From the NCBI RefSeq assembly GCF_000371785.1, contig NZ_AQUI01000002.1, positions 4,009,276 to 4,073,275 on the forward strand: a DNA stretch of 64,000 nucleotides. The letters run 5' to 3'. Origin of the DNA: Actinopolyspora halophila DSM 43834. GTDB lineage: Bacteria > Actinomycetota > Actinomycetes > Mycobacteriales > Pseudonocardiaceae. Positions 1 to 64,000 of the stretch are shown here, piece after piece. The notes beneath the pieces are model-generated. The model was not told the DNA's origin and did not search any database. It saw nothing but the letters and a program-made list of their open reading frames with translations. A program made the translations under genes and the position numbers. Each line of letters opens with the position of its first letter. Position 1 is the first letter of the stretch.

Positions 1-1
1 G

Positions 2-172
2 ACCACGACCGTCACGCTGGGCCCGGATCTCCCGATGGGCCACGATCCCCAGTTCCTGGTTCCCGCCGGAACCTGGCAGTGCGCCGAACCCGCGTCCCCC
101 GCGGAGGAGACCCTGGTCAGCTGTGTGGTGTCCCCCGGATTCGACTTCGCCGATTTCGAAGCGTCCTCCTGA
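2..172 (+). CDS. Cupin (DUF985-type) protein, C-terminal part
   Basis: The reading frame is open from the window edge to a TGA and gives the last 56 residues of a protein. The pattern TLGPDLPMGHDPQFLVPAGTWQ followed by a run ending in SPGFDFADFE is what the last strands of cupin_5 (DUF985) proteins look like: a beta-barrel with the PAGTWQ turn and a GF-F-F ending. The family is thought to bind sugars or metabolites, but no function can be stated from this fragment. The 5' part lies outside the window. Confidence 0.7.
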   Translation, partial: TTTVTLGPDLPMGHDPQFLVPAGTWQCAEPASPAEETLVSCVVSPGFDFADFEASS

Positions 173-196
173 GCGGACTCCCGGTCGTAGCGCCGG

Positions 197-721
197 TCAC
201 CGTCCCCCGCGCACCGGTGACCGGACCGCCCGCTGAGTGAGTACGCAGACCAGCACCACGGCCACGCAGGCCCCGGACAACGCCAGCCCGCGAACGTCGG
301 TGGACTCACTTCCCGCTCTGCCCACAGTCGTCGTCCCGGTCCGTAGCCCCGCCGCCACGCGTGGGGACCACGCGCGTTCACCGCTCCGCCCGGTGGACGA
401 AGCGCTCGCCGCTTCGGCGGCGCCGCCCGCCGGAGAGGGTCTCCGGGCGGCCGGGTCCAGCGGTTCCGGAAACCACGAACCGGTGGCCGGCGTGTTCTCT
501 CCGCCCGGTTCGGACGGAGCCGTTCCGGAAAGGGATGACTCGGGGGCGGTCCCGACCACGTGGGGTGAACACTCCGTGGCGGGCTTTTCACCTACCCGAG
601 TGGGAGTGAACGGAACGGTTCCCACCCACCGCTGCTCCACCCAGCTCATCGCCACCAACGCGGTCACGATCGAACTCATGGTCCCCGTGGCCACCATCAC
701 GAAGACGGCAAGACTGTTCAC
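197..721 (-). CDS. Hypothetical protein with two membrane segments
   Basis: I do not recognise a family. The GTG at 721 is preceded by GGGGTGA at a workable distance; a TTG two codons further upstream is also possible. The first 30 residues are hydrophobic (VNSLAVFVMVATGTMSS...) and look like a membrane anchor, the middle is a Gly/Ser/Pro/Ala-rich linker of about 90 residues, and a second hydrophobic stretch lies near the C-terminus (LALSGACVAVVLVCVL). It runs convergent to the cupin gene. A long frame on the opposite strand exists here but has no membrane or domain pattern, so I prefer this strand. It could still be spurious. Confidence 0.4.
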   Translation of the reverse strand: MNSLAVFVMVATGTMSSIVTALVAMSWVEQRWVGTVPFTPTRVGEKPATECSPHVVGTAPESSLSGTAPSEPGGENTPATGSWFPEPLDPAARRPSPAGGAAEAASASSTGRSGERAWSPRVAAGLRTGTTTVGRAGSESTDVRGLALSGACVAVVLVCVLTQRAVRSPVRGGR

Positions 722-1002
722 CAGCAATCACCCCGGATATCCCGAAGAAAAGGGGCCGCTCACGAACGCGCGTTTCGCGGCGTGCCGAAAAGCGGGAATC
801 TGATTGCGCGACATCGTGCTTCGGAAAGCGCATCGGCCTGTCGACCACGGTATAGGCGAACGCGCAATGATGTCGGGCAACCCTCCGGGAGGTCCCCTGA
901 AAGAGGGAGACCGTGGATCCCGGCGAGCAGGACCGCACGGGGCGGTCACTCCCGGGGCGGAAGCGATCGCCGGTACGCACCCGCTCTCCGGGAAAAGTCC
1001 CG

Positions 1003-2091
1003 TCAGGAGTTCGGCGCGGAAACGAGGTGATCCACCGGTGTCTCGACCGAGCGGTTCCGGGCCGAACGCCGAGCCGCCTCGATGATCGCCAATCCCCGGG
1101 CGGCGTCCTCGACAGCCACGGGAGCGGCGGTCCCCGACTCCAGCGCGGAGGCGACTCCGGCGTAGAAGTCCTGATAACGTCCCGGTTCGCTCGGGAGGGA
1201 ACGCGCTTCGGAGCCCACTCCGACCACGGCCCGGGTCTCCGCGGACTCGACCCCCCAACCGGGATCGCCCGGCAACCCTCCGGCGCGAAGTGCCGCTTCC
1301 TGCGGATCCGTTCCGTACTTGGTGAACGCGCCCCGATCACCGAGCACTCGGAAACGAGGACCGTACTGGGCGACCAGTTTGCCCGTCCAGAGATGACTGA
1401 TCACACCGTTGGAGTGCTCGAGCGCCACGAAGGTGTCATCGTCGGCCGCCACGCCGGAACGGAGCGTCTTCATCTCCGCGTATACGGACTCCACCCCGCC
1501 GAACAGGTACGTCGCCTGGTCGATGAGATGGCTCCCGAGGTCGTAGAGCACTCCGGCCGCGTCCTCGGGACCGCCGCTGTCCCTCCAGGAGTCCTTGGGC
1601 GTGGGAACCCAGCGCTCGAACCGGGACTCGAAGCGGTGCACCCCGCCCAGCTCTCCCGCCTCGAGGACCCCGCCCAGGGTGAGCATGTCGCTGTCCCAGC
1701 GCCGGTTCTGGAACACCGTCAGCAGCACCCCGCGCTCGCGGGCACGGGCGATCAGTTCCCGAGCCTGTTCGAGACTCGGGGTCAGCGGCTTGTCCACCAC
1801 CACGGGCAGCCCTGCCTCGATCGCGCGACTCGCCAGCTCGGCGTGACTGCTGTTCGGAGTGGCCACGACCACCAGATCCAACTCGTCGGCGCGCTCGAAG
1901 AGCTGCTCGGCCCGCGCGTACACCCGCGCGTCCGGATGATCCTGCCTCACCTGCTCGGCGCGTTGCGCACTGCCGGTCACCACCGCTTCCAGTCGCGTAC
2001 GCGGTTCCGCCTCGATCAGCGGCGCGTGGAACGCCGCCCCGGCCAAGCCGTAACCGAGCAGGCCAACACGTAACTGCCCCGGGGAATCCAT
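1003..2091 (-). CDS. Gfo/Idh/MocA family NAD(P)-dependent oxidoreductase
   Basis: A 362-residue protein, the normal length for this family. The N-terminal Rossmann fold opens with GLLGYGLAG (residues 10-18). The family's substrate-binding lysine lies in DKP (residues 100-102), and the C-terminal domain has the motif DLGSHLID (184-191) with a likely catalytic His188. Such enzymes oxidise or reduce sugars, inositols or related compounds with NAD(P) in the cytoplasm. The substrate cannot be read from the sequence. It stands alone, and a GGTCCCCT...AGGGAGACC hairpin just downstream (around 893-914) may end the transcript. Confidence 0.93.
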   Translation of the reverse strand: MDSPGQLRVGLLGYGLAGAAFHAPLIEAEPRTRLEAVVTGSAQRAEQVRQDHPDARVYARAEQLFERADELDLVVVATPNSSHAELASRAIEAGLPVVVDKPLTPSLEQARELIARARERGVLLTVFQNRRWDSDMLTLGGVLEAGELGGVHRFESRFERWVPTPKDSWRDSGGPEDAAGVLYDLGSHLIDQATYLFGGVESVYAEMKTLRSGVAADDDTFVALEHSNGVISHLWTGKLVAQYGPRFRVLGDRGAFTKYGTDPQEAALRAGGLPGDPGWGVESAETRAVVGVGSEARSLPSEPGRYQDFYAGVASALESGTAAPVAVEDAARGLAIIEAARRSARNRSVETPVDHLVSAPNS

Positions 2092-2239
2092 GCCCTCATT
2101 ACATCAGCGACGTCGGCCACCGGACCGGGTGGTGACCGAGTCGCGACCGAGCGGAGCCTCCCGCGGAGCTGACCCGCTCGGGCCACACCGCGCGACGCTT
2201 CCGGAACCGGGTGAGCGCGCGTAGCCGATCGGCACGGGG

Positions 2240-2974
2240 TCAGGCGCTCTTGCCCCGGGAGTTCCGCACGGCTGCTCCCGCCCCACCGAACGGTTCGCTC
2301 GTCGCGCCGTCCCGCCCGGGACAGACCAGCCCGGTCTCGTAAGCGATGATCACCAGCTGGGTGCGGGAACTGAGACCGAGTTTCTGCATCACGTGGTAGA
2401 CGTGCGATTTCACCGTCAGCTCGGCCAGTCCCAGATTGGCGGCGATGTCGGCGTTGGAACCGCCGCGGGCGACCTCGAGCAGCACGTCCCGCTCACGATC
2501 GGTGAGCGCGGCCAGCTCGCTGGAGGACTCGCGCACCTCGAGGGAGGCGAATCTGTGCAGCAGTCGACGCGTCACGCTGGGGGCCAGCAGGGCGTCCCCC
2601 GCCGCGACGGTGCGCACCGCTCGGACGAGTTCCTCCGGAGGCGCGTCCTTGAGCAGAAAGCCGCTCGCCCCGGCGCGCAGCGCCGAGTAAACGTATTCAT
2701 CGAGGTCGTAGACGGTCAGCATGATGACAGCCGTGTTGCCGCCGGTGCTGTCGACGATCTCGCGAGCGGCGGTTATGCCGTCCAGTCCGGGCATCCGCAC
2801 GTCCATGAGGACGACATCGGGTCTGCGGCGCCGCACGGCCGCCACCGCGGCCTGACCGTCGTCGGCCTCGGCCAGCACGCGCAGGTCCGGCTCGGCTGAC
2901 AGCAGGGCCACCAGCCCGCCGCGAATCATCGCCTGGTCATCGGCGACCAGCACGTCCGTGCTCGACTCCGTCAT
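2240..2974 (-). CDS. NarL/FixJ-type response regulator
   Basis: A 244-residue DNA-binding response regulator. The receiver domain has the acidic pair D13-D14, the phosphoacceptor Asp58 in VLMDVRMPG, Thr87 and Lys109. The C-terminal LuxR/GerE helix-turn-helix is seen in LTDRERDVLLEVARG and LAELTVKSHVYHVMQKL. It starts 21 bp after the stop of the histidine kinase gene, so the two form one kinase-regulator operon. The last 35 residues after the HTH are a non-conserved tail. Target genes cannot be inferred. Confidence 0.95.
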   Translation of the reverse strand: MTESSTDVLVADDQAMIRGGLVALLSAEPDLRVLAEADDGQAAVAAVRRRRPDVVLMDVRMPGLDGITAAREIVDSTGGNTAVIMLTVYDLDEYVYSALRAGASGFLLKDAPPEELVRAVRTVAAGDALLAPSVTRRLLHRFASLEVRESSSELAALTDRERDVLLEVARGGSNADIAANLGLAELTVKSHVYHVMQKLGLSSRTQLVIIAYETGLVCPGRDGATSEPFGGAGAAVRNSRGKSA

Positions 2975-2995
2975 CGCCAGCGGACCTCCTCAGGC

Positions 2996-4303
2996 TCACG
3001 TCGGGCCCGAAGTTTCGGGGCACGGTAGCACGACCGACAAATGAAACCCATTCGGAACAGGGTGTGCGGTAAGCGCCCCTCCGAGCAACGACACACGCTC
3101 GCGAAGACCGATCAGACCGTGTCCGGCCGCGCCACGGTGCTCCTCCGCGCCGTTCTCGCCCCCACCATCCGCCCGAGCACCGGAGATCGGCCCGTCACCC
3201 CCGATGAACGAATCAGTGGCGTGGTTGCTCACCTCGATCGTCAGTTGGTCCCGCTGGTATTTCACCAGCACCCGCGCGTAGCCTGCCCCGGCGTGTTTGA
3301 GCACGTTGGTCACGGCTTCCTGGACGATCCGGTAAGCCGTCATCTCGACCCCCGGCCCCAGGTCCCGCACTTCTCCACAACGTTCCAGACGCCAGGCGAC
3401 TCCCGTACCGCGCACCGAGTCGATCAGTTCGTCCAGCTGAGCCAACCCCGGTGAAGGCCGGCGCTCGGCCTGCTCCGGCTCCTCGGTGACGGGATCGGCC
3501 GCTGTGGAGTGCTCGGGAGTGGTGCGCAGCGCACCCAGCAGCTGACGCATCTGCTCCAACGAGGAGCGCGAGGTGCGCTCCAGCTCTCGCAGGGTGTCCC
3601 GTGCGTGTTCACGGTCCTCGTCCACGAGGGAACGCGCCACCCCGGCTCGCAGGGCCACCACGGAAAGATTGTGCGAGACGATGTCGTGGAATTCCCTGGC
3701 GATCCGAGCTCGTTCGACGGTGGCCGCCTCTTCGGCGAGCTGGTCCCGTGCCTCGTCGAGCAGTTGCACGGCCTGTTCCAGTTGAGCGGCCTGTCTTCGT
3801 TTGATCCGCATCGACCAGCCCCAGCCCAGCACCAGAACCAGATTGGCCAGCGCTCCGGTGAGCATCACCGTTCCCGCGCCCACGGACATCAGCGGGAGCT
3901 TGCTCACCGGCCAGGCCATGGCCGCCGCCCCCGCGCCCAGCGTGGAAAGGAGTCCACCACGGACGCAAACCGAGTAGACGCTGACCAGAATGGCCAGGTT
4001 CAACGACCCGACCGGCTCGTTCAGCCAGGTCAGCAGGATGATCACGGTCAGGAGCACGCTCAGGCTCACCCACGGCAGGTACCGCCGCAGCAGCAGGGAC
4101 CCGAACGCGGGCAGGCTGAGCAGCACCGACCACCACCAGAACGGCTCCCTCGGGTGGGGCGACAGGAACATCACCAGCACGTGACAACCCGCGAAAACCA
4201 GCACGAGCCCCACGTCGAGCAACGCGCCACGCCGCGGAAGCGTTCCGAGGACTCCCGGAGCCGCTCCGGTCGCACCGACGGTCTCACCGTGCAACACACC
4301 CAT
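2996..4303 (-). CDS. NarL-type sensor histidine kinase
   Basis: I place the start at the ATG at 4303, which has GGAAG at a good distance; the frame stays open upstream but that part has no domain character. This gives 435 residues. Residues about 25-160 carry several hydrophobic membrane segments, followed by a coiled coil and the HisKA_3 dimerisation box EFHDIVSHNLSVVALRAG with the phosphoacceptor His206. The N box (IVQEAVTNVLKHAGA) and glycine box (GHGLIGLRERV) of the ATPase domain follow. There is no large extracellular sensor domain, so it probably senses a signal in or at the membrane and phosphorylates the regulator at 2240-2974. Confidence 0.94.
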   Translation of the reverse strand: MGVLHGETVGATGAAPGVLGTLPRRGALLDVGLVLVFAGCHVLVMFLSPHPREPFWWWSVLLSLPAFGSLLLRRYLPWVSLSVLLTVIILLTWLNEPVGSLNLAILVSVYSVCVRGGLLSTLGAGAAAMAWPVSKLPLMSVGAGTVMLTGALANLVLVLGWGWSMRIKRRQAAQLEQAVQLLDEARDQLAEEAATVERARIAREFHDIVSHNLSVVALRAGVARSLVDEDREHARDTLRELERTSRSSLEQMRQLLGALRTTPEHSTAADPVTEEPEQAERRPSPGLAQLDELIDSVRGTGVAWRLERCGEVRDLGPGVEMTAYRIVQEAVTNVLKHAGAGYARVLVKYQRDQLTIEVSNHATDSFIGGDGPISGARADGGGENGAEEHRGAAGHGLIGLRERVSLLGGALTAHPVPNGFHLSVVLPCPETSGPT

Positions 4304-4898
4304 CGGCACCGCTTCCGATCCGCACCTTCGCGTTCGACTCCCCGGGCGTTTCCCGACACGGACGGGAAACGAGCGGAAACCACCGCACCGCCTCCCCGAA
4401 CCGCTCGAGAGCACGTTCCAGGCCGGACGAACCGGGGCGGAGCGTACATCCGGCGGGATCACCGCCGATACCGGCCACTTCCGGCAAAAGTAGCAATGAG
4501 AGCCCGGGCGAAGGTAACGCGGATATTACCTGTCGAGATTTTCCGCGCGCCCCTGTCGTAGATGCTCACCGGGCGGAACCGCGGCGGCGCCCACTGCGCG
4601 GGAGAGGTCGGGGGCGCAGGCGCCGAAGCACCACGCCGGTCGTCAACGCGGCGGGAAAGCTGCGATCGGGGTTCGGCACGGGACTTCGTGCAGCCTGCCG
4701 GGTAGCCGGAAGGTGCGTCGGTGCCTTGCCGTGGTGCGGACACCGTGAGCGGCCCCGGTCCGCCGCGGCCGTCAGCCCCTCGGTCGATCCAGCTCTGCAA
4801 CTGTGGGCCCACCTCCTCGATGAGGATGCTCGGCCCGTGCCCCCGGACGGACTCTCCTCGCGGGCGGCAGCGTGAACAAGCGGTCCGGGACCGGCCCG
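4304..4898. other. Gene-poor region between a kinase gene and a transposase remnant
   Basis: I see no convincing gene in these 595 bases. The frames that are open here have no domain or membrane pattern. The 4460-4560 part is relatively A/T rich and probably carries the promoter for the kinase operon, although no clear -35/-10 pair stands out. Positions 4620-4660 match 52281-52321 at about 80 percent (a second repeat family). Downstream parts of the decayed TnpB gene may extend into this region but cannot be aligned by eye. Confidence 0.5.
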
Positions 4899-5276
4899 CT
4901 ACGACCTCGAAGTCCGAACAGGAAGGCCCCCGTGACCCCCGACCCTCCGCCTTTCCCGGAACTTCGACTTGAATCGCTCCACGACGATTCCATCGTGGGC
5001 GGTCACCACCCGTTGCGCCCACCTGCTGGCGGTTTCGATCGCTCCCCGGTCCACCCGAGCACCCGCCCCGGTCTCCGGCAACGGTTCAGCCTGGTCGGGC
5101 ACGACGAACGAGCAGTACCAGTTCCCCGGCGCGTCGCGATGCACCCGCACGCTCGGCGGTGCGGCAGGCAGATCACGCGACCACACCGGACGCATCTCGA
5201 CACCAGCCGGCAGCACAAGCACCGCTCCGGCTCCGTCGCTCGATCGCAGGCCCCGAGCAAAAGTGACGCACGCCAT
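4899..5276 (-). pseudogene. Decayed TnpB (IS1341/IS605 OrfB-type) transposase fragment
   Basis: A 125-codon frame carries the middle of a TnpB/OrfB protein: VWSRDLP, SVRVHRDAPGNWYCSFVV, PETGAGARVDRG (the RuvC-I region, where intact proteins have VGVDxG) and TAHDGIVVERFKSKF. The N-terminal region, the RuvC-II/III parts and the zinc-ribbon CxxC motifs are missing, and homology breaks off after SKF, as if by frameshift or deletion. I see no transposon ends. In intact elements TnpB is an RNA-guided nuclease; this copy cannot be functional. Confidence 0.75.
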
Positions 5277-5505
5277 TTCCCCACGGCTCCGGAACTGCAG
5301 TACTATTAGTCATCAAATGACTACGCTACGAGTTCACCCCGACGGCCCACTCGCACGGCAGGTGAGCGGTGTCGGACGTTCCCGGCCACACCTTCGCGAT
5401 GTGTCCACTTCGGAGGAACAATGAAACCGTTCCACGGTCGTCCCTTCCGTAGCCGATGGCACCCCGGGTGACGCTCCACGGCGCGATTCGGGAAAGCAGG
5501 CGGTA

Positions 5506-6849
5506 ATGACCACGGAAACCCCACGCCACAGGCGCGAAATGGACCTGACGCGTCCGTGCGCGGCGCGCATCGCCGACGCCTTCCTCGGCGGATGCCACAA
5601 CTTCGGCGCCGAGCGACGCTTCGTGGAGCGGGCCGAACGGGAGCTTCCCGGGATCACCGGCACCTTCCGGAGAAGCAGGGACTTTCTCCGTCGCGCCGTC
5701 GACCACGCACTCTCCTGCGGAATCCGGCAGTTCGTCGACCTCGGCTCCGGACTGCCGACGGTGGGACACATCCACGAGATAGCGAACAGGATCACCCGGG
5801 GCCACCGCGTGGTCTATGTGGACAACGAACCGTTGACGGCCGCGCACGGAGCACGCCTGCTCGCCGAACAACCACGGACGACCCTGCTGCACGAGGACTG
5901 CCGTGATGCGGAAGCCGTGCTGAGCGCTCCCGAACTGCGCCGGCTCATCGACCCGGACGAGCCCATCGCGCTGGTGCTGTCCGGCACACTGCACTTCCTG
6001 CCGGACAGCGCCGAGGCGCGCGCGGTCGTCGACACCTACCGGGACGCCCTTCCCGCGGGCAGCCAGCTGGTCCTCGGGCACTTCACCGACACCCTCGCCC
6101 CCGAGCGCGGACGAGCGTTGCGACGACTCTACGCGGAGAGCAGCGATCCGCTGTTCATCCGTGGAACCGAGTGGATCGAGACCCTGTTCGGCGACTTCGA
6201 GCCGCTCAGACCGGGTATGGGACTGCTGACCTCGTGGCGCCCCGACCCTCGCACGGGGCCGGGTGACGATGAGGACCACCCGGTCCTCTACGGCGGTATA
6301 GCGCGCAAAAGGGTCCGCTCGACCCGTTTCCGGAACGAGTCGTTCTCAGCCGGAGCGCCTCGTCGCGCCGCTCCTCCCGGCGAGCCACAGCAGCACGGCC
6401 CCGAGCACGGCGACACCACCAGCGGCCATCCACGCCGCGGACAGACCCGCGTGGGAGGCCAGCACCCCGAACAACAGCGGCCCACTGCTGCCACCGATGT
6501 AGACCCCGGTCTGACTGATCGAGGTGGCACCGGCCACACGGTCGGGGTACAGCGCCGCCACGGCGAAGTTGAGCAACCCCGGCCAGGCCCACCCCGCGCC
6601 GAAACCGATCACGGCTCCCACCGGGAAGACGAGCGGAACCGACAACGCCATGAGAGCGAACCCCGCGGAACCGACCACCAGCATCAGCGTGATCATCACG
6701 ATCGGATCGGGATTTCTGCGATCGGCCAGCACCCCCACCGCCAGCCGCATGCAGAGCCCCACGGCGGAACCCACGACCAGCACCATCCCGGCGGAAGCCT
6801 GCGTGAACCCCACATGCACCCCCGTGGTGGTAACGAAGGAGCCCAGTGA
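5506..6849 (+). CDS. SAM-dependent methyltransferase, DUF574 family
   Basis: The protein begins at an ATG preceded by GGAAAGCAGGCGG. Residues 1-270 fit the actinobacterial S-adenosyl methyltransferase family DUF574: RPCAARIADAFLGGCHNFGAER near the N-terminus, the SAM-binding FVDLGSGLPTVG, the acidic VVYVDNEP, and the closing LYGGIARK. Members are normally about 265-280 residues long. Here the frame continues for another 175 or so codons of Pro/Arg/His-rich sequence that is antisense to the MFS gene, so the real stop has probably been lost or shifted near 6315. Substrates of this family are mostly unknown. Confidence 0.85.
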   Translation: MTTETPRHRREMDLTRPCAARIADAFLGGCHNFGAERRFVERAERELPGITGTFRRSRDFLRRAVDHALSCGIRQFVDLGSGLPTVGHIHEIANRITRGHRVVYVDNEPLTAAHGARLLAEQPRTTLLHEDCRDAEAVLSAPELRRLIDPDEPIALVLSGTLHFLPDSAEARAVVDTYRDALPAGSQLVLGHFTDTLAPERGRALRRLYAESSDPLFIRGTEWIETLFGDFEPLRPGMGLLTSWRPDPRTGPGDDEDHPVLYGGIARKRVRSTRFRNESFSAGAPRRAAPPGEPQQHGPEHGDTTSGHPRRGQTRVGGQHPEQQRPTAATDVDPGLTDRGGTGHTVGVQRRHGEVEQPRPGPPRAETDHGSHREDERNRQRHESEPRGTDHQHQRDHHDRIGISAIGQHPHRQPHAEPHGGTHDQHHPGGSLREPHMHPRGGNEGAQ

Positions 6850-7542
6850 GTTGGCGGCCGCCGAGCCGAGCCCTGCGGCCGCCGCGATCAGCAGCAGCAC
6901 GCCCCGCCCCGGGGACGCACCTCGTCCTTCGGTTGAGCCGGACCCCGTGGGCTGCTCCGAGCGCACCCGCACCGGTAACAGCAGCACGACGCACACTCCG
7001 ACGAACGCCGCCATCGCGAACGCCCAGCGCCAACCGAGCGTCAGCGCGACCGTCGGCACGGCCACCCCGGACAGGAGGGTGGCCGTGGGGATGGCGGCCT
7101 GCTTAATCCCGAAGGCCGTGGCCCTGTGGCGCAGGGGCACGCACCGGGCGATCAACGAGTTCGAGGCCGGCTGCCCGAGAGCGTTCGGCAACCCCGCGAG
7201 CCAGAGCACCGCCAGCAGCCAGAACCAGTTCGGCGCCAAGGCCGTTCCCAGCAGGCACAGCGAGCTGCCCGTGGCGGCCACCCGCAGCGAGGTGACCGTC
7301 CCGATCCGTTCGGCCACCCATCCCATGGGGCGTGAGCAGAGGGCCGCGACCGCGAAGAACCCCGCCACCCCCAGGCCGAGGACGGCGGGCCCGAAGTCGA
7401 GTCGCTCCTGCAGCTGCACGCCGAGTCCGCCGACGAGGAAGACCGGAAGTATGCCGACGGTGACCACTCCCGAGACCGCCGGGACCACGCGCCCGGGGCC
7501 GTACGCGGTACGCGGTTGCACGCTCACGGGAACTCTGACCAT
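6346..7542 (-). CDS. Major facilitator superfamily transporter
   Basis: A 398-residue integral membrane protein with about 12 hydrophobic helices, standard for an MFS carrier. The start is the ATG at 7542; the frame stays open far upstream but that part is Arg-rich and antisense to the next gene. The loop between helices 2 and 3 shows the MFS pattern GWVAERIG, and loop 8-9 has GVLADRRN. It faces the DUF574 methyltransferase gene, whose overlong frame overlaps its last 500 bases. The substrate is unknown; a proton-driven exporter of small molecules is likely. Confidence 0.92.
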   Translation of the reverse strand: MVRVPVSVQPRTAYGPGRVVPAVSGVVTVGILPVFLVGGLGVQLQERLDFGPAVLGLGVAGFFAVAALCSRPMGWVAERIGTVTSLRVAATGSSLCLLGTALAPNWFWLLAVLWLAGLPNALGQPASNSLIARCVPLRHRATAFGIKQAAIPTATLLSGVAVPTVALTLGWRWAFAMAAFVGVCVVLLLPVRVRSEQPTGSGSTEGRGASPGRGVLLLIAAAAGLGSAAANSLGSFVTTTGVHVGFTQASAGMVLVVGSAVGLCMRLAVGVLADRRNPDPIVMITLMLVVGSAGFALMALSVPLVFPVGAVIGFGAGWAWPGLLNFAVAALYPDRVAGATSISQTGVYIGGSSGPLLFGVLASHAGLSAAWMAAGGVAVLGAVLLWLAGRSGATRRSG

Positions 7543-7808
7543 CACCGCACCTGCCGTTCGGTCGACTTCGGGGCCCACCGCGTCATAGCACCCGAAGCCC
7601 CTCCTCCGAACGGAGCAGTGACCGATCCCTCGAAGTACTGTTGAGATCTCCGCTCGGGTCGACCGGGTGGTCGCTCGGCGGAATCCCTCGCGCCGGTGCC
7701 GGTTTCCTGCAGCGATGTGCTTCGGCGCTGCCACGGCCGAGCGGGCGCACCGAGCCTCGACGAGACCCGCCAGGTGTTCGCGTGGCGTAACCGCCCGCCG
7801 GCGGCGTG

Positions 7809-8999
7809 CTACCCGCGGAAGGCTTCCACTCCCGTCAGGGCCGCGCCGATGGTCAGCTCGTGCATCTCGGAGGTGCCCTCGTAGGTGAGCACGGACTCCA
7901 GATTGGTCATGTGACGCATGACGGGGTATTCCATCGAGATGCCGTTGGCGCCGAGCAGGGTCCTGGCGGTGCGCGCTACTTCGAGAGCACCGCGCACGTT
8001 GTCCAGCTTGCCGTAACTGACCTGCTGGGCGAGCAGAGTCCCCGCGTCCTTGCGCCGGCCCAGGTGCAGCGCGAGCAGTCTTCCGTTCTGCACCCGCACG
8101 GACATGTCCGCGAGCTTGGACTGGGTCAACTGGTGTCCCGCCAGGGGCTTGCCGAACTGCTCGCGGGTGGTCGAGTACTCCAGCGCCGTTTCCAGACAGC
8201 TGCGTCCCGCCCCGTTGGCTCCCCACACGATTCCGTAGCGTGCCTCGTTCAAGCAGCTCAGCGGCCCGCGCAGCCCCACGGCCTCCGGCAGCACCGCCTC
8301 GTCGGGAAGCCGGACGTCGTCGAGCACCAGTTCGCTGGTTATCGAGGCGCGCAGGGACAGTTTGTGCTCGATCTCCGGTGCCGCGAACCCCGGCGTGTCG
8401 GTCGGGACCACGAAACCGCGGATGCCTTCTTCGGTGCGGGCCCAGACAACGGCCACGTCGGCGATCGTCCCGTTGGTGATCCACATTTTGCGCCCGTTGA
8501 GCACCCAGTCCGAACCGTCCCTGCGCGCGGAGGTCCGCATCGAGGAGGGATCCGAGCCGTGATCCGGCTCGGTCAGGCCGAAGCAGCCGATCGCCTCGCC
8601 CGCGGCCATCCTCGGCAACCAGTGCTGCTTCTGCTCCTCCGAGCCCCAGCGCCATATCGCGAACATGGCCAGCGATCCCTGCACCGACACGAGCGAACGC
8701 AGCCCGGAGTCGCAGGCCTCGAGTTCCTCGCAGGCCACCCCGTAGTCCACGGCGGACATCCCCGCGCACCCGTATCCGTCCAGGTGCATGCCGAGCACGC
8801 CGAGCTCACCCAGTTCGCGGGCCAGCTCGCGGGCCCGGGGGAGCTCGCCGCGTTCGAACCAGTCGGCCACGTACGGCCGCACGCGGTCCCGGCACAACGC
8901 GCGAACGCTGTCCCGGACGGCCAGTTGTTCGGTGCTGAGCTCGTCGTCGATCCCGATCGGGTCGCGCGGGTCGAAGTCGGGGCGTTTTCCGGCGTTCAT
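7809..8999 (-). CDS. gcdH: Glutaryl-CoA dehydrogenase (acyl-CoA dehydrogenase family)
   Basis: This FAD enzyme oxidises and decarboxylates glutaryl-CoA to crotonyl-CoA. The 396-residue protein has the acyl-CoA dehydrogenase signatures GCFGLTEPDHGSDP and KMWITNG, and near the C-terminus the TYEGT motif with the catalytic Glu374, placed as in glutaryl-CoA dehydrogenases. Of two candidate ATGs, the second (8999) is chosen because GGAGG lies 9 bases before it; the first one directly touches the GGAGG. The gene follows the CoA-transferase gene by 24 bp and is surely co-transcribed. The two together suit glutarate or lysine/tryptophan-derived glutaryl-CoA breakdown. Confidence 0.92.
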   Translation of the reverse strand: MNAGKRPDFDPRDPIGIDDELSTEQLAVRDSVRALCRDRVRPYVADWFERGELPRARELARELGELGVLGMHLDGYGCAGMSAVDYGVACEELEACDSGLRSLVSVQGSLAMFAIWRWGSEEQKQHWLPRMAAGEAIGCFGLTEPDHGSDPSSMRTSARRDGSDWVLNGRKMWITNGTIADVAVVWARTEEGIRGFVVPTDTPGFAAPEIEHKLSLRASITSELVLDDVRLPDEAVLPEAVGLRGPLSCLNEARYGIVWGANGAGRSCLETALEYSTTREQFGKPLAGHQLTQSKLADMSVRVQNGRLLALHLGRRKDAGTLLAQQVSYGKLDNVRGALEVARTARTLLGANGISMEYPVMRHMTNLESVLTYEGTSEMHELTIGAALTGVEAFRG

Positions 9000-9023
9000 C
9001 TGCTCCATCCTCCAAGAACGAAA

Positions 9024-10247
9024 TCAGGAGATTCGGATGTCCGGCCCGTTGCCGGGCACGTCGGGAACCCGTGTTTCCGGCTCGGGGCCACCGAGCTGGT
9101 GGGAGTACGGGCGGGAGAGCCAGTCGAGCACTTCGGCGTTGTGCTCTCCCAGTGCGGGAGGAGCGGTCGGAAGGGTCCGCGCCGCTCCGGGGAGGTCGAC
9201 CGGAAAACGTATGCTCGGGGTTCCGCCGCCGGAGGGGGTGATCGTCGGGTCGAGCCCGAGCGACTCCGCGTCCCGCACGGCACCGGCGAGGTCGTTGACC
9301 TGTCCGCAGGCTATGCCCACCCTCCGCAGACGTTGCTGCCACGCGGCGGCGGGCCTGGCTCCGAGCACGTTCTCCAGCTCGACGACGAGCGCCTCCCTGT
9401 TGCGCACCCGGTCGGCGTTCGTCGCGAACCGCGCGTCGTCGGCCATGCCGACCAGCCCGAGGATCTCCGTGAGCCGGCGGAACTGCTCGTCATTGCCCAC
9501 CGCGACGGCGAGCAGGGTGTCCTCGCAGTGCAGAGTCTCGTAAGGGGCGATACTCGGATGCCGGTTGCCCATGCGTTCGGGGCTCTCGCCGGTGGCCAGG
9601 AAATTTCCGGCCTGATTGACCAGACCGGACAGCAGACTGGAAAGCAGGTTGACCTCGATGTGCTGCCCCCGCCCGGTCGACTCGCGCTGCCGCAGCGCGG
9701 TCATGATCCCCAGCGCCGCGTCCTTGCCGGTGAGCACGTCGACGACGGCCACCCCGACCTTGGCCGGTGGACCGCCCGGGTCACCGGTGATGCTCATCAG
9801 GCCGCCCACCGCCTGCACCACGAAGTCGTACCCGGCCAGGTCCGCCCCTTCGGCACTGCCGAATCCGGAGATCGAGACGTAGAGCAGTCCTGGGTTGTCG
9901 ATGCTGAGCGTGGGGTAGTCCAGTCCGAAACGCTTCAGCGCCCCCGGTTTGTGGTTCTCCACCAGGACGTCCGCCCTGTTGGCGAGCTCGACGGCGGCGC
10001 CGCGGTCCTCCTCTCGGGTCAGGTCGAGGGTGACGCTGCGCTTGCCCCTGTTCAGGGATTCGAAGTACGAGGAGCTCACATCCGTCCACGGGGGACCCCA
10101 GGCACGGGTGTCGTCCCCGGTTTCCGGGCGTTCCACCTTGACGACGGTGGCCCCTAGATCAGCGAGCATCATCGTCGCGTAGGGCCCAGCGAGCACCCGG
10201 CTGAAGTCGGCGACCAGCACCCCCTCCAGCGGCAGTGTCCGCGTCAT
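9024..10247 (-). CDS. Class III (CaiB/BaiF) CoA-transferase, probably glutarate-specific
   Basis: A 407-residue family III CoA-transferase. The start ATG at 10247 has GGAG five bases upstream; the open frame beyond it is ignored. The protein begins with GVLVADFSRVLAGPYATMMLADLGA, and the predicted catalytic aspartate is Asp141 in AGYDFVVQAVGGLMSITGD, which carries the acyl and CoA intermediates in this family. Linkage to glutaryl-CoA dehydrogenase suggests a succinyl-CoA:glutarate CoA-transferase like human SUGCT. That assignment rests on context. It is the first gene of the operon and is read from the promoter at 10314-10341. Confidence 0.9.
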   Translation of the reverse strand: MTRTLPLEGVLVADFSRVLAGPYATMMLADLGATVVKVERPETGDDTRAWGPPWTDVSSSYFESLNRGKRSVTLDLTREEDRGAAVELANRADVLVENHKPGALKRFGLDYPTLSIDNPGLLYVSISGFGSAEGADLAGYDFVVQAVGGLMSITGDPGGPPAKVGVAVVDVLTGKDAALGIMTALRQRESTGRGQHIEVNLLSSLLSGLVNQAGNFLATGESPERMGNRHPSIAPYETLHCEDTLLAVAVGNDEQFRRLTEILGLVGMADDARFATNADRVRNREALVVELENVLGARPAAAWQQRLRRVGIACGQVNDLAGAVRDAESLGLDPTITPSGGGTPSIRFPVDLPGAARTLPTAPPALGEHNAEVLDWLSRPYSHQLGGPEPETRVPDVPGNGPDIRIS

Positions 10248-10305
10248 TCGGCTCCAACCTTTCCGCACTCGTCGACCGGGCTGGATGGCTTGCATCGACG
10301 CAAAG

Positions 10306-10315
10306 TTGGATCCAA
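10306..10315. promoter_or_regulatory. GntR/FCD-type operator palindrome
   Basis: TTGGATCCAA is a perfect 10-bp palindrome. It covers the downstream end of the -10 box and the predicted transcription start of the CoA-transferase operon, where bound repressor would block initiation. Its neighbour is a divergent FCD-type GntR regulator, and FCD proteins are known to bind short palindromes of this kind. Confidence 0.6.
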
Positions 10316-10341
10316 TATACAGTCGGGCAGTCATCGGTCAA
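10314..10341 (-). promoter_or_regulatory. Sigma-70-type promoter of the glutarate operon
   Basis: Read on the minus strand, TTGACC (10341-10336) and TATATT (10319-10314) are separated by 16 bases, close to the housekeeping consensus and unusually good for this GC content. The start point would fall near 10307, giving a leader of about 60 nt before the CoA-transferase ATG. Confidence 0.65.
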
Positions 10342-10461
10342 CCCGGACAGAACATGCGCGAAGCCCCCGGCTCGACCGCATCGGTCAAGTTCCGGGAACA
10401 CGGCTTCGGGATGTCCGGTTCCGGGGATCGACCCGTGTCGACGCCGACTCACGAGGATCCG

Positions 10462-11169
10462 ATGTCCCGACCGCCTACCACCCAGCAGTTCGTCCTCACC
10501 GAGCTGCGCAGGGCGATCCTTGCGCGCGAGCTCCTGCCCAACCAACCCATAAGACAGGACAGCGTGGCCCGCGGTCTCGGCGTCAGTCGCGTACCGCTGC
10601 GGGAGGCGCTGAAGATCCTCGAGGCCGAGGGACAGGTGGTCTACCGCCCGCACCGCGGTTACACGGTGGCCGAGCTCTCGCTGAGCGACCTGCTGGAGGT
10701 CTACCGGCTGCGCGAGCTGCTGGAGTCCGAGGCCGCTGCCGTCGCGGTGGAGCGCTACGGAGCGTCGGAGCTGGAACACGTCGAGCAGGAGCACCGCGCG
10801 GTGACCGACGCGGCCGAGCGCGACGACCTGATCGAGATGATCGCGGCCAATCGCAGATTCCACTTCGCCCTGCTGGAGCCTGCCGGGATGCCGCGGTTGA
10901 TGCGCATGATCCGCACGCTGTGGGACACCACCGACGCCTACCGCGCCGTGTACTACAACTCCGCGGACAACCGCTCCAGGGTGCTCGACGAGCACGAGGC
11001 GATCGTGCGGGCCGCGCGTGACCGCGACGGCACCGAACTCGTCAGGTTGTTGCACGCGCACCGGCAGCACGCCGTGGAATCGTTGCGCGAAACGGTCGGC
11101 GCCGACCGGAGCGCCGCCGGGCAGGACTCCGGCGGGAGCACCGGGGCGGAGCCCCGAGCGGAGCCGTGA
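10462..11169 (+). CDS. GntR-family regulator, FCD subfamily
   Basis: A 235-residue regulator. The ATG at 10462 is chosen because GAGGA precedes it and because the winged-helix DNA-binding domain begins right after (LRRAILARELLPNQPIRQDSVARGLGVSRVPLREALKILEAEG). The C-terminal FCD effector domain shows the metal/ligand-site pattern IEMIAANRRFHFAL and a later HxxH-like stretch. It is divergent from the CoA-transferase/glutaryl-CoA dehydrogenase operon with a shared 214-bp spacer, so it most likely represses that operon and responds to a carboxylic acid or CoA intermediate. Confidence 0.93.
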   Translation: MSRPPTTQQFVLTELRRAILARELLPNQPIRQDSVARGLGVSRVPLREALKILEAEGQVVYRPHRGYTVAELSLSDLLEVYRLRELLESEAAAVAVERYGASELEHVEQEHRAVTDAAERDDLIEMIAANRRFHFALLEPAGMPRLMRMIRTLWDTTDAYRAVYYNSADNRSRVLDEHEAIVRAARDRDGTELVRLLHAHRQHAVESLRETVGADRSAAGQDSGGSTGAEPRAEP

Positions 11170-11280
11170 ACACGACACCGCTCGGGCGCCGACCCGGTTT
11201 CCGCGTGTCATGCCCCTGTGGACAACTCCTGATTTTAGGCGAAATTGGAGTCCTCCGGGCAGTGCACGGCGGAACTCCGC

Positions 11281-12144
11281 TCAGGAGTAGCTGTAGAAGC
11301 CCCTGCCCGACTTCTTGCCGTACAGCCCGGCATCGACCATCCGGCGCAACAGCGGCGGCGCCGCGTGGTTCGGGTCCCTGTACTCGGCGTACATCGAGTC
11401 GGCGATGGCGACAACCGTGTCCAGCCCGACCATGTCGGCCAGGGTCAACGGTCCCATCGGGTGGGCACACCCCAGCACCATGCCGTTGTCGATGTCCTTG
11501 GCCGAGGCGAAACCGCTCTCGAACATCCTGACGGCCGAGAGCAGGTACGGAACCAGCAGGGCGTTGACCACGAAACCGGCCCGGTCCTGCGCGCGGATCG
11601 CCTGCTTGCCCAGCTGCTCGACCGCGAAAGCCGCGGCCCGCTCCACCGTGGTCTCCTCGGTAACCAGCGAGGGAACCAGTTCGACCAGTTTCAGCACCGG
11701 GACCGGATTGAAGAAGTGGATACCGAGCACCTTCCCCGGACGGCCGGTGGCCGCGGCCAGCTGCGCGATCGGGATCGAGGAGGTGTTCGAGGCCAGTATC
11801 GCCTCCCCGTCGGTGACCACCCGGTCCAGCTCACCGAACACCGAACTTTTGACCTCGGGATTCTCCGCCACCGCCTCGACGACCAGCTGCCGGTCCGCGT
11901 GCTCGGCCAGACTCGTGGCGAACCGCAGCCTCCCGAGCGCCGCGTCCCGGTCGGTCTCCTCCAGTTTTCCGTTGCGGACGGCACGGTCCAGCGACTTCCG
12001 GATTCGCGAACTCGCCGCCTCCGCGGCCGAATCGTCCACCTCGGAAACCACCACGTCGAGCCCGGCACGGGCGCCCACCTCGGCGATGCCGGCCCCCATC
12101 AGGCCGCCGCCCACGACCCCCAGTCGTTGGATCTGCTCCACCAC
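11281..12144 (-). CDS. 3-hydroxybutyryl-CoA dehydrogenase (FadB2-like)
   Basis: This enzyme oxidises 3-hydroxyacyl-CoA to 3-oxoacyl-CoA with NAD. The 287-residue single-function form begins with a GTG at 12144 (AAGGGA upstream; a second GTG follows immediately). The Rossmann motif GVVGGGLMGAGIAE is near the N-terminus, ASNTSS and GIHFFNPVPVLKLVE form the substrate region, and DRAGFVVNALL opens the C-terminal helical domain. It would act two steps after glutaryl-CoA dehydrogenase, after hydration of crotonyl-CoA. The upstream palindrome at 12221-12234 matches two others before fadAB. Confidence 0.93.
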   Translation of the reverse strand: MVEQIQRLGVVGGGLMGAGIAEVGARAGLDVVVSEVDDSAAEAASSRIRKSLDRAVRNGKLEETDRDAALGRLRFATSLAEHADRQLVVEAVAENPEVKSSVFGELDRVVTDGEAILASNTSSIPIAQLAAATGRPGKVLGIHFFNPVPVLKLVELVPSLVTEETTVERAAAFAVEQLGKQAIRAQDRAGFVVNALLVPYLLSAVRMFESGFASAKDIDNGMVLGCAHPMGPLTLADMVGLDTVVAIADSMYAEYRDPNHAAPPLLRRMVDAGLYGKKSGRGFYSYS

Positions 12145-12220
12145 TCGCGTCCCTTCGACTCGAAGAACGGCGGGCAACGAGGACAGCCCCGCTGACCGCC
12201 AACTGCCACGGATCCAAAGA

Positions 12221-12234
12221 TTACCGTCCGGTAA
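12221..12234. promoter_or_regulatory. TTACCGnnCGGTAA operator upstream of 3-hydroxybutyryl-CoA dehydrogenase
   Basis: TTACCGTCCGGTAA has 6-bp half-sites with a 2-base centre and lies 77 bp upstream of the gene start. The same half-sites recur twice in front of the fadAB operon (43778-43791 and 43810-43823). Such palindromes are typical of TetR-family repressors of lipid metabolism. Confidence 0.65.
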
Positions 12235-12354
12235 CCATACTGGTCGCCATTGTGCCCGCGGCAGCAAGACGGGGGAGCGGCAAGGTCCCGTCCGGAACGC
12301 CCCGGAGGACGGGGGCCGCCACGATTCCGAGCGGGCGCGCCCGGGGACGAGTGC

Positions 12355-13065
12355 TCAGGACGGTGTGGAGGAGGGCTCGAACAGATAGTGGGCGAACCAC
12401 GCCCGCGCGGCCTGGCCCACCTGTTCCAACGCCCCCGCCTCCTCGAACAGGTGCGTCGCCCCGGGAACCCGGTGAACCTCCTGCTCGGCCGGGATCCTCC
12501 GGGCGACGTTCTCGTTGAGCTGCAACACCTCGCTGTCCCGCTCACCGACGATCAACAAGGTGGGCGCGTGCACGTCTTCCGGCCGCTCCGGCGCGAGATC
12601 GGGACGGCCACCGCGCGAGACCACCGCCCGGGCCGCCCGCGGACGACGCGCGACGGCCCCGAGCGCGGCGGCGGCCCCGGTGCTCGCACCGAACAGCCCC
12701 ACCCTGCGCGTGTTCAGATCGGCACGTTCGGACACCCAGTCGAGCACCCCCAGCACGCGATTGGTCAGCAGCTCGATGTCGAAGCGTAGCCTGCCCGTCC
12801 GCTCGTCCGAGGTGTGCTCGGTCGGAGTGAGCAGATCCATCAGGAGCGTGGCGAACCCGGCCCGGTTCAGCCCGGTCGCCACGGCCCTGTTCCGCGGGCT
12901 GTGCCGCGAGGAACCGCTGCCGTGGACGAACACGACCAGTCCGTCGCGATTGTCGAGTCCGGCCAGATCTCCGCCGAGCCGCTCACCGGAGGCGTTCCCG
13001 CTCGCGGGCAGCAGGACCTCCCCCTCGGCGGCCCCCGCCTCGTGATTCCCTCGTTCAGCGCCCAC
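12355..13065 (-). CDS. Alpha/beta hydrolase (dienelactone hydrolase-like)
   Basis: A 236-residue alpha/beta hydrolase. The oxyanion part is VVFVHGSGSSRHSPRNR, the nucleophile elbow GLFGASTG (GxSxG), the acid lies after LLIVGERDSEV, and the histidine is in PGATHLFEE. This family is often fused or linked to phosphoribosyltransferases, and its substrates are unknown. The GTG at 13065 overlaps the end of the upstream DUF5709 gene by 11 bp, which suggests translational coupling; an earlier in-frame start is possible but the sequence there is unlike the family. Confidence 0.85.
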   Translation of the reverse strand: MGAERGNHEAGAAEGEVLLPASGNASGERLGGDLAGLDNRDGLVVFVHGSGSSRHSPRNRAVATGLNRAGFATLLMDLLTPTEHTSDERTGRLRFDIELLTNRVLGVLDWVSERADLNTRRVGLFGASTGAAAALGAVARRPRAARAVVSRGGRPDLAPERPEDVHAPTLLIVGERDSEVLQLNENVARRIPAEQEVHRVPGATHLFEEAGALEQVGQAARAWFAHYLFEPSSTPS

Positions 13066-13585
13066 TGTCCTCAACCCGTTCGGCGTCTTCCTCCGGGTTC
13101 TCGTCCACGACCCGGGACTCGTCCGCCTCGAACCCCTCGACCGAGGAAGCACTCCTTCCGGTCTCCTCGGTCTGCTCCGCCCCGATGACCGTGGTGTGCT
13201 CCGCCGCTACCGGCTGGTCGGCGTACTCGTCGGCGTCCGCCCCGTCGGCCACTTCGGCGGATGCCCGCTCGTCGACCGACTCGTCCAGATCGATCGTCCT
13301 GGTCTCACCCACCGACCTGGTGTCCTCCTCCGCGGTGACGTCCGGACGCTGCTGCGCCAGGCGCTCGTCCAGGTCGTCGGCCTCGAACTGATCACTCGGC
13401 GTCGGAGGGTCCCTGCTCACCGACGACCAGCGCTGCGGCGGTTCCATACCGCCCTCCAGCGGGTCGGTGTCCAGTTCGTCCTCGTCCAGATCGCCCGCCG
13501 ACTGAAGCTCGGCAGGGTCCCTGGTGCCTCCCTCGTCCTGAACCTCGTCCGCCGAGGGAGTCTCCGCGTCGTACGGATCCGACAT
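13055..13585 (-). CDS. DUF5709 acidic protein
   Basis: A 176-residue, very acidic protein (many Asp/Glu), predicted to be largely disordered and cytoplasmic. The segment TDPLEGGMEPPQRWSSV followed by LDERLAQQRPDV is characteristic of the actinobacterial family DUF5709. The start is the ATG at 13585 with AAGGAG upstream, rather than the earlier start nine codons before. No biochemical role is known. It is the first gene of a two-gene unit with the hydrolase that overlaps its end. Confidence 0.85.
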   Translation of the reverse strand: MSDPYDAETPSADEVQDEGGTRDPAELQSAGDLDEDELDTDPLEGGMEPPQRWSSVSRDPPTPSDQFEADDLDERLAQQRPDVTAEEDTRSVGETRTIDLDESVDERASAEVADGADADEYADQPVAAEHTTVIGAEQTEETGRSASSVEGFEADESRVVDENPEEDAERVEDSGR

Positions 13586-13902
13586 GCTCACTCCTTCTCG
13601 TCGGGACTCCACGTACCATCCGCACCCGGCCGATTACCCGAGAATCACCGAGCCAAACCAGCCGCTCACGAAGACGACACCGGCCGCGGTCCCGGACTCA
13701 CGGGCCATCGAGCCCCGGAAACGCGAAACCGGCGTTGCGCACGAAGCGTCCCCGGCGTACGCGGCGCCCCTCGCGCGGATGCAGCAGAATGCGAGCGGGG
13801 CCGTACTCCGCGCGGCCACCCGTTGCGTCCTGTCCCCGCGTACCCGAAGATCGGCGACGAGCGGAACCCGGTGGTCGTAACCGGCACGGAGAGGAGTTCG
13901 GC

Positions 13903-15135
13903 GTGGGGCAACTGCAAACCGAGGTCGCGCCCGCGGACGTGGGGCTCGACCCCGAACGGCTGCAGCGCATCGAGGACCACTTCGCGAAGTACGTGGCCGA
14001 CGGCAGACTGCCCGGCTGGCTCGTGCTGATCGCCAGGCACGGCAAGATCGGCTACCTGCGCACCCACGGACTGCGGGACGTGGAAGCCGGACTCCCCGTG
14101 GAAAGCGACACGATCTTCCGCATCTACTCGATGAGCAAACCGGTCACCTCCGTGGCGGCGATGATGCTCTACGAGCAGGGTCTTCTCCAGCTGACCGATC
14201 CGGTGGCCGACCACATCCCGGAGTTCGCCCAGCCGCGCGTCTACGTCAACGGCCCGGCCGAAGCCCCGCAAACCCGTCCGGCGACCGAGCCGGTCCGGAT
14301 CTGGCACCTGCTCACCCACACCGCCGGGCTCACCTACGGTTTCCACCGCATCCACCCGGTGGACCAGATGTACCGGGAACGGGGATTCGAAGCGGGCTAC
14401 CCCGAGGGGACGGACCTCGCCGGGGCCTGTGCCGCCTGGGCCGAACTGCCGCTGCTGTTCGACCCCGGGCGGTCCTGGAACTACTCGGTGGCCACCGACG
14501 TGCTCGGGCGCGTCGTCGAGGTGATCAGCGGCAGAACGCTGGACGAGTTCTTCCGCGAGAACATATTCGAGCCGCTGGACATGCGCGACACCGGTTTCGC
14601 GGTCGACGAGTCCGAGCTCGAACGACTCGCCGCGCTGTACAGCGCGGACAGGAACGGCCTGGCCGTCCGCAACACACGGCTGAACCGGGTGAGCAGCCAC
14701 CGGCCGCGCGTGCTGTCCGGTGGTGGCGGACTGGTCTCCTCCGCACGCGACTACCACAGGTTCACGCAGATGCTGCTCGGCGGCGGAGCTCTCGAGGGGA
14801 CCCGGCTGCTCGGCAGCAGGACCGTGGGGTTCATGACCCGCAACCACCTGCCCAGAGGGGCCGACCTGGCCGACATCGCCATGGGCGCCTTCTCCGAGAC
14901 GAGCAACGCGGGCAAGGGATTCGGTCTCGGCTTCTCGGTCAACGAATCCCCGCAGGCCGCCAAGGTGCTCGCCAGCCAGGGACAGTACGCATGGGGCGGC
15001 ATGGCCAGCACGGCCTTCTGGGTGGACCCGGCCGAAGAGCTCACCGTGCTGTTCCTGACCCAGCTCATGCCCTCCAGCGCGCACCCGATCCGCACCCAGC
15101 TGCAACCCCTCGTCTACCAGGCCCTCGTGGACTGA
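13903..15135 (+). CDS. Serine beta-lactamase-fold hydrolase (esterase/class C-like)
   Basis: A 410-residue protein of the beta-lactamase/transpeptidase fold. The GTG at 13903 is preceded by GAGAGGAG; upstream codons are Arg-rich and non-homologous. The catalytic S-x-x-K is Ser76-Met-Ser-Lys79, and the Tyr of the second motif is Tyr194 in WNYSVATDVLG. LLTHTAGLTYGF is the usual family block between them. There is no signal peptide, so it likely acts in the cytoplasm as an esterase or amide hydrolase rather than as a cell-wall enzyme. A strong hairpin follows at 15221-15263. Confidence 0.92.
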   Translation: MGQLQTEVAPADVGLDPERLQRIEDHFAKYVADGRLPGWLVLIARHGKIGYLRTHGLRDVEAGLPVESDTIFRIYSMSKPVTSVAAMMLYEQGLLQLTDPVADHIPEFAQPRVYVNGPAEAPQTRPATEPVRIWHLLTHTAGLTYGFHRIHPVDQMYRERGFEAGYPEGTDLAGACAAWAELPLLFDPGRSWNYSVATDVLGRVVEVISGRTLDEFFRENIFEPLDMRDTGFAVDESELERLAALYSADRNGLAVRNTRLNRVSSHRPRVLSGGGGLVSSARDYHRFTQMLLGGGALEGTRLLGSRTVGFMTRNHLPRGADLADIAMGAFSETSNAGKGFGLGFSVNESPQAAKVLASQGQYAWGGMASTAFWVDPAEELTVLFLTQLMPSSAHPIRTQLQPLVYQALVD

Positions 15136-15220
15136 AAGGGGTCATCGGCTCGGTTGGCACAGGGGCCCACCCGGCGGGCCCGGTTGCTCGGGCAGATGTT
15201 CCGGCGCCGGGTCCCGGACG

Positions 15221-15263
15221 CCCGCCACGGCGTCGACGCAGCACGGCGCCACGCCGTGGCGGG
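15221..15263. terminator. Bidirectional hairpin terminator
   Basis: CCCGCCACGGCGT (15221-15233) pairs perfectly with ACGCCGTGGCGGG (15251-15263) across a 17-nt loop. It lies between two convergent genes. There is no T-tract, which is common in high-GC actinobacteria. Confidence 0.7.
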
Positions 15264-15274
15264 GCGGAGCGGGG

Positions 15275-15607
15275 TCAGCTGCCGCGGTTCTCCCCGAGCT
15301 CCTCCACGATCGGATTGCTCGAGGTGCCGGTCTCGTGCTCCGCCAGGCCGTCGGCCGTGCGCCTGGTGTTCTGCTCGGCCTTGTCCGCGTCGCTCTGCCC
15401 CTCATCCGCCGCCGTGTCCGACAGGACCGAGCGCTCGACCTCGGTCATGTTGGCGTAGTCGCTGGCACGCGGCATCGCGCGCAGAGCTTCCCGGGTCTCC
15501 TCGTCGGCCCCGTTGTTCTCGGCGTGCGTCACCAGATCTTCCTTGCTCGCCGGAAAATCCACGGAAGACAGGCTCGCACGCAGACTCTTCCTGTCGGTTG
15601 TAGTCAC
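15275..15607 (-). CDS. DUF2795 small protein
   Basis: A 110-residue hydrophilic protein. Residues about 10-70 match the DUF2795 pattern: SLSSVDFPASKEDLVTHAENNGADEETREALRAMP, a small helical domain often found in actinobacterial stress-related proteins. The C-terminal 45 residues are acidic and low-complexity. GTG at 15607 has GGAGGAG upstream. It follows the Rv2629-like gene by 34 bp on the same strand and is probably co-transcribed. Confidence 0.85.
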   Translation of the reverse strand: MTTTDRKSLRASLSSVDFPASKEDLVTHAENNGADEETREALRAMPRASDYANMTEVERSVLSDTAADEGQSDADKAEQNTRRTADGLAEHETGTSSNPIVEELGENRGS

Positions 15608-15641
15608 CGTCTCTCCTCCAATCGGTCTCGACGGGCGCGGA

Positions 15642-16781
15642 TCAGTTCCCGCCGCCCGAGTCGCTGTAACGCAGGACGCTTCCGATTCCCGCGGTCAGCC
15701 GACTCCGTTCCGGGTCGATCAGCACGAGCTCGGCATCGGTGCCGATCAGCGCGCGCACCACGGCGGCATCGGCGGAGACGCTTTCGGGCTCCGCGACACC
15801 CAACTCGGTCAGGGTTCGCCGCTCGGTGGCGATCTGATTCGGTTCCGGCCCCGTCCAGAGGGTCTCCGGAGGTTCACCGACCTCCTGCCTGCTGCGCAGC
15901 AGTGTCCGCACCTGACCGCGTTGCAGTGCTCCCACGGTGTCGGACCAGCCGTTCACCGCCCGGTCGTGCTGCCCCAGCTCGCGGTCGAACTCCTCGACCG
16001 TCGCGTTCACCCGCTCCCGCACGGCGGACCGCACGGTCTCGCTCACCTCACGCTGGAGGCTCTCCTCCGAGGCGTTGCGGTCCCGATGGCTCGCCTCCGT
16101 CGCGTGGACCGAGTCCTGCAGTCCCTTGCGCATGTTCTCGTGCACCAGCTTGCGCATCTGCACGTCCCCGGCGAGCACGATGACCTCGGCCCCGACGTGC
16201 AACGCCTGTTTGTCGATCTCGTCCGCTATCTGCTTCGCATTGCGCTGCCACTGCTCCTCGACCACGTTCTGGTGATGCTTCTCGGAGCCCTCACCGGCCT
16301 GGCTGCTCTTGTGGATCGGCTCCCCGTCCCCCTGGACGGTGGTGCTGCCGCTGTGTCGCCCGGCATCGACCACGTGCAGGTCGCCCCCGATCTGGTCCAC
16401 CAGGGCCAGCACGTAGGGAATCCGGGAACTACGCAACCGCAGGTAGGGCATCAGATGCGGCAACGGTCCGACCCTCGCGAGTTCGTCGTCCGAGAACTCC
16501 TCGGGTGCCTCGGGCAGCTCGTCCCGGAAAACGACCTCTCCGCCTGCAGCGACCAGCACCTGGCCACGTTGCCCGGCACGCCATCCGTGCTCGGCGACGA
16601 CGTTCTCGATGGCCCGCAGGTCGTGCTCCTCGGCACCGTTCCGGGACAGCTGCTCACGCGCGGACCGCCAGCGCAGCGCTATCTCCTTGCTCGCGTCCTG
16701 GTCGTCGCCGGAAGTGTCCAGGTAGACCGTGACGAACGGCCCACCGTTCTCGTACACGTCCTGCAGATACCCGAGCTTCAT
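15642..16781 (-). CDS. Rv2629-like protein (bacterial eRF1-like / Vms1 fold)
   Basis: A 379-residue cytoplasmic protein close in length and layout to mycobacterial Rv2629, a member of the bacterial archaeo-eukaryotic release factor (baeRF) superfamily. Recognisable blocks are the N-terminal GPFVTVYLDTSGD, the central KHHQNVVEEQWQRNAKQIADE and the C-terminal LIGTDAELVLIDP. The family is suspected to act on stalled ribosomes or in hypoxia or stress responses; in M. tuberculosis it belongs to the dormancy regulon. ATG at 16781 has AGGAG about ten bases upstream. The DUF2795 gene follows directly. Confidence 0.87.
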   Translation of the reverse strand: MKLGYLQDVYENGGPFVTVYLDTSGDDQDASKEIALRWRSAREQLSRNGAEEHDLRAIENVVAEHGWRAGQRGQVLVAAGGEVVFRDELPEAPEEFSDDELARVGPLPHLMPYLRLRSSRIPYVLALVDQIGGDLHVVDAGRHSGSTTVQGDGEPIHKSSQAGEGSEKHHQNVVEEQWQRNAKQIADEIDKQALHVGAEVIVLAGDVQMRKLVHENMRKGLQDSVHATEASHRDRNASEESLQREVSETVRSAVRERVNATVEEFDRELGQHDRAVNGWSDTVGALQRGQVRTLLRSRQEVGEPPETLWTGPEPNQIATERRTLTELGVAEPESVSADAAVVRALIGTDAELVLIDPERSRLTAGIGSVLRYSDSGGGN

Positions 16782-16895
16782 GGAAGTCGTTCTCCTATTG
16801 ACGATCTCGTGGCCTTCTCCCGGCCACCGTTGTGTCTCTCTCGAACGCGGAACGGATGCACGGCACCTGCTCTACGACCAGGCGCCGGAGTCCCA

Positions 16896-17492
16896 CTAGC
16901 CCGTTTCCGCTTCCTCCCGATGCGCACTGCGGGCCTGGGCGCGGTGCTTGCCCTCGGCGACCTCCTCCACCAGCTTGGCGCAGAACGCGTTCAGGTCATC
17001 GGGAGTGCGGCTGGTGACCAGCCCCGAATCCACGACGACTTGCTCGTCGGTCCAGTTCGCCCCGGCGTTGCGCAGGTCCGTGGCCAGGCTGGGGTAGGAG
17101 GTGACGTTCCTGCCCCGCACCACATCGGCTTCGATCAACATCCACGGGGCGTGACAGATCGCTGCCACCGGCTTCTGCGCGGCGAAGAACCCTCCGACGA
17201 AGCGGACGGCCTCCGGATACCGCCGCAGCGCGTCGGGGTTGGCCACGCCTCCCGGCAGCACGAGCCCGTCGTAGTCCGCGGCCCCCACCCGGTCGACGGT
17301 TCTGTCCACGGTGAAGGTGTCCGCCTTGTCCAGGTGGTTGAACGCCTGGACCGGCCCGGAGGAGACCGAGACCAGCTCGGCCTGACCACCCGCTTCACCG
17401 ACAGCGCGCCACGGCTCGGTCAGTTCGACCTGCTCCACGCCTTCCGGTGCCACCAGGAAGGCGACCCGCAATCCATCCAAACTCGCCGCCAT
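16896..17492 (-). CDS. DJ-1/PfpI family protein (class I glutamine amidotransferase-like)
   Basis: A 198-residue protein of the PfpI/DJ-1 type. The nucleophilic Cys113 lies in AAICHAPWML with His114 next to it, as in PfpI proteases and deglycases; Glu20 near the N-terminus would complete the active site. DYDGLVLPGG is the typical strand before the elbow. Members act on glyoxal-damaged proteins or serve as general stress proteins. A Shine-Dalgarno is weak (GGGGTGA). It neighbours the Rv2629-like/DUF2795 pair and a divergent peroxiredoxin, giving the locus a stress-defence character. Confidence 0.9.
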   Translation of the reverse strand: MAASLDGLRVAFLVAPEGVEQVELTEPWRAVGEAGGQAELVSVSSGPVQAFNHLDKADTFTVDRTVDRVGAADYDGLVLPGGVANPDALRRYPEAVRFVGGFFAAQKPVAAICHAPWMLIEADVVRGRNVTSYPSLATDLRNAGANWTDEQVVVDSGLVTSRTPDDLNAFCAKLVEEVAEGKHRAQARSAHREEAETG

Positions 17493-17714
17493 CCGACGAT
17501 CACCCCATTTCGTTCAACGGTCTTCAGCCGGACCAACGTGAACCGACCCGTGCTCGGCTCGTCCGTACGCCGGGACGCTGACGACGGTGCTCGCCGACCG
17601 GCTCGTCACTCCGCTTTACCCGCTTCCGCGGAAGCCGAAACCTCGACCGCGGCCACCGATCCCGGCCGAACAGGTAGGTTGGGACACGACCGAAGCCGAC
17701 CAGCGGAGGTATCA

Positions 17715-18167
17715 GTGCAGTCTGGGGAGCTCGCGCCGGATTTCGAACTCGCCGATCAGCACGGAACTCCCCGCTCGCTGTCCGGCCTGCTCACCGGGGG
17801 TGTCGTGGTCCTGTTCTTCTACCCCGCCGCGCTGGCCGCGGGGTGTGGCGCGGAGAACCGCCACTTCAGGGACCTGGCCAACCGCTTCGCCACGCTGGGG
17901 GCGCAGCCGGTGGGCATCAGTCCCGCCCCGGTGGACGAGCAGTCCCGTTTCGCCGCCGAGAACTCCCTGGGGTTCCCGCTGCTCTCCGACGGGAACGCGG
18001 AGGTGGCGCGGGAATTCGGCGTACGGCGCGGGTTCGGGCCGCTGCCCGTCAAACGGCACACGTTCGTCCTCGACCGCGACCGGCGGGTGCTGCACGTGAT
18101 CCGCAGCGAGTTCCGCACGGCGGCACACGCCGACAGGACGATCGAGTTTCTCCGGGCACGGAGCTGA
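17715..18167 (+). CDS. Peroxiredoxin of the BcpB/PrxQ type with an altered active site
   Basis: A 150-residue thioredoxin-fold peroxiredoxin similar in layout to mycobacterial BcpB. GTG at 17715 has GCGGAGG six bases upstream. The peroxidatic Cys44 sits in FFYPAALAAGCGAENRHF. The usual motif is PxxxTxxC; here Pro37 and Cys44 are kept but the Thr/Ser that orients the peroxide is Ala41, and the following Thr is Gly. LPVKRHTFVLD and VIRSEF match the family C-terminus. Reduced or changed peroxidase activity is an inference. Confidence 0.9.
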   Translation: MQSGELAPDFELADQHGTPRSLSGLLTGGVVVLFFYPAALAAGCGAENRHFRDLANRFATLGAQPVGISPAPVDEQSRFAAENSLGFPLLSDGNAEVAREFGVRRGFGPLPVKRHTFVLDRDRRVLHVIRSEFRTAAHADRTIEFLRARS

Positions 18168-18171
18168 GCTA

Positions 18172-18196
18172 CCGCTTCGTCCCCCGGACGAGGCGG
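18172..18196. terminator. Hairpin between convergent peroxiredoxin and ABC operon
   Basis: CCGCTTCGTCC (18172-18182) pairs with GGACGAGGCGG (18186-18196), with one G-T wobble and a 3-nt loop. It begins 5 bases after the peroxiredoxin stop and could serve both directions. Confidence 0.65.
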
Positions 18197-18267
18197 AGTC
18201 CATCGCTGTCGAGATGCTCCGTTCGGTTCGACTCGGTTCGCCCGGGTGGTCGCCCGGTGGAGCGCTC

Positions 18268-19272
18268 CTACCGATCCGCCCGTTCCGCACACCTCGGCTC
18301 GAGCAGTTCCCGGATTTCGGGGGAATCCACGTTCCGTGCGGTTATCAGCCGCGCACCGGTGTCGAAATCGGCGAACCGCCGCGAACCGCCGCGCAACTCC
18401 GCCACGGTCGCCCGCACCGAGCGGAACCCCATGCGGAACGGGTCCTGCGCGATCAGACCGGTCACCACGCCGTCCCGCAGTGCCTGGATCTGACCGCTCG
18501 AGGCGTCCCAGCCGATGATCTCGACCTCTCCCGCCCTGCCCGCCTGGCGGACGGCCTCGGCCGCCCCCAGGGTGCTGGGCTCGTTCGCCGCGTAGATCCC
18601 GTCCAGATCGGGATGTGCGGTGAGGATGTCCTGAGTGACCTGCATGGCCGTGTTGTAGCTGCTGTCACTGGACTGCCTGGCCACCATCCGCACCTCCGGC
18701 GCGTCACGCAGCGCTTTCCGAAACCCCTCCACCCTGGTCGCGTTCGTGCTCGTCCCCGGCTGGAACTCGATCAGCGCCACTTCGCCCCCTCCACCGAGCC
18801 GCTCGGTCAACAGCTCCGTTCCCCGCTCGGCCGCGGCCACGTTGTCCGTGGCGAACACCGGGACCCCCGAAGGCTGGGGCGAGGTCCCCGAGTCGATGTT
18901 GGCCACCGTCACCCCCTGGCGCAGCGCCGTCCGGCTGACCGCTCCGAGGGCCTTGGCATCGGTGGCGGCGTAAACCAGCCCGTCCACCCCCTGTGCGAGC
19001 AGGTTCTGCAGCAGATTCTGCTGCCCGCTCACATCACTCTCCGCGGTAACCCCGTCCCAGTGGAGATTGACGTCCTCGCGATGCTCCACAGCGCACTCCG
19101 CCCCCATGCGCACCTTCTCCCAGAAGCTGAACCCGATCGCCTTCGGCACGACCGCCACTCGCAGGGAGCCGCCACGACCGTCGTCCCCACCTCCCGGCTG
19201 GTAGATCCGAGCACCGCAGGACGCGGAAAGCAGCAGTGGCAGCAGGCAGCAGACGACCAGCGCGCGTCGCAT
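18268..19272 (-). CDS. Sugar ABC transporter substrate-binding lipoprotein (RbsB type)
   Basis: A 334-residue periplasmic-binding-protein-fold lipoprotein. A short signal peptide ends in the lipobox LSASC with Cys19 as the lipidation site. The type 1 PBP pattern is seen in AIGFSFWEKVRMGAECAVE, LLAQGVDGLVYAATD and DGIYAANEPSTLGAAEAV. It would capture a sugar or related polyol outside the membrane and pass it to the permease. It is the last gene of the ATPase-permease-binding protein operon. The ligand cannot be told from the sequence; no sugar kinase is adjacent. Confidence 0.93.
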   Translation of the reverse strand: MRRALVVCCLLPLLLSASCGARIYQPGGGDDGRGGSLRVAVVPKAIGFSFWEKVRMGAECAVEHREDVNLHWDGVTAESDVSGQQNLLQNLLAQGVDGLVYAATDAKALGAVSRTALRQGVTVANIDSGTSPQPSGVPVFATDNVAAAERGTELLTERLGGGGEVALIEFQPGTSTNATRVEGFRKALRDAPEVRMVARQSSDSSYNTAMQVTQDILTAHPDLDGIYAANEPSTLGAAEAVRQAGRAGEVEIIGWDASSGQIQALRDGVVTGLIAQDPFRMGFRSVRATVAELRGGSRRFADFDTGARLITARNVDSPEIRELLEPRCAERADR

Positions 19273-19332
19273 CGAATCACCTCGCGGACAGCCGCCGTGC
19301 CCGACGCGCCACGGCGGGGAAGGCGGTGGAAC

Positions 19333-20340
19333 CTAACCGGTTTCCTCGTTGTTGAACTTGCGGCGCTGGTAGCGGTCCCACCAGACGGCCAACCAGATGA
19401 TCAGCCCGATCAGCACGTTCTGGTAAAAGGTCCCGATCCCCAGCTGGACCGCGCCGTTGCGGATGACGGCCACCAGAAACGCCCCGATCAACGACCCGAG
19501 GATCGTCCCCCTGCCTCCGAACAGGCTGGCCCCGCCGATCACCACGGCGGCGATCACGTCCAGTTCCAGCCCTTCCCCGAAGTTGGGCTGGCCCGAGTTG
19601 ATCCGGGAAGCGGCGATCATTCCGCCGAGCCCCGCGAACATCCCGGACAGCACGTAGACGGCCGTGATGTGCCTGTTGACGGCCACTCCGGACAGCCGGG
19701 CGGCCTCCGGGTTGGACCCCAGCACGTACGCGTAACGGCCGAGGCGCGTTCTCGTCAGGATCACGTGCCCCACCAGCGCGACGAACGCGATCAACAACAC
19801 CGGAACGGGAACCGGCCCCAGCACACCCTGGCCCAGCAACCGGAACGAGTCCGGGGCTCCGAACACGGCCACCGCCCCGGTGCTGATCAGCACCACCCCG
19901 CGCGCCACGCTGAGCATCCCCAGGGTGGCTATGAACGGCGGCAGCCCGACCCTGGAAACCAGCAGCCCGTTGACCAGCCCCGCGGTGGCTCCGACCGCGA
20001 GTCCACCGAGGATCCCGAACAGTGGGTTCAGCCCGTGCTCGGCCATGAGCAGCACTCCGACCACACCGGACAGCGCGGCCATCGAGCCGACGGAGAGGTC
20101 GATCCCGCCGGTGATGATCACCAGCGTCACGCCCACGGCCATGACGGCCTTGACCGAGGTCTGCGACCCCAGGTTGAACAGGTTGTCCGCCGTGAGGAAG
20201 GACGGAGCCACGAAGGACAGCACCACGAAGATCACGATCAGCGCCCCGGCCGCGGCCAACCTGGACACCGCTCCGGACATCCGTGCCGGCGACCGCGACC
20301 GCTGACGACCGCCCGTTTCCGTCTCAGTCCCGCTGCTCAT
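19333..20340 (-). CDS. Sugar ABC transporter permease (RbsC type)
   Basis: A 335-residue membrane protein of the BPD_transp_2 (RbsC/XylH) family with about ten hydrophobic segments. The cytoplasmic coupling region near the C-terminus reads ASRINSGQPNFGEGLELDVIAAVVIGGASLFGGRGT, a strong family signature. Its start overlaps the ATPase gene end by 17 bp, showing translational coupling. One permease gene is enough, as these transporters work as homodimers. Confidence 0.94.
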   Translation of the reverse strand: MSSGTETETGGRQRSRSPARMSGAVSRLAAAGALIVIFVVLSFVAPSFLTADNLFNLGSQTSVKAVMAVGVTLVIITGGIDLSVGSMAALSGVVGVLLMAEHGLNPLFGILGGLAVGATAGLVNGLLVSRVGLPPFIATLGMLSVARGVVLISTGAVAVFGAPDSFRLLGQGVLGPVPVPVLLIAFVALVGHVILTRTRLGRYAYVLGSNPEAARLSGVAVNRHITAVYVLSGMFAGLGGMIAASRINSGQPNFGEGLELDVIAAVVIGGASLFGGRGTILGSLIGAFLVAVIRNGAVQLGIGTFYQNVLIGLIIWLAVWWDRYQRRKFNNEETG

Positions 20341-21859
20341 GCTCGCCTCCGGCCCCTGTCGCCAGCGCGACGATGCGCTGCTCGGAGTACTCTTCGCGTT
20401 CCAGCTCGCCCACGACCCGTCCAGCGCGCAGCACCAGGATCCGGTCGCACATGTTCATCAGCTCCGGCAGGTAACTGGAGATCAGCACGATCGCCCTGCC
20501 CTCGGCGGCCAGCTCGTCCAGCTGCTGGAACATCTCGGACTTCGCGGCGACGTCCATACCGCGCCCCGGCTCGTCGAAGAGCAGCACCTCGGCACCGGTA
20601 CGCAGGATCCGCGCCAGCACCACCTTCTGCTGATTGCCGCCGGAGAGCAGGCGCACGGGACGATCGACCCGCGGAACCCGGATGCCGAGGCTCTCCCGGT
20701 AGTACTCGGCCAGTCCGCGCTGTCCGCGAAGGTCGATCAGACCGCCGCGCATCGGAAGCCTTCCGAGGGTTATGTTGACGTCCACTCCCAGCTGCAGGGC
20801 CAGCCCGTCGGTCTTCCTGCTCTCCGTCAGGTAGCCGATCCCGGCGGCGATGGCGTCCCGTGGTCGTCGAATACGCACCGGACGACCGTCCAACCGGATG
20901 CTTCCCGCCGTGGCCGGTTCCGCGCCGAACACGGCACGCGCCAGTTCGGTGCGTCCGGCACCCACCAACCCGGCCAGACCGACGATCTCGCCCGCTCGCA
21001 CGGCCAGCCCGGCGTGGTGCAGGGCTCCGGGACGTTCCAACCCCCGCACCTCGAGCCGAACCGGGCCCGGCTCGTGGAAGGTGCGCGGATAGAGGTTGTC
21101 GACCTCGCGTCCGACCATGGAACGCACCAGACCGGGCTCGTCCATCCGCCCGACCGGGGCGGTGGTAACCACCGCACCGTCCCGCAGCACCGTCACCCGG
21201 TCGCCGATCGCGAAGATCTCGTCCAACCGGTGGGAGATGTAGCAAACGGCCATGCCCTGCGCTGTGAGTTCCCCCAGGACAGTGAACAGCTCCCGGCTCT
21301 CCCGTTCGGTCAGGCTGGCGGTCGGTTCGTCCAGGATCAGCAACCGGGCGTCCACGGCCAGCGCCTTGGCTATCTCGACGCGCTGCTGCTCGGCTGTGGA
21401 AAGGGTCCGCACCGGACGCGTTTCCCGCACGCTCAGGCCGACCCTTCGAAGCAGCCCACGAGCGAGGGCGCGCTCCCTGCCCCGCAGTATCCAACCGAAA
21501 CCGCCCGGCTCCTGCCCGATGAACAGGTTCTCGGCGACCGTGAGATCCGGGGCCAGCGCGAACTCCTGGTGAACCATCGCCACCCCGAGCCGCCGCGCCT
21601 CGGCGGGGCCCCGATGCGTGACCGGGGAACCGGCTATCTCGACACGTCCGGAAGTCGGTCGGTCCACTTGGGCGAGAAGCTTCATCAAGGTGGACTTCCC
21701 CGCCCCGTTCTCCCCCGCGAACACGTGTACCTCGCCCCCGAAGACGTCGAGGCTGACCTCCGTTACCGCATCGACCCCGGGAAATCGTTTACTCACCTCG
21801 GTCAGACGTGCCAGCGGTTCGTTTCCCGCCCCCTCGACCTGCGCGAATTCACCCACCAC
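20324..21859 (-). CDS. Sugar ABC transporter ATP-binding protein (RbsA type)
   Basis: A 511-residue protein with two fused ATPase domains. The first has Walker A GENGAGKST (about 49-57), signature LSTAEQQRVE and Walker B LLILDEPTAS; the second has the degenerate Walker A GLVGAGRTEL that is normal for RbsA and the signature LSGGNQQKVVLARIL. It powers uptake of a sugar by the downstream permease. GTG at 21859 has GGGAGG close by. A -10 box TATGAT lies about 50 bp upstream. It is divergent from the protein kinase gene. Confidence 0.94.
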   Translation of the reverse strand: MVGEFAQVEGAGNEPLARLTEVSKRFPGVDAVTEVSLDVFGGEVHVFAGENGAGKSTLMKLLAQVDRPTSGRVEIAGSPVTHRGPAEARRLGVAMVHQEFALAPDLTVAENLFIGQEPGGFGWILRGRERALARGLLRRVGLSVRETRPVRTLSTAEQQRVEIAKALAVDARLLILDEPTASLTERESRELFTVLGELTAQGMAVCYISHRLDEIFAIGDRVTVLRDGAVVTTAPVGRMDEPGLVRSMVGREVDNLYPRTFHEPGPVRLEVRGLERPGALHHAGLAVRAGEIVGLAGLVGAGRTELARAVFGAEPATAGSIRLDGRPVRIRRPRDAIAAGIGYLTESRKTDGLALQLGVDVNITLGRLPMRGGLIDLRGQRGLAEYYRESLGIRVPRVDRPVRLLSGGNQQKVVLARILRTGAEVLLFDEPGRGMDVAAKSEMFQQLDELAAEGRAIVLISSYLPELMNMCDRILVLRAGRVVGELEREEYSEQRIVALATGAGGEHEQRD

Positions 21860-21906
21860 GGACCTCCCGACGACTCGGCCACATCGGACCGGAAGGAGTG
21901 ATTTGG

Positions 21907-21912
21907 ATCATA
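21907..21912 (-). promoter_or_regulatory. Likely -10 box of the sugar ABC operon
   Basis: TATGAT on the minus strand differs from the consensus at one base and lies about 48 bp before the ATPase start. The -35 region is weak (TTCCGG at 18 bp). Two copies of GGATCA around 21905-21926 may be part of an operator. Confidence 0.45.
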
Positions 21913-22143
21913 GACGCTTCACGGATCACCCGGAAGGGATCCACTCCGACGAGTAACCGATCAGTCCCACACAGCATCGCGGCGACCGCGGGCCCCTCGA
22001 GAGTTCGGAGGTCCTACCCGCCTCTCCGAGTCCGCACGGCCCGGACCGCTCTCCGCCGTGCGCTCCCTCCAGCCGGTTCGTGCACCACCGACGAACCGGA
22101 GCCCGTAAGGTTGGGAGCGAATCGGCGAAGGGGGACGATCTCA

Positions 22144-23814
22144 GTGCAGCCGCTGCTGGCCGGCGATCCGGGCAAGATCGGCGACTACCGGCTACTCGCC
22201 CGCATCGGCAAAGGCGCGATGGGCGCGGTCTACCTCGGGGGGTCCAGGGGAGGGCGTCCCGTAGCGGTGAAAGTGGCCAAACCGGAACTCGCCGAGGACA
22301 CGGACTTCCGTGAACGGTTCCGCCGCGAAGCCCGCATGTCGGCCGCGGTCGGCGGCTTCTGGACCGCCACCGTGGTCGACGCCGATCCGGAGGCCACCCA
22401 TCCCTGGCTCGCCACCGAATACGTTCCGGGGCCCACGCTGCACCAGGCCGTCGCCGAGCACGGTCCGCTCCCGGAGAGCACGGTGCTCGGGCTCGGCGCG
22501 GGACTGGCCGAAGCCCTGCAGGCCGTGCACCGGGCCGGACTGGTGCACCGGGACCTCAAACCGGCGAACGTGCTGCTCGGCCCGGACGGCCCCCGGGTGA
22601 TCGATTTCGGGATCTCCCGCGCCATGGCCGCGAGCGGAATGACCGCGACCGGGATGTTCTTCGGGACGCCGGGATTCTTCTCCCCCGAACAGACCACCGG
22701 CACCGATGTCGCTCCGCCGAGCGACGTGTTCTCGCTGGGAGCGGTGCTCGTGTTCGCGGCGACCGGAACAGCCCCGTTCGGCAACGAGAACACCGCGGCC
22801 ATGCTCTACCGCGTGGTGCACAACGAGCCGGACCTGAGCGCGCTTCCGGAGGCGGTGCGTTCTCCGGTCGCGGCCTGCCTCGCCAAGGACCCCAACGCAC
22901 GTCCGAGCACCGGTGAACTGCTCGACACCATCGGAAGCTCGTGGCACTTCTCGGCCGAGTGGCTGCCCTCGGGCGTGAAAACACTGATCAACGGGCACAC
23001 CGCCCAGCTGGAACGGGTACTTCACGGCGGCACACCGGACCACGAGCAACCGTCCGCCCAGCGGAAAGGAGCAGGCGGCACCGCAGTGGCCCCGCCCCCT
23101 GACCCGGGAGCGGGGAACAGTCCCTCCGTGCTCGCACCGCGGTCACCTTCCGCCGCGGGGCAGGCTCCGCCTCCTCCCGGTGCCCCGCAGCCGGACGGGA
23201 GCGCCGCACCGGCACCTCCTCCAGCGGGAAGCCCCTCCGCCGGCGGGGACGCCGGATCCGGACAACACCGCGCCGACCCCCCGGAGGCGGTGCGGACCGA
23301 GTTGCCCGGCCCCGTGTTCCGCACGGCGGGCAGGGGGAGCGCACTGCTGTGGTCGGGCTTTTCGGCGTTGCTCGCCTACGGGACGGTGCGAACGGGATCG
23401 GAGTTCAGCGTGTCGGGGGAGACCGCGGCGGTGTTCATGCTCGCCGTCTTCCTGCTGCTGCTCAGCGCGGTGCTGTCCCTGGCGCACGCCCTGATACCCG
23501 CGATCCGGATCAAGATCAACCCCGACGGGATCCGGGTGAGCCGGATGGGACTGCGCCGGGACATCCCCTGGACCAGGGTCGGCCGGGTCGGTCTCGTCGG
23601 CACCGGCAAGAAGCAGGCCCTCGCAGTGTGGGTCCCCCCTGATTCCATGCCCGAGTCCCGCTGGTGGCACCGCGTTCGCGAGTACCACGGCGGGAGCAGG
23701 ATATTCACCATCGGCGCCAGTGGCGGATGGTGGAAGAGGCGGCGCGAGGCCAGACGTCTCCGCTCCGCGCTCCAGCAGTACGCGTCGAGCAGGTACGACC
23801 CGCGGCTGATCTGA
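22144..23814 (+). CDS. Membrane Ser/Thr protein kinase with C-terminal PH-like domain
   Basis: A 556-residue Hanks-type kinase. GTG at 22144 lies after GGGGGA; the frame stays open upstream without domain character. The glycine loop IGKGAMGAVY, Lys43 in VAVKVAK, the catalytic loop HRDLKPANVLL (Asp137) and IDFGISR (Asp154) are all present, so it should be active. A Pro/Ala/Gly-rich linker (about 300-385) leads to two membrane helices (about 395-450). The last 100 residues after the helices (IKINPDGIRVSRMGLRRDIPW...) look like a bacterial PH domain. It is a single gene with no linked phosphatase or substrate. Confidence 0.92.
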   Translation: MQPLLAGDPGKIGDYRLLARIGKGAMGAVYLGGSRGGRPVAVKVAKPELAEDTDFRERFRREARMSAAVGGFWTATVVDADPEATHPWLATEYVPGPTLHQAVAEHGPLPESTVLGLGAGLAEALQAVHRAGLVHRDLKPANVLLGPDGPRVIDFGISRAMAASGMTATGMFFGTPGFFSPEQTTGTDVAPPSDVFSLGAVLVFAATGTAPFGNENTAAMLYRVVHNEPDLSALPEAVRSPVAACLAKDPNARPSTGELLDTIGSSWHFSAEWLPSGVKTLINGHTAQLERVLHGGTPDHEQPSAQRKGAGGTAVAPPPDPGAGNSPSVLAPRSPSAAGQAPPPPGAPQPDGSAAPAPPPAGSPSAGGDAGSGQHRADPPEAVRTELPGPVFRTAGRGSALLWSGFSALLAYGTVRTGSEFSVSGETAAVFMLAVFLLLLSAVLSLAHALIPAIRIKINPDGIRVSRMGLRRDIPWTRVGRVGLVGTGKKQALAVWVPPDSMPESRWWHRVREYHGGSRIFTIGASGGWWKRRREARRLRSALQQYASSRYDPRLI

Positions 23815-23882
23815 TCGCTCGCGAGCAAGGCACCGGGGTCGTGCGGGACCGCTTCCCGCTGTCGGGGCCCCGCTCCAGGAAC

Positions 23883-23899
23883 GACGGGGAGATCCCGTC
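23883..23899. terminator. Small hairpin between kinase and hydrolase genes
   Basis: GACGGG and CCCGTC are separated by 5 nt in the 126-bp gap between the convergent kinase and SGNH genes. The stem is only 6 bp, so this is a weak call. Confidence 0.35.
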
Positions 23900-23940
23900 A
23901 CAGCAGTGAGAACCCCGACAACCGGAGCGCAGCAGCACCG

Positions 23941-24783
23941 TCAGGTCGCCGAAAGCGGACTCGTCCGCTCAGCCCCGGAGAAGAACTCGGCCACGCTCGG
24001 CAGCAGCCCCTGTTCGTGTCCGGCAGCGTTCGGGTGGTACGACTCCCCGACCGGGTAGGAGAGCCCGTTGATCCAGGGCTGTGCGCCGCACACGCCGTGC
24101 CCCTCGAAGTCCCCCTTCACGTCCAGGAAGGCGAAACCGGCGGCACGCGCCTGTTCGGAAATGGACCGGTTCAGCGTCTCGGCCGCCTCGTTGAGGCGCT
24201 GCCTCTCGAACTCGCTCAGCGGGGACAGGCAGGCACCGAGTTCGAACAGGCGTGGATACCCCACCACGCCCACCCGTGCTTCGGGAGCCTTCGAGGAGAT
24301 CGCGTCATAGGTGTCGGCCAGTTGTCCGGGCAGTTGTTCCGTGGCGTAGTTCTCCGCCTCGGTGACGGCGTCGTCGCAGGCCTGGTCTCCCCCGGTCGCA
24401 CAGCTCGTCACCACGGGGACGAATCCGGCGTCGTTGCCTCCGACGGAGATCGTGACCACGTCGGTGCTCCGGCTCAACGGGGCGAGTTGCCCGTCCAGGA
24501 CGTCACCGGTCTTCGCACCGGCACAGGCCGTGAAGGAGAAGCTCTCGGCTCCCGCGTCGGCCGCGGCCAGGCTCGGGTAGGCCAGTTCGCTCCTGCGGCA
24601 GTCGCCGCTGCCCGGGGTGTAGTCCCCCGTCCCCACCCCGGAGGCGTAGGAGTCCCCGAGTGCCACGTACTCGAGCGAATCGGACCTCTCCGAGTCCGCA
24701 GCCGTGGCCACGGGGGCGGACAGCGGCAACAGCGCTACGGCGAAAGCAGTGGAAAGACAACTGGACAGCACGGATTTACGCAC
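23941..24783 (-). CDS. Secreted SGNH/GDSL-type lipase or esterase
   Basis: A 280-residue exported hydrolase. The first 28 residues are a Sec signal peptide (basic N-terminus, hydrophobic core, cleavage after VATAA). The SGNH blocks are GDSYASG with Ser45, the Gly of block II in ACAGAKT, SVGGNDAGF with the Asn, and SYHPNAAGH with the His. Six cysteines suggest disulfides, as in Streptomyces secreted lipases of this type. GTG at 24783 has GGAGG upstream. It probably cleaves lipid or acyl esters outside the cell. Confidence 0.92.
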   Translation of the reverse strand: MRKSVLSSCLSTAFAVALLPLSAPVATAADSERSDSLEYVALGDSYASGVGTGDYTPGSGDCRRSELAYPSLAAADAGAESFSFTACAGAKTGDVLDGQLAPLSRSTDVVTISVGGNDAGFVPVVTSCATGGDQACDDAVTEAENYATEQLPGQLADTYDAISSKAPEARVGVVGYPRLFELGACLSPLSEFERQRLNEAAETLNRSISEQARAAGFAFLDVKGDFEGHGVCGAQPWINGLSYPVGESYHPNAAGHEQGLLPSVAEFFSGAERTSPLSAT

Positions 24784-25158
24784 GGGTTACCTCCGGTGAC
24801 CTTGATCGACCTTTCGTTACTATCAGTGCTCGAAAAGCCACAAAAGGTACACACGGAGGATCAAGTGCCAATCGCTACGATCGTGTGACACAGCTCGGCG
24901 GGAACTACTCGCCCCGGTTCACGTCGGTGAGCCCACCGCGGCGCCCCCGCTGGAACAACGACCCGCACCACCGGCTCCGGCAACCGCGCGGTCGCCGAAG
25001 CGGGCACCGCCGATTCGCCCCCCTGCCGGACAAATCGGCTCTTCCTCTCCCGAAAGGGACAACGAAAGAGAACGAAAAACCGCCACGACGCAACGAAGCT
25101 TCGAAAAAAGCAATGCGTCCCGGCTGAAAGTGTCGCCACGAGGACATAGCCTGTTGCC
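24784..25158. other. Divergent intergenic region with likely rocD promoter
   Basis: No gene is seen in these 375 bases between two divergent genes. It is more A/T rich around 24810-24860 and 25060-25120. A perfect palindrome CGAAGCTTCG sits at 25094-25103, 55 bp before rocD, and could be a regulator site. The -10 box of rocD is described separately. Confidence 0.5.
25147..25152 (+). promoter_or_regulatory. -10 box for leaderless rocD transcript
   Basis: TAGCCT ends 6 bases before the rocD ATG at 25159, which is the spacing expected if transcription starts on the A of the ATG. No Shine-Dalgarno is present. A CTGAAA at about 17 bp upstream is a weak -35. Confidence 0.5.
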
Positions 25159-26397
25159 ATGACAGCGGCCGTACCCGGCGTGCGCGACACGCCCTCCGAG
25201 ACTTCCGACTTCCTCGCTTTGGACGAGGCCTACTCCACGCACAACTACCACCCGCTTCCGGTGGTGCTCGCGACGGCGTCCGGAGCCCGGATGACCGATG
25301 TGGACGGTCACAGCTATCTGGACTTCCTCGCGGGGTACTCGGCGCTGAACTTCGGACACCGCCACCCCGATCTCGTCGCCGCCGCGACGGAACAGCTCAA
25401 CCGGGTGACCCTCACCAGCAGGGCCTTCCACCACGACCAGTTCGGTCCGTTCTGTCGCGAACTCGCCGAACTCACCGGCACGGAGATGGTGCTGCCCATG
25501 AACTCCGGGGCCGAGGCGGTGGAGTCCGCGATCAAGGTGGCCCGCAAGTGGTCCTACCGGGTCAAGGGGGTTCCCGAGGAACGAGCCGAGATCATCGTGG
25601 CCGGCTCGAACTTCCACGGCCGGACCACCACGCTCGTCTCCTTCTCCACCGATCCCGACGCCCGCGCCGAGTACGGGCCCTACACCCCGGGATTCGTCGT
25701 CACCGAGTACGGCGACGCCGGAGCCGTCGAGGAGGCCATCACCCCGAACACCGCCGCGGTGCTCGTCGAACCGATCCAGGGCGAGTCGGGGGTGGTTGTC
25801 CCTCCGGAAGGGTATCTGCGCAGGTTGCGGGAGCTGTGCGACGACAACGACGTGCTGTTGGTCTCGGACGAGATCCAGTCCGGGCTGGCCCGCACCGGAG
25901 AACTGCTGGCCACCGATCACGAGGGGGTCCGCGCCGACCTGTACACCCTGGGCAAAGCACTGGGCGGCGGGATCGTTCCCGTGTCGGCCGTGGTCGGCGA
26001 CCGTTCCGTCCTCGGAGTCCTCCGCCCCGGAGAGCACGGATCCACCTTCGGCGGGAACCCGTTGGCCTGCGCCGTGGGACGTGCCGTCGTGCGCCTGCTG
26101 TCCGACGGGTGGTTCCAGCGGAGAGCACGCGAACTCGGCGAACGGTTGCACCGGCGCCTCGACGAACTCCTCGGTCACGGCGTCTCCGAGGTGCGCGGAC
26201 GTGGCCTGTGGGCCGGGGTGGACATCTCCCCCGGAGGCCCCGACGGCCGCCAGGTCTGCGAACGACTCCTCCAGCACGGTGTGCTGTGCAAGCAGACCCA
26301 GGACAACACACTGCGCATGGCCCCGCCCCTGGTCATCTCCCCCGAGGACCTCGAAACCGGGTTGGACGCGATCGCGGAGGTACTCACCCCCCGCTGA
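25159..26397 (+). CDS. rocD: Ornithine--oxo-acid aminotransferase
   Basis: This PLP enzyme moves the delta-amino group of ornithine to 2-oxoglutarate, giving glutamate semialdehyde for proline or glutamate. The 412-residue protein has the OAT-specific N-terminus DEAYSTHNYHPLPVVLATASGA, GSAEAVE-like MNSGAEAVESAIK for PLP phosphate, Asp237 in SDEIQSG under the pyridine nitrogen and the Schiff-base Lys266 in YTLGKALGGG. The THNYHPLPVV block separates it from acetylornithine aminotransferases. It appears to be translated from a leaderless transcript. No arginase or other arg gene is linked here. Confidence 0.94.
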   Translation: MTAAVPGVRDTPSETSDFLALDEAYSTHNYHPLPVVLATASGARMTDVDGHSYLDFLAGYSALNFGHRHPDLVAAATEQLNRVTLTSRAFHHDQFGPFCRELAELTGTEMVLPMNSGAEAVESAIKVARKWSYRVKGVPEERAEIIVAGSNFHGRTTTLVSFSTDPDARAEYGPYTPGFVVTEYGDAGAVEEAITPNTAAVLVEPIQGESGVVVPPEGYLRRLRELCDDNDVLLVSDEIQSGLARTGELLATDHEGVRADLYTLGKALGGGIVPVSAVVGDRSVLGVLRPGEHGSTFGGNPLACAVGRAVVRLLSDGWFQRRARELGERLHRRLDELLGHGVSEVRGRGLWAGVDISPGGPDGRQVCERLLQHGVLCKQTQDNTLRMAPPLVISPEDLETGLDAIAEVLTPR

Positions 26398-26437
26398 ACC
26401 ACGCTGAGCGGAGCTCCGGCCTCCGGAGGGAACCGGT

Positions 26438-26466
26438 CCCGCCCGACGGGAGCCCCGCCGGGCGGG
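26438..26466. terminator. Bidirectional hairpin between rocD and zapE
   Basis: CCCGCCCG (26438-26445) pairs with CGGGCGGG (26459-26466) around a 13-nt loop. It sits exactly between the convergent genes and touches the zapE stop. Confidence 0.65.
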
Positions 26467-27507
26467 TCACGAGCTGACGAGCTCCCTGGACAGCGCGGTG
26501 AGCCTGCTCAAGGCGCGCAGGTACTTCTTCCGATAGCCGCCCTCGAGCATCTCCTCCGTGAACAGGGCGGACAGCGAACTCCCCGAGTTCCGCACGGGCA
26601 CGGCGCGGTCGTAGAGCCGATCGGCCAGCGCGACCAGCCGGAGGGCCACCCCCTGGTTGGGAGCGGCGTGTACCCCGCTCAGATGCACCGCGGTGACCTC
26701 GTCGACCATCCGCCCGTACTTCGACGGGTGCACCCGCTGCAGGTGCGCGCACAGCTCCTCGAAGTCGTCGAAGGTGCTCGCGGGGGTGGCTGCGGCCAGC
26801 TCGCGAAGCTCCGCGTCGTCCACCGGCTCCGGCGGATCGGCCACGTCCCGGTGGCGGTAGTCGGGTCCGTCGATGCGCACCACCCTGAACCGCTCGGCCA
26901 TGGCGTGGATCTCGCGCAGGAAGTCCACCGCCGCGAACCTGCCCTCCCCGAGCTTGTCCGGCAGCGTGTTCGAGGTGGCGGCCACCCGCACCCCGGCCTC
27001 GGTCAGCTTGGACAACAGCTGGGTCACCAGCATCGTGTCCCCCGGGTCGTCGAGCTCGAACTCGTCGATCGCCAGGAAACGATGACCGGACAGCCTGCGC
27101 ACGGCCTCGTTGAACCCGAGAATCCCCACGAGGTTGGTGAGCTCGACGAAGGTGGCGTAGGCCTTCGGACCTTCCACGGCGTGCCAGATCGAGGCCAGCA
27201 GGTGCGTCTTGCCCACACCGAACCCGCCGTCCAGGTACAACCCGGGCCGCCGCCCGCCGTTCACCGCGGACTTGGAACCACGACCGAACAGCGTCCGGAA
27301 CCACGAACCGCCCTTGGAGGAGGAGTCGCCGACCTCCGAGGCGAACTCGCGACAGGTCTCGACCGCCTCGGCCTGGCTCGGTTCCTCCGGGTTCGGAACG
27401 TAGTTCTCGAACCGGGCCTCGTCGAAACGCGGCGGCGGTGTCAGCGCGGCCACCAACTCCTCGGAACCCAGTTCGGGATGGTGTTCCACCAGGCGCGAGG
27501 TGCTCAT
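26467..27507 (-). CDS. zapE: ZapE/AFG1-like ATPase
   Basis: A 346-residue P-loop ATPase of the AFG1/ZapE family (mycobacterial Rv2670c-like). Walker A is GLYLDGGFGVGKTHLLAS, Walker B FLAIDEFELDDPGD and sensor 1 RVAATSNTLPDKL; the C-terminal helical part ends in LFTEEMLEGGYRKKYLRALSRL. In E. coli ZapE binds FtsZ during late division; in actinobacteria the role is not settled. I place the start at the ATG at 27507, which lies 7 bases after a TACAGT box and has no Shine-Dalgarno, so the mRNA is probably leaderless. It is divergent from the reductase gene, as in mycobacteria. Confidence 0.92.
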   Translation of the reverse strand: MSTSRLVEHHPELGSEELVAALTPPPRFDEARFENYVPNPEEPSQAEAVETCREFASEVGDSSSKGGSWFRTLFGRGSKSAVNGGRRPGLYLDGGFGVGKTHLLASIWHAVEGPKAYATFVELTNLVGILGFNEAVRRLSGHRFLAIDEFELDDPGDTMLVTQLLSKLTEAGVRVAATSNTLPDKLGEGRFAAVDFLREIHAMAERFRVVRIDGPDYRHRDVADPPEPVDDAELRELAAATPASTFDDFEELCAHLQRVHPSKYGRMVDEVTAVHLSGVHAAPNQGVALRLVALADRLYDRAVPVRNSGSSLSALFTEEMLEGGYRKKYLRALSRLTALSRELVSS

Positions 27508-27514
27508 GGGGGGA

Positions 27515-27520
27515 ACTGTA
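27515..27520 (-). promoter_or_regulatory. -10 box for leaderless zapE transcript
   Basis: TACAGT on the minus strand ends 7 bases before the ATG. A TTCGAG hexamer 17 bases further upstream (27543-27538) resembles a -35 box. The only sequence between box and start is TCCCCCC, which cannot act as a ribosome binding site. Confidence 0.55.
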
Positions 27521-27563
27521 ACCGTCCGCCCGTTCCACTCGAACGGCGTGCTGAGATGGTGCA

Positions 27564-28334
27564 ATGCACCAGCTGTGGCCAACTTCCGCAACGAAACAGG
27601 TGGACAGCTCCCTCTCCGGCATCGATGCCCTGGAGGAGTTCTACTCCTACCCCGCCGCGCTGAGCCGCCCGTGGGTGAGAGTGAACTTCGTCTCCGGTCT
27701 CGACGGGGCGGTCGCGGTGCACGGCAGTTCGCGGGGCCTGTCCAGTCCGACGGACCAACGAGTGCTCGGCCTGATAAGAGATCTCTCCGATGTCGTGCTC
27801 GTCGGCGCGGGAACGGCGTTGGCCGAGGGATACCGCGGGGTGCGCCGCACCGAGGTCCGCAGCAGGCGGCGCAGTGAGCACGGACTGAGCGAGCTACCTC
27901 CGATCGCGGTGGTGAGCTCCAACGGCTCGGTCCCAGTCGACTCCCCGCTCATAACCGACGCGATCGCGACCCCGATCGTGCTGACCAGTTCGGCCGCACC
28001 GCGGCAGTGGCGCTCCGAGCTCTCGGACGCGGGGGCCGATGTGATCGTCGCGGGAGCCGAGGAGGTCGATCCGACGACCGCGCTGCGGGAGCTGGGGGAA
28101 CGCGGGTTGTACCGGATCGGCTGCGAAGGAGGCCCCCGGCTGTTCGACTCGCTCATAGCCGCCGACGTGGTCGACGAACTCTGCCTGACGATCTCTCCAC
28201 TGCTGACCGGGGGGCGGGCGGGCAGGATCGCCACGGGCGCCGGTGCGGGAACGCCACGCGGGATGCGGCTGCTCTCGGCGCTGCACGTCGATGATTCCGT
28301 GCTGCTGCTCCGCTACGGAAGAGCTCCGGAGTGA
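27564..28334 (+). CDS. RibD C-terminal-type pyrimidine/dihydrofolate reductase (Rv2671-like)
   Basis: A 256-residue protein of the RibD_C/DHFR fold. WVRVNFVSGLDGAVAVHGSSRGLSSPTDQRVLGLIRDLSDVVLVGAGTALAEGY is the diagnostic N-terminal half, read in pieces: the substrate loop SGLDGA and the NADPH-site VGAGT. RIGCEGGPRLFDSLIAADVVDELCLTISPLL closes the fold. In M. tuberculosis the homologue Rv2671 can reduce dihydrofolate as well as the riboflavin intermediate. It lacks the deaminase half of RibD. It is divergent from zapE with the start codons 56 bp apart. Confidence 0.9.
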   Translation: MHQLWPTSATKQVDSSLSGIDALEEFYSYPAALSRPWVRVNFVSGLDGAVAVHGSSRGLSSPTDQRVLGLIRDLSDVVLVGAGTALAEGYRGVRRTEVRSRRRSEHGLSELPPIAVVSSNGSVPVDSPLITDAIATPIVLTSSAAPRQWRSELSDAGADVIVAGAEEVDPTTALRELGERGLYRIGCEGGPRLFDSLIAADVVDELCLTISPLLTGGRAGRIATGAGAGTPRGMRLLSALHVDDSVLLLRYGRAPE

Positions 28335-28521
28335 CCCGCTGCCGAGGGACGAGGAACTGACGAGCTTTTCCACTCCCACTTCCCCCGATCGAGTGGCATC
28401 ATGCATCGCGCCGGAACACTCGGGGCGGAACTAACATTTTATCGGGAGCACGGCCTCTTCACCCCGGATCCTCCCGGGCGGTGAACGGCCACGACGAGAT
28501 CCTTCCCGAAGGGAGCCGAGC

Positions 28522-29064
28522 ATGAGCCAGTCCGGTGGCACGCAGTCGTCCTCGACATCGTCCTCGACGCGTTCCGGTTCGGAGCAGTCGAGCGGCAACG
28601 ACGTAACCGGCATCCCGGAATCCCGCTCCGGTGGCCCCCCGGCCCGACTGGCCGACGACACCGGCGAGGGCAAGACCAGCATCGCCTCGTCCGTCGTACA
28701 GAAAATCGCGGGCATAGCGGCCCGGGAGATATCGGGGGTTCACTCGATGGGCGGAGGGGTCTCCCGCGCTTTCGGCGCCCTGCGGGAACGGATCCCCGGC
28801 GGGAACGGGAGTTCCAACATCTCCGGTGTGCAGGTGGAGGTCGGCGAACGGCAGACCGCGATCGATCTGGACATCGTCGTGGAGTACGGGGCGGCCATCG
28901 TGGATCTCGCCCGTTCCGTGCGCCGCAATGTGATCAACAGCGTGGAGCGGATGTGCGGGCTCGAGGTCACCGAGGTCAACATCTCGGTCAACGATGTCCA
29001 CCTGCCCTCCGACGACGAGGAGGACAGCAGCGGAACCACCGGGAGCGGATCACGCGTGCAATGA
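28522..29064 (+). CDS. Asp23/Gls24 family envelope stress protein (first copy)
   Basis: A 180-residue protein with a Ser/Gly-rich N-terminal 45 residues and a core Asp23 domain: SSVVQKIAGIAAREISGVHSMGG, VEVGERQTAIDLDIVVEYGAAIVDLARSVRRNVINSVERMCGLEVTEVNISVNDVHL. Asp23 proteins are soluble but are held at the membrane by AmaP-type anchors and are involved in cell-envelope homeostasis. ATG at 28522 has AAGGGAG upstream. It is the first gene of a run of seven same-strand genes reaching to 31608. Confidence 0.92.
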   Translation: MSQSGGTQSSSTSSSTRSGSEQSSGNDVTGIPESRSGGPPARLADDTGEGKTSIASSVVQKIAGIAAREISGVHSMGGGVSRAFGALRERIPGGNGSSNISGVQVEVGERQTAIDLDIVVEYGAAIVDLARSVRRNVINSVERMCGLEVTEVNISVNDVHLPSDDEEDSSGTTGSGSRVQ

Positions 29065-29149
29065 TCGCGACCGTCCCGATCCGCTCGGACTCCGCCCGGA
29101 CCGGAGCCCCCGGTGGGGCCCGTGCTGCCGACACTCGAAAGAGAGACCC

Positions 29150-29512
29150 TTGAACAGCGGAAACGTCGACGATCTCCGGGGGGCGCACGCCGAACGGGTA
29201 GCCGAGGCCGTGCTCGGGCATCCCTGTGTCGTGCGGCTCGACGGTGGGGAGCACGGCACCGTCGCCACGTATCTGCCCGGACGACGGGTGACCGGAGTGC
29301 GGGTCGATCCGGACGGTGCCGGGGCGGCGGAGGTCTGCGTGGTGCTGCGGTTGCTGCGCCCGGTTCCCGAACTCGTGGACGAGATCCGGACCAGGCTGCG
29401 TGAGGTCGTCGGGGACTCGGCCGTCGACGTCACGGTGACCGACGTGCTCTCCCCGGACGAGCCGGAGACCCCCCCTCCTACGGCAGGTGATCGCGGTGAG
29501 CGACCCGAGTGA
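29150..29512 (+). CDS. Short Asp23-like protein
   Basis: A 120-residue protein begun at a TTG (29150) after AAAGAGAG; upstream sequence in the same frame has no homology. It resembles a reduced Asp23 domain: ERVAEAVLGHPCVVRLDGGEHGTVATYLPGRRVTGVRV, then VVLRLLRPVPELVDEIRTRLREVVG and the closing strand VDVTVTDVL. Such small second members are common in actinobacterial Asp23 operons. The next gene starts inside its 3' end. Confidence 0.75.
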   Translation: MNSGNVDDLRGAHAERVAEAVLGHPCVVRLDGGEHGTVATYLPGRRVTGVRVDPDGAGAAEVCVVLRLLRPVPELVDEIRTRLREVVGDSAVDVTVTDVLSPDEPETPPPTAGDRGERPE

Positions 29513-29792
29513 ACGTCTCCGGGACGGAACCGATGCGCGGGCCAGGTTGCGCGAGTTCGTACGCACCCATCATCCGGACGTCGGTGGGGACCCCGAGCTC
29601 TTCGCGGCGCGCGTGGCCGAGCTCCAGGCGGCACGGGACGGGACGTACGGGTGTTCCCAGCCCGCGGCCCCCCGGCCTGCGGAACGTGGCGAGGCCCCGA
29701 TCGTGGTCGTGCGGCGGCGTGGTCCGCGCGGTCTGTTGGCCCGGCTGCGGGAGTGGCGGGCTCGCCGCAAACGTGGTCCGCGGGTCGTATGA
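29496..29792 (+). CDS. Small basic protein with a J-domain-like HPD motif
   Basis: A 98-residue protein starting at GTG 29496 (GGCAGG eight bases upstream); it overlaps the previous gene by 17 bp. The N-terminal helix-loop-helix ARLREFVRTHHPDVGGDPELFAARVAELQAARDG, seen in pieces as REFVRTHHPD and GGDPELF, has the HPD tripeptide and flanking helices of DnaJ J-domains, but helix I is missing or very short. The C-terminal third is Arg-rich. I know no proven function; a role as a minimal Hsp70 cofactor or just a structural relative are both possible. Confidence 0.75.
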   Translation: MSDPSERLRDGTDARARLREFVRTHHPDVGGDPELFAARVAELQAARDGTYGCSQPAAPRPAERGEAPIVVVRRRGPRGLLARLREWRARRKRGPRVV

Positions 29793-29843
29793 GAGCGAAG
29801 AAGCACCACGCATCCCGCACGACGGAGTAGGAAGGTTTTCGCC

Positions 29844-30023
29844 TTGAACGCAACCCAGACCGGTTTGCTGGCCGGACTGATCCTCGGAGTAGCGGTGGCC
29901 GTGGGAGGCTTCACCGCCTTCCTGATCACGGTAGCCGTGGGTGTGATCGGTTTCGGCGTCGGCCGCTTCGTGGACGGCGGCATGGAGATCGGCGACCTGT
30001 TCGGACGGGGCAGGGACCGTTGA
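29844..30023 (+). CDS. Small membrane protein of the Asp23 operon (DUF2273-like)
   Basis: A 59-residue protein beginning with TTG at 29844 after GGAAGG. It has two hydrophobic helices separated by a short turn (LLAGLILGVAVAVGGFTAFL and ITVAVGVIGFGVGRFVDGG) and an acidic/basic tail GDLFGRGRDR. Small two-helix proteins in this operon position (DUF2273/CsbA-like) are thought to help anchor Asp23. Its stop overlaps the next start as TTGA. Confidence 0.75.
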   Translation: MNATQTGLLAGLILGVAVAVGGFTAFLITVAVGVIGFGVGRFVDGGMEIGDLFGRGRDR

Positions 30024-30415
30024 CCGGCACACTCGATTCCACGAAACCCTCCGTCGAGGACGAGCGCGCCGAACCCGCCCAGCGGGGGCGGCTGCGGATC
30101 GACCGGTCCGTACTGCGCAAGATCGCCGAACACGCCGCGGACCTCGAGGCGGACTGCGTACGGGTCAAACGCCGCGTCGCGGGGATCGGGATGGGTGAGC
30201 ACGGTGCCGCGGCACACGTGACCGGCCCCGACCAGCAGCTGCACGTGCACCTCGACCTCGCGTTGCGCTACCCGGCCCCCGTGACGAGCACCGTCCGGTC
30301 CATCCGTGAACGCGTGAGGGGCGAGCTGGACCGCGTGGCGGGGTGCCGGGTCGCCTCGGTCGACGTGCGGGTAACCGCGCTGGTCCCGCATGCGTCCGCC
30401 CCGCGAGTGGAGTGA
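30020..30415 (+). CDS. Asp23/Gls24 family protein (second copy)
   Basis: A 131-residue protein that starts at a TTG overlapping the previous stop by 4 bases. The domain is RIDRSVLRKIAEHAADLEADCVRVKRRVAG, QLHVHLDLALRYPAPVTSTVRSIRERVRGELDRVAGCRVASVDVRVTAL, in order, which matches Asp23 with a C-terminal amphipathic helix and beta strand. The two full Asp23 proteins probably form mixed assemblies at the membrane. Confidence 0.88.
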   Translation: MTGTLDSTKPSVEDERAEPAQRGRLRIDRSVLRKIAEHAADLEADCVRVKRRVAGIGMGEHGAAAHVTGPDQQLHVHLDLALRYPAPVTSTVRSIRERVRGELDRVAGCRVASVDVRVTALVPHASAPRVE

Positions 30416-30418
30416 CCG

Positions 30419-30952
30419 ATGCGCCCATTCGTCCGATTCCTGACAGTGCTGCTCGGCCTGCTCCTGCTCGCTGCGGGAGTGCTGCTGCTGGTCGAACTCG
30501 TGTGGAAGGTGACCCCTCCGCTCGAGGGGACGTTCCTGCTGGAGTGGACTGCCCTCGAAACCGAGCTGCGAACGCTTTCCTGGAACACCCCCGTGGTGCG
30601 GACGGGCGCGGCCGTCGCGGTGGTCCTCGGCGTGCTGCTGCTGTTGTTCGGCCTGCGGGCCGGACGCGGTGACATCCGACTGCACGATCCCGCCGAGGGC
30701 GTCGCCGTGGTCACCGAACCGCGTTCGCTCGCCAGGCTGGTGGGACGCAAGATGCGTGAGCAGGAGGGCGTGGCCAAGGCCACGGTCGTGGCACGGCGCA
30801 AAGCGGTGCGCGTGACAGCGGTCAGCGAGCTCACCGAAGTCGGCGACCTCGAGCGGAAGCTGACGGACACGGCACGTGCCACGATCGACGACCTGCCACT
30901 GGTCACCACTCCGCGGGTTTCCGTGACGGTTCGCCCCGCCAAACGGAGATGA
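30419..30952 (+). CDS. AmaP-like membrane protein (DUF6286 type)
   Basis: A 177-residue protein with two membrane helices (about residues 7-28 and 62-80) and a C-terminal cytoplasmic domain with alternating strands: EPRSLARLVGRKMREQEGVAKATVVARRKAVRVTAV, PRVSVTV. This is the layout of the alkaline shock membrane anchor family in actinobacteria. It begins 3 bp after the previous stop. Its role is probably to tether Asp23 proteins to the membrane. Confidence 0.85.
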   Translation: MRPFVRFLTVLLGLLLLAAGVLLLVELVWKVTPPLEGTFLLEWTALETELRTLSWNTPVVRTGAAVAVVLGVLLLLFGLRAGRGDIRLHDPAEGVAVVTEPRSLARLVGRKMREQEGVAKATVVARRKAVRVTAVSELTEVGDLERKLTDTARATIDDLPLVTTPRVSVTVRPAKRR

Positions 30953-30981
30953 GAAGCCGAGGCCTCGTCCGGGAGAAACCG

Positions 30982-31608
30982 ATGACGACAGAACAGCCGA
31001 GCACGACAACGGGCGGAAAACGTCCCCCGGCCGGACTTTCCCGCTCGCTGGCCTTCGAACGAGCGGCCACCTCGGCCATGGGGGTGATCGCCCTGGCCAC
31101 GGGGGTGCTCGCGCTGTTGGTGGGCTCCGGAGTCCTCGGCACCTACCGCGCCCGTCGCCCACTGCTCGACCCGCTCGCGCAAAGTTGGGTGACCGGAAAC
31201 CCGGGGATCGCACTCACGGCGGCGGCGATCCTGGGGATCGTGCTGGTGGTGCTGGGGATCTGGTGGATCACGCACGCGCTGCGCCCCGAAACGCGGCCGA
31301 ACCTCCACCTGGGGGGCGGAGCCGCGGGCAGGACCTCGCTGTCCGGCTCCGCGCTGAGCGAGGCCGTCCGCGCGGACGCGCGCGAGGTGACCGGTGTCGT
31401 CGGGGCCAGGGTGCGCACCACGGGGACCCCGGAGCGCCCCGGCCTCCGCATGGTGCTGTCGCTGCGCGACGACACGGACATCGGCCGGGTGTGGGACGAG
31501 CTGGACCACAAGGTGCTGTCCAGGGCACGCAGCGTCCTGGAAACCGAAACGCTGCCCACCGTCATAAAGCTGGAACTGGACCGCTCCCGCGGGCAACGGG
31601 TTCGCTGA
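30982..31608 (+). CDS. AmaP-like alkaline shock membrane anchor protein
   Basis: A 208-residue protein of the same layout as the gene before it: two membrane helices (MGVIALATGVLALLVG and ALTAAAILGIVLVVLGIWW) and a cytoplasmic domain ending VIKLELDRSRGQRVR. The ATG at 30982 has GGGAG six bases upstream; an ATG at 30949 overlaps the previous stop but has no spacing for a binding site. It is the last gene of the Asp23 operon and faces the EamA gene. Confidence 0.83.
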   Translation: MTTEQPSTTTGGKRPPAGLSRSLAFERAATSAMGVIALATGVLALLVGSGVLGTYRARRPLLDPLAQSWVTGNPGIALTAAAILGIVLVVLGIWWITHALRPETRPNLHLGGGAAGRTSLSGSALSEAVRADAREVTGVVGARVRTTGTPERPGLRMVLSLRDDTDIGRVWDELDHKVLSRARSVLETETLPTVIKLELDRSRGQRVR

Positions 31609-31772
31609 CGACCGTCACCCGCGGACAGCCGAACGCTCGTCGTGCGAGCGGCACAGCCGTCGGTACCCCCGGTCCAACCGCCCCGCCCCCGCCGAACTCC
31701 GGCCCAAGAACTCCCGGCAGAGGAGCACTGTCCAACGCGACCACCTACGCGGACCGAGACGACAAAGTCCTA

Positions 31773-32675
31773 CTATCCGCGTTGACCGCTTCTCGTAGCC
31801 CCGATGGAAGCAAGCACCACACAGCACACGGCCAACCACTGCAGGGCTCCCAACCCCTCCCGCAGCACGACCAGGCCTGCCAGTGCGGCCACTGCCGGTT
31901 CCAGGCTCATCAGCACTCCGAACACCCTCGGAGGTATGCGCCGCAGGGCCTCCAGCTCCATCGAGTAGGGGAGGACCGAGGACATCAGGGCGACCACCAG
32001 CCCCACCGCCAGCACTTCGGGACGCAGCAGGGCGGTGTTCGACTCGACCACCCCGAACGGCAGGACCAGGACCGCTCCGACGGTCATCCCCACGGCGAGC
32101 CCTCCACCGCCGGTGGTCCGGTCGCCGAGCTTGGCTCCCATGATGATGTAGCCGGCCCAGAACACGGCCGCCAGCAGCGCGCAACCGACACCGACGGGGT
32201 CGAGTCCGCCTTCCACCCTGGACAGCAACAACACCCCGAGGGCGGCCAGCACGGCCCACACCACGTCGAGTTTGCGCCGCGAGCCGAACACGGCCACCGA
32301 GAGCGGCCCCAGGAATTCGATCGTGACGGCCACTCCCAGCGGGATGCGTTCGAAAGCCTGGTAGATGCTGGCGTTCATCCCGGCCAGCACCGCGCCGTAA
32401 CCCGCGACCACGAGGAAGGTTCTTCGGTCCATCCGCAGGGAAGGGCGCCACACCAGCAGCAGCACCAGGGCCGCGAAGGTGAGCCTGATCGCGCTGACCC
32501 CGAACGCCCCGGCCAGGGCGAAGAGCTGCTTGGCGAAGGCGGCACCGACCTGCAGGCTGATCATCCCGGTGACCACGAGCATCGGCGGCGGAACCGCCCC
32601 GAACGCCCGTCCCGACAGCCTGCCGAGCCGCCCGAGGGGATGCCGACCGACCGCTACCTCTTCCGTGTGCTCCAC
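31773..32675 (-). CDS. EamA-family (RhtA-like) amino acid exporter
   Basis: A 300-residue membrane protein with ten hydrophobic helices in two EamA repeats. The closest pattern is the threonine/homoserine exporter RhtA: IRLTFAALVLLLVWRP, GMNASIYQAFERIPLGVAVTIEFLGPLSVA in pieces, and in the second half VLPYSMELEALRRIPPRVFGVLMSLEPAVAALAG. It would export small amino acids or similar metabolites. ATG at 32675. It lies between the Asp23 operon (convergent) and the lipoprotein gene (divergent). Confidence 0.9.
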   Translation of the reverse strand: MEHTEEVAVGRHPLGRLGRLSGRAFGAVPPPMLVVTGMISLQVGAAFAKQLFALAGAFGVSAIRLTFAALVLLLVWRPSLRMDRRTFLVVAGYGAVLAGMNASIYQAFERIPLGVAVTIEFLGPLSVAVFGSRRKLDVVWAVLAALGVLLLSRVEGGLDPVGVGCALLAAVFWAGYIIMGAKLGDRTTGGGGLAVGMTVGAVLVLPFGVVESNTALLRPEVLAVGLVVALMSSVLPYSMELEALRRIPPRVFGVLMSLEPAVAALAGLVVLREGLGALQWLAVCCVVLASIGATRSGQRG

Positions 32676-32982
32676 GTTCGCGTCCCACTCCGTTCCGGCC
32701 GCTCACGGCCGATCGACGTTTCCACGGCTGCCGGAGGCCGCTCCTCCTCCGAGACGCACCGCTGGTGAGAATATGCGAACCGCGCCCTCCGGGGAGAGCC
32801 CGGAGGTGCCGTTGACGGCCGGCCGCGCCGCGGCTGGGGTGTTCCGCGGGAGCAGCGGGGCCGGATTGCCGGGGCTCGCCCGTGTGAACCCGTTAACTCG
32901 CGGCTCACGCCCGCCGTGCGATGCTCTCGGCGGTGAGGACCATCCGCCAGGGACCGCCGCACAGCGTTACGAAGGAGCATCC

Positions 32983-34530
32983 GTGCCGCGCATCATCGGA
33001 CGAGCCTGCGCCGTCTTGTTGCTACTGGTGGTCGCGGGGTGTTCGGCGGGTCCTTCGGACCGCCCCGCGGTGGCCTACCGCGGCAGTGAGCAGCAGGTTC
33101 CTCCCGACCGCGGAACCCCCCAGCAGCAACCGGTCCCCCCGCTCGGCCCGCGGAGTCAGGACGCGCTCGGTTGGCGCGATTGCACCGCGACGACGAAGAA
33201 CGAGCTCGGCGAAGCCGACGTCCCCGACGGAACGCGGTTCTCGTGCACGCACCTGAACACCAGCCTCAGCCCCACGGGAACGCGGCGCAGGGGGACGATG
33301 CAGCTCTCACTGCTCGGAGTCGGAACCGGCAAGATCCCGCTGGTCGTGGTCAACGACGTCCGCGGTGAGCAGGGGACGACCTTCGCCGCCCGGCTCGCCC
33401 TGCACCTTCCCGAGAGGATGCTGCGCGAGTACACCGTCATCGGAATGGACCGCAGGGGCACCGGTGAATCGGACGCAGCCAACTGCGTCCCCGCACAGAA
33501 CCGCGAAACCATAACGGGGTTCGATCCGCGGGCCACCGAGAAGTCCGAGCTGGACGAGCTGAACGACTCGATCCGCTCGGCCAGCAAGGAGTGCCTGCTC
33601 GAACTCGAACAGCGCGCCCAGGCCTACGACACCAGACGAGCCGCCGACGATCTGGAGGAACTGCGCATCGAGCTGGGGGTGCCGCGGCTGCACGCCATCG
33701 GCCGCGGCGAGGGCTCACGTGTGCTGACGACCTACGCGCAGCAGCACCCCGGCTCGGTGGGCAGAACGGTCCTCGACGGGGCGCCCGACCCGGTGCTCGA
33801 GTCGCTGGCCCGCACGAAGCAGCAGGCACGCAGCGCCGAACGCACCTTCGACGCCTTCGCCTCCGCGTGCGGTGATTCGGGGAACTGCCCGTTGGGCGAT
33901 GATCCACGCGCGCTGCTGGACGGACTCGTCGAGCGGGCGCGGGCGGACGGTCTGCCCACCGCGGACGAACCGCTGCGGTCCGGCGAGCTGATTCGCGCGG
34001 TGCTGCACGGACTCACCGACAGGGGCTCCTGGCCGCACCTCGAGACGGCACTGGCCGCGGCGGACGACGGGGACGCGAGCGAACTCGCGGTGTTCGTCCG
34101 CTCCCCGGATCCGGATGTGAACCGACTGGACGCGCGCATGATCACGCGCTGCAACGACACGATGTTGCGCCTGCCACCCGAGCGCGCGACCGACGTCGCC
34201 CGCGAGTGGGCCGACAGTCTTCCGCTGTTCGGCGGAATGTTCGCGCAACGGCTGGTTCAGTGCTCCCTGTGGCCGCGCCCCCAGGAAGCACTTCCGGCGC
34301 CCGAGAGCGGCGAGCTCCCGCCCGTCCCGGTGATCAGCACCAAGCACGATCCGCTCACCCCCGCCGAGGGAAGCAAGAACATGGCGGGCAGGTTGTCCAG
34401 CGGGATCGCGGTGAACTGGCTGGGAAGCGGTCACGGCGCGCTCGGGGAGTCGGACTGCGTCACCAGGCTCGTGGGGCGCTTCTTCACGGACGGCGAGGTG
34501 CCCCCCGAGGGCACGGCCTGCCCGGCCTGA
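32983..34530 (+). CDS. TAP-like alpha/beta-hydrolase lipoprotein lacking the usual serine (Rv2672-like)
   Basis: A 515-residue exported protein. GTG at 32983 has GAAGGAG seven bases upstream. The signal peptide ends in the lipobox VVAGC. The fold resembles tripeptidyl aminopeptidase-type hydrolases: IGMDRRGTGESD, the elbow region LHAIGRGEGSRVL, TKHDPLTPAEGSKNMA and LGSGHGAL with a likely His. At the nucleophile elbow, where GxSxG is expected, the sequence is GRGEG, with Gly in place of Ser. The same gene order (after zapE and the RibD-like gene, before msrB) is found in mycobacteria (Rv2672). Confidence 0.88.
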   Translation: MPRIIGRACAVLLLLVVAGCSAGPSDRPAVAYRGSEQQVPPDRGTPQQQPVPPLGPRSQDALGWRDCTATTKNELGEADVPDGTRFSCTHLNTSLSPTGTRRRGTMQLSLLGVGTGKIPLVVVNDVRGEQGTTFAARLALHLPERMLREYTVIGMDRRGTGESDAANCVPAQNRETITGFDPRATEKSELDELNDSIRSASKECLLELEQRAQAYDTRRAADDLEELRIELGVPRLHAIGRGEGSRVLTTYAQQHPGSVGRTVLDGAPDPVLESLARTKQQARSAERTFDAFASACGDSGNCPLGDDPRALLDGLVERARADGLPTADEPLRSGELIRAVLHGLTDRGSWPHLETALAAADDGDASELAVFVRSPDPDVNRLDARMITRCNDTMLRLPPERATDVAREWADSLPLFGGMFAQRLVQCSLWPRPQEALPAPESGELPPVPVISTKHDPLTPAEGSKNMAGRLSSGIAVNWLGSGHGALGESDCVTRLVGRFFTDGEVPPEGTACPA

Positions 34531-34565
34531 GCGAGGTTCTCCGTTCAGGTTGGCCGGTAGGACTT

Positions 34566-34703
34566 GCTGTCCCGGTTCGCGTAGGCGACCGCTTGACTGA
34601 ACCTCCCGCGGGCTCCCGGGAGCGGGTGCCCCGACATCGGGTAGTGACCCACACGACATCGGGGCCGCACTCGCGAGAGCACGAAGCAGGAGAGCCCGTG
34701 GCC
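34566..34703 (-). repeat. Structured interspersed repeat, copy 1
   Basis: On the minus strand this copy aligns with the copies at 36158-36390 and 60431-60653. Shared blocks are CTCTCGCG, GCCCCGATGTCGTG, CTACCCGATGTCGGGG and TACGCGAACC. The inner stem is GCCCCGA (34628-34634) with TCGGGGC (34659-34665), and the outer stem CGCGGGCTC (34607-34615) with GAGCCCGTG (34692-34700). It starts 36 bases after the lipoprotein gene. Confidence 0.6.
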
Positions 34704-34791
34704 GTTCGGCTCGACAGAGCAGGCCCCGGCACGGCGACGCGAGGAAACATCGAGCTCTGACGGCCGAACGGGCACACCGGACGGAGCGCTG

Positions 34792-34896
34792 TCAGCAGCT
34801 GCTGCAGCACCCACAGGACGGTCCGCTGCAACTGCTGCAGCAACTGCAACCACCGAAGTGGGTTTCCGTCGCGGAATACACTACCGTTCGTTCCAT
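34792..34896 (-). CDS. Cysteine-rich 34-residue peptide
   Basis: A micro-ORF with a strong ribosome binding site: GGGAGG ends 5-6 bases before the ATG at 34896. Residues 1-14 (MERTVVYSATETHF) contain no Cys; after Gly15-Gly16 the last 18 residues are CSCCSSCSGPSCGCCSSC, that is 8 Cys, 7 Ser, 2 Gly and 1 Pro. This composition recalls cores of azole-forming peptides or small metal-binding peptides. No maturation enzyme gene (YcaO, dehydratase, dehydrogenase) is in the window. A palindrome GTATCGATAC at 34953-34962 lies in the probable promoter. The core is built on repeated GCA/GCT triplets, so a repeat artefact is the main alternative. Confidence 0.5.
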   Translation of the reverse strand: MERTVVYSATETHFGGCSCCSSCSGPSCGCCSSC

Positions 34897-35101
34897 GGCG
34901 GCCTCCCGATCGCAGGAACTTCGACGGGGCCGATCCTCTCCCGCCCCGATCCGTATCGATACCGCCGTACGGGCGAGAAACAACCGTTGAACATCGCCGC
35001 AGACGAGCGGAACGCGCGCACTCCCGCGCCACCGAAGCTCCCTACCTACGACGGTGTGAACTCTTCCGCGCACACCCGCACCGGAAGTTACCGTTGTAGT
35101 C
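34897..35101. promoter_or_regulatory. Divergent spacer between the Cys-rich peptide and a small membrane protein
   Basis: These 205 bases hold the palindrome GTATCGATAC (34953-34962). On the minus strand TTGTTT and TATCGA are 16 bases apart and could form a promoter for the peptide gene. On the plus strand TACCGT ends 7 bases before the ATG at 35102, which would make that gene leaderless. All are modest matches. Confidence 0.35.
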
Positions 35102-35410
35102 ATGGCACGCGCCGAGCACGGCGAACCGGACGAGCCGGCCGGCCGTTTCGCCGACGATCTGATCGGACTGGACCCGTACGATCCCGAGGCCCAGGAGTTC
35201 GCCGCGCATCTCGACCGCATACAGCAGTGCGACTCCAGAGCCACGGTGGAGGGAATGCTGCGCGGGGTGGGAGACTTCGCGCACAGCACCAACCGGCTGC
35301 GCGGCGAACGCAGGCTCGTGGCCGTGCTCCTGGTCGTGTTGATGCTGTTCGGGGTCGGCTTCACGGTGTGGAACGCCCTGGTGTACATGACCGCGACCTT
35401 CACCGGCTGA
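35102..35410 (+). CDS. Small single-pass membrane protein, unknown family
   Basis: I do not recognise this 102-residue protein. The first 70 residues are soluble and rather acidic (EPDEPAGRFADDLIGLDPYDPEAQEFAAHLDRI in part), and the last 30 form one membrane helix (LVAVLLVVLMLFGVGFTVW) with a short outside tail. A tail-anchored orientation with the N-terminal part in the cytoplasm is likely. It precedes msrB by 110 bp on the same strand and is divergent from the Cys-rich peptide. Confidence 0.65.
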   Translation: MARAEHGEPDEPAGRFADDLIGLDPYDPEAQEFAAHLDRIQQCDSRATVEGMLRGVGDFAHSTNRLRGERRLVAVLLVVLMLFGVGFTVWNALVYMTATFTG

Positions 35411-35520
35411 CCGGCGCTTTCCTGTGCGCACCGTGACGGGGGCGAACGGAGAACCCCGACGAGCGTGCTCGCCGACCTCGCCGGCTGGGCCGTCGGATCC
35501 CACCGGATTATCGTGGAGGT

Positions 35521-35955
35521 ATGGATCCGGTAGTGGGAGCCACCCCCAAGGTCGTCAAGTCCGAACAGCAGTGGCGGGAGCAGCTCGGCTCCGAGGAGTA
35601 CGCCGTGCTGCGCAAGGGAGCCACGGAACCCCCGTACAGCGGGGAGTACGTCGAGGAGAAGTCCGAGGGCGTCTACGAGTGCCGGGCCTGCGGGGCGGAG
35701 CTCTTCCGCAGCACGACCAAGTTCGAGTCGCACTGCGGTTGGCCGTCCTTCTGGGATCCGAGTGAATCCGACGCCGTGCTGCTGCGCGAGGACCGCTCAC
35801 ACGGAATGGTCCGCGTCGAAGTGCTCTGCGCCTCGTGCCACGGCCACCTCGGGCACGTTTTCGAGGGCGAGGGTTACTCCACCCCGACCGACCAGCGCTA
35901 CTGCATCAACTCGGTCGCGCTGCGACTCGTGGAAAGCGGTGAGTCCGAGAGCTGA
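35521..35955 (+). CDS. msrB: Peptide-methionine (R)-S-oxide reductase
   Basis: MsrB repairs methionine-R-sulfoxide in proteins. The 144-residue protein has the zinc site CxxC pairs (Cys54/Cys57 and Cys103/Cys106), the substrate block ESHCGWPSFW and the catalytic Cys128 in QRYCINS. There is no signal peptide, so it is cytoplasmic. Its position just before hemQ matches mycobacteria (Rv2674 to Rv2676c). Confidence 0.95.
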   Translation: MDPVVGATPKVVKSEQQWREQLGSEEYAVLRKGATEPPYSGEYVEEKSEGVYECRACGAELFRSTTKFESHCGWPSFWDPSESDAVLLREDRSHGMVRVEVLCASCHGHLGHVFEGEGYSTPTDQRYCINSVALRLVESGESES

Positions 35956-36130
35956 CCCCGGGCCGGGACCGCTTCAGCTCATCCGGAACGTGTGGTACCG
36001 AGCAGTGCTCTCCGCTCCGGTGACGGCGGTCTCGGCCACCGTCTCGACGGTGAACTCCTGCTCGGCGGCCAGCTCACGCAGATAGTCGAGGTCCCCCGAG
36101 GTCCCGAAGAAGACCAGCAACCGCCCCACT

Positions 36131-36150
36131 CCTACGCGAACCTGGACAGC
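36131..36150 (+). repeat. Tail of a truncated repeat copy
   Basis: CCTACGCGAACCTGGACAGC differs from the right end of copy 1 (minus strand at about 34566-34585) at one base. It stands directly before the full copy that begins at 36158, as if two copies once lay in tandem. Confidence 0.5.
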
Positions 36151-36157
36151 GAATACT

Positions 36158-36390
36158 CCGCGCGGATTGAGCGAGTGCTCGCCCGGGCGGGCCGTGCGCC
36201 GGGCAGATAACGCAGCTGCTTTTCACCACCCGAGCAACCGGCACCGCCGGGGGTTCTCAGTCACGGGTCTCGCGAGGACAGCCTCGACGTGGCGTAGGTG
36301 GTGGCTACTCGATGTCGAGGATCCCGCAGCGAGACCCCGACTGAGGTTCCCCCTCGGAACCACCCGAGCAAACCAACCCGTGCAACCTAG
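36158..36390 (+). repeat. Structured interspersed repeat, copy 2
   Basis: This copy starts with CGCGCGGATTGAGCGAGTGC, matching copy 3 at 60434. It folds into nested stems: CCGGGGG (36247-36253) with CCCCC (36349-36353) and CGG beyond it, CTCAGTC (36256-36262) with GACTGAG (36339-36345), GGTCTCGC (36266-36273) with GCGAGACC (36329-36336), and CCTCGAC (36282-36288) with GTCGAGG (36314-36320). It fills the gap in the broken methyltransferase gene. Confidence 0.65.
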
Positions 36391-36674
36391 AAGTTCTGTT
36401 GATCGGCTGCACCGAGGGCGGCACCCCGATGGTCCGACCCAGATAGGAGAAGGTGCGCTCGTCCGCTCCCTCCGCCAGAGCGGCCCGGTAGGCACGCTCG
36501 TGCCATCCACGGACCCGCTCGACCTCGGCCGCCGACATCCTCGGGCTGTGCCGCGCCGCGGGGTCCTCACCCGCCCGTCCCGACCGCTCGTGCATCGCCG
36601 CCCACCCTCCGCGGATCATTCCCGAACGGAAGGTTGCCGCACGCTCCGGGGCCGCCGCAAGAGGAGCCGAGTCC

Positions 36675-37373
36675 TCACGGAAGCCGTGCGACCAACGTCT
36701 CCGGCTCGACGCGGTGACCGGTGTAGAAGGGCGTCTCCTCGCGCACGTGCAACCGGGCCTGGGTCGCCCGCAGCCTGCGCATCACGTCGACCAGCCTGTA
36801 GAGCTCGTCTGCCTCGAAGGACAGGATCCACTCGTAGTCCCCCAGCGCGAAGGCAGGGACCGTGTTGGCGCGCACGTCCGGGTAGTCCCGCGCCTCCTTG
36901 CCGTGCTCGACGAGCATTTCCCTGCGCTCCTCGTCCGGAAGCAGGTACCACTCGTAGGAACGCACGAACGGGTAGACGCACACGTAGGCACGGGGTTCCT
37001 CGCCGGCCAGGAAAGCCGGGACGTGGCTCTTGTTGAACTCGGCGGGCCGGTGCACCGCCACGTTGCTCCACACCGGGTCACTCGCCCGGCCCAGCGGGGT
37101 GTCGCGCCGGAAATCCGTGTAAGCCGCCTGCACGTCCTCGATGCGCGGCCCGTGCCACCAGATCAGGAAATCGGCGTCCGCGCGCAGACCGGACACGTCG
37201 TAGACACCGCGCACCACGACGTCGGAGGAGTCCTCGAGGCCGTCCAGGAACTCCTTGGTCGCGGCCCCGGGTTTTTCCCTGTCCTCGGGCAGCTCGCCGG
37301 GGCGAACCCGAAACACCGACCACATGGTGTAACGGATCGTCTCGTTCAGTTCGGCATAGTTCAGGCGGGCCAT
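36675..37373 (-). CDS. hemQ: Coproheme decarboxylase (HemQ/ChdC)
   Basis: ChdC turns iron-coproporphyrin III into haem b with peroxide, the last step of the coproporphyrin route. The 232-residue protein has the actinobacterial ChdC pattern: [12 protein letters not shown], a central [29 protein letters not shown] with the likely radical-forming Tyr134, and [15 protein letters not shown] with the haem-ligand His157. It follows cgoX by 168 bp on the same strand and with hemE forms a haem gene group. Confidence 0.94.
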
Positions 37374-37541
37374 ACCGCTAGTCTGCCACTGTCACGAGCG
37401 GGTTCCGTGGAGAGGTCAACCACGCGCGCGCCGCTGTGGCCCCGTGCTCCGGGAGCGCCTGCTCGGTTCGGACGACCGGGAGGCCGACTGATCCACGACA
37501 ACCGAGCGGGCAGCGCACCACCGGCCACCGAACCCCCGCGA

Positions 37542-38954
37542 TCAGCCCGCCCCCGCGAGGAATTCGCCGATCCCCACCGCGGCCGTCTCACCCGTGCCCA
37601 CGCAGGCGGGCACACCCACTCCGTGCAGCGACGCACCGGCGACCTCGAGCCCTGGGGCACGGGAGACCGCGTCCTCGATCCCGGCCACCTTCTCCGCGTG
37701 GCCGACCCCGTACTGCGGCAGTCCACCACCCCACCGGACGACGGCGGTGTCGACGGGCTCGGCCGTCAAACCGGTCAGCTCGGCCAGATCGGCACGGACC
37801 CGACGCAGCAACTCGGCGTCGTCGAGCCGGAGCTCGCCGGGTTCGCCCCTGCCGACCGAGGCCCGCACGAGAGGCTCACCGCCGAGCCCGCGCAAATGCG
37901 GCCACTTGCGGCTGGAGAGGGTGAAGGCCTTGGCGGTGAAGGCCGTTCCGTCCCGGTGCCGCTCCCCGCGCGCGACGAGCACGCCCGAGGGCGACGGCAG
38001 CTCGACCTCGGCCGGGAGGGCCAGGCCCACAACGGCCATCGAAGCCAGCGAGATCTCCGCGAATCCCGCGGAAGCCTCGGGAACGCTCTCGGCCAGCAAC
38101 CCGCGGGCCGCGGGGGCGGGCACCGCGAGCACCACGGCATCGACGTCGAGCCTTCCCGGACGGGCAGCGGAGCCCGTGGCAAGGGACCAGCCGCCCCCCG
38201 CCCGCCACAACCGGCGCACGGTGACCCCACGTTCGATCCGAGCACCCGAACGATGTTCCAGGGCGTTGACCAGGGTTTCGTAACCTGCCGCGAAGGCCCC
38301 GAACACGGGGGGTTTGGCACTTCCTCCGGGGGCCGGGGCGGGCATCGCCTCGTTGACCGCCTCGGTCAACGACTTCGCGCCCGCGTCCAGCGCGGTCGCC
38401 AACCCCGGCATGGTAGCGCGCAGCCCCAGCGCGTCGGCCGAACCTCCGTAGACCCCGCCGAGCAACGGCTCCACGAGGCGCTCCACGACCTCGGCACCGA
38501 ACCGCTCGCGGAGCAGTTCGCCCACCGAGGCGTCGTTGCCCACCATCCGGAGCGGTGGCAGCTCGGGCTCCGCGGCGACCGCGCGGCACGCGCTCCCGGA
38601 CAACACGTGGCGAACGGCCTCGGCCGAGGCGGGAACTCCCATGAACATCCCGCTCGGCAGCGGATGGACCGTGCCGCCTGCCCTGATCCGCGCCGAGGCC
38701 CCGCTCGGGTGCACCAGTTCCGAACCGAGCCCCAGTTCCTCGGCCAACCGGGTGACCTCGGGACGACGTGCGAGGAACGCTTCGGCTCCGAGGTCGTAGC
38801 CTCGCCCCCCGAGCCGGGGAGTGTGCAGCTTCCCCCCGAGCCGGTCCGCCTGGTCGAGCACGACGATCTCGGCCGTCTCCCCCAGCAGACGGCGCAACCG
38901 GTAAGCGGCGGTCAGCCCGGAGACCCCGCCCCCGACGACGGCCACCCTGCTCAT
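37542..38954 (-). CDS. hemG: Coproporphyrinogen III oxidase (CgoX, HemG/HemY type)
   Basis: This FAD enzyme oxidises coproporphyrinogen III to coproporphyrin III in bacteria that have HemQ. The 470-residue protein opens with the dinucleotide motif VAVVGGGVSGLTAAYRLRR, continues with LDQADRLGGKLHT, and near the C-terminus has PACVGTGETAAVGIGEFLAG, the FAD-binding end. It starts 8 bp after the hemE stop. The name hemG/hemY is often used; coupling to HemQ makes the coproporphyrin role more likely than protoporphyrinogen oxidation. Confidence 0.93.
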   Translation of the reverse strand: MSRVAVVGGGVSGLTAAYRLRRLLGETAEIVVLDQADRLGGKLHTPRLGGRGYDLGAEAFLARRPEVTRLAEELGLGSELVHPSGASARIRAGGTVHPLPSGMFMGVPASAEAVRHVLSGSACRAVAAEPELPPLRMVGNDASVGELLRERFGAEVVERLVEPLLGGVYGGSADALGLRATMPGLATALDAGAKSLTEAVNEAMPAPAPGGSAKPPVFGAFAAGYETLVNALEHRSGARIERGVTVRRLWRAGGGWSLATGSAARPGRLDVDAVVLAVPAPAARGLLAESVPEASAGFAEISLASMAVVGLALPAEVELPSPSGVLVARGERHRDGTAFTAKAFTLSSRKWPHLRGLGGEPLVRASVGRGEPGELRLDDAELLRRVRADLAELTGLTAEPVDTAVVRWGGGLPQYGVGHAEKVAGIEDAVSRAPGLEVAGASLHGVGVPACVGTGETAAVGIGEFLAGAG

Positions 38955-38962
38955 CGGTCACC

Positions 38963-40051
38963 TCACCGTCGACTCGCGCTCGACGAGTGCACGAGCTCCA
39001 CGATCCGCGTCAGCACATCGGGGTCCGTATCGGGCAGCACCCCGTGCCCGAGGTTGAATATGTGTCCACCGGCGGAACGCCCTTCCGCGAGCACCCGCTC
39101 GGTTTCGCTCCGCACCGCGTCCCAGCCGGCGAACAGCACGGCCGGGTCGAGATTGCCCTGCACCACGGGCGGTCGGTGCTGCTGGGGATCGAGCCTGTTC
39201 ACCGCCCTGTCCAGCGGGACCCTCCAGTCGACCCCGACCACGCTGGCTCCCGAGTCCCGCATCGCCGTGAGCAGCTCACCGGTGCCCACGCCGAAGTGAA
39301 TCCGCGGCACCTCCTCCCCCGAGTACTCGGCGACCCCGCGCAGGATCCTGTTCGTGTGCGGCTGCACGTAAGCGGCGTAGTCGTGCGGGGAGAGCGCTCC
39401 CGCCCAGGAGTCGAACAGCTGGACGGCGTCCACTCCCGCGTCGATCTGGACGCGCAGGAACTCGAGCGTGGTCTCGGCCAGCTTGCCGAGCAGGGCGTGC
39501 CATGTCTCCGGCTCGGAGTGCATCAGGGCCTTGGTCCGCTCGTGGTTGCGGCTGGGTCCGCCCTCGACGAGGTAGGAGGCCAGGGTGAACGGAGCCCCGG
39601 CGAATCCGATCAGCGGAGTCTCACCGAGTTCCGCGACCAGGGTCCGGATCGCCTCGGCCACCCCTTCCACCTGCTCGGCTCGCAACGCGGGCAGGGCTGC
39701 GACATCGGCCGCGCCGCGCACCGGCCGGTTGACGACGGGGCCGGTCCCGGCGACGATGTCCAGCTCCACACCGGAGGCGTACAGCGGGAGCACGATGTCG
39801 CTGAACAGGATCGCCGCGTCCACCCCGTGCCTGCGCACCGGTTGCATCGTTATCTCGCTGACCAGCTCCGGGGTGAGACACGCGCGCAGCATCGGCACCC
39901 CTTCACGGGTGCGGCGGTACTCCGGCAGCGAACGCCCCGCCTGCCGCATGAACCACACCGGTGTGTGTGCCGGAGTACCACCACGTGCGGCCACGAGCAG
40001 CGGCGCCTCGTCGAGTCGACGACGGTTCGACACGTTCGCGGGAAGGCTCAT
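38963..40051 (-). CDS. hemE: Uroporphyrinogen decarboxylase
   Basis: HemE removes four carboxyl groups from uroporphyrinogen III to give coproporphyrinogen III. The 362-residue protein has the invariant N-terminal block [16 protein letters not shown], the catalytic Asp in [14 protein letters not shown], and [12 protein letters not shown], plus the C-terminal [16 protein letters not shown]. It is the first gene of the hemE-cgoX pair and is divergent from DUF3000, as in mycobacteria. Confidence 0.96.
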
Positions 40052-40439
40052 GAAAACTCCGCTGGTCGTAAGGGCGGAAGGGCCGTGGAGCTACCACGGT
40101 CCGCAACGGTCACGGCGAAGCGCCGCAGGGCAGGACGGGGAGCATCGTGGCAGCACACCGCGTTTCCCGTCACGCGAGGCAGGCGGGAGCACGGCAGGAA
40201 CGAACCACTGTACGCCCCTGCGGGGACCGGATCCGTCGTGACGGACCCGAGGTCATGTTCGCACGCCGTGCGCGCCGGACATCGTCCGGTCCTGCGTCGA
40301 GCGAGACCCGTCCCCGTTCCGCGCGGGCCCGCGATTCCCCCGGTACGGCCAGAGATCCGACTTCCTTCGGAGGAAGTTGTCGATGATCCACGGCGTGGCG
40401 TCACCACTCGGGAACGCAACGGGCTTACAGTTACCTGCC
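40052..40439. other. Divergent intergenic region hemE / DUF3000
   Basis: I see no gene in these 388 bases. The open frames have no domain pattern. Small inverted repeats occur (for example GGATCCGTCGTGACGGACC near 40228-40246). On the plus strand TACAGT (40426-40431) ends 8 bases before the GTG at 40440 and may be the -10 box of a leaderless DUF3000 transcript. Confidence 0.4.
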
Positions 40440-41018
40440 GTGACCGAGATGTCGGCGATTCCCCTTGTTTTTCGGGACGCGGTTGCCGCGTTGAAGTCCC
40501 TCGCACCACGTAGGGAGATTGAACTCGACGAGATCCGCCCACCGAAACGCCTGGCTCCGTGGACCTACGCGCTGGGTGCGGACACGTGCGGACCGAGCGG
40601 GACCGAGGTAACCGCGCGGTTGGTGTTGCTGCACGACCCGGACGGGCACCCCTCGTGGGAGGGGGTGCTGCGCCTGGTGGTCTATCTGCGCGCCGAAGTG
40701 AATCAGGACCTGGCGGGCGAGGAGGGAATCACCGAACTCGGATGGTCCTGGCTTACCGGAGCGCTGCGCTCTTGTGGCACATCGCACACCGCGCTCGGCG
40801 GGACGGTCACGGTCTCCTCCTCGACGAAGTTCGGCGAGCTCGCCCTGCCCGAGCAGGAGCACGAACTGGAGCTGCGTGGCTCCTGGACCCCGTTGGACGA
40901 GGAGCTGTCCGCACACGCACGCGCTTTCCACGAGCTGCTCTCCGCGGCCGCGGGCCTGCCCCCCGTTGGGGTGAGCGTGCTGGGCACCCGCTCCGCTGAA
41001 CGACGCAGGAACTTCTGA
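40440..41018 (+). CDS. DUF3000 protein (Rv2680-like)
   Basis: A 192-residue conserved actinobacterial protein of unknown function. The core reads FRDAVAALKSLAPRREIELDEIRPPKRLAPWTYALGAD, then GRLVLLHDPDGHP-like RLVLLHDPDGHPSWEGVLRLV and GWSWLTGALRS. The GTG at 40440 fits the family start best; ATG 40449 and ATG 40383 are alternatives. Position between hemE and ribonuclease D matches mycobacteria. It is cytoplasmic, with no membrane helix. A strong terminator follows. Confidence 0.87.
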   Translation: MTEMSAIPLVFRDAVAALKSLAPRREIELDEIRPPKRLAPWTYALGADTCGPSGTEVTARLVLLHDPDGHPSWEGVLRLVVYLRAEVNQDLAGEEGITELGWSWLTGALRSCGTSHTALGGTVTVSSSTKFGELALPEQEHELELRGSWTPLDEELSAHARAFHELLSAAAGLPPVGVSVLGTRSAERRRNF

Positions 41019-41042
41019 AGCACCTCCCCTCCTCCTTCGGGA

Positions 41043-41077
41043 GCGCCCCGGGAGCGACCGGGCCGCTCCCGGGGCGC
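41043..41077 (+). terminator. Strong hairpin terminator after DUF3000
   Basis: GCGCCCCGGGAGCG (41043-41056) pairs perfectly with CGCTCCCGGGGCGC (41064-41077) around a 7-nt loop, 25 bases after the stop. No T-tract follows. Confidence 0.75.
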
Positions 41078-41623
41078 GGAGCCCCGCGCCTGCTTCCGGT
41101 CCTCGATCGGATCGTGGCACCGTCTCCGGCCCGGCACCGAACGCGCTGCCCGCGGGCCGATCGCCACATATGCTTCGCAAAGCTCGGCGAGACGAACGAC
41201 ACGTCTCCTGTCTGTTCCCGCATTTCGGGAGCGACTCCCGCGTATGGGAAAACCGGCAACAATCGGCGAAAAGCTCGCTCGAGCCGGCCGACCGTCGTCG
41301 GTACCGCCTCACGTGCCTCCGAGAGATGCCTTCCTCGTGCCCACGCCGGTGAACGAGGGCTTCCGCCACCAGGAAAGTCCTATATCGAATGAACACGCAC
41401 TGGTGTTAACACCGTTTTCGACTACCACCCGAAAGAGGGAAGAAGAGTCACTTTGAGGACAACTCGATCGGGATACATACCCATTTGATCGTCCCAATAA
41501 TCCGCTCGGACGGTTACGCTACAACTTGAACGACACCACTTTCGGTCGATCAGTGGCGCGGCTGATTGGCCGAGAGTCCCGGTGCCGGTCGGGGGGCACG
41601 ACCGACTCCAGGGAGGTAGTGAC
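41078..41623. promoter_or_regulatory. Long A/T-rich upstream region of an orphan response regulator
   Basis: These 546 bases hold no recognisable gene. The part from 41370 to 41560 is clearly richer in A and T than the rest of the window, as expected for regulatory DNA. It contains a perfect 12-bp palindrome GGTGTTAACACC at 41402-41413. The leader before the GTG at 41624 carries a good GGGAGG site. Confidence 0.5.
41402..41413. promoter_or_regulatory. GGTGTTAACACC palindrome
   Basis: This perfect 12-bp palindrome lies 211 bp before the response regulator gene in an A/T-rich stretch. It has the form of a dimeric regulator site; autoregulation by the downstream protein is one possibility. Confidence 0.45.
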
Positions 41624-42340
41624 GTGGCTGCCGTCGGCTTAGGTCAGGCCGCTCGTACCACGCCAGCCGGCACACTGCCGGCTAACATGGTTCCGCATCC
41701 GCGGGAAGAGCTGTTCACGGTGCTCGTGGTGGACGATCATCCGCTGCTCCGGGAGGCCATATCCTCCCGGCTGCTGCAGATGGGCGCCGGCACGGTGCAC
41801 GAAGCCGCATCGATGGCCGAGGCCAAGGCACGTGCCTTGGCAACCGGTCCGTGCGATCTAGCAGTGCTCGATTTGGGGCTGCCGGACGGGACGGGTGTTG
41901 ACCTGGTTACCGAATTACGGACCCAGGGCTGGCCGCGAATCGTGGTGCTCGCCTCTTCCGACGACCCGTACGCGGTGCGTGCCGCTTTTCAGGCAGGAGC
42001 CCAGGCTTACCTGCTGAAATCGGCCTCACCCACGGTCGTGACGGACGGGGTGCGCCGCGTACTCGACGGCGGGGTGTACGCCGACCCGAACGTGGCCCCG
42101 GTGCTTGCTGCCGGTACCCGAGTGCCGGGAACCGACAACACGCCGCGTGAGCTGTCCGCTCGCGAGATCGAAGTGCTGCAGCTGGTGGCCGATGGCCGAT
42201 CGAACAAAGAGATCGGCGAGACGCTCAATTTGTCCGCGCTCACGGTGAAGAGTCACCTGTCGCGGATCGGGCGCAAGCTGGGCACCGGCGATCGTGCACA
42301 GATGGTCGCTTTGGCGATGCGTGCCGGGGTGATTCGATGA
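41624..42340 (+). CDS. Orphan NarL-type response regulator
   Basis: A 238-residue regulator with a receiver domain (FTVLVVDDHPLLREA with the acidic pair, LAVLDLGLPDGTG with the phosphoacceptor Asp, and YLLKSAS with the conserved Lys) and a LuxR-type HTH (LSAREIEVLQLVADGRSNKEIGETLNLSALTVKSHLSRIGRKLG). GTG at 41624 has GGGAGG eight bases upstream. No kinase is adjacent. A regulator between DUF3000 and ribonuclease D is a recurring arrangement in Pseudonocardiales; I do not know its targets. Confidence 0.92.
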   Translation: MAAVGLGQAARTTPAGTLPANMVPHPREELFTVLVVDDHPLLREAISSRLLQMGAGTVHEAASMAEAKARALATGPCDLAVLDLGLPDGTGVDLVTELRTQGWPRIVVLASSDDPYAVRAAFQAGAQAYLLKSASPTVVTDGVRRVLDGGVYADPNVAPVLAAGTRVPGTDNTPRELSAREIEVLQLVADGRSNKEIGETLNLSALTVKSHLSRIGRKLGTGDRAQMVALAMRAGVIR

Positions 42341-42429
42341 TCGGATAAACGCTGTTGTGCGGCCCGGTGTCGACGAAATCGGACCATTTGGCTCACTCGG
42401 TCGGAGGAAGGACGTATCGTCTGGGAGCC

Positions 42430-43674
42430 GTGGATACTGTTCACTCCGATTTCGTCGACCCGGACCGTTCCGAACCGGTACTGCTGACACGTCCCTCCGG
42501 TGGTGTTCCACCGGTGGTCGAGCAGACCCGGTCCCTTCGTCTCGCCGCCGCGGCACTGACCGCGGGCAGCGGGCCGGTCGCGATCGACACCGAACGTGCC
42601 TCGGGCTATCGGTACTCGCAGCGGGCATACCTGCTGCAGTTACGCCGCGAGGGCACCGGAACGGTGTTGATCGACCCGATCGCGCTGGCGGGAGAGCTGG
42701 GACCGCTCATCACTGCGTTGAGCGACGTCGAATGGATACTGCACGCCGCTTCGCAGGACCTTCCGTGCCTTTCCGAGCTCGGAATGCAACCGAAGCTGCT
42801 TTTCGACACGGAACTGGCGGGACGCCTGGCCGGTCACGAGCGCGTCTCCCTCGGGGCGCTGGCCGAGAAGCTGCTCTCCTACCGACTGGAGAAGGGCCAC
42901 GGCGCGGCGGACTGGTCCCGCAGACCGCTTCCCCGTGAGTGGCTGGTCTACGCCGCGCTCGACGTGGAACTGCTCATCGAACTTCGTACCGCTCTCTACG
43001 AGGACCTGGAGCAGCAGGGCAAGCTCGACTGGGCGTTCCAGGAGTTCGAGGCCGTACGCACGGCTCCCCCACCGGCCCCCCGCGCGGAACCGTGGCGGCG
43101 CACCTCCGGGATACACCGTCTCCGCGGCCCCAGACAGCTGGCGATCGTGCGGGCGCTGTGGCGGACCCGTGACGAGCTCGCCCGGCGCAAGGACATCGCG
43201 CCCGGACGCGTACTTCCGGACAGCGCGATCGTGCGAGCGGCTCAGCAGAACCCGAGCACTCGTGAGGAACTGGTCGCGCTGCCGATCTTCAGCGGCAAAC
43301 AACAGCGCAGGCGCGCGCCGCAGTGGTTCGACGCACTGGAGACCGCACGGGGCCTGCCCGAGGACCAACTCCCCGAAACCAATCCGGCCAACGAGGGGCC
43401 TCCCCCGACCAGTCGGTGGCACGACCGGGACCCGGAGGCCGCGGCCCGGCTGAACGCCGTCCGCAACGTGCTCAGCGGGATCGCCGAAGCGAACACGCTG
43501 CCGGTGGAGAACCTGTTGCTCCCCGACATCGTGCGCAGGTTGTGCTGGCAGCCTCCCGACGGGAGCGGGCCGGAACAGGTGGCCGAGGTGCTGCGCGAGC
43601 GCGGCGCGCGACAGTGGCAGATCGAGCTGACCGCCGCGGAGATCGCGGCCGCGTTGCGCGCGAGCGGCGAGTGA
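42430..43674 (+). CDS. rnd: Ribonuclease D
   Basis: A 3'-5' exoribonuclease for tRNA and other stable RNA ends. The 414-residue protein has the DEDD exonuclease domain: AIDTERASGYRYSQRAYLLQL with Asp53 and Glu55, ILHAASQDLPCL, and the YAALDVELLIEL motif with the final Asp. HRDC-type helices follow (LWRTRDELARRKDIAPGRVLPDSAI), then a second C-terminal helical domain as in mycobacterial Rv2681. GTG at 42430 follows CTGGGAG; the family start agrees. Confidence 0.92.
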   Translation: MDTVHSDFVDPDRSEPVLLTRPSGGVPPVVEQTRSLRLAAAALTAGSGPVAIDTERASGYRYSQRAYLLQLRREGTGTVLIDPIALAGELGPLITALSDVEWILHAASQDLPCLSELGMQPKLLFDTELAGRLAGHERVSLGALAEKLLSYRLEKGHGAADWSRRPLPREWLVYAALDVELLIELRTALYEDLEQQGKLDWAFQEFEAVRTAPPPAPRAEPWRRTSGIHRLRGPRQLAIVRALWRTRDELARRKDIAPGRVLPDSAIVRAAQQNPSTREELVALPIFSGKQQRRRAPQWFDALETARGLPEDQLPETNPANEGPPPTSRWHDRDPEAAARLNAVRNVLSGIAEANTLPVENLLLPDIVRRLCWQPPDGSGPEQVAEVLRERGARQWQIELTAAEIAAALRASGE

Positions 43675-43777
43675 CCCCGGGAAAAACCGCGCCGGGCCCC
43701 TCGCTCACCGCGGAGGACCCGAACCGCGTGTGACCGTTGAATTCGTGGTGTGGTTCAGCAGACAACGATCCCGCTGG

Positions 43778-43791
43778 TTACCGATCGGTAA
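43778..43791. promoter_or_regulatory. TTACCGnnCGGTAA operator 1 upstream of fadAB
   Basis: TTACCGATCGGTAA is a perfect 14-bp palindrome 104 bp before fadA. Its half-sites equal those at 12221-12234. Confidence 0.7.
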
Positions 43792-43809
43792 TGAGCGCTA
43801 GAGTGCACG

Positions 43810-43823
43810 TTACCGGCCGGTAG
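43810..43823. promoter_or_regulatory. TTACCGnnCGGTAA operator 2 upstream of fadAB
   Basis: TTACCGGCCGGTAG matches the same consensus with one terminal mismatch. Its centre is 32 bp from operator 1, about three helix turns, so two dimers could bind the same face of DNA. Confidence 0.65.
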
Positions 43824-43894
43824 CGGCGTAGCCCTCCGTCGGGCTGTTCTCTCCGCCCGGCCTGGCGCGTACCCATATCGAGAAGGAGCACGCC

Positions 43895-45166
43895 GTGGCA
43901 GCACCTGCGTCGGCATCAGCCGACACGAGCAGCGGCCCCGCATCGGCGGGAGCACCGCGTGCCCCCAGGAACGTGGTCTTCGTCGACGGCGTCCGCACGC
44001 CGTTCGGCAAAGCCGGTCCGAAGGGCATGTACGCCGAGACCCGCGCGGACGACATGATCGTCAAGGTCATCCGCGAACTGTTGCGCAGGCATCCCGAACT
44101 TCCCCCCGAACGGATCGACGAAGTCGCGGTCGCGGCCACTACGCAGATCGGTGACCAGGGACTGACGATCGGCAGGAACGCGGCGCTGCTCGCCGGTCTG
44201 CCCAAGTCCGTCCCCGGATTCGCCATCGACCGGATGTGCGCCGGAGCCATGACGGCCGTGACCACCACGGCGGGCGGCATCGGCATCGGCGGCTACGACA
44301 TCGCCTTCGCGGGCGGTGTCGAGCACATGGGCAACCACCCGATGGGAGAGGGCGTCGACCCGAACCCCCGGTTCGTCTCGGACAACCTGGTCGACACCTC
44401 CGCGCTGGTGATGGGCTCCACCGCGGAGAACCTGCACGACAGGTACCCGAAACTGACCAAGCAGCGCACCGACGCCTATGCTGCCCTCAGTCAACAGCGT
44501 TACGAGGCGGCGGCCGAGGCCGGAAAGATCGCCGCGGACCTGGCCCCGGTCGCCACCCGATCCGCCGAGCACGGTTGGGGACTGGCCACGGCCGACGAAC
44601 CGCCGCGCCCCGGTACCACCGCGGAGTCCCTGGAAGGCCTGAAGACTCCGTTCCGCCCCCACGGCAGGGTGACCCCCGGCAACTCGGCCGGGCTCAACGA
44701 CGGAGCCACCGGTTGTGTGGTCGCCGACGAGCACACCGCGCGCGAACTCGGGCTCCCGATCGGGATGCGCATGGTCGGCTACTCCTTCGCGGGCGTGGAG
44801 CCGGAGGTCATGGGCGTGGGTCCGGTGCCGGCCACCGAGAAGGCCCTCGAACGCGCCGGTCTCACCATCGACGACATCGGCCTGTTCGAGATCAACGAGG
44901 CGTTCGCCGTGCAGGTCCTCGCCTTCCTGGACCACTTCGGCATCGCCGAGGACGACGAACGGGTCAACCCCTGGGGTGGTGCCATCGCCTGCGGGCATCC
45001 GCTGGCCTCCTCCGGAGTCCGCCTGATGACCCAGCTCTCCAGGCACTTCGCCGAGCATCCCGAGGTCCGCTACGGCATCACGACGATGTGCGTGGGCTTC
45101 GGCATGGGCGGCACCGTCATCTGGGAAAACCCGCACCACGACGAGACCGCTGGGGGCGCCAAGTGA
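43895..45166 (+). CDS. fadA: Acetyl-CoA C-acyltransferase (thiolase)
   Basis: FadA cleaves 3-oxoacyl-CoA to acetyl-CoA and a shortened acyl-CoA. The 423-residue protein has the acylated Cys115 in AIDRMCAGAMTA, the NEAFAVQVLAF block, CGHPLASSGVR with the active-site His and the second Cys in TMCVGFGMGG. The first 22 residues are Ala/Ser-rich and not conserved. GTG at 43895 has AAGGAG upstream. Its stop overlaps the fadB start as GTGA, so the two subunits of the beta-oxidation complex are made together. Confidence 0.95.
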   Translation: MAAPASASADTSSGPASAGAPRAPRNVVFVDGVRTPFGKAGPKGMYAETRADDMIVKVIRELLRRHPELPPERIDEVAVAATTQIGDQGLTIGRNAALLAGLPKSVPGFAIDRMCAGAMTAVTTTAGGIGIGGYDIAFAGGVEHMGNHPMGEGVDPNPRFVSDNLVDTSALVMGSTAENLHDRYPKLTKQRTDAYAALSQQRYEAAAEAGKIAADLAPVATRSAEHGWGLATADEPPRPGTTAESLEGLKTPFRPHGRVTPGNSAGLNDGATGCVVADEHTARELGLPIGMRMVGYSFAGVEPEVMGVGPVPATEKALERAGLTIDDIGLFEINEAFAVQVLAFLDHFGIAEDDERVNPWGGAIACGHPLASSGVRLMTQLSRHFAEHPEVRYGITTMCVGFGMGGTVIWENPHHDETAGGAK

Positions 45167-47271
45167 GCACCGAAACCGATTTCGCAGCGCTGTTCCCCGA
45201 CGAAGTCGTCACCGAGGCCCGCACCCGGCTGGTCGACGTCCCCGGGTTGAGCGGCAAACTCGCGCTGGTCACCATCGACAACGGCCACGATCACACCAAA
45301 CCCTCCACATTCGGTCCCGCCGGGCTCTCCGCACTGGACGGGGCGCTGGACGAGGCCTTCGCCGCGGAGCCCGCGGCGATCGCGGTCACCGGTAAGCCCT
45401 TCGTGTTCGCCGTCGGGGCCGATCTGAGCGGGATCGGCCAGCTCGCGGAGCGCGCGCACGCGCACCGGATCGCCAAGACCGGCCACGACGTGTTCCGGAG
45501 GCTCACGGAATCGCCGATTCCCACCTTCGCCTTCGTCAACGGCGCCGCGCTGGGTGGTGGCCTGGAGCTCGCCCTTTCCTGCCACTACCGCACGGTGGCC
45601 GACAACGTGAGCGCCATCGCGTTCCCGGAGTGCTTCCTCGGGTTGTTCCCCGGTTGGGGCGGCACTCAACTGCTGCCGAACCTGATCGGCGCGGATCAGG
45701 CCGTCAGCGTCATCCTGGAGAACTCGCTCAACCAGAACAAGATGCTCAAGCCCGGCAAGGCCACCGGCATGGGCATCTTCGACGTCGAGCTGGAGTCCCC
45801 GGACTTCCTCGAGGAATCGGCGCGCTGGGCCGCCCGCGTGGTCAACGGGGAACAGACCGTGCGACGCCCCGAGATCGACAGGGGGCAGGCCTGGGACGAG
45901 GCGATCAACCGCGCGAAGGAACTCGTCGCCTCCAAGACGCACGGCGCCTCCCCGGCCGTGGACAAGGCGGTCGAGCTGATCGACCTCGCCAGGAACGGCG
46001 ATCTGGACGAGGGCTACGCCGCCGAGACCGAGGCGTTGGCCGACGCGCTGATGTCCGACGAGCTGCGTGCCGGGCTGTACGCCTTCGATCTGACCCAGAA
46101 AAGGGCGAAGAAGCCTGCTGGGGCTCCGGACAAGTCCCTGGCCAGGGACGTCAACAAGGTCGGTGTGGTCGGCGCGGGCCTCATGGCGGGGCAGCTCGCC
46201 CTGCTGTTCGCGCGGCGCCTGGAAGTGCCGGTCGTGCTGACCGATGTCGACCAGGAGCGCATCGACAAGGGCGTCGCCTACGTGCACGGCGAGATCGACA
46301 AGCTCGCGGAGAAGGGCCGCCTCTCGACCGACGGAGTGAACCGGCTCAAGGACCTGGTCACCGGTTCGCTCGACAAGCGGGCCTTCGCCGACGCCGACTT
46401 CATCATCGAGGCCGTCTTCGAGGAGATGTCGGTCAAGCGGCAGGTCTTCGGCGAGCTCGAACAGCACATCTCCTCCGAGGCCGTGCTGGCCACCAACACC
46501 TCCTCGCTGTCGGTCAGCGAGATGGGCGCGGAACTGGCCCACCCGGAGCGTGTCGTCGGGTTCCACTTCTTCAACCCCGTGGCGGTGCTGCCGCTGCTGG
46601 AGATCGTGCGTGGTGAGCGGACCGACGACGCGACACTGGCCACGGCCTTCGCGGTCGGCAAGAAGCTCAAGAAGTCCTGCGTGCTGGTCGCGGACGCGCC
46701 CGCTTTCGTGGTCAACCGGCTGCTGACCCGTTTCCTCGGCGAGGTCATCGCCTCGGTCGACGAGGGCACTCCGTTCGAGGTCGCCGATCGGGCGCTGGAG
46801 CCGCTCGGCCTGCCGATGAGCCCGATGGTGTTGTTGCAACTGGTCGGTCCGGCGATCGCCCAGCACGTCAACGAGACCATGCACGCCGCCTACCCGGACC
46901 GCTTCGGGCTCAGCGACAACCTGCAGCGGTTCGTCGAGGCGGGCAAGACGTCCGTGTGGACCACCGACGAGGCGGGCAACCAGATCGTCGACCCCGAGGT
47001 GGCCGAGCTCTGGAAGCAGGGCGACGCACCGCTGTCCGCGGAGCAGGTCCGCGATCGGGCGCTGCGTGCGCTGGCCGAGGAAGCCCGGATCATGCTGGAC
47101 GAGGACGTGGTGGTCGAGGCCCCCGATCTCGACCTGTGCATGCTCCTCGGCGCGGGCTGGCCCTTCTGGTTGGGCGGGATCACGCCCTACCTGGACCGCG
47201 CGGGCTACTCCGAGCTGGTCAACGGCAAGCGATTCCTCGAGCCGGGAGTCGCGAGCGTGCCCAACTCCTGA
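45163..47271 (+). CDS. fadB: Fatty acid oxidation complex alpha subunit (enoyl-CoA hydratase/3-hydroxyacyl-CoA dehydrogenase)
   Basis: A 702-residue fusion. Residues about 15-250 are a crotonase domain: GADLSGIGQLAERA, and NGAALGGGLELALSCHYR for the oxyanion hole, and FPECFLGLFPGWGGTQLLP. Residues from about 325 are the 3-hydroxyacyl-CoA dehydrogenase: VGVVGAGLMAGQLALLFA, ATNTSSLSVSEM, GFHFFNPVAVLPLLEIV. A second C-terminal helical domain ends VNGKRFLEP. With FadA it carries out three steps of beta-oxidation. GTG at 45163 overlaps the fadA stop. The mycobacterial FadB type is the closest layout. Confidence 0.95.
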   Translation: MSTETDFAALFPDEVVTEARTRLVDVPGLSGKLALVTIDNGHDHTKPSTFGPAGLSALDGALDEAFAAEPAAIAVTGKPFVFAVGADLSGIGQLAERAHAHRIAKTGHDVFRRLTESPIPTFAFVNGAALGGGLELALSCHYRTVADNVSAIAFPECFLGLFPGWGGTQLLPNLIGADQAVSVILENSLNQNKMLKPGKATGMGIFDVELESPDFLEESARWAARVVNGEQTVRRPEIDRGQAWDEAINRAKELVASKTHGASPAVDKAVELIDLARNGDLDEGYAAETEALADALMSDELRAGLYAFDLTQKRAKKPAGAPDKSLARDVNKVGVVGAGLMAGQLALLFARRLEVPVVLTDVDQERIDKGVAYVHGEIDKLAEKGRLSTDGVNRLKDLVTGSLDKRAFADADFIIEAVFEEMSVKRQVFGELEQHISSEAVLATNTSSLSVSEMGAELAHPERVVGFHFFNPVAVLPLLEIVRGERTDDATLATAFAVGKKLKKSCVLVADAPAFVVNRLLTRFLGEVIASVDEGTPFEVADRALEPLGLPMSPMVLLQLVGPAIAQHVNETMHAAYPDRFGLSDNLQRFVEAGKTSVWTTDEAGNQIVDPEVAELWKQGDAPLSAEQVRDRALRALAEEARIMLDEDVVVEAPDLDLCMLLGAGWPFWLGGITPYLDRAGYSELVNGKRFLEPGVASVPNS

Positions 47272-47363
47272 CCGGAGTTCTCCGGTCGGGTCGGTGCCGA
47301 CCTCGCCCCGGTGGTCGTTCCGGCGCGGCCCACGCCGCGCCGACCGAGGCGGGGCACCCTTTC

Positions 47364-47399
47364 GGGCCGGGACGGTTCGCGAACCGTCCCGGCCCTTTC
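47364..47399 (+). terminator. Intrinsic terminator after fadB
   Basis: GGGCCGGGACGGTTCG (47364-47379) is followed at once by its exact complement (47380-47395), then by TTTCT. A 16-bp perfect stem with a tight loop and a T-run is the best terminator in the window. Confidence 0.85.
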
Positions 47400-47477
47400 T
47401 CGTGCGCACTCGTGCCGGTGCTCCCACGGTTCCACGCTGTGGCATGATGAATCGCGAACGAGGTGAGGTGATGCTCG

Positions 47478-48059
47478 GTGACCGCGCTTGTACAGCACGA
47501 GATCGGCCCGTTCACGATCGACGACTGGCACGCGCTGCCCGCTCGCGCCGACGGGTCGCGCCTGGAACTGCTCGAGGGGTACTGGCTGGTGACGCCACCG
47601 CCGAGCGGTCCGCACCAATGGGCCGAGAACGAAATCATCCTGTTGTTCAAAAACGCGTTGCGTGATGCGAACCGTTCCGAGCTGTACGCGGTGGGCGGTA
47701 TCGGAGTGGAGATCGGATCCGAGCAGCGGACCGCGCTGATCCCGGACTTCGTCGTGCTGGACACCACACCCGTCGGGACCTCGTTCGGTCCCGAGTACGT
47801 CCTGCTCGCGGGCGAGATCTGGTCCCCGGACAACAGCCCGCGGGAGCAGCGGGACAAGCTGGACGCCTACGCCCACGCGGGAGTGCCCTCCTTCTGGAGC
47901 GTGGCCCAGGACAGCCGGGGGCCGACCGAGCTCGTGACCTACCGGCTGGAGCACGGACGATACGTCCCTGCCACTTCGGTCCGCGTCGGCGACGGGGCGG
48001 TGCGCGTTGCCGAGGCACCCGAACCCGTCGAAGTGGACATCAGCGCGCTACGCCTCTAG
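47478..48059 (+). CDS. Uma2 family (DUF820) endonuclease-like protein
   Basis: A 193-residue protein of the PD-(D/E)XK-like Uma2 family, which is common in cyanobacteria and actinobacteria. The pattern is DDWHALPARADGSRLELLEGYWLVTPPPSGPHQ, then IPDFVVLDTT and LLAGEIWSPDNSPREQRDKLDAYAHAGVPSFWSV, all read in order. The E...D...ExW residues form the presumed catalytic site. Biological roles are unclear; many occur near mobile DNA. GTG at 47478 has GAGGTGA upstream. It sits alone between fadB and a two-component pair. Confidence 0.9.
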   Translation: MTALVQHEIGPFTIDDWHALPARADGSRLELLEGYWLVTPPPSGPHQWAENEIILLFKNALRDANRSELYAVGGIGVEIGSEQRTALIPDFVVLDTTPVGTSFGPEYVLLAGEIWSPDNSPREQRDKLDAYAHAGVPSFWSVAQDSRGPTELVTYRLEHGRYVPATSVRVGDGAVRVAEAPEPVEVDISALRL

Positions 48060-48069
48060 GAAGTGCCGG

Positions 48070-49242
48070 CTACGCCCCTGTCGCGGGCACCCACACGGTC
48101 ACGGTCAACCCACCTCCGACGACCGGCTCGGCCCGCACCTGTCCGCCGTGCGCCGCCGCCGCGGCACGCACGACGGAAAGCCCCAGTCCCGCCCCCGCAC
48201 GGCTCGTGCGCTCGGCTCCCGCCCTGCGGAAGGGCTCGAACAGGTTCTCCACGCGTTCCGCGTCCACCTGACTCCCGGAGGAGGAAACCGTCAGGAAGGC
48301 CCACCTTCCGGAGACCCCGGTGTCCACCTCGATCCATCCGCCGGGGACGTTGTGCCGCACGGAATTCTCCAGCAGGTTGCCGGCCACCCGTTCGAGCAGC
48401 GCGGAATCGCCCATCGCGACCGCGGGGGCGTGACCGATCCCGACACGCAGCTCCGCGGCGGTGACCTCCGCGTCGATGCTCTTCAACGCGTTCCCGGCGA
48501 TCTCGGTGAGATCGACCCGCTCCCGCCCCGGGAGTTCGGACCCCTCGGTACGGGCCAGCAGCAACAGCGACTCGACCAGCCGCTCCGACTTGGCCGCGGC
48601 CTCGCGGACCACCTCGGCCATCCTGCGCATTTCCCCCGCGTCCGCCCGCGGATCGGACAGCGTGACGTCCAGCTCGGTGCGGATGACCGACAACGGTGTG
48701 CGCAGCTCGTGACTCGCGTTCGCCACGAACCGGTGCTGCGACTCGAACGCCGTCTGCAACCTGTCCAGCATCCCGTCGAAGGTGTCGGCGAGTTCGGCCA
48801 CCTCGTCCCGCGGACCGTCCAGCTCGATCCGGCTGCCCAATGAGCGGGCGGTCAACCGCCGGGCCGTGCCGGTCACCTCGTTGAGGGGACGCAGCACCCT
48901 CCCGCAGACCGACCAGGACAGCACCGCCGCGGCGATCACGACGCTGATGAAGGCCACCGCCCCCACCGACAGGACCTGGCTCCTGGCGTGATTGCGCAGC
49001 GCCACCCCCACGTCGTCCGCGGAGACCGTGGCCCCGTCCAGCCGCACGGTCGTGCCCTCGGGCATACGTGGCACGGCCGCGACCACGTCCCCCACCAACA
49101 ACCAGCCGAGCCACAACGACAACGCGCTGACCCCGGCCACCAGCGCGGTGGCCAGCATCGTCAGCCGAAGCCGCAATCCCGGACCACGTCTGGTCCGGCC
49201 GGCCGCTGAGAACCGGTCCGACGATTCCTCCGGGAAGGACAT
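48070..49242 (-). CDS. Sensor histidine kinase (EnvZ/VanS type)
   Basis: A 390-residue kinase with two membrane helices (about 27-50 and 93-112) that flank a short extracellular part of some 40 residues. A HAMP linker (GRVLRPLNEVTGTARRL...) leads to the HisKA box FVANASHELRTPLS with His178. The ATPase domain has the N box ERVAGNLLENSVRHN and the G boxes; the expected DNGPG-like motif reads SSSGSQV, a degenerate form that could weaken ATP binding. ATG at 49242 shares one base with the regulator stop (TGATG). Confidence 0.93.
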   Translation of the reverse strand: MSFPEESSDRFSAAGRTRRGPGLRLRLTMLATALVAGVSALSLWLGWLLVGDVVAAVPRMPEGTTVRLDGATVSADDVGVALRNHARSQVLSVGAVAFISVVIAAAVLSWSVCGRVLRPLNEVTGTARRLTARSLGSRIELDGPRDEVAELADTFDGMLDRLQTAFESQHRFVANASHELRTPLSVIRTELDVTLSDPRADAGEMRRMAEVVREAAAKSERLVESLLLLARTEGSELPGRERVDLTEIAGNALKSIDAEVTAAELRVGIGHAPAVAMGDSALLERVAGNLLENSVRHNVPGGWIEVDTGVSGRWAFLTVSSSGSQVDAERVENLFEPFRRAGAERTSRAGAGLGLSVVRAAAAAHGGQVRAEPVVGGGLTVTVWVPATGA

Positions 49243-49946
49243 CAACTCCGACCCGCGTCGGAGGTGTCGAGCGCCGCCTCGACTCCCGCCGAGGGAACCC
49301 GGTAACCGGATCCGACCACAGTGTCGATCACGCCCGGCTCACCGAGCTTCTTGCGCAGGGTCATCACGGTCACCCGAACGGTCGTGGTGAAGGGGTCGGC
49401 GTGCTCGTCCCACACCCGCTCCAGCAGTTCCTCGGAGCTGACCACCGCCCCGTCGGCGGAGAGCAACATCTCGAGAACCCCGAACTCCTTGCGGGTCAGC
49501 TCTATCTCCCCAGCGGGTCGGCGGACCCTTCTTCGGGCGGAGTCGAGCACGAGCTCGGCCGCCGTCAGCGTCGGAGGACTCGCCGGAGTGGAACGTCTGC
49601 CCAACGCGCGCACCCGGGCGACGAGCTCGTTGAAGGCGAACGGTTTGGCGAGGTAGTCGTCGGCTCCCAGCGAGAGCCCCTCCACCCGGTCCTCGACGCT
49701 GCCGCTGGCCGTGAGCATCAGCACCCTGGTCAGCGCCTCGGAGGCGACGATCTCCCCGCAGAGCTCGTCCCCGGAGAGCCGGGGCAGGTCCCGGTCCAGC
49801 ACGATCACGTCGTATCTGGTGATCGTAGCTTTCTCCTGGCCGTCGGGCCCGTCGTAGGCGATGTCGACGGCCAGGCCTTCACGCCGCAGCCCACGCGCTA
49901 TGGCGTCGGCGAGCGGCTGTTCGTCCTCCACCACAAGGATCCGCAC
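49242..49946 (-). CDS. OmpR/PhoB-type response regulator
   Basis: A 234-residue regulator with a receiver domain (MRILVVEDEQPLADA, phosphoacceptor Asp51 in YDVIVLDRDLPR, LMLTAS, and Lys in DDYLAKPFAF) and a winged-helix DNA-binding domain (ELTRKEFGVLEMLLSADGAVVSSEELLERVW, and VRVTVMTLRKKLGEPGVIDTVVGSGYRV). It is the first gene of the pair and starts 36 bp after the dxs stop. This pair lies next to dxs, which is not the case in mycobacteria. Confidence 0.95.
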   Translation of the reverse strand: MRILVVEDEQPLADAIARGLRREGLAVDIAYDGPDGQEKATITRYDVIVLDRDLPRLSGDELCGEIVASEALTRVLMLTASGSVEDRVEGLSLGADDYLAKPFAFNELVARVRALGRRSTPASPPTLTAAELVLDSARRRVRRPAGEIELTRKEFGVLEMLLSADGAVVSSEELLERVWDEHADPFTTTVRVTVMTLRKKLGEPGVIDTVVGSGYRVPSAGVEAALDTSDAGRS

Positions 49947-49982
49947 GTCTTCAGACTGCCACAGCGACGCTCCCGCCGACGA

Positions 49983-51944
49983 TCAGGACTCCGAGAGATC
50001 GGTCGCCTCCGAGCGGGAGGTGTCCAGCTCGGCGACCTGGGGGGCCGAGCCCTCCAGGCGGCCTTCGAGCCGGTCGGCCACCCACTCGGTGATCCGCCGG
50101 GCCACGTCCTGCTCCGTCAGCCCCAGCTCGGCGAGCACCTCCCCCCGCGAAGCGTGGTCCAGGAAGCGGTTCGGGATGGCGAGGTCCCGCAGCGGGACGT
50201 CCATCTCGGCGTCGCGGAGCGCGGCCGCCATCGACCAGCCGAAACCGCCGTGCCTGCCGCAGTCCTCCAGGGTGACCACCAGGCGGTGCCGACCGGCGAA
50301 GTCGAGCATGGCCCCCGGCACCGGGCTCACCCAGCGCGGATCGACCACGGTCACCCCGATTCCCTGGGCCGCCAGCCGCTCCGCAGCGGCCACGCCCATT
50401 TCCGCGAAGGCCCCCACCGCTCCCAGCAGCACATCGGCGTTCTCGTGCTCGGCGGGACGACGCAGCACGTCCACCCCGTCCACCCGCTCGAGCGCGGGGA
50501 CCTCCTCGATGACGGTGCCCTTGGGGAAGCGCACCGCTGTGGGGCCGTCGTCGACGGCAACCGCCTCGCGCAGCTCCTCGCGCAGGGTTCCCGCGTCCCT
50601 CGGGGCGGCCACCCCGAGGCCGGGAATCATGCCCAGCACGGACAGGTCCCACATCCCGTTGTGGCTGGGACCGTCGTCACCGGTGACTCCGGAGCGGTCC
50701 AGCGTCACCGTAACCGGCTGGCGATGCAGCGCCACGTCCATGAGCAGCTGATCGAAGGCCCGGTTCAGGAACGTGGAGTAAACCGCGAAGACGGGGTGCA
50801 ACCCCGCCATGGCCATCCCGGCCGCAGAGGTCATGCCGTGCTGTTCGGCGATGCCCACGTCCACGCACCTGTCGGGGTAGCGCTTGCCGAACTTGTCCAG
50901 TCCCGTCGGCCCGAGCATCGCACCGGTTATCGCCACGACGTCCTCGCGCTCCCCTCCGAGCCGGACCAGCTCGTCGGAGAACACACTGGTCCAGCTGGTC
51001 GCACTCGGACCGGTCGGAGCGCCCGTGTTCGGGTCCATGACCTTGACCTGGTGCATCTGGTCCGCTTCGTGGTTCTCCGCCGGAGCGAACCCGTTCCCCT
51101 TCTGGGTGACGGCGTGGACGATGACCGGGCCGCCGAAGGTCTTGGCCATCCCCAGCGCGTAATCCAGTGCCTTGAAGTCGTGACCGTCGACCGGCCCCAG
51201 GTACTTGATCCCCAGGTCGGAGAACATCACCTGCGGGCTCAGCGCGTCCTTGATCCCGCGTTTCGCCGCGTGCAGCCCCGTGTACAGGGGCCTGCCCACC
51301 ACGGGCAGGTTGCGCACGGTTCGCCTGCCGTTCTCCAGGGCCCGTTCGTAACCGGGGCGCAGCCGCAGCGAGGCGAGGTGCTCGGCCAGCCCACCGATCG
51401 TGGGGGCGTAGGAGCGGCCGTTGTCGTTCACGACGATGACGAGGGGGCGTTCCTGGTCGGCGGCGATGTTGTTCAACGCCTCCCAGCACATACCTCCGGT
51501 CAACGCACCGTCACCGACCACGGCAACGACGTGCCGGTCCGTTTCTCCGAGCTGAAAAGCCCGCGCGAGCCCGTCCGCGTACGAGAGGGAGGTGGAGGCG
51601 TGACTGTTCTCCACCAGGTCGTGCTCGCTCTCCGCCCGGGAAGGGTATCCGGACAGACCGCCACGTTTGCGCAGCCGGTCGAAACCTTCCTGCCTACCGG
51701 TGATGATCTTGTGCACGTAGGCTTGGTGCCCGGTGTCGAACACGACCGCGTCGCGCGGTGATTCGAACGCCCGGTGCACGGCCAGAGTCAGTTCAACCGC
51801 CCCCAGGTTCGGCCCGAGGTGCCCTCCGGTACGCGAGATCTTGTCGATCAAGAACGATCTGATCTCGGCGGCGAGCTCAATCAACTCACCGTGCTCCAGG
51901 CGCTGTACATCGGCCGGACTGTGCACGGACTCCAGCAGCGTCAC
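49983..51944 (-). CDS. dxs: 1-deoxy-D-xylulose-5-phosphate synthase
   Basis: DXS joins pyruvate and glyceraldehyde-3-phosphate, the first step of the MEP isoprenoid route, with thiamine diphosphate. The 653-residue protein is full length: [14 protein letters not shown], the TPP motif [16 protein letters not shown] with Mg ligand Asn at ...[22 protein letters not shown], and [20 protein letters not shown] with the catalytic Glu. GTG at 51944 has GAGGTGGAG upstream. Its leader carries a small hairpin at 52042-52063. Confidence 0.96.
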
Positions 51945-52322
51945 CGCTCCACCTCGCTCGTCGTGCCCGACTACAGGTCGAATCGTGGACCGACCGTCCC
52001 GGAACGGCCGGCCGGCATCGTGGGCAACCGACTGTGCGGATGCCCGGAAACACGTTTTCGGGCCCTCGTGCTTCCGCCGCGTGCCCTTCTGATGTTTTGG
52101 GCTAGCCCTCGCGACCGTGCCAGTCTACTGAGCCGTACACGAGTCCGGTCCAGACGGCTGCCCGGAGTGCTCACTCATGAAGGTGACTCATCGAGGTTCT
52201 CCACGCACCTGCCGGGGCAACCGCCCGGGGGCCCTCCCACGAGGGCGCCGGCTGCCGGGATGTGGCCCCCGCCACCGCGGGCACCGAAGCACCCCACCGG
52301 TCATCGACACGGCGGGCGAGCC
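51945..52322. other. Leader of dxs and repeat-bearing spacer
   Basis: No gene is seen in these 378 bases. On the minus strand a possible -10 box TAGACT (52127-52122) would give a dxs leader of about 170 nt. In that leader GCCCGGAAA (52042-52050) pairs with TTTTCGGGC (52055-52063). Positions 52281-52321 match 4620-4660 with 33 of 41 bases identical and touch the end of the methyltransferase gene. Confidence 0.45.
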
Positions 52323-53582
52323 TCAGTCGGCGACCTCCAGCAGAGCGATGCACTCCACGTGGTGCGTCATCGGGAACGCATCGAAGGCCTCCAGCCGAGC
52401 GAGCCGGTACCCCTCCCGTTGAAACAGCTCCAGGTCCCGCGCCAACGCCGCCGGGTCGCAGGCGACGTAGACCACCCTGCGCGGGCGGGAACTCGCCACG
52501 GCGTCGACGACGTTCCGCCCCGCCCCCTTGCGCGGTGGATCGAGCACGACGACGTCCGGGGCCGGCATCGTCGGGTCCGTGACCACGTCCTCCACCCTGC
52601 CCTCGCGCAGCCGCACCTGCGGCATGTCCGCGAGGTTGGCGGTGGCGTCCCGCACGCTGGTCCGGGCCGACTCGACGAGCACCACGTCTCCCGTGTCCCC
52701 CACCCGGTTCCCCAGCACGGCGGCGAACAAACCGACCCCTCCGTACAGGTCCCAGGCACAGCCGCCCGGGGGCACCTCGACCATGCTGTCCACCACTTCG
52801 GCGAAGCGTTCCGCCGCCTGCCGATGGACCTGCCAGAAACCGTGCGCCGCTATCGCCCACTCGCGTCCGGCGGCGGTCTCGTGGGCGACGCCCGATCCAC
52901 GCACCTTGCGGGTCTTTCCCGGTTTCCTCCCGCCCCGGCTGCGCTTCCCGCGTGCGGGCGCACCACCGGGAAGGTGCTCGGTCACGTGCAGTTCTCCGGA
53001 ACCGTCCGCGGTCACCTCGACCTCCGCTCCCGGTGTCCAGGAACTCGAAGCGACCTCGTCCACGGTCCCCTCGACGGTGATCGGACAGTCGTCCGCGGGA
53101 ATCACGCGATGACTGCGGTGTGCGCGGAATCCGGCCCGGCCCTCTTCGTCGACGGCCAGCCGCACCCGAGTACGCCAGCGCAGCGCCCCACCGGGAAGCG
53201 ACTGCACCTCCACCGGGTGTTCGATCCCGGCCAGCCTCCACAGCTGTTCGGCCACCACGGAAGCCTTCAGCTCACGCTGGGTCGCCGGATCGGCGTGCTG
53301 CCAGTCGCAGCCCCCGCAACGGTTCGTCCCCAGTGACATGTCCGCCAGGGGGCACGGTGGTGTCACCCGGCCCTCGGCCGCCTCGACGACCCGCACGGCA
53401 TCGGCCCGGCAGAACCCCCCGCCGCGGTCCTCGGTCACCTCCGCTTCGACCGTTTCCCCCGGCAGCGCGTGCCGCACGAAAACGACTCTTCCCTCGTGGC
53501 GGGCGACGCAGTGCCCGCCGTGCGCGACCGGCCCGATCTCGAGCCGGAGACGACGTCCGTTCCAGTCCGGTTTCTCGTTCAA
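52323..53582 (-). CDS. TRAM-domain RNA (uracil-5-)-methyltransferase (Rv2689c-like)
   Basis: A 419-residue protein of the TrmA/RumA (RlmD) family. The N-terminal TRAM domain is LEIGPVAHGGHCVARHEGRVVFVRHALPGE in part. The [4Fe-4S]-type cysteines lie in PPCPLADMSLG..NRCGGCDW and DDCPITV. The SAM domain has WDLYGGVGLFAA and the catalytic Cys in VYVACDPAALARDL. It should methylate a uridine in rRNA or tRNA. The TTG at 53582 overlaps the permease stop as TTGA and gives the family's normal start. Confidence 0.9.
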   Translation of the reverse strand: MNEKPDWNGRRLRLEIGPVAHGGHCVARHEGRVVFVRHALPGETVEAEVTEDRGGGFCRADAVRVVEAAEGRVTPPCPLADMSLGTNRCGGCDWQHADPATQRELKASVVAEQLWRLAGIEHPVEVQSLPGGALRWRTRVRLAVDEEGRAGFRAHRSHRVIPADDCPITVEGTVDEVASSSWTPGAEVEVTADGSGELHVTEHLPGGAPARGKRSRGGRKPGKTRKVRGSGVAHETAAGREWAIAAHGFWQVHRQAAERFAEVVDSMVEVPPGGCAWDLYGGVGLFAAVLGNRVGDTGDVVLVESARTSVRDATANLADMPQVRLREGRVEDVVTDPTMPAPDVVVLDPPRKGAGRNVVDAVASSRPRRVVYVACDPAALARDLELFQREGYRLARLEAFDAFPMTHHVECIALLEVAD

Positions 53583-55585
53583 CGCTGGTCGTTTCCCTTC
53601 CCCTCTTGTCCGGCACCCCAGCGCACCGAACGACGCGGTGTCGGCGCACGCAGATCGACCCTGTTCGAGGACTCGAGCTGCCAGGGAACGCTCGTGACCA
53701 TCACTCCCGGCTCGAACAGCAACCTGCTCTTGAGCCGCAGGGCACTCTGGTTGTGCAGCAGTTGTTCCCACCAGCGCCCCACCACGTATTCCGGAATGAA
53801 CACCGTGACGACGTCGCGCGGACTACCTTTACGAATTCTTTTCACATACTCGACGACCGGGCGCGTGATCTCCCGATACGGGGACTCGAGGACCTTCAGC
53901 GGAACGGACACGCCGCGCTCCTCCCATGCGGCCACGAGCTGCCTCGTCTCCGAATCGTCCACGTTGACGGTGATGGCCTCCAACTCGTCGGGACGAGTGG
54001 CCCGCGCGTAAGCCAGCGCTCGCTTGCTCGGCAGGTGCAGCTGGGACACCAGCACGAGACCGTAGTTGCGCGCGGGCAGGACGGTCTGCCCCTCGGCACG
54101 TCGCAGCTCCTCCGCGACCCGCACGTAGTGCTTCCGAATCCCCACCATCAGCAGGTAGCTGGCCACCATGGCCCCGAGAGCTATCCAGGCTCCGTGCACG
54201 AACTTCGTGACCAGCACTATGACCAGCACCGTAGCCGTCATGCCCAGCCCGACGGAATTGATCGCACGCGCTCTGCCGATCTGCTTGCGCGCCTCCGGGT
54301 CGGTCACCTCGCGCAGCCGGCGGTTCCAGTGCCGGATCATCCCGCTCTGGCTGAAGACGAACGAGACGAACACGCCGACGATGTAGAGCTGGATGAGCTT
54401 GGTCACCTCGGCCTCGAAGACCAGCACCAACACGATGGCGAACCCCGCGAGGAACAGGATGCCGTTGGAAAACGTCAGCCGGTCCCCTCTGGTGTGCAGC
54501 TGCCGGGGCAGGTACCGGTCCTGGGCGAGCACCGACCCCAGCAGCGGGAAACCGTTGAAAGCGGTGTTGGCCGCCAGCACCAGGATCAGCCCGGTGAAGA
54601 AGATCAGGTAGTACACGGCCGGTTGAAAACCGCCGAAGACCGCTCCGGCCAGCTGGGCGATCAGCGTCTTCTGCTCGTACCCGGCCGGAGCTCCGATCAA
54701 CTGCTGCTCCGGGTCCTGCACGATCAGCACACCGGTGGTCCTGGCCAGCAGCAACAACCCCATGAACATGGCGACCGCTACCAGCCCCATCATCAGCAGC
54801 GTTGTGGCGGCGTTGCGCGACTTGGGTTTGCGGAAGGCGGGCACACCGTTGCTGATCGCCTCCACTCCGGTCAGCGCGGCACTCCCCGAGGAAAAGGCGC
54901 GCAACACCAGGAAGACGAAACCCAACCCGGCCAGCTGGGAGGGCTCCTGGGCCAGCTCGAATCCCGCGCTCTCCGCGCGCAGCTCGTCCCCGAGCACGTA
55001 GGTGCGGTACAGCCCCACACCGATCATGCCGAGGATCCCGAGGGCGAAGGCGTAGGTGGGAACGGCGAACATCGTCCCCGACTCCCGCACTCCGCGCAGG
55101 TTCACCGCCGTCAGCACGACGATCGCTCCCACGGCGAACGCCGCCTTGTGGGTGGCCACGAACGGGACCAGCGAGCCTATGTTGGCCGCGGCCGAGGATA
55201 TGGACACCGCCACGGTGAGGACGTAGTCGACCATCAGCGCACTGGCCACCGCCACCCCCCATCTGGATCCGTGGTTGACGGTGGCCACCTCGTAGTCACC
55301 CCCGCCCGAGGCGTAGGCCCGCACGTTCTGGCGGTAGGAGGCCACCACGACCAACATCACGGCGGCGACCACCAACCCCACCCACGGGCTGATCGCGTAG
55401 GCCGACACTCCGGCCACGGACAGCGTGAGAAGGATCTCCTCCGGCGCGTAGGCGACGCTGGACATCGGATCCGACGCGAACACCGGCAGGGCGATGCGCT
55501 TGGGCAGCAATGTGTGCGACAACCGATCGCTGCGGAAAGGTCGCCCCACCAACAGACGCTTGGCCATGGTCGCGAGCTTGGGCAC
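53579..55585 (-). CDS. APC-family permease (Rv2690c-like)
   Basis: A 668-residue membrane protein with 12 predicted helices in the first 440 residues and a C-terminal soluble domain (VPLKVLESPYREITRPVVEYVKRIRKGSPRDVVTVFIPEYVVG). LPVFASDPMSSVAYAPEEIL and SALTGVEAISNGVPAFRKPKSRNA are typical of the amino-acid/KUP-like APC proteins next to trkA genes in actinobacteria. Neighbouring TrkA proteins suggest potassium or amino acid transport. GTG at 55585 has no Shine-Dalgarno and lies 7 bases after a TACGCT box, so it is probably leaderless. Confidence 0.92.
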   Translation of the reverse strand: MPKLATMAKRLLVGRPFRSDRLSHTLLPKRIALPVFASDPMSSVAYAPEEILLTLSVAGVSAYAISPWVGLVVAAVMLVVVASYRQNVRAYASGGGDYEVATVNHGSRWGVAVASALMVDYVLTVAVSISSAAANIGSLVPFVATHKAAFAVGAIVVLTAVNLRGVRESGTMFAVPTYAFALGILGMIGVGLYRTYVLGDELRAESAGFELAQEPSQLAGLGFVFLVLRAFSSGSAALTGVEAISNGVPAFRKPKSRNAATTLLMMGLVAVAMFMGLLLLARTTGVLIVQDPEQQLIGAPAGYEQKTLIAQLAGAVFGGFQPAVYYLIFFTGLILVLAANTAFNGFPLLGSVLAQDRYLPRQLHTRGDRLTFSNGILFLAGFAIVLVLVFEAEVTKLIQLYIVGVFVSFVFSQSGMIRHWNRRLREVTDPEARKQIGRARAINSVGLGMTATVLVIVLVTKFVHGAWIALGAMVASYLLMVGIRKHYVRVAEELRRAEGQTVLPARNYGLVLVSQLHLPSKRALAYARATRPDELEAITVNVDDSETRQLVAAWEERGVSVPLKVLESPYREITRPVVEYVKRIRKGSPRDVVTVFIPEYVVGRWWEQLLHNQSALRLKSRLLFEPGVMVTSVPWQLESSNRVDLRAPTPRRSVRWGAGQEGKGNDQR

Positions 55586-55592
55586 GACCCAG

Positions 55593-55598
55593 AGCGTA
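55593..55598 (-). promoter_or_regulatory. -10 box for the leaderless APC permease transcript
   Basis: TACGCT on the minus strand ends 7 bases before the GTG start. Just upstream is an inverted repeat (55607-55615 with 55620-55627, half-site CACCG) in the -35 region that could bind a repressor. Confidence 0.45.
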
Positions 55599-55606
55599 AG
55601 GGCCGA

Positions 55607-55627
55607 GGATCACCGGACTCGGTGACC
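55607..55627. promoter_or_regulatory. Inverted repeat in the permease promoter
   Basis: GGATCACCG and CGGTGACC are separated by GACT. The repeat lies between the divergent permease and trkA genes; the rest of the 373-bp spacer (55586-55958) shows no gene that I can support. Confidence 0.4.
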
Positions 55628-55958
55628 CTCGGTCCTCGTAGCGGCCGCCGTGCCCCCGCGGGGACACAACTCACCCGGAACTGCCGCGGACTTTCGTCCG
55701 CCGGAGTGGAACGCACGGATTCCCCGCTTTCGGAACTCCCAGGGAACGGACGTGAAAACCCCTGTGGACGAACGGCTCCGTTCACCCGATACGGTGCATC
55801 AGCCCGGATGCGGTGGCCTCGTTCGCGGGAATGAATTCCGGCCGAGGAAGAAGGACGCGGAATTCCGTCATCCGAGGAGTACTGTCATGGTCGTGGGACG
55901 GTTCACCGAATCGCCCCGCGGTCGATCCGGAAACCAGCCGAGAGCGAGGAAACCGGTC

Positions 55959-56624
55959 GTGCATGTTGTGATCCTGGGCTGCGGCCGAGTCGGAGCTTCC
56001 CTGGCCGCGGCGCTGCAACGGCTCGGTCACACCGTGGCGGTGGTGGACAAGGACCCCGAGTCCTTCCACCGACTGAGCAAGGAGTTCCGCGGAAGGCACG
56101 TCACGGGTAACGGTTTCGACAAGGACGTGCTCGCCGAGGCGGGCATCGAGCAGGCCGGGGCCTTCGCCGCCGTTTCCAACGGGGACAACTCCAACATAGT
56201 CTCCGCCAGGGTGGCACGCGAAACGTTCGGCGTGGAACAAGTCGTCGCCCGTATCTACGACCCCAAGCGGGCCGAGGTCTACCAGCGTCTCGGGATCCCC
56301 ACCGTGGCCACCGTCCCCTGGACGACCGATCGTTTCCTGCGCATGCTCCTCCCCGAGGGGGCGGCCACGGAATGGCGGGACCCCTCCGGGTCGGTCGCCG
56401 TGCTGCGGCTCCCCCTGCACGAGGACTGGGTCGGCAAACGGGTCCGCGACCTGGAAACGGCGCTCGGCTGCCGAGTGGCGTTCGTGATGCGCTTCGGCAA
56501 CGGGGTGCTCCCGCAGTCCAACACCGTCGTCCAGGCCGACGACACCGTCTACGCGGCCACCCTGTCCGGCACTGTCACCGATGTCACGGCCACCGCGCAG
56601 CGCCCACCCGAGGAGGGGGAGTAA
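55959..56624 (+). CDS. ceoB: TrkA-type potassium uptake protein, first copy
   Basis: A 221-residue cytoplasmic regulator of K+ transport. The RCK_N domain begins VHVVILGCGRVGASLAAALQRLGHTVAVVDKDP with a GxGxxG NAD-binding motif, followed by GNGFDKDVLAEAGIEQA. The RCK_C domain runs from about 145 to the end. GTG at 55959 (GAGGAAA upstream) is chosen because it starts the fold; an ATG at 55887 would add 24 unrelated residues. It overlaps the second trkA gene (TAATG). The pair equals mycobacterial ceoB/ceoC. Confidence 0.92.
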   Translation: MHVVILGCGRVGASLAAALQRLGHTVAVVDKDPESFHRLSKEFRGRHVTGNGFDKDVLAEAGIEQAGAFAAVSNGDNSNIVSARVARETFGVEQVVARIYDPKRAEVYQRLGIPTVATVPWTTDRFLRMLLPEGAATEWRDPSGSVAVLRLPLHEDWVGKRVRDLETALGCRVAFVMRFGNGVLPQSNTVVQADDTVYAATLSGTVTDVTATAQRPPEEGE

Positions 56625-57295
56625 TGCGTGTCGCGATCGCCGGCGCAGGCGCCGTCGGACAGTCCATAGCCAAGGAGCTGTTGGAGGGCGGGCATCAGAT
56701 CATGCTCCTCGAGCGCTCCACCGGGAACTACCACCCCAGATCCATCCCCGATGCCCAGTGGGTGCACGCCGATGCCTGCGAGCTGTCCTCCCTCGAAGAG
56801 GCAGGCATCGAAACCTGCGACGTCGTGATCGCCGCTACGGGCGACGACAAGGTGAACCTCGTGGTCTCGCTACTGACCAAGACCGAGTTCGCGGTACGAC
56901 GCGTCGCGGCCCGCGTGAACGACCCCCAGAACGAATGGTTGTTCACCGAGGCCTGGGGAGTGGACGTGGCTGTTTCCACCCCGCGAATGCTCGCCGCCAT
57001 GGTGGAGGAAGCGGTCAGCGTCGGAGACGTCGTCCGGCTCATGACCCTGCGCCAGGGTCAGGCCAACCTCGTGGAGATGACCCTGCCCGAGGGCACACCG
57101 CTGGCGGGACACCGAGTCAGGGATCTGACCCTCCCCCGGGACGCCGCACTCGTGGCGATACTCCGGCGCGGACGGGTGATCGTCCCCCAGTCCGACGACC
57201 CGCTGGAGGTGGGCGACGAAATGCTGTTCATCGCCCCGGAGGAACTCGAACACCGCATCAGCGAACTGGTCCACGACCCGCCGGGGCTCGACTGA
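56624..57295 (+). CDS. ceoC: TrkA-type potassium uptake protein, second copy
   Basis: A 223-residue paralogue of the preceding protein. It starts MRVAIAGAGAVGQSIAKELLEGGHQIMLLER with GAGAVG as NAD-binding motif, has DACELSSLEEAGI and VVIAATGDDKVNLV, then RCK_C from about 140 (MTLPEGTPLAGHRVRDLTLPRDAALVAILR in part). ATG at 56624 shares a base with the previous stop and has GGAGGGGGAG upstream. The two proteins probably form a hetero-assembly that gates a Trk channel, which is not encoded here. Confidence 0.93.
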   Translation: MRVAIAGAGAVGQSIAKELLEGGHQIMLLERSTGNYHPRSIPDAQWVHADACELSSLEEAGIETCDVVIAATGDDKVNLVVSLLTKTEFAVRRVAARVNDPQNEWLFTEAWGVDVAVSTPRMLAAMVEEAVSVGDVVRLMTLRQGQANLVEMTLPEGTPLAGHRVRDLTLPRDAALVAILRRGRVIVPQSDDPLEVGDEMLFIAPEELEHRISELVHDPPGLD

Positions 57296-57355
57296 CCGAT
57301 GTCGTCAGCTCTCCCGCGTCGTAAGTAGTCACTGGGCGGAACCTCTCACGGGCTC

Positions 57356-58174
57356 TCACCCGGTGGCGGGCCGCCCGGAAGCGGGAGGCTCCTCCCCCTG
57401 CTGCGCTCCGGAGCCCGCCGCTGTCGTCACCGTCTGCAGTTCGGCGATCTTGTTGGCCCGTCGAATCGCCCAAACGGTGATCAACAGGGCCAGTGCGGTG
57501 AGCGGATAGCTCATCGCGATCCGCGCGAAGGCCAGCCACCCCGTCTCGTCCGCCGCGTAGAGCCACTGCTGCACCACGAACTTGGCGATGAAGACCACGG
57601 TCCAGGACAGCGTGGCCAGGTCGTACCCGCGCAACGCCCTGCGCTGGTGCCGCCAGGAGAAACCACTGCCGTTGAGCACCGACCAGGCGACACCGACCAA
57701 CGGCCACCGCACGACTGTCGAGATCAGGAAGACTCCGCCGTAGATCAGGCTGGTCCAGATACCGAGCAGGAAGAATCCCTTGGCGTCCCCGGTCCGGTAC
57801 GCGATGAAGGAACAGACCACGACACCGAACACACCCGATATCGCGGGCTGCAGAGGTTCCTTGCGGATGACGCGTGCCACGGCTATCAACAGGGAGACCG
57901 CGATGGCGATCCAAATGGCCGGGATCATTCCGACCAACGAGTTCGCCACCACGAACACGACGATGGGCACCGCGGAGTAGGCGAGTCCGCTGACGCCGCC
58001 CATCTGTTGCAGCAACGTCTGCTCGGTCCCGCCGGCCCCTGCCGAGGGACGTAACCCGAACGGTGCCTTGGCTTCCCCCGCCGAGTCGGACTCGACAGGA
58101 TCGGCTGACGCCGCGTCAGTAGACCCCCCGCGAGGTGTTTGCCCTTCGGGGGTCGATGAACTGGATTCGGTCAT
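57356..58174 (-). CDS. DUF3159 membrane protein (Rv2693c-like)
   Basis: A 272-residue protein with an acidic N-terminal 50 residues and about five to six membrane helices in the rest. LLQQMGGVSGLAYSAVPIVVFVVAN and GKGFFLLGIWTSLIYGGVFL-type segments (here AKGFFLLGIWTSLIYGGVFL) are DUF3159 hallmarks. The function is unknown. ATG at 58174 overlaps the stop of the OB-fold gene by 4 bases (ATGA), so translation is coupled. The gene order matches mycobacteria. Confidence 0.9.
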   Translation of the reverse strand: MTESSSSTPEGQTPRGGSTDAASADPVESDSAGEAKAPFGLRPSAGAGGTEQTLLQQMGGVSGLAYSAVPIVVFVVANSLVGMIPAIWIAIAVSLLIAVARVIRKEPLQPAISGVFGVVVCSFIAYRTGDAKGFFLLGIWTSLIYGGVFLISTVVRWPLVGVAWSVLNGSGFSWRHQRRALRGYDLATLSWTVVFIAKFVVQQWLYAADETGWLAFARIAMSYPLTALALLITVWAIRRANKIAELQTVTTAAGSGAQQGEEPPASGRPATG

Positions 58175-58548
58175 GCGGTGTTCTGCAACTCGTAGTAGGG
58201 GTTGTAAAGAACCTTGTGTCCGTCACGATCGGCAATTCGACCCCGCGCCTTGATGGTTCGGCCGGGATCTATCCCGATGATCTTCCGTCTGCCGAGCCAA
58301 ACCAACGTCACGCCCTCGGTGCCGTCGTACAGCTCCGCTTCCAGAGTCGGAACCGAGGCCTTCGGGACCATACCGACACAGCGGAGCCGGCCGAGCACCT
58401 CCGCCTGTTCGCCACACTTGCAGTCACACGCGCGCCGCGCCCCGCTCGCCTGTGACATCTCGGAGAGGTCATCGGCGTCGAGCTCGGCGACGTCGCTGGT
58501 GAGACGGCGTACGAGACGACGTAGGTAGCCGTCCCCGGTATTGCTCAT
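58171..58548 (-). CDS. OB-fold nucleic-acid-binding protein (Rv2694c-like)
   Basis: A 125-residue protein. ATG at 58548 (GGGAG upstream) begins MSNTGDGYLRRLVRRLTSDVAELDADDL. The OB-fold part is EVLGRLRCVGMVPKASVPTLEAELYDGTEGVTLVWLGRRKIIGI in pieces, ending GHKVLYNPYYEL. A cluster ACDCKCGE may bind metal. Such OB-fold proteins are found with DUF3159 and DUF3710 throughout actinobacteria; their ligand is not known. Confidence 0.9.
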   Translation of the reverse strand: MSNTGDGYLRRLVRRLTSDVAELDADDLSEMSQASGARRACDCKCGEQAEVLGRLRCVGMVPKASVPTLEAELYDGTEGVTLVWLGRRKIIGIDPGRTIKARGRIADRDGHKVLYNPYYELQNTA

Positions 58549-58708
58549 CTCGCGCTCCCGTGCGCAGTGGGCCTCGTGACCCGTGCAGGTTACACCCGTG
58601 CGATTACAGCCTAGCCGTGTCCGATTCCCGCGTCTGCGACTCGGCGGAAAACGACCACGTTCTCCTGTCGGAGAGCCGGTACGGGAGCACCCGACGGGGA
58701 AACGCGCA

Positions 58709-59347
58709 TCAGGCCTGCGCCTGTTCCTGCTGTTGTTGGAGGTGCGCGGCGATCTCCTCGGGCAATTCGATCGGCAACGGAGTGCGCACCGGCATCGGCT
58801 CCGAGCCACGGTCCACCACTGCTTCGTCGATCACCGCGTAGAGCAGCTTCGTGCAGGCGTCGAGATCGGCGGCCGGGCTCGCCGCCACACCGCGCAACAA
58901 CCAGCGCGGCCCGTCCACGCCCACGAAGCGCAGTGAGGTCTTCGCGGTCTCGGCGACCAGTTCGGTGTCCCAGCCCCCGTCCTCGAAACGCACGGTCGCC
59001 CCGTCGGAACGCAGCTGATCCACCAGTTCCTGGCGGACCTCCTGCCAAAGATCACCTGTTCGTGGGGCGGCGAACGCGCTCACAGTCAGCCTTCCCGAGG
59101 GGGTGAGCAGGTGAACCGCCCGCACCGGCCCCTCCGGGTCGATCTCCACCTGCAACTGACTGTTCTCGGGAACGGGCAACCGCACGGACCCGAGATCCAG
59201 TCGCTCGATCTCGTCGTCCGGGGCTTCCTGCTTGTCGTATGGGCCGCCCTCGACGACGGACTCGTCCTGCCCACGGTGTTCGTCGTCGAATCCGGAATCG
59301 TCGTCCACTCGGTCGTTCCGCCCGCCGCGACGGCGCCATCCGAACAT
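58709..59347 (-). CDS. DUF3710 protein (Rv2696c-like)
   Basis: A 212-residue soluble protein. The ATG at 59347 follows GGAGG by nine bases and gives the family start MFGWRRRG. An acidic linker is followed by RLDLGSVRLPVPENSQLQVEID, HLLTPSGRLTVSAFAAPRTGDLW and FVGVDGPRWLLRGVAAS, which define DUF3710. The C-terminus is a Gln-rich helix (HLQQQQEQAQA). It begins 4 bp after the dut stop and so is in the dut operon. No function is known. Confidence 0.9.
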   Translation of the reverse strand: MFGWRRRGGRNDRVDDDSGFDDEHRGQDESVVEGGPYDKQEAPDDEIERLDLGSVRLPVPENSQLQVEIDPEGPVRAVHLLTPSGRLTVSAFAAPRTGDLWQEVRQELVDQLRSDGATVRFEDGGWDTELVAETAKTSLRFVGVDGPRWLLRGVAASPAADLDACTKLLYAVIDEAVVDRGSEPMPVRTPLPIELPEEIAAHLQQQQEQAQA

Positions 59348-59351
59348 CCCC

Positions 59352-59858
59352 TCAGACCTCCGTATTACCGGTCGTGTTGCCCACGGTCCCGGCGTCGATC
59401 GAATCAACCAACGCCCCGTGGCCTCCGGTGGAACCATATCCGCCGGTGCCACGCACGGACTCTGGCAGTTGGGCGACTTCTTCGAAAGCGGCCTGCTCGA
59501 CACGCTGTATCACCAACTGGGCTATTCGGTCCCCGCGCAGCAGATTCAACCTCTGCTCCGGATCGTGATTGATCAGACACACCTTGATCTCCCCACGATA
59601 GCCCGCGTCGATCGTGCCCGGCGCGTTCACCACGCCGAGGCCCGATCTGGCGGCCAGCCCGGAACGCGGGTGCACGAACCCCGCGTAGCCCTCGGGCAGA
59701 GCTATCGCGACCCCGGTGCCGACCACGGCACGTTCCCCCGGGCGAAGTTCGAGGTCCTCGGTCGTGACGAGGTCGGCTCCCGCGTCCCCCGTTCGCGCGT
59801 AGGACGGTATCGGCACTTCGGAATCGGTACGAGTCAGCAGGACCTTCACGCTTGGCAC
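59352..59858 (-). CDS. dut: dUTP diphosphatase
   Basis: Dut hydrolyses dUTP to dUMP, which keeps uracil out of DNA and feeds thymidylate synthesis. The 168-residue trimeric-type enzyme has its five motifs: [37 protein letters not shown] and the C-terminal [13 protein letters not shown] choose the GTG at 59858, where the family starts and which lies 8 bases after a TAGTCT box with no Shine-Dalgarno; a TTG nine bases upstream lies within the -10 box itself. Divergent from DUF3093. Confidence 0.94.
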
Positions 59859-59866
59859 GAGGAACA

Positions 59867-59876
59867 AGACTACCCT
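59867..59876. promoter_or_regulatory. Overlapping divergent -10 boxes of dut and DUF3093
   Basis: The ten bases AGACTACCCT hold TAGTCT on the minus strand (59872-59867, for dut) and TACCCT on the plus strand (59871-59876, for DUF3093). Both boxes are 6-8 bases from a GTG start, so both transcripts would be leaderless, and the two promoters share two base pairs. Confidence 0.5.
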
Positions 59877-59882
59877 GGAGAC

Positions 59883-60389
59883 GTGTCGGAAAGTTCAGAA
59901 GCGGGGCTCGTGGGCGGTTCGCCGTCCGAGACGTCGAAGAGGCGCGGGCACTTCCGCTACCGGGAACGGGTACACGCCTCGTGGTGGAGTTGGCCGCTGC
60001 CTCTCGTCGCGGCGACTCTGCTCGCGGCCGAAGTGCACATGGGCTATCCCGGGCTTCGCGCCTGGCTTCCCTACGTGGTGCTGCTCCCGCTCTCGCTCGC
60101 GCTGCCCGTGCTGCTGAGCAGGTTGCGCATCCTCGTCACCGACGAGGAGCTCGTGGTCGGCAACGCACGGCTGCCGCTGCGTTTCGTGTCCGAGGTCGAG
60201 GTGATTCCGCGCGAACGCAAGCAACGTGCCCTCGGTCCCGAACTCGACCCGGCGGCTTTTCTGGTCCACCGACCGTGGGCTCCGACGGCCGTGCGGATCT
60301 GGCTGGAGGACCCCGAGGATCCGACACCCTACTGGGTGGTCAGCACCCGCCATCCCGAACGATTGGCCGCCGAGCTGAACACGGAGTGA
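59883..60389 (+). CDS. DUF3093 membrane protein (Rv2698-like)
   Basis: A 168-residue protein with two membrane helices (about 37-52 and 59-82), followed by a soluble domain: [32 protein letters not shown] and [30 protein letters not shown] in part. This is DUF3093, always found next to dut in actinobacteria; the soluble part resembles PH-like membrane proteins. GTG at 59883 has GGAG only 2 bases before it, so leaderless initiation is more likely than a Shine-Dalgarno. Function unknown. Confidence 0.9.
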
Positions 60390-60391
60390 CC

Positions 60392-60412
60392 CCGGAGGTC
60401 TCGCACCTCCGG
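60392..60412 (+). terminator. Hairpin terminator after DUF3093
   Basis: CCGGAGGT (60392-60399) pairs perfectly with ACCTCCGG (60405-60412) around 5 nt, 2 bases after the stop codon. A second perfect hairpin (60473-60497) lies within the adjoining repeat. Confidence 0.7.
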
Positions 60413-60430
60413 AGCCGCGCTCCTCGGAGA

Positions 60431-60653
60431 GCGCGCGGATTGGGCGAGTACCCGCTCGGGCGGGTCGGTCGTCGGAAAGCGGCGGAGCCGCTTTCCGCCA
60501 TCCACGAAGTCGCCGCCGCGGGTTGTCCCGTGGTGTTCTCGCGCGGACGGTCCCGACGTCGTGCAGCACCGCTACCCGATCTCGGGGCGCTCGTTCACGA
60601 GCCCGCGGGAGGGTCCGTCAAGCAAGCACCCACGCGAACCGATCCGCGCAACC
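60431..60653 (+). repeat. Structured interspersed repeat, copy 3
   Basis: This copy shares CGCGCGGATTG-GCGAGT and CGGGCGGG with copy 2 and CTACCCGATCTCGGGG, GAGCCCGCGGGAGG, GTCAAGC and ACGCGAACCG with copy 1. Stems: an 11-bp perfect hairpin CGGAAAGCGGC/GCCGCTTTCCG (60473-60497), the outer stem CCGCGGGTT (60516-60524) with GAGCCCGCGG (60599-60608), and the inner stem GTCCCGA (60550-60556) with TCGGGGC (60582-60588). It fills most of the 353-bp gap between DUF3093 and DUF4193. Confidence 0.65.
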
Positions 60654-60742
60654 TCTCGAGCTCGTCCCGTGAAACAGCGGACTGGACATGCGCGTGCTCC
60701 CGCTCATGTCCAGTCCGCCTCAACCCGCCGTGAACATGCGGA

Positions 60743-61045
60743 TCAGGCCGCGCAATCGCGGCACACGTACTTTCCGTTGCGCTCCCCGGCCAGCCGGTTG
60801 CGGTGGTGCACCAGGAAGCAGCTGGAGCAAGTGAACTCGTCGGCCTGCTTCGGCAGCACCTTGACCGTCATTTCCTCGCCGGAGAGGTCGGCTCCCGGCA
60901 ACTCGAAATTGTCGGCCATCTCGCCTTCGTCGGTGTCCACGGACCCGGACTGCGCGTCGTTGCGCTTGGCCTTGAGCTCTTCCAGCGAATCCTCCGGCAG
61001 GTCTTCGCTCTCGTTACGGCGTGGAGCGTCGTAGTCGGTCGCCAT
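60743..61045 (-). CDS. DUF4193 zinc-ribbon-like protein (Rv2699c-like)
   Basis: A 100-residue acidic protein. The N-terminal half is low-complexity and acidic; the C-terminal part FTCSSCFLVHHRNRLAGE and KYVCRDCAA holds two CxxC pairs that should bind zinc. This is DUF4193, a conserved actinobacterial family near sigA. ATG at 61045 with AAAGGAA upstream. It is expected to be soluble; role unknown. Confidence 0.92.
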   Translation of the reverse strand: MATDYDAPRRNESEDLPEDSLEELKAKRNDAQSGSVDTDEGEMADNFELPGADLSGEEMTVKVLPKQADEFTCSSCFLVHHRNRLAGERNGKYVCRDCAA

Positions 61046-61571
61046 TTCCTTTCACCCCTGCATTGTGGAGACTTGCAATGGTGTGCCGCTGGTCAACGAT
61101 CCAGGGCCCCGTTTTGTGCCCGCACACTCGAGTGGCGGAGGTCTCGTCTTACCTGCGCTCCAAGTTCCCCCGAAACGAGCGACTACCTCCGTTGACACAG
61201 CGTGGAGCGCCGGAAGGGTAGCTCATGACGCCGCGGAACACGTACCGGGTCACCCACAGGTGTGGTTTGTACTGCACTCGCCGAACCGACCGCCGGGTGA
61301 TCTCGCTTACGACGTGGCATCCTCGGGGCATTCGCGACTCCGATGCCCGAAGGACATCATCGTGGGTACGTGATCGCACGTTCGGGAAGGTCCGGAAGAG
61401 CCCGGTGGCGAACCGAACTCTTCCGCACAACAACTTCGACACGACCCCCCGCACGATGCCGCACCGAAGCGGGACAGCACTTAAGCTGACTGACAGAGGA
61501 AGGTTCGGCGAGGCTCCGGACCGACGAACTCACCGGCAAGGCGAAGGCTCGACCAGGGAGGCTGGCAGAAC
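61046..61571. other. Divergent intergenic region DUF4193 / cei
   Basis: I find no supported gene in these 526 bases. Several short frames are open on both strands but have no domain, membrane or signal-peptide pattern. The stretch from about 61390 to 61500 is less G/C rich and probably contains the promoter of cei; no clean -35/-10 pair can be named. Confidence 0.4.
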
Positions 61572-62285
61572 GTGTCCACCGCGAGCACAGGCCAAGGGCC
61601 GCGGGGTCCGCGGTACCGGCGCCGCCGCCCGTTGCCCGCACTGATTCTGCTCGCGGTACTCGTCGTGCTGTCCGGGTTCGTCTGGACGAGAGTGTTCGAG
61701 TCGACCGAATCGGTCGAGATGGCGACCCGGTGCAACGTGCCCGGTGCCGAACCGGGGAGCTCGGAGGCACGTCCGGGCAAGCCGCCGACCAATACGGCCG
61801 TCGGGACGATGTTGTCCAGGAGCGCCCTGAACGAGACCACGCCGGTCCCCCCGCAGGACGTCTCGGTGCGGGTGGTCAACGCCAACGGCGAGGTGAATCA
61901 GGCCACCCTGGTCAGCGAGGAACTGACCAATCTCGGCTTCGGGCAGGGCGGTTCCCCTTCGAACGACTCCGTTTACACCGAGATGAACCTGAAGTGCCAT
62001 GCCCAGATCCGCTACGGGGAGGCCGGTGCGGGAGCCGCGCGCACCCTGAGTCTGATCGCACCGTGCGCCCAGCTGGTCCGGGACCAGCGTGCCGACGCCG
62101 GCATCGACCTGGCCCTCGGCTCCGAGTTCGACGGGGTCAAGGCCACCCAGCAGGGGCACCAGGCACTGCAGCAGCTGAAGAACTGGGCCAAGCAGAACAG
62201 AGGGCAGACCGGCGACCGGACGCAGGCCGCCGACCCCGGGATCGATCCGAAACTGCTCAGTGCCGCTCGCGACGTGCACTGCTGA
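61572..62285 (+). CDS. cei: Envelope integrity protein Cei
   Basis: A 237-residue exported protein with one N-terminal membrane helix (LPALILLAVLVVLSGFVW) after a basic start, so the rest faces outside. The C-terminal domain is of the LytR_C type: VSVRVVNANGEVNQATLVSEELTNLGF is its signature, read in part. Four cysteines (in RCNVPG, LKCHAQ, APCAQL and the terminal DVHC) may form disulfides. In M. tuberculosis Rv2700 (Cei) is needed for envelope integrity and virulence. GTG at 61572 has GGGAGG upstream. Confidence 0.92.
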   Translation: MSTASTGQGPRGPRYRRRRPLPALILLAVLVVLSGFVWTRVFESTESVEMATRCNVPGAEPGSSEARPGKPPTNTAVGTMLSRSALNETTPVPPQDVSVRVVNANGEVNQATLVSEELTNLGFGQGGSPSNDSVYTEMNLKCHAQIRYGEAGAGAARTLSLIAPCAQLVRDQRADAGIDLALGSEFDGVKATQQGHQALQQLKNWAKQNRGQTGDRTQAADPGIDPKLLSAARDVHC

Positions 62286-62339
62286 TCCTTCTCGCAGAAC
62301 TCGTACCGGACCGGTTCACGCGGCGCTCGGGCCTCGATC

Positions 62340-62445
62340 GAGGTCCCCTCGGCAGAACCACCCGCGCGAGCCGGGTGGGCGAAGTCCTTCCGGAGAAGGC
62401 GGCGCAGCCGCTCGTGGCCACCCGAGCGACCAGGGCCGCCGAGCA
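62340..62445 (+). repeat. Degenerate repeat related to the structured family
   Basis: GAGGTCCCCTCGG and AACCACCCG resemble the right end of copy 2 (36343-36370), and GCGGCGCAGCCGCT plus CCACCCGAGCGACC resemble the left part of copies 2 and 3. The order differs, so this may be a rearranged or partial copy. It lies between the convergent cei and suhB genes. Confidence 0.35.
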
Positions 62446-62468
62446 AACCGAGCCGACGGCCCTCCGAC

Positions 62469-63287
62469 TCAGATCGTGCCCGCTCCCCGCTTCAGGAGGG
62501 CGCGTGTGAGCGCGTCGGCTATACCGGGGGTCACGCACAGGATGGCCTCGTCGCCGAGACCGTCCGTGGATCCGGCCGCGGGCAGTCGCGTTCGGGCTCC
62601 GGCCTCGGCCGCGATCAGACTCCCCGCCGCCCAGTCCCAGCGGGACAGTCCGTGCTCGTAGTAGCCGTCCGTCCAGCCCGCCGCGACCGCGCAGAGGTCG
62701 AGCGAGGCGGCACCACCGCGCCGAATGTCGCGAATCTCACTCAGCAATTCGGTCAGTACAGCGGCCTGCCTGCCACGTCGCTCCGGCAGGTAGCTGAAGC
62801 CGGTGCCGACCAGGGAGAGATCGAGCCTGCGCGCGGCCGACACCTCGAGAGGACGGCCGTCCAGGTCGGCTCCGTGCCCACTGGCGGCACTCCAGACCCG
62901 CCCGGAGCGCGGTTCCACCACCGCTCCGGCCAGGGAGACACCGTTGAACTGAACAGCGACGGAGACCGCGTAGTTCGGGTGGCCGTAGAGATAGTTCACG
63001 GTCCCGTCGATCGGGTCGACCACCCAACGCAGTCCTTCCTGGTCGGCGGCACCGCCCCCCTCCTCGCCGAGGACCGGGTCCGCGGGACGCAGTTCCGCGA
63101 GTCGATCACGGATCAGCCGCTCGACGGCGCGGTCCGCCGCGGTCACCACGTCGGTCTCGGTACTCTTCGTGTCGACCACGCCCTCGGTGACGACTTCGTT
63201 GCGCATCGTCTCCGCGAGTTCCGCGGCCTCTTCCGCGACCTGCACGGAGATGCCGCGTAAGCGCTGGACGTCATACTCGTGTGTCAA
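62469..63287 (-). CDS. suhB: Inositol monophosphatase family protein (SuhB-like)
   Basis: A Mg-dependent, Li-sensitive-type phosphatase for myo-inositol-1-phosphate or related sugars. Motif 1 is PVLGEEGGG, motif 2 is WVVDPIDGTVNYLYGHPNY, and the C-terminal motif is HGLSRWDWAAGSLIAAEAGA. The start is uncertain: TTG at 63287 gives 272 residues with the expected first helix; the frame is open up to 63329 and GTG 63245 would be shorter. It is divergent from the polyphosphate glucokinase gene, as in mycobacteria. Confidence 0.92.
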   Translation of the reverse strand: MTHEYDVQRLRGISVQVAEEAAELAETMRNEVVTEGVVDTKSTETDVVTAADRAVERLIRDRLAELRPADPVLGEEGGGAADQEGLRWVVDPIDGTVNYLYGHPNYAVSVAVQFNGVSLAGAVVEPRSGRVWSAASGHGADLDGRPLEVSAARRLDLSLVGTGFSYLPERRGRQAAVLTELLSEIRDIRRGGAASLDLCAVAAGWTDGYYEHGLSRWDWAAGSLIAAEAGARTRLPAAGSTDGLGDEAILCVTPGIADALTRALLKRGAGTI

Positions 63288-63362
63288 ACCCACGTTCACA
63301 TCGCAACACAGCGCGGTTAAGGTCTGCACACCTCGTCCTGAATCGAATAGGAAGGATCAGGC

Positions 63363-64000
63363 ATGGGCACTGCCCGTGGTTTCGGCGTGGACGTCGGCGG
63401 CTCCGGCATCAAGGGGTGCCCCGTCGATGTCGAAGGCGGAGTTCTGGCCGACGATCGACTGCGCATCTCCACTCCACAGCCGTCCACCCCCGAATCGGTG
63501 GCCGACGCGGTGGCCGAGATCGTCGGCAAATTCGGCTGGGAAGGCCCGGTCGGCATCACTCTGCCGTGTGTGATCAAGAGCGGCACCGCCATGACGGCGG
63601 CCAATATCGATGAGGACTGGATCGATACAGACGCGCAAGGACTGTTCGCCAAGCGGCTCGGTCGAGCACGCGAGCAAATCGTAATGCTCAACGATGCCGA
63701 CGCGGCAGGGATAGCCGAGATGCGTTTCGGAGCGGGCGCGGACCGGAACGGGCTCGTGGTGGTGCTCACCTTCGGCACCGGCATCGGAAGTTCCACGTTC
63801 CTGAACGGGCAACTCGTCCCCAACACCGAGTTCGGCCACATCGAGGTGGACAGCCGGGACGCGGAGGAGGAAGCCGCCGCTTCCGTGAAGGACAACCTCG
63901 AGCTCAGCTACGAGGAGTGGGCACCCCGGGTGAGCAGGTACATCAGGACACTGGAGAAGTTCCTGTGGCCGGATCTGATCATCGCGGGCGGCGGCGTGAG
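63363..64000 (+). CDS. ppgK: Polyphosphate glucokinase, N-terminal part
   Basis: PPGK phosphorylates glucose with polyphosphate or ATP and is typical of actinobacteria. The visible 212 residues include the phosphate motif GFGVDVGGSGIKG, the catalytic region MLNDADAAGIAEMRFG, the second phosphate motif VLTFGTGIGSS, and EFGHIEVDSRDAEEEAA, a PPGK block. LIIAGGGV at the window edge is the adenosine motif. ATG at 63363 has AGGAAGGA upstream. The gene runs out of the window; sigA would be expected shortly after, by comparison with mycobacteria. Confidence 0.95.
   Translation, partial: MGTARGFGVDVGGSGIKGCPVDVEGGVLADDRLRISTPQPSTPESVADAVAEIVGKFGWEGPVGITLPCVIKSGTAMTAANIDEDWIDTDAQGLFAKRLGRAREQIVMLNDADAAGIAEMRFGAGADRNGLVVVLTFGTGIGSSTFLNGQLVPNTEFGHIEVDSRDAEEEAAASVKDNLELSYEEWAPRVSRYIRTLEKFLWPDLIIAGGGV

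Follow-up and report, generated by a model that had tools for sequence, protein, structure and literature searches.

Repeat copies in the window and their folded core

The window, a stretch of 64,000 nucleotides from Actinopolyspora halophila DSM 43834, carries three copies of a repeat whose positions and parts are collected in Table 1. The sequence-only reading had aligned these three copies by eye, and they are indeed related: a search (cmsearch) with a cross-genus covariance model, R1, returned exactly three matches in the window, at 43.1–103 bits, with copy 2 in the training alignment and copies 1 and 3 outside it. The elements extend beyond the folded core of ~102 nt, to roughly 200–230 bp overall. 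The home-genome alignment of copy 2 covers positions 36158–36390, and the element at copy 3 measures 229 bp in our own parse of the sites that lack it. Terminal inverted repeats are clear in copy 3 and visible by eye in several copies of Saccharopolyspora soli; the TCG on each side of copy 3 is only a possible duplication, because TCG is missing at the empty site in both relatives compared. The putative right end of copy 1 starts directly after the TGA (34528–34530) of the gene at 33070–34530, and ends of this type are also present at other copies. The small hairpin to the left of the copy 3 core was also seen by eye upstream of the core in other genera, while many home copies carry other left modules.

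Table 1. Positions of the three repeat copies and their component features in the window.
Feature	Position	Strand	Basis
Copy 1, folded core, degenerate	34596..34700	-	R1 51.4 bits, E 5e-10; outside training set
Copy 1, likely right end, GAGGTTCTCCG-type	34531..34543	-	Read from the letters; candidate boundary
Copy 2, approximate whole element	36155..36388	+	Degenerate terminal repeats, by eye
Copy 2, folded core	36248..36352	+	R1 103 bits, E 1.4e-22; in training set
Copy 3, whole element, missing in congeners G001 and G002	60427..60655	+	Empty sites; ends from own parse
Copy 3, folded core, degenerate	60517..60618	+	R1 43.1 bits, E 5.4e-8; outside training set
Copy 3, left terminal repeat, GAGAGCGCGCGGATTGG	60427..60443	+	Read from the letters
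Copy 3, right terminal repeat, inverted; plus strand CCGATCCGCGCAACCTC	60639..60655	-	Read from the letters
Left flank of copy 3, TCG; may be a 3-bp direct repeat	60424..60426	.	Read from the letters
Right flank of copy 3, TCG; may be a 3-bp direct repeat	60656..60658	.	Read from the letters
Copy 3, small left hairpin, GGAAAGCGGCGGAGCCGCTTTCC	60474..60496	+	Read from the letters

The core is one long irregular hairpin with a conserved register, in which GCGG/CCGC is followed by a GTT/GTT internal loop and then by CTC.../...GAG. The internal-loop motifs are unpaired and nearly invariant across genera. The inner stems are the same as those described from the letters; the outer stems had been placed there partly in the wrong register. 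In the model alignment, copies 1 and 3 are degenerate and have several disrupted pairs, and given this degeneracy the three window copies alone are insufficient to prove covariation, whereas many copies do. In a set of 73 copies from several genera, picked by motif pattern with the addition of 7 hand-placed loci, standard pairs made up 92.0% of paired cells, compared to 35.8–46.7% when one arm was slid, and 21 of the 34 pairs had changed on both sides. The covariation score was 0.314 versus at most 0.067 for the slid controls, with the structure drawn from the tested sequences themselves, and none of 500 shuffles, which ignore relatedness, reached any of the observed values. The home genus contributed 40 of the 73 copies, family II lies outside the set, and selection by motif pattern means that divergent copies are under-represented in it. 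The proposal that both arms change together, in a structured repeat family under compensatory change, is thus borne out when many copies are aligned: the core keeps a covarying conserved secondary structure, as in a structured RNA family. A stricter claim, that one strand is read as RNA, would predict more G.T than A.C cells; it was dropped, since the unadjusted surplus looked strong but was modest relative to shuffles (80:42 versus 115:82).

Searches of the home genome and its relatives, as the sequence-only reading had proposed, showed that copies are numerous in both; with the strong covariation, neither result that would have counted against that reading was obtained. Within the 1.264 Mb of home genome that was sampled, 97 copies score 40 bits or more, and each window copy used as a DNA query gave at least 40–42 home-genome matches, from 218–252 first-look candidates. 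Across the home family the element is present in 78 of 297 genomes (15 of 46 genera), leaving 219 genomes with no match, and a class-wide sample of 394 yielded 2 matches, both inside the home family. Rfam gave no window match at the gathering score; at E up to 5, five loci gave 7 sub-threshold matches, none on the core. No match came from plasmid records, for which the query was a single Saccharopolyspora copy, or from phage records, for which it was a single home copy, and no description of the repeat family was found in the open-licence literature. Three features go beyond the earlier description: the family reaches 15 genera, its copies lie at stop codons in a fixed orientation, and at shared sites hairpins are exchanged in blocks.

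Orientation at stop codons and variation between relatives

To place the copies relative to genes, genes were called with our own simple script. None of the 71 home copies scoring at least 60 bits overlaps a called gene, in agreement with the intergenic placement proposed earlier. The gene downstream was antisense to the copy in 53 of the 71, versus 43.9% by random placement, and 45 of the 71 ended 6–28 nt from the stop codon of an opposite-strand gene, versus 4.2% by random placement; the three window copies lie at 42, 298 and 100 nt. The right end is precise and the left side is variable, with 24–323 nt to the end of the upstream gene. In named relatives, 54 of 65 matches were scored, 3 of an initial 68 (in Mycobacterium, Haloparvum and Streptomyces) having been omitted as the rest of the core is missing around them. 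Among these 54, the antisense arrangement was found in 40, and a stop codon 25–59 nt past the GGTTCCGC motif in 31; the random-placement figures above belong to the 71-copy set.

The positions of the copies also differ between close relatives. Copy 3 is missing at the matching site in both G001 and G002, which supports the mobility implied by the earlier suggestion of a palindromic mobile element, and of the 65 home copies whose flanks could be anchored, 35 had no equivalent in the close relatives that were compared. For 30 home copies G001 or G002 has a counterpart; among these, the hairpin family had switched in 9 and both outer arms differed in 8; some intergenic gaps hold two copies, so that some of these shared-site switches may be wrong pairings. 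The stems fall into a few discrete types, swapped whole (named by patterns; out of 79 on each side, 4 left and 5 right arms stayed without a name), and the arms of different stems were also coupled beyond permutations in 3 of 4 comparisons. Single compensatory steps were seen at one orthologous site, and some hairpin-only differences between relatives resemble deletions. Two related small insertions in G002 are flanked on both sides by TGA or TCA, one of them at a TGA stop codon in our own reading of the frame. Several other polymorphic insertions have imperfect direct repeats or none, and those with clear repeats are related modular elements rather than full core elements; in Saccharopolyspora soli, an identical 4 bp was seen by eye flanking two copies.

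Known repeat systems and rival explanations

The family resembles several known systems in part. Like MITEs, the elements are short, have no internal transposase gene and are polymorphic between close relatives, and copy 3 shares with MITEs its imperfect terminal inverted repeats and possible 3-bp direct repeat. In contrast to MITEs, the present family is strongly oriented at stop codons and keeps a covarying fold with fixed loops across genera, and no related insertion sequence was found for it. Another reading, in our view unlikely, is a conventional MITE derived from a DDE insertion sequence that has gone unseen, with arms kept alike by quasi-palindrome correction or template switching rather than by selection on the fold. 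Quasi-palindrome correction is a known mutational process, and both the terminal repeats of copy 3 and the few discrete stem types that swap whole fit such an origin. Copying between arms should nevertheless erase the unpaired loops, which are nearly invariant across genera; the single compensatory steps at one orthologous site also argue against it, as does the strong orientation bias, unexpected for a symmetric transposon. Longer elements with the same ends were sought in the sampled home stretches, allowing at most 3 mismatches, and gave weak inverted pairs at 0.4–4 kb. The 11 such pairs that were checked (one interval clipped at the end of a stretch) contained 17 open frames; Pfam matched 16 of them, and none was a transposase. 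Exact GCGCGGATTGG in three genomes gave no inverted pair at 0.5–5 kb, and one pair ~125 bp apart.

REP/BIME repeats, which are associated with RAYT transposases, reach more than 100 copies per genome and are palindromic, mosaic and extragenic (PMC2817692); the present family is similar in these respects, but has a core of ~102 nt with a multi-part fold, and Y1 transposases are not common to its copy-rich genomes. High copy number, hairpins, mosaic arrays and a fixed target orientation would suit movement by RAYT or another Y1 (IS200/IS605) transposase, an explanation that we regard as highly improbable. Y1_Tnp is missing in two of ten congeners, G002 and G008, both copy-rich, and a core copy was present at only 1 of the 12 Y1 loci examined (of 24 Y1 matches), as a single copy within ~3.3 kb. 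Y1/RAYT was accordingly rejected as the general partner, and the linked REP-associated tyrosine transposase that the sequence-only reading suggested looking for was not supported. A SINE-like retroelement, with reverse transcription of its RNA starting at a nick next to the stop codon, could account for the precise 3' end, variable 5' end and fixed orientation; we consider it very unlikely, since among 9 copy-rich congeners only 1 has RVT_1, and over the 41 genomes searched RVT_1 occurs in 7 of 20 that are copy-rich versus 9 of 21 in which copies are few or absent. A reverse transcriptase partner was rejected. The Y1, reverse transcriptase and same-ended longer-element searches thus found no mobilising partner.

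The BOX, RUP and SPRITE repeats of Streptococcus pneumoniae are likewise small interspersed repeats with extensive secondary structure; their describers judged them parasitic and reported them to be nearly absent beyond closely related species, whereas the present fold spans 15 genera and is oriented at stop codons (PMC3049150). Surveyed families of bacterial stem-loop sequences are also genome-wide, and the main text of that survey makes no mention of Streptomyces, Saccharopolyspora or Actinopolyspora (PMC2267715). It is also conceivable, if rather unlikely, that the copies are host-serving 3'-end elements, kept because they terminate transcripts, stabilise RNA or insulate neighbouring genes, and that they multiply chiefly when copies recombine with one another, with mobility secondary. 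Convergent gene pairs are enriched around them (31 of 71 copies, versus 72 of the 427 intergenic gaps that measure 180 bp or more), and in 5 genomes of one genus a copy lies 3' of gatB (named from one of the genomes) and shows compensatory changes at that site. Host service is harder to reconcile with the many family genomes that have no match, and with the more than half of anchored home copies that have no counterpart in close relatives.

A proposed mobile element recognised through its fold

We consider it probable, on balance, that the repeat is a non-autonomous mobile element of ~200–230 bp whose folded single strand is recognised and which is inserted in an oriented manner at stop codons. 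It would consist of the conserved ~102-nt core, with fixed internal-loop motifs and stems free to vary and co-vary, and in many copies of a small GCGGC..GCCGC hairpin upstream. We infer a trans-acting protein that would bind the folded single strand, as RNA or single-stranded DNA, via the conserved loops; such recognition would keep the arms complementary while their letters change or swap in blocks. The same protein would insert the element with its right end beside the stop codon of an opposite-strand gene, perhaps generating a short direct repeat, and the insertion would spare the gene and add a hairpin 3' end. Several points weigh on the other side. The searches found no mobiliser; the terminal and direct repeats would also suit an ordinary derivative of a DNA transposon, for which no fold is required; and direct repeats are not general. 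In addition, the G.T surplus is small against shuffles, some hairpin-only differences resemble deletions, and none of the three window copies falls in the 6–28 nt class.

More tentatively, and as a possibility to which we give limited weight, the family could represent a new class of mobile element in which the folded RNA or single-stranded DNA is itself recognised. Its stems could be rewritten as long as they pair, its ends would vary from genus to genus, and a putative machinery would dock it in one orientation at stop codons, so that genes would gain a structured 3' end while remaining unbroken. The spread of the family over 15 genera, its covariation and its directional preference for stop codons point to an unrecognised mobiliser, and make the family a clean setting in which to study how gene ends can be chosen by a mobile element. 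Should the hairpins serve as 3' ends, the element would influence where transcripts end at many genes simultaneously.

Fold and covariation of the repeat core

The three repeats of the window, in which the sequence-only reading had seen paired arms changing together, are real: a cross-genus covariance model matches exactly these three in the window. The core of the element is a single long irregular hairpin of ~102 nt: GCGG/CCGC is followed by a GTT/GTT internal loop and a 17-pair modelled helix, and past an asymmetric loop (GCGAGGACAGC on one side and ATCCCGCAGC on the other) come a 9-pair inner helix and an apical GTA...TAC hairpin. By eye, a small AAGCGGCGNAGCCGCTT hairpin precedes the core in many copies, including those of other genera. 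The left side is modular in the home genome, where at least three different left modules stand before the same core, and the terminal inverted repeats of copy 3 are imperfect. A second hairpin type, family II, differs from family I in its stems and has its flanks and some of the apical region in common with it. Some copies from Saccharopolyspora rosea and Amycolatopsis carry a second GC-rich repeat inside the hairpin (loci L283, L292, L310 and L327, by eye).

Covariation was measured over 34 pairs in 73 copies (72 distinct; 40 from the home genus and 33 from other genera), and the concerted change of the paired arms was borne out, with both-side changes at 21 of the 34 pairs. Standard pairs fill 92.0% of cells, compared to 35.8–46.7% when one arm is slid by 1–3 columns, a comparison that favours the fold because it was drawn from the same 73 sequences. 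There were 287 cells with both-side changes (shuffled mean, 97.8) and the covariation score was 0.314 (shuffled mean, 0.097; slid, at most 0.067); the observed values were reached by none of 500 shuffles, in which relatedness among copies was not preserved. The functional strand may be either RNA or single-stranded DNA; G.T cells numbered 80 versus 42 A.C cells, the shuffles giving 115 versus 82.

The stems fall into a few discrete types among the 79 family I copies of the home genome. The two outer arms share a named type in 55 copies; 10 mix two of the three that are named, type a is joined to a fourth right arm in 7, and an unnamed arm is involved in the remaining 7. Coupling between the arms of one stem (V 0.68 outer, 0.71 inner) exceeds that between different stems (0.34–0.43; permutation means, 0.22). 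Compensatory stem changes in place were also found at one site, where five genomes of a single relative genus carry a copy 3' of gatB (GatB was named for one of the five). At that site (L362, L363, L365, L367 and L368), a long open frame enters the tail of the element in 3/5.

Copy number and distribution

Further copies are plentiful. Each window copy, used as a DNA query, gave at least 40–42 matches in the 5.35-Mb home genome (218–252 first-look candidates), and 97 non-overlapping copies scoring 40 bits or more lie in 1.264 Mb of home DNA, sampled as sixty 20-kb stretches plus the window. Density in the sampled stretches is uneven: 13.8 per 100 kb at 60–400 kb of the main contig, zero copies in its first 60 kb and 0.5 per 100 kb at 2.4–2.6 Mb. 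Copies are also dense at 4.4–4.7 Mb.

DNA searches found matches in 14 of 41 relatives, and the covariance model, under strict filters, in 78 of the 297 genomes searched within the same family (15/46 genera). In a class-wide sample of 394 genomes, the model matched only the home genome and one other (G058), both of the same family. Of the records with an exact core motif, three have none of the remaining core; the others belong to Saccharopolyspora, Amycolatopsis, Sciscionella and Actinopolyspora, all members of the Pseudonocardiaceae. Actinopolyspora would be the home genus, as repeats in an A. biskrensis record are 85–88% identical to those of the congener G002; the flanks of that record had no match in the home-genus DNA compared.

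Placement beside stop codons

Genes were called with a simple codon-usage caller on 1.064 Mb of home DNA, with 71 copies scoring 60 bits or more. None lies inside a called gene. The downstream gene is antisense for 53/71, versus 43.9% under random placement in intergenic gaps, and its stop codon falls 6–28 nt past the match in 45/71, versus 4.2% with a stop within 30 nt at random; the binomial tails (1e-7 and 5e-44, respectively) take no account of how the copies are related. No such fixed spacing is seen on the upstream side (24–323 nt). In named relatives, the gene is antisense in 40/54 and its stop lies 25–59 nt past the GGTTCCGC motif in 31/54. The window's copies are poor examples of this placement: for copy 1, which is antisense, the stop comes 42 nt past the match, with a GAGGTTCTCCG-type end starting 2 nt after that gene's TGA; copies 2 and 3 are 298 and 100 nt away.

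Repeat cores and neighbouring genes in the window
Feature	Position	Strand	Product
Copy 1 core	34596-34700	minus	
Copy 2 core	36248-36352	plus	
Copy 3 core	60517-60618	plus	
Neighbour gene	33070-34530		TAP-like hydrolase
Neighbour gene	36675-37373		HemQ
Neighbour gene	60039-60389		DUF3093
Neighbour gene	60743-61045		DUF4193

Differences between close relatives and the mode of movement

Copy 3 is missing from the congeners G001 and G002, where the flanks are continuous across the site; TCG stands on both sides of the copy in the window, but the empty site lacks it in each of the two relatives. Two small G002 insertions (home positions 4597033 and 4040228), which are related modular elements and not full core elements, are flanked on each side by TCA or TGA. 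The latter (window ~30953, empty here) is 108 bp long, lies between two TGA triplets and sits, by our reading of the frame, at the TGA stop codon of a gene; it contains part of the hairpin, reversed. Direct repeats are imperfect or absent at several other insertions. Flanks could be anchored for 65 home copies, and for 30 of them G001 or G002 has a counterpart scoring 60 bits or more: the hairpin family has changed in 9, both outer arms differ in 8 and one arm in 5, 5 are unchanged and 3 are family II in both genomes. Three hairpin-only differences (home 5162724, 4660774 and 5168470) may be deletions in G002. Elsewhere, a 132-bp insertion (window 52195-52326) missing in G001 has GAGG-type ends, no core match and, as we parse it, TCA on both sides, and a 69-bp insertion relative to G002 (home contig 5184005; L125 ~9005) has both ends near TTTCGCGCGAAAC palindromes.

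Terminal repeats, and direct repeats at some insertions, speak for a symmetric DNA transposon; the fixed orientation and the precise right end speak against such a transposon acting alone. Rival readings are an ordinary MITE with arm correction, 3' ends that serve the host, retrotransposition and a REP/RAYT system. The last two are weakened, as reverse transcriptases (41 genomes searched) and Y1 transposases (ten congeners searched) were not common to copy-rich genomes; each enzyme was rejected as the general mobiliser, and the linked REP-associated tyrosine transposase that had been suggested was not borne out. No longer element with the same ends was found in the sampled home stretches or, by exact end motif, in three genomes. 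Since neither a shared enzyme of these two kinds nor a longer element emerged, we propose that a putative protein would recognise the folded strand of the element, as RNA or single-stranded DNA, which we regard as slightly more probable than not.

No Rfam family matches the repeat, and no published description of it was found in the open-licence literature searched. Small interspersed mobile repeats are, as a general kind, already known; what is new here is a covarying core conserved across genera, together with its directional placement at stop codons.
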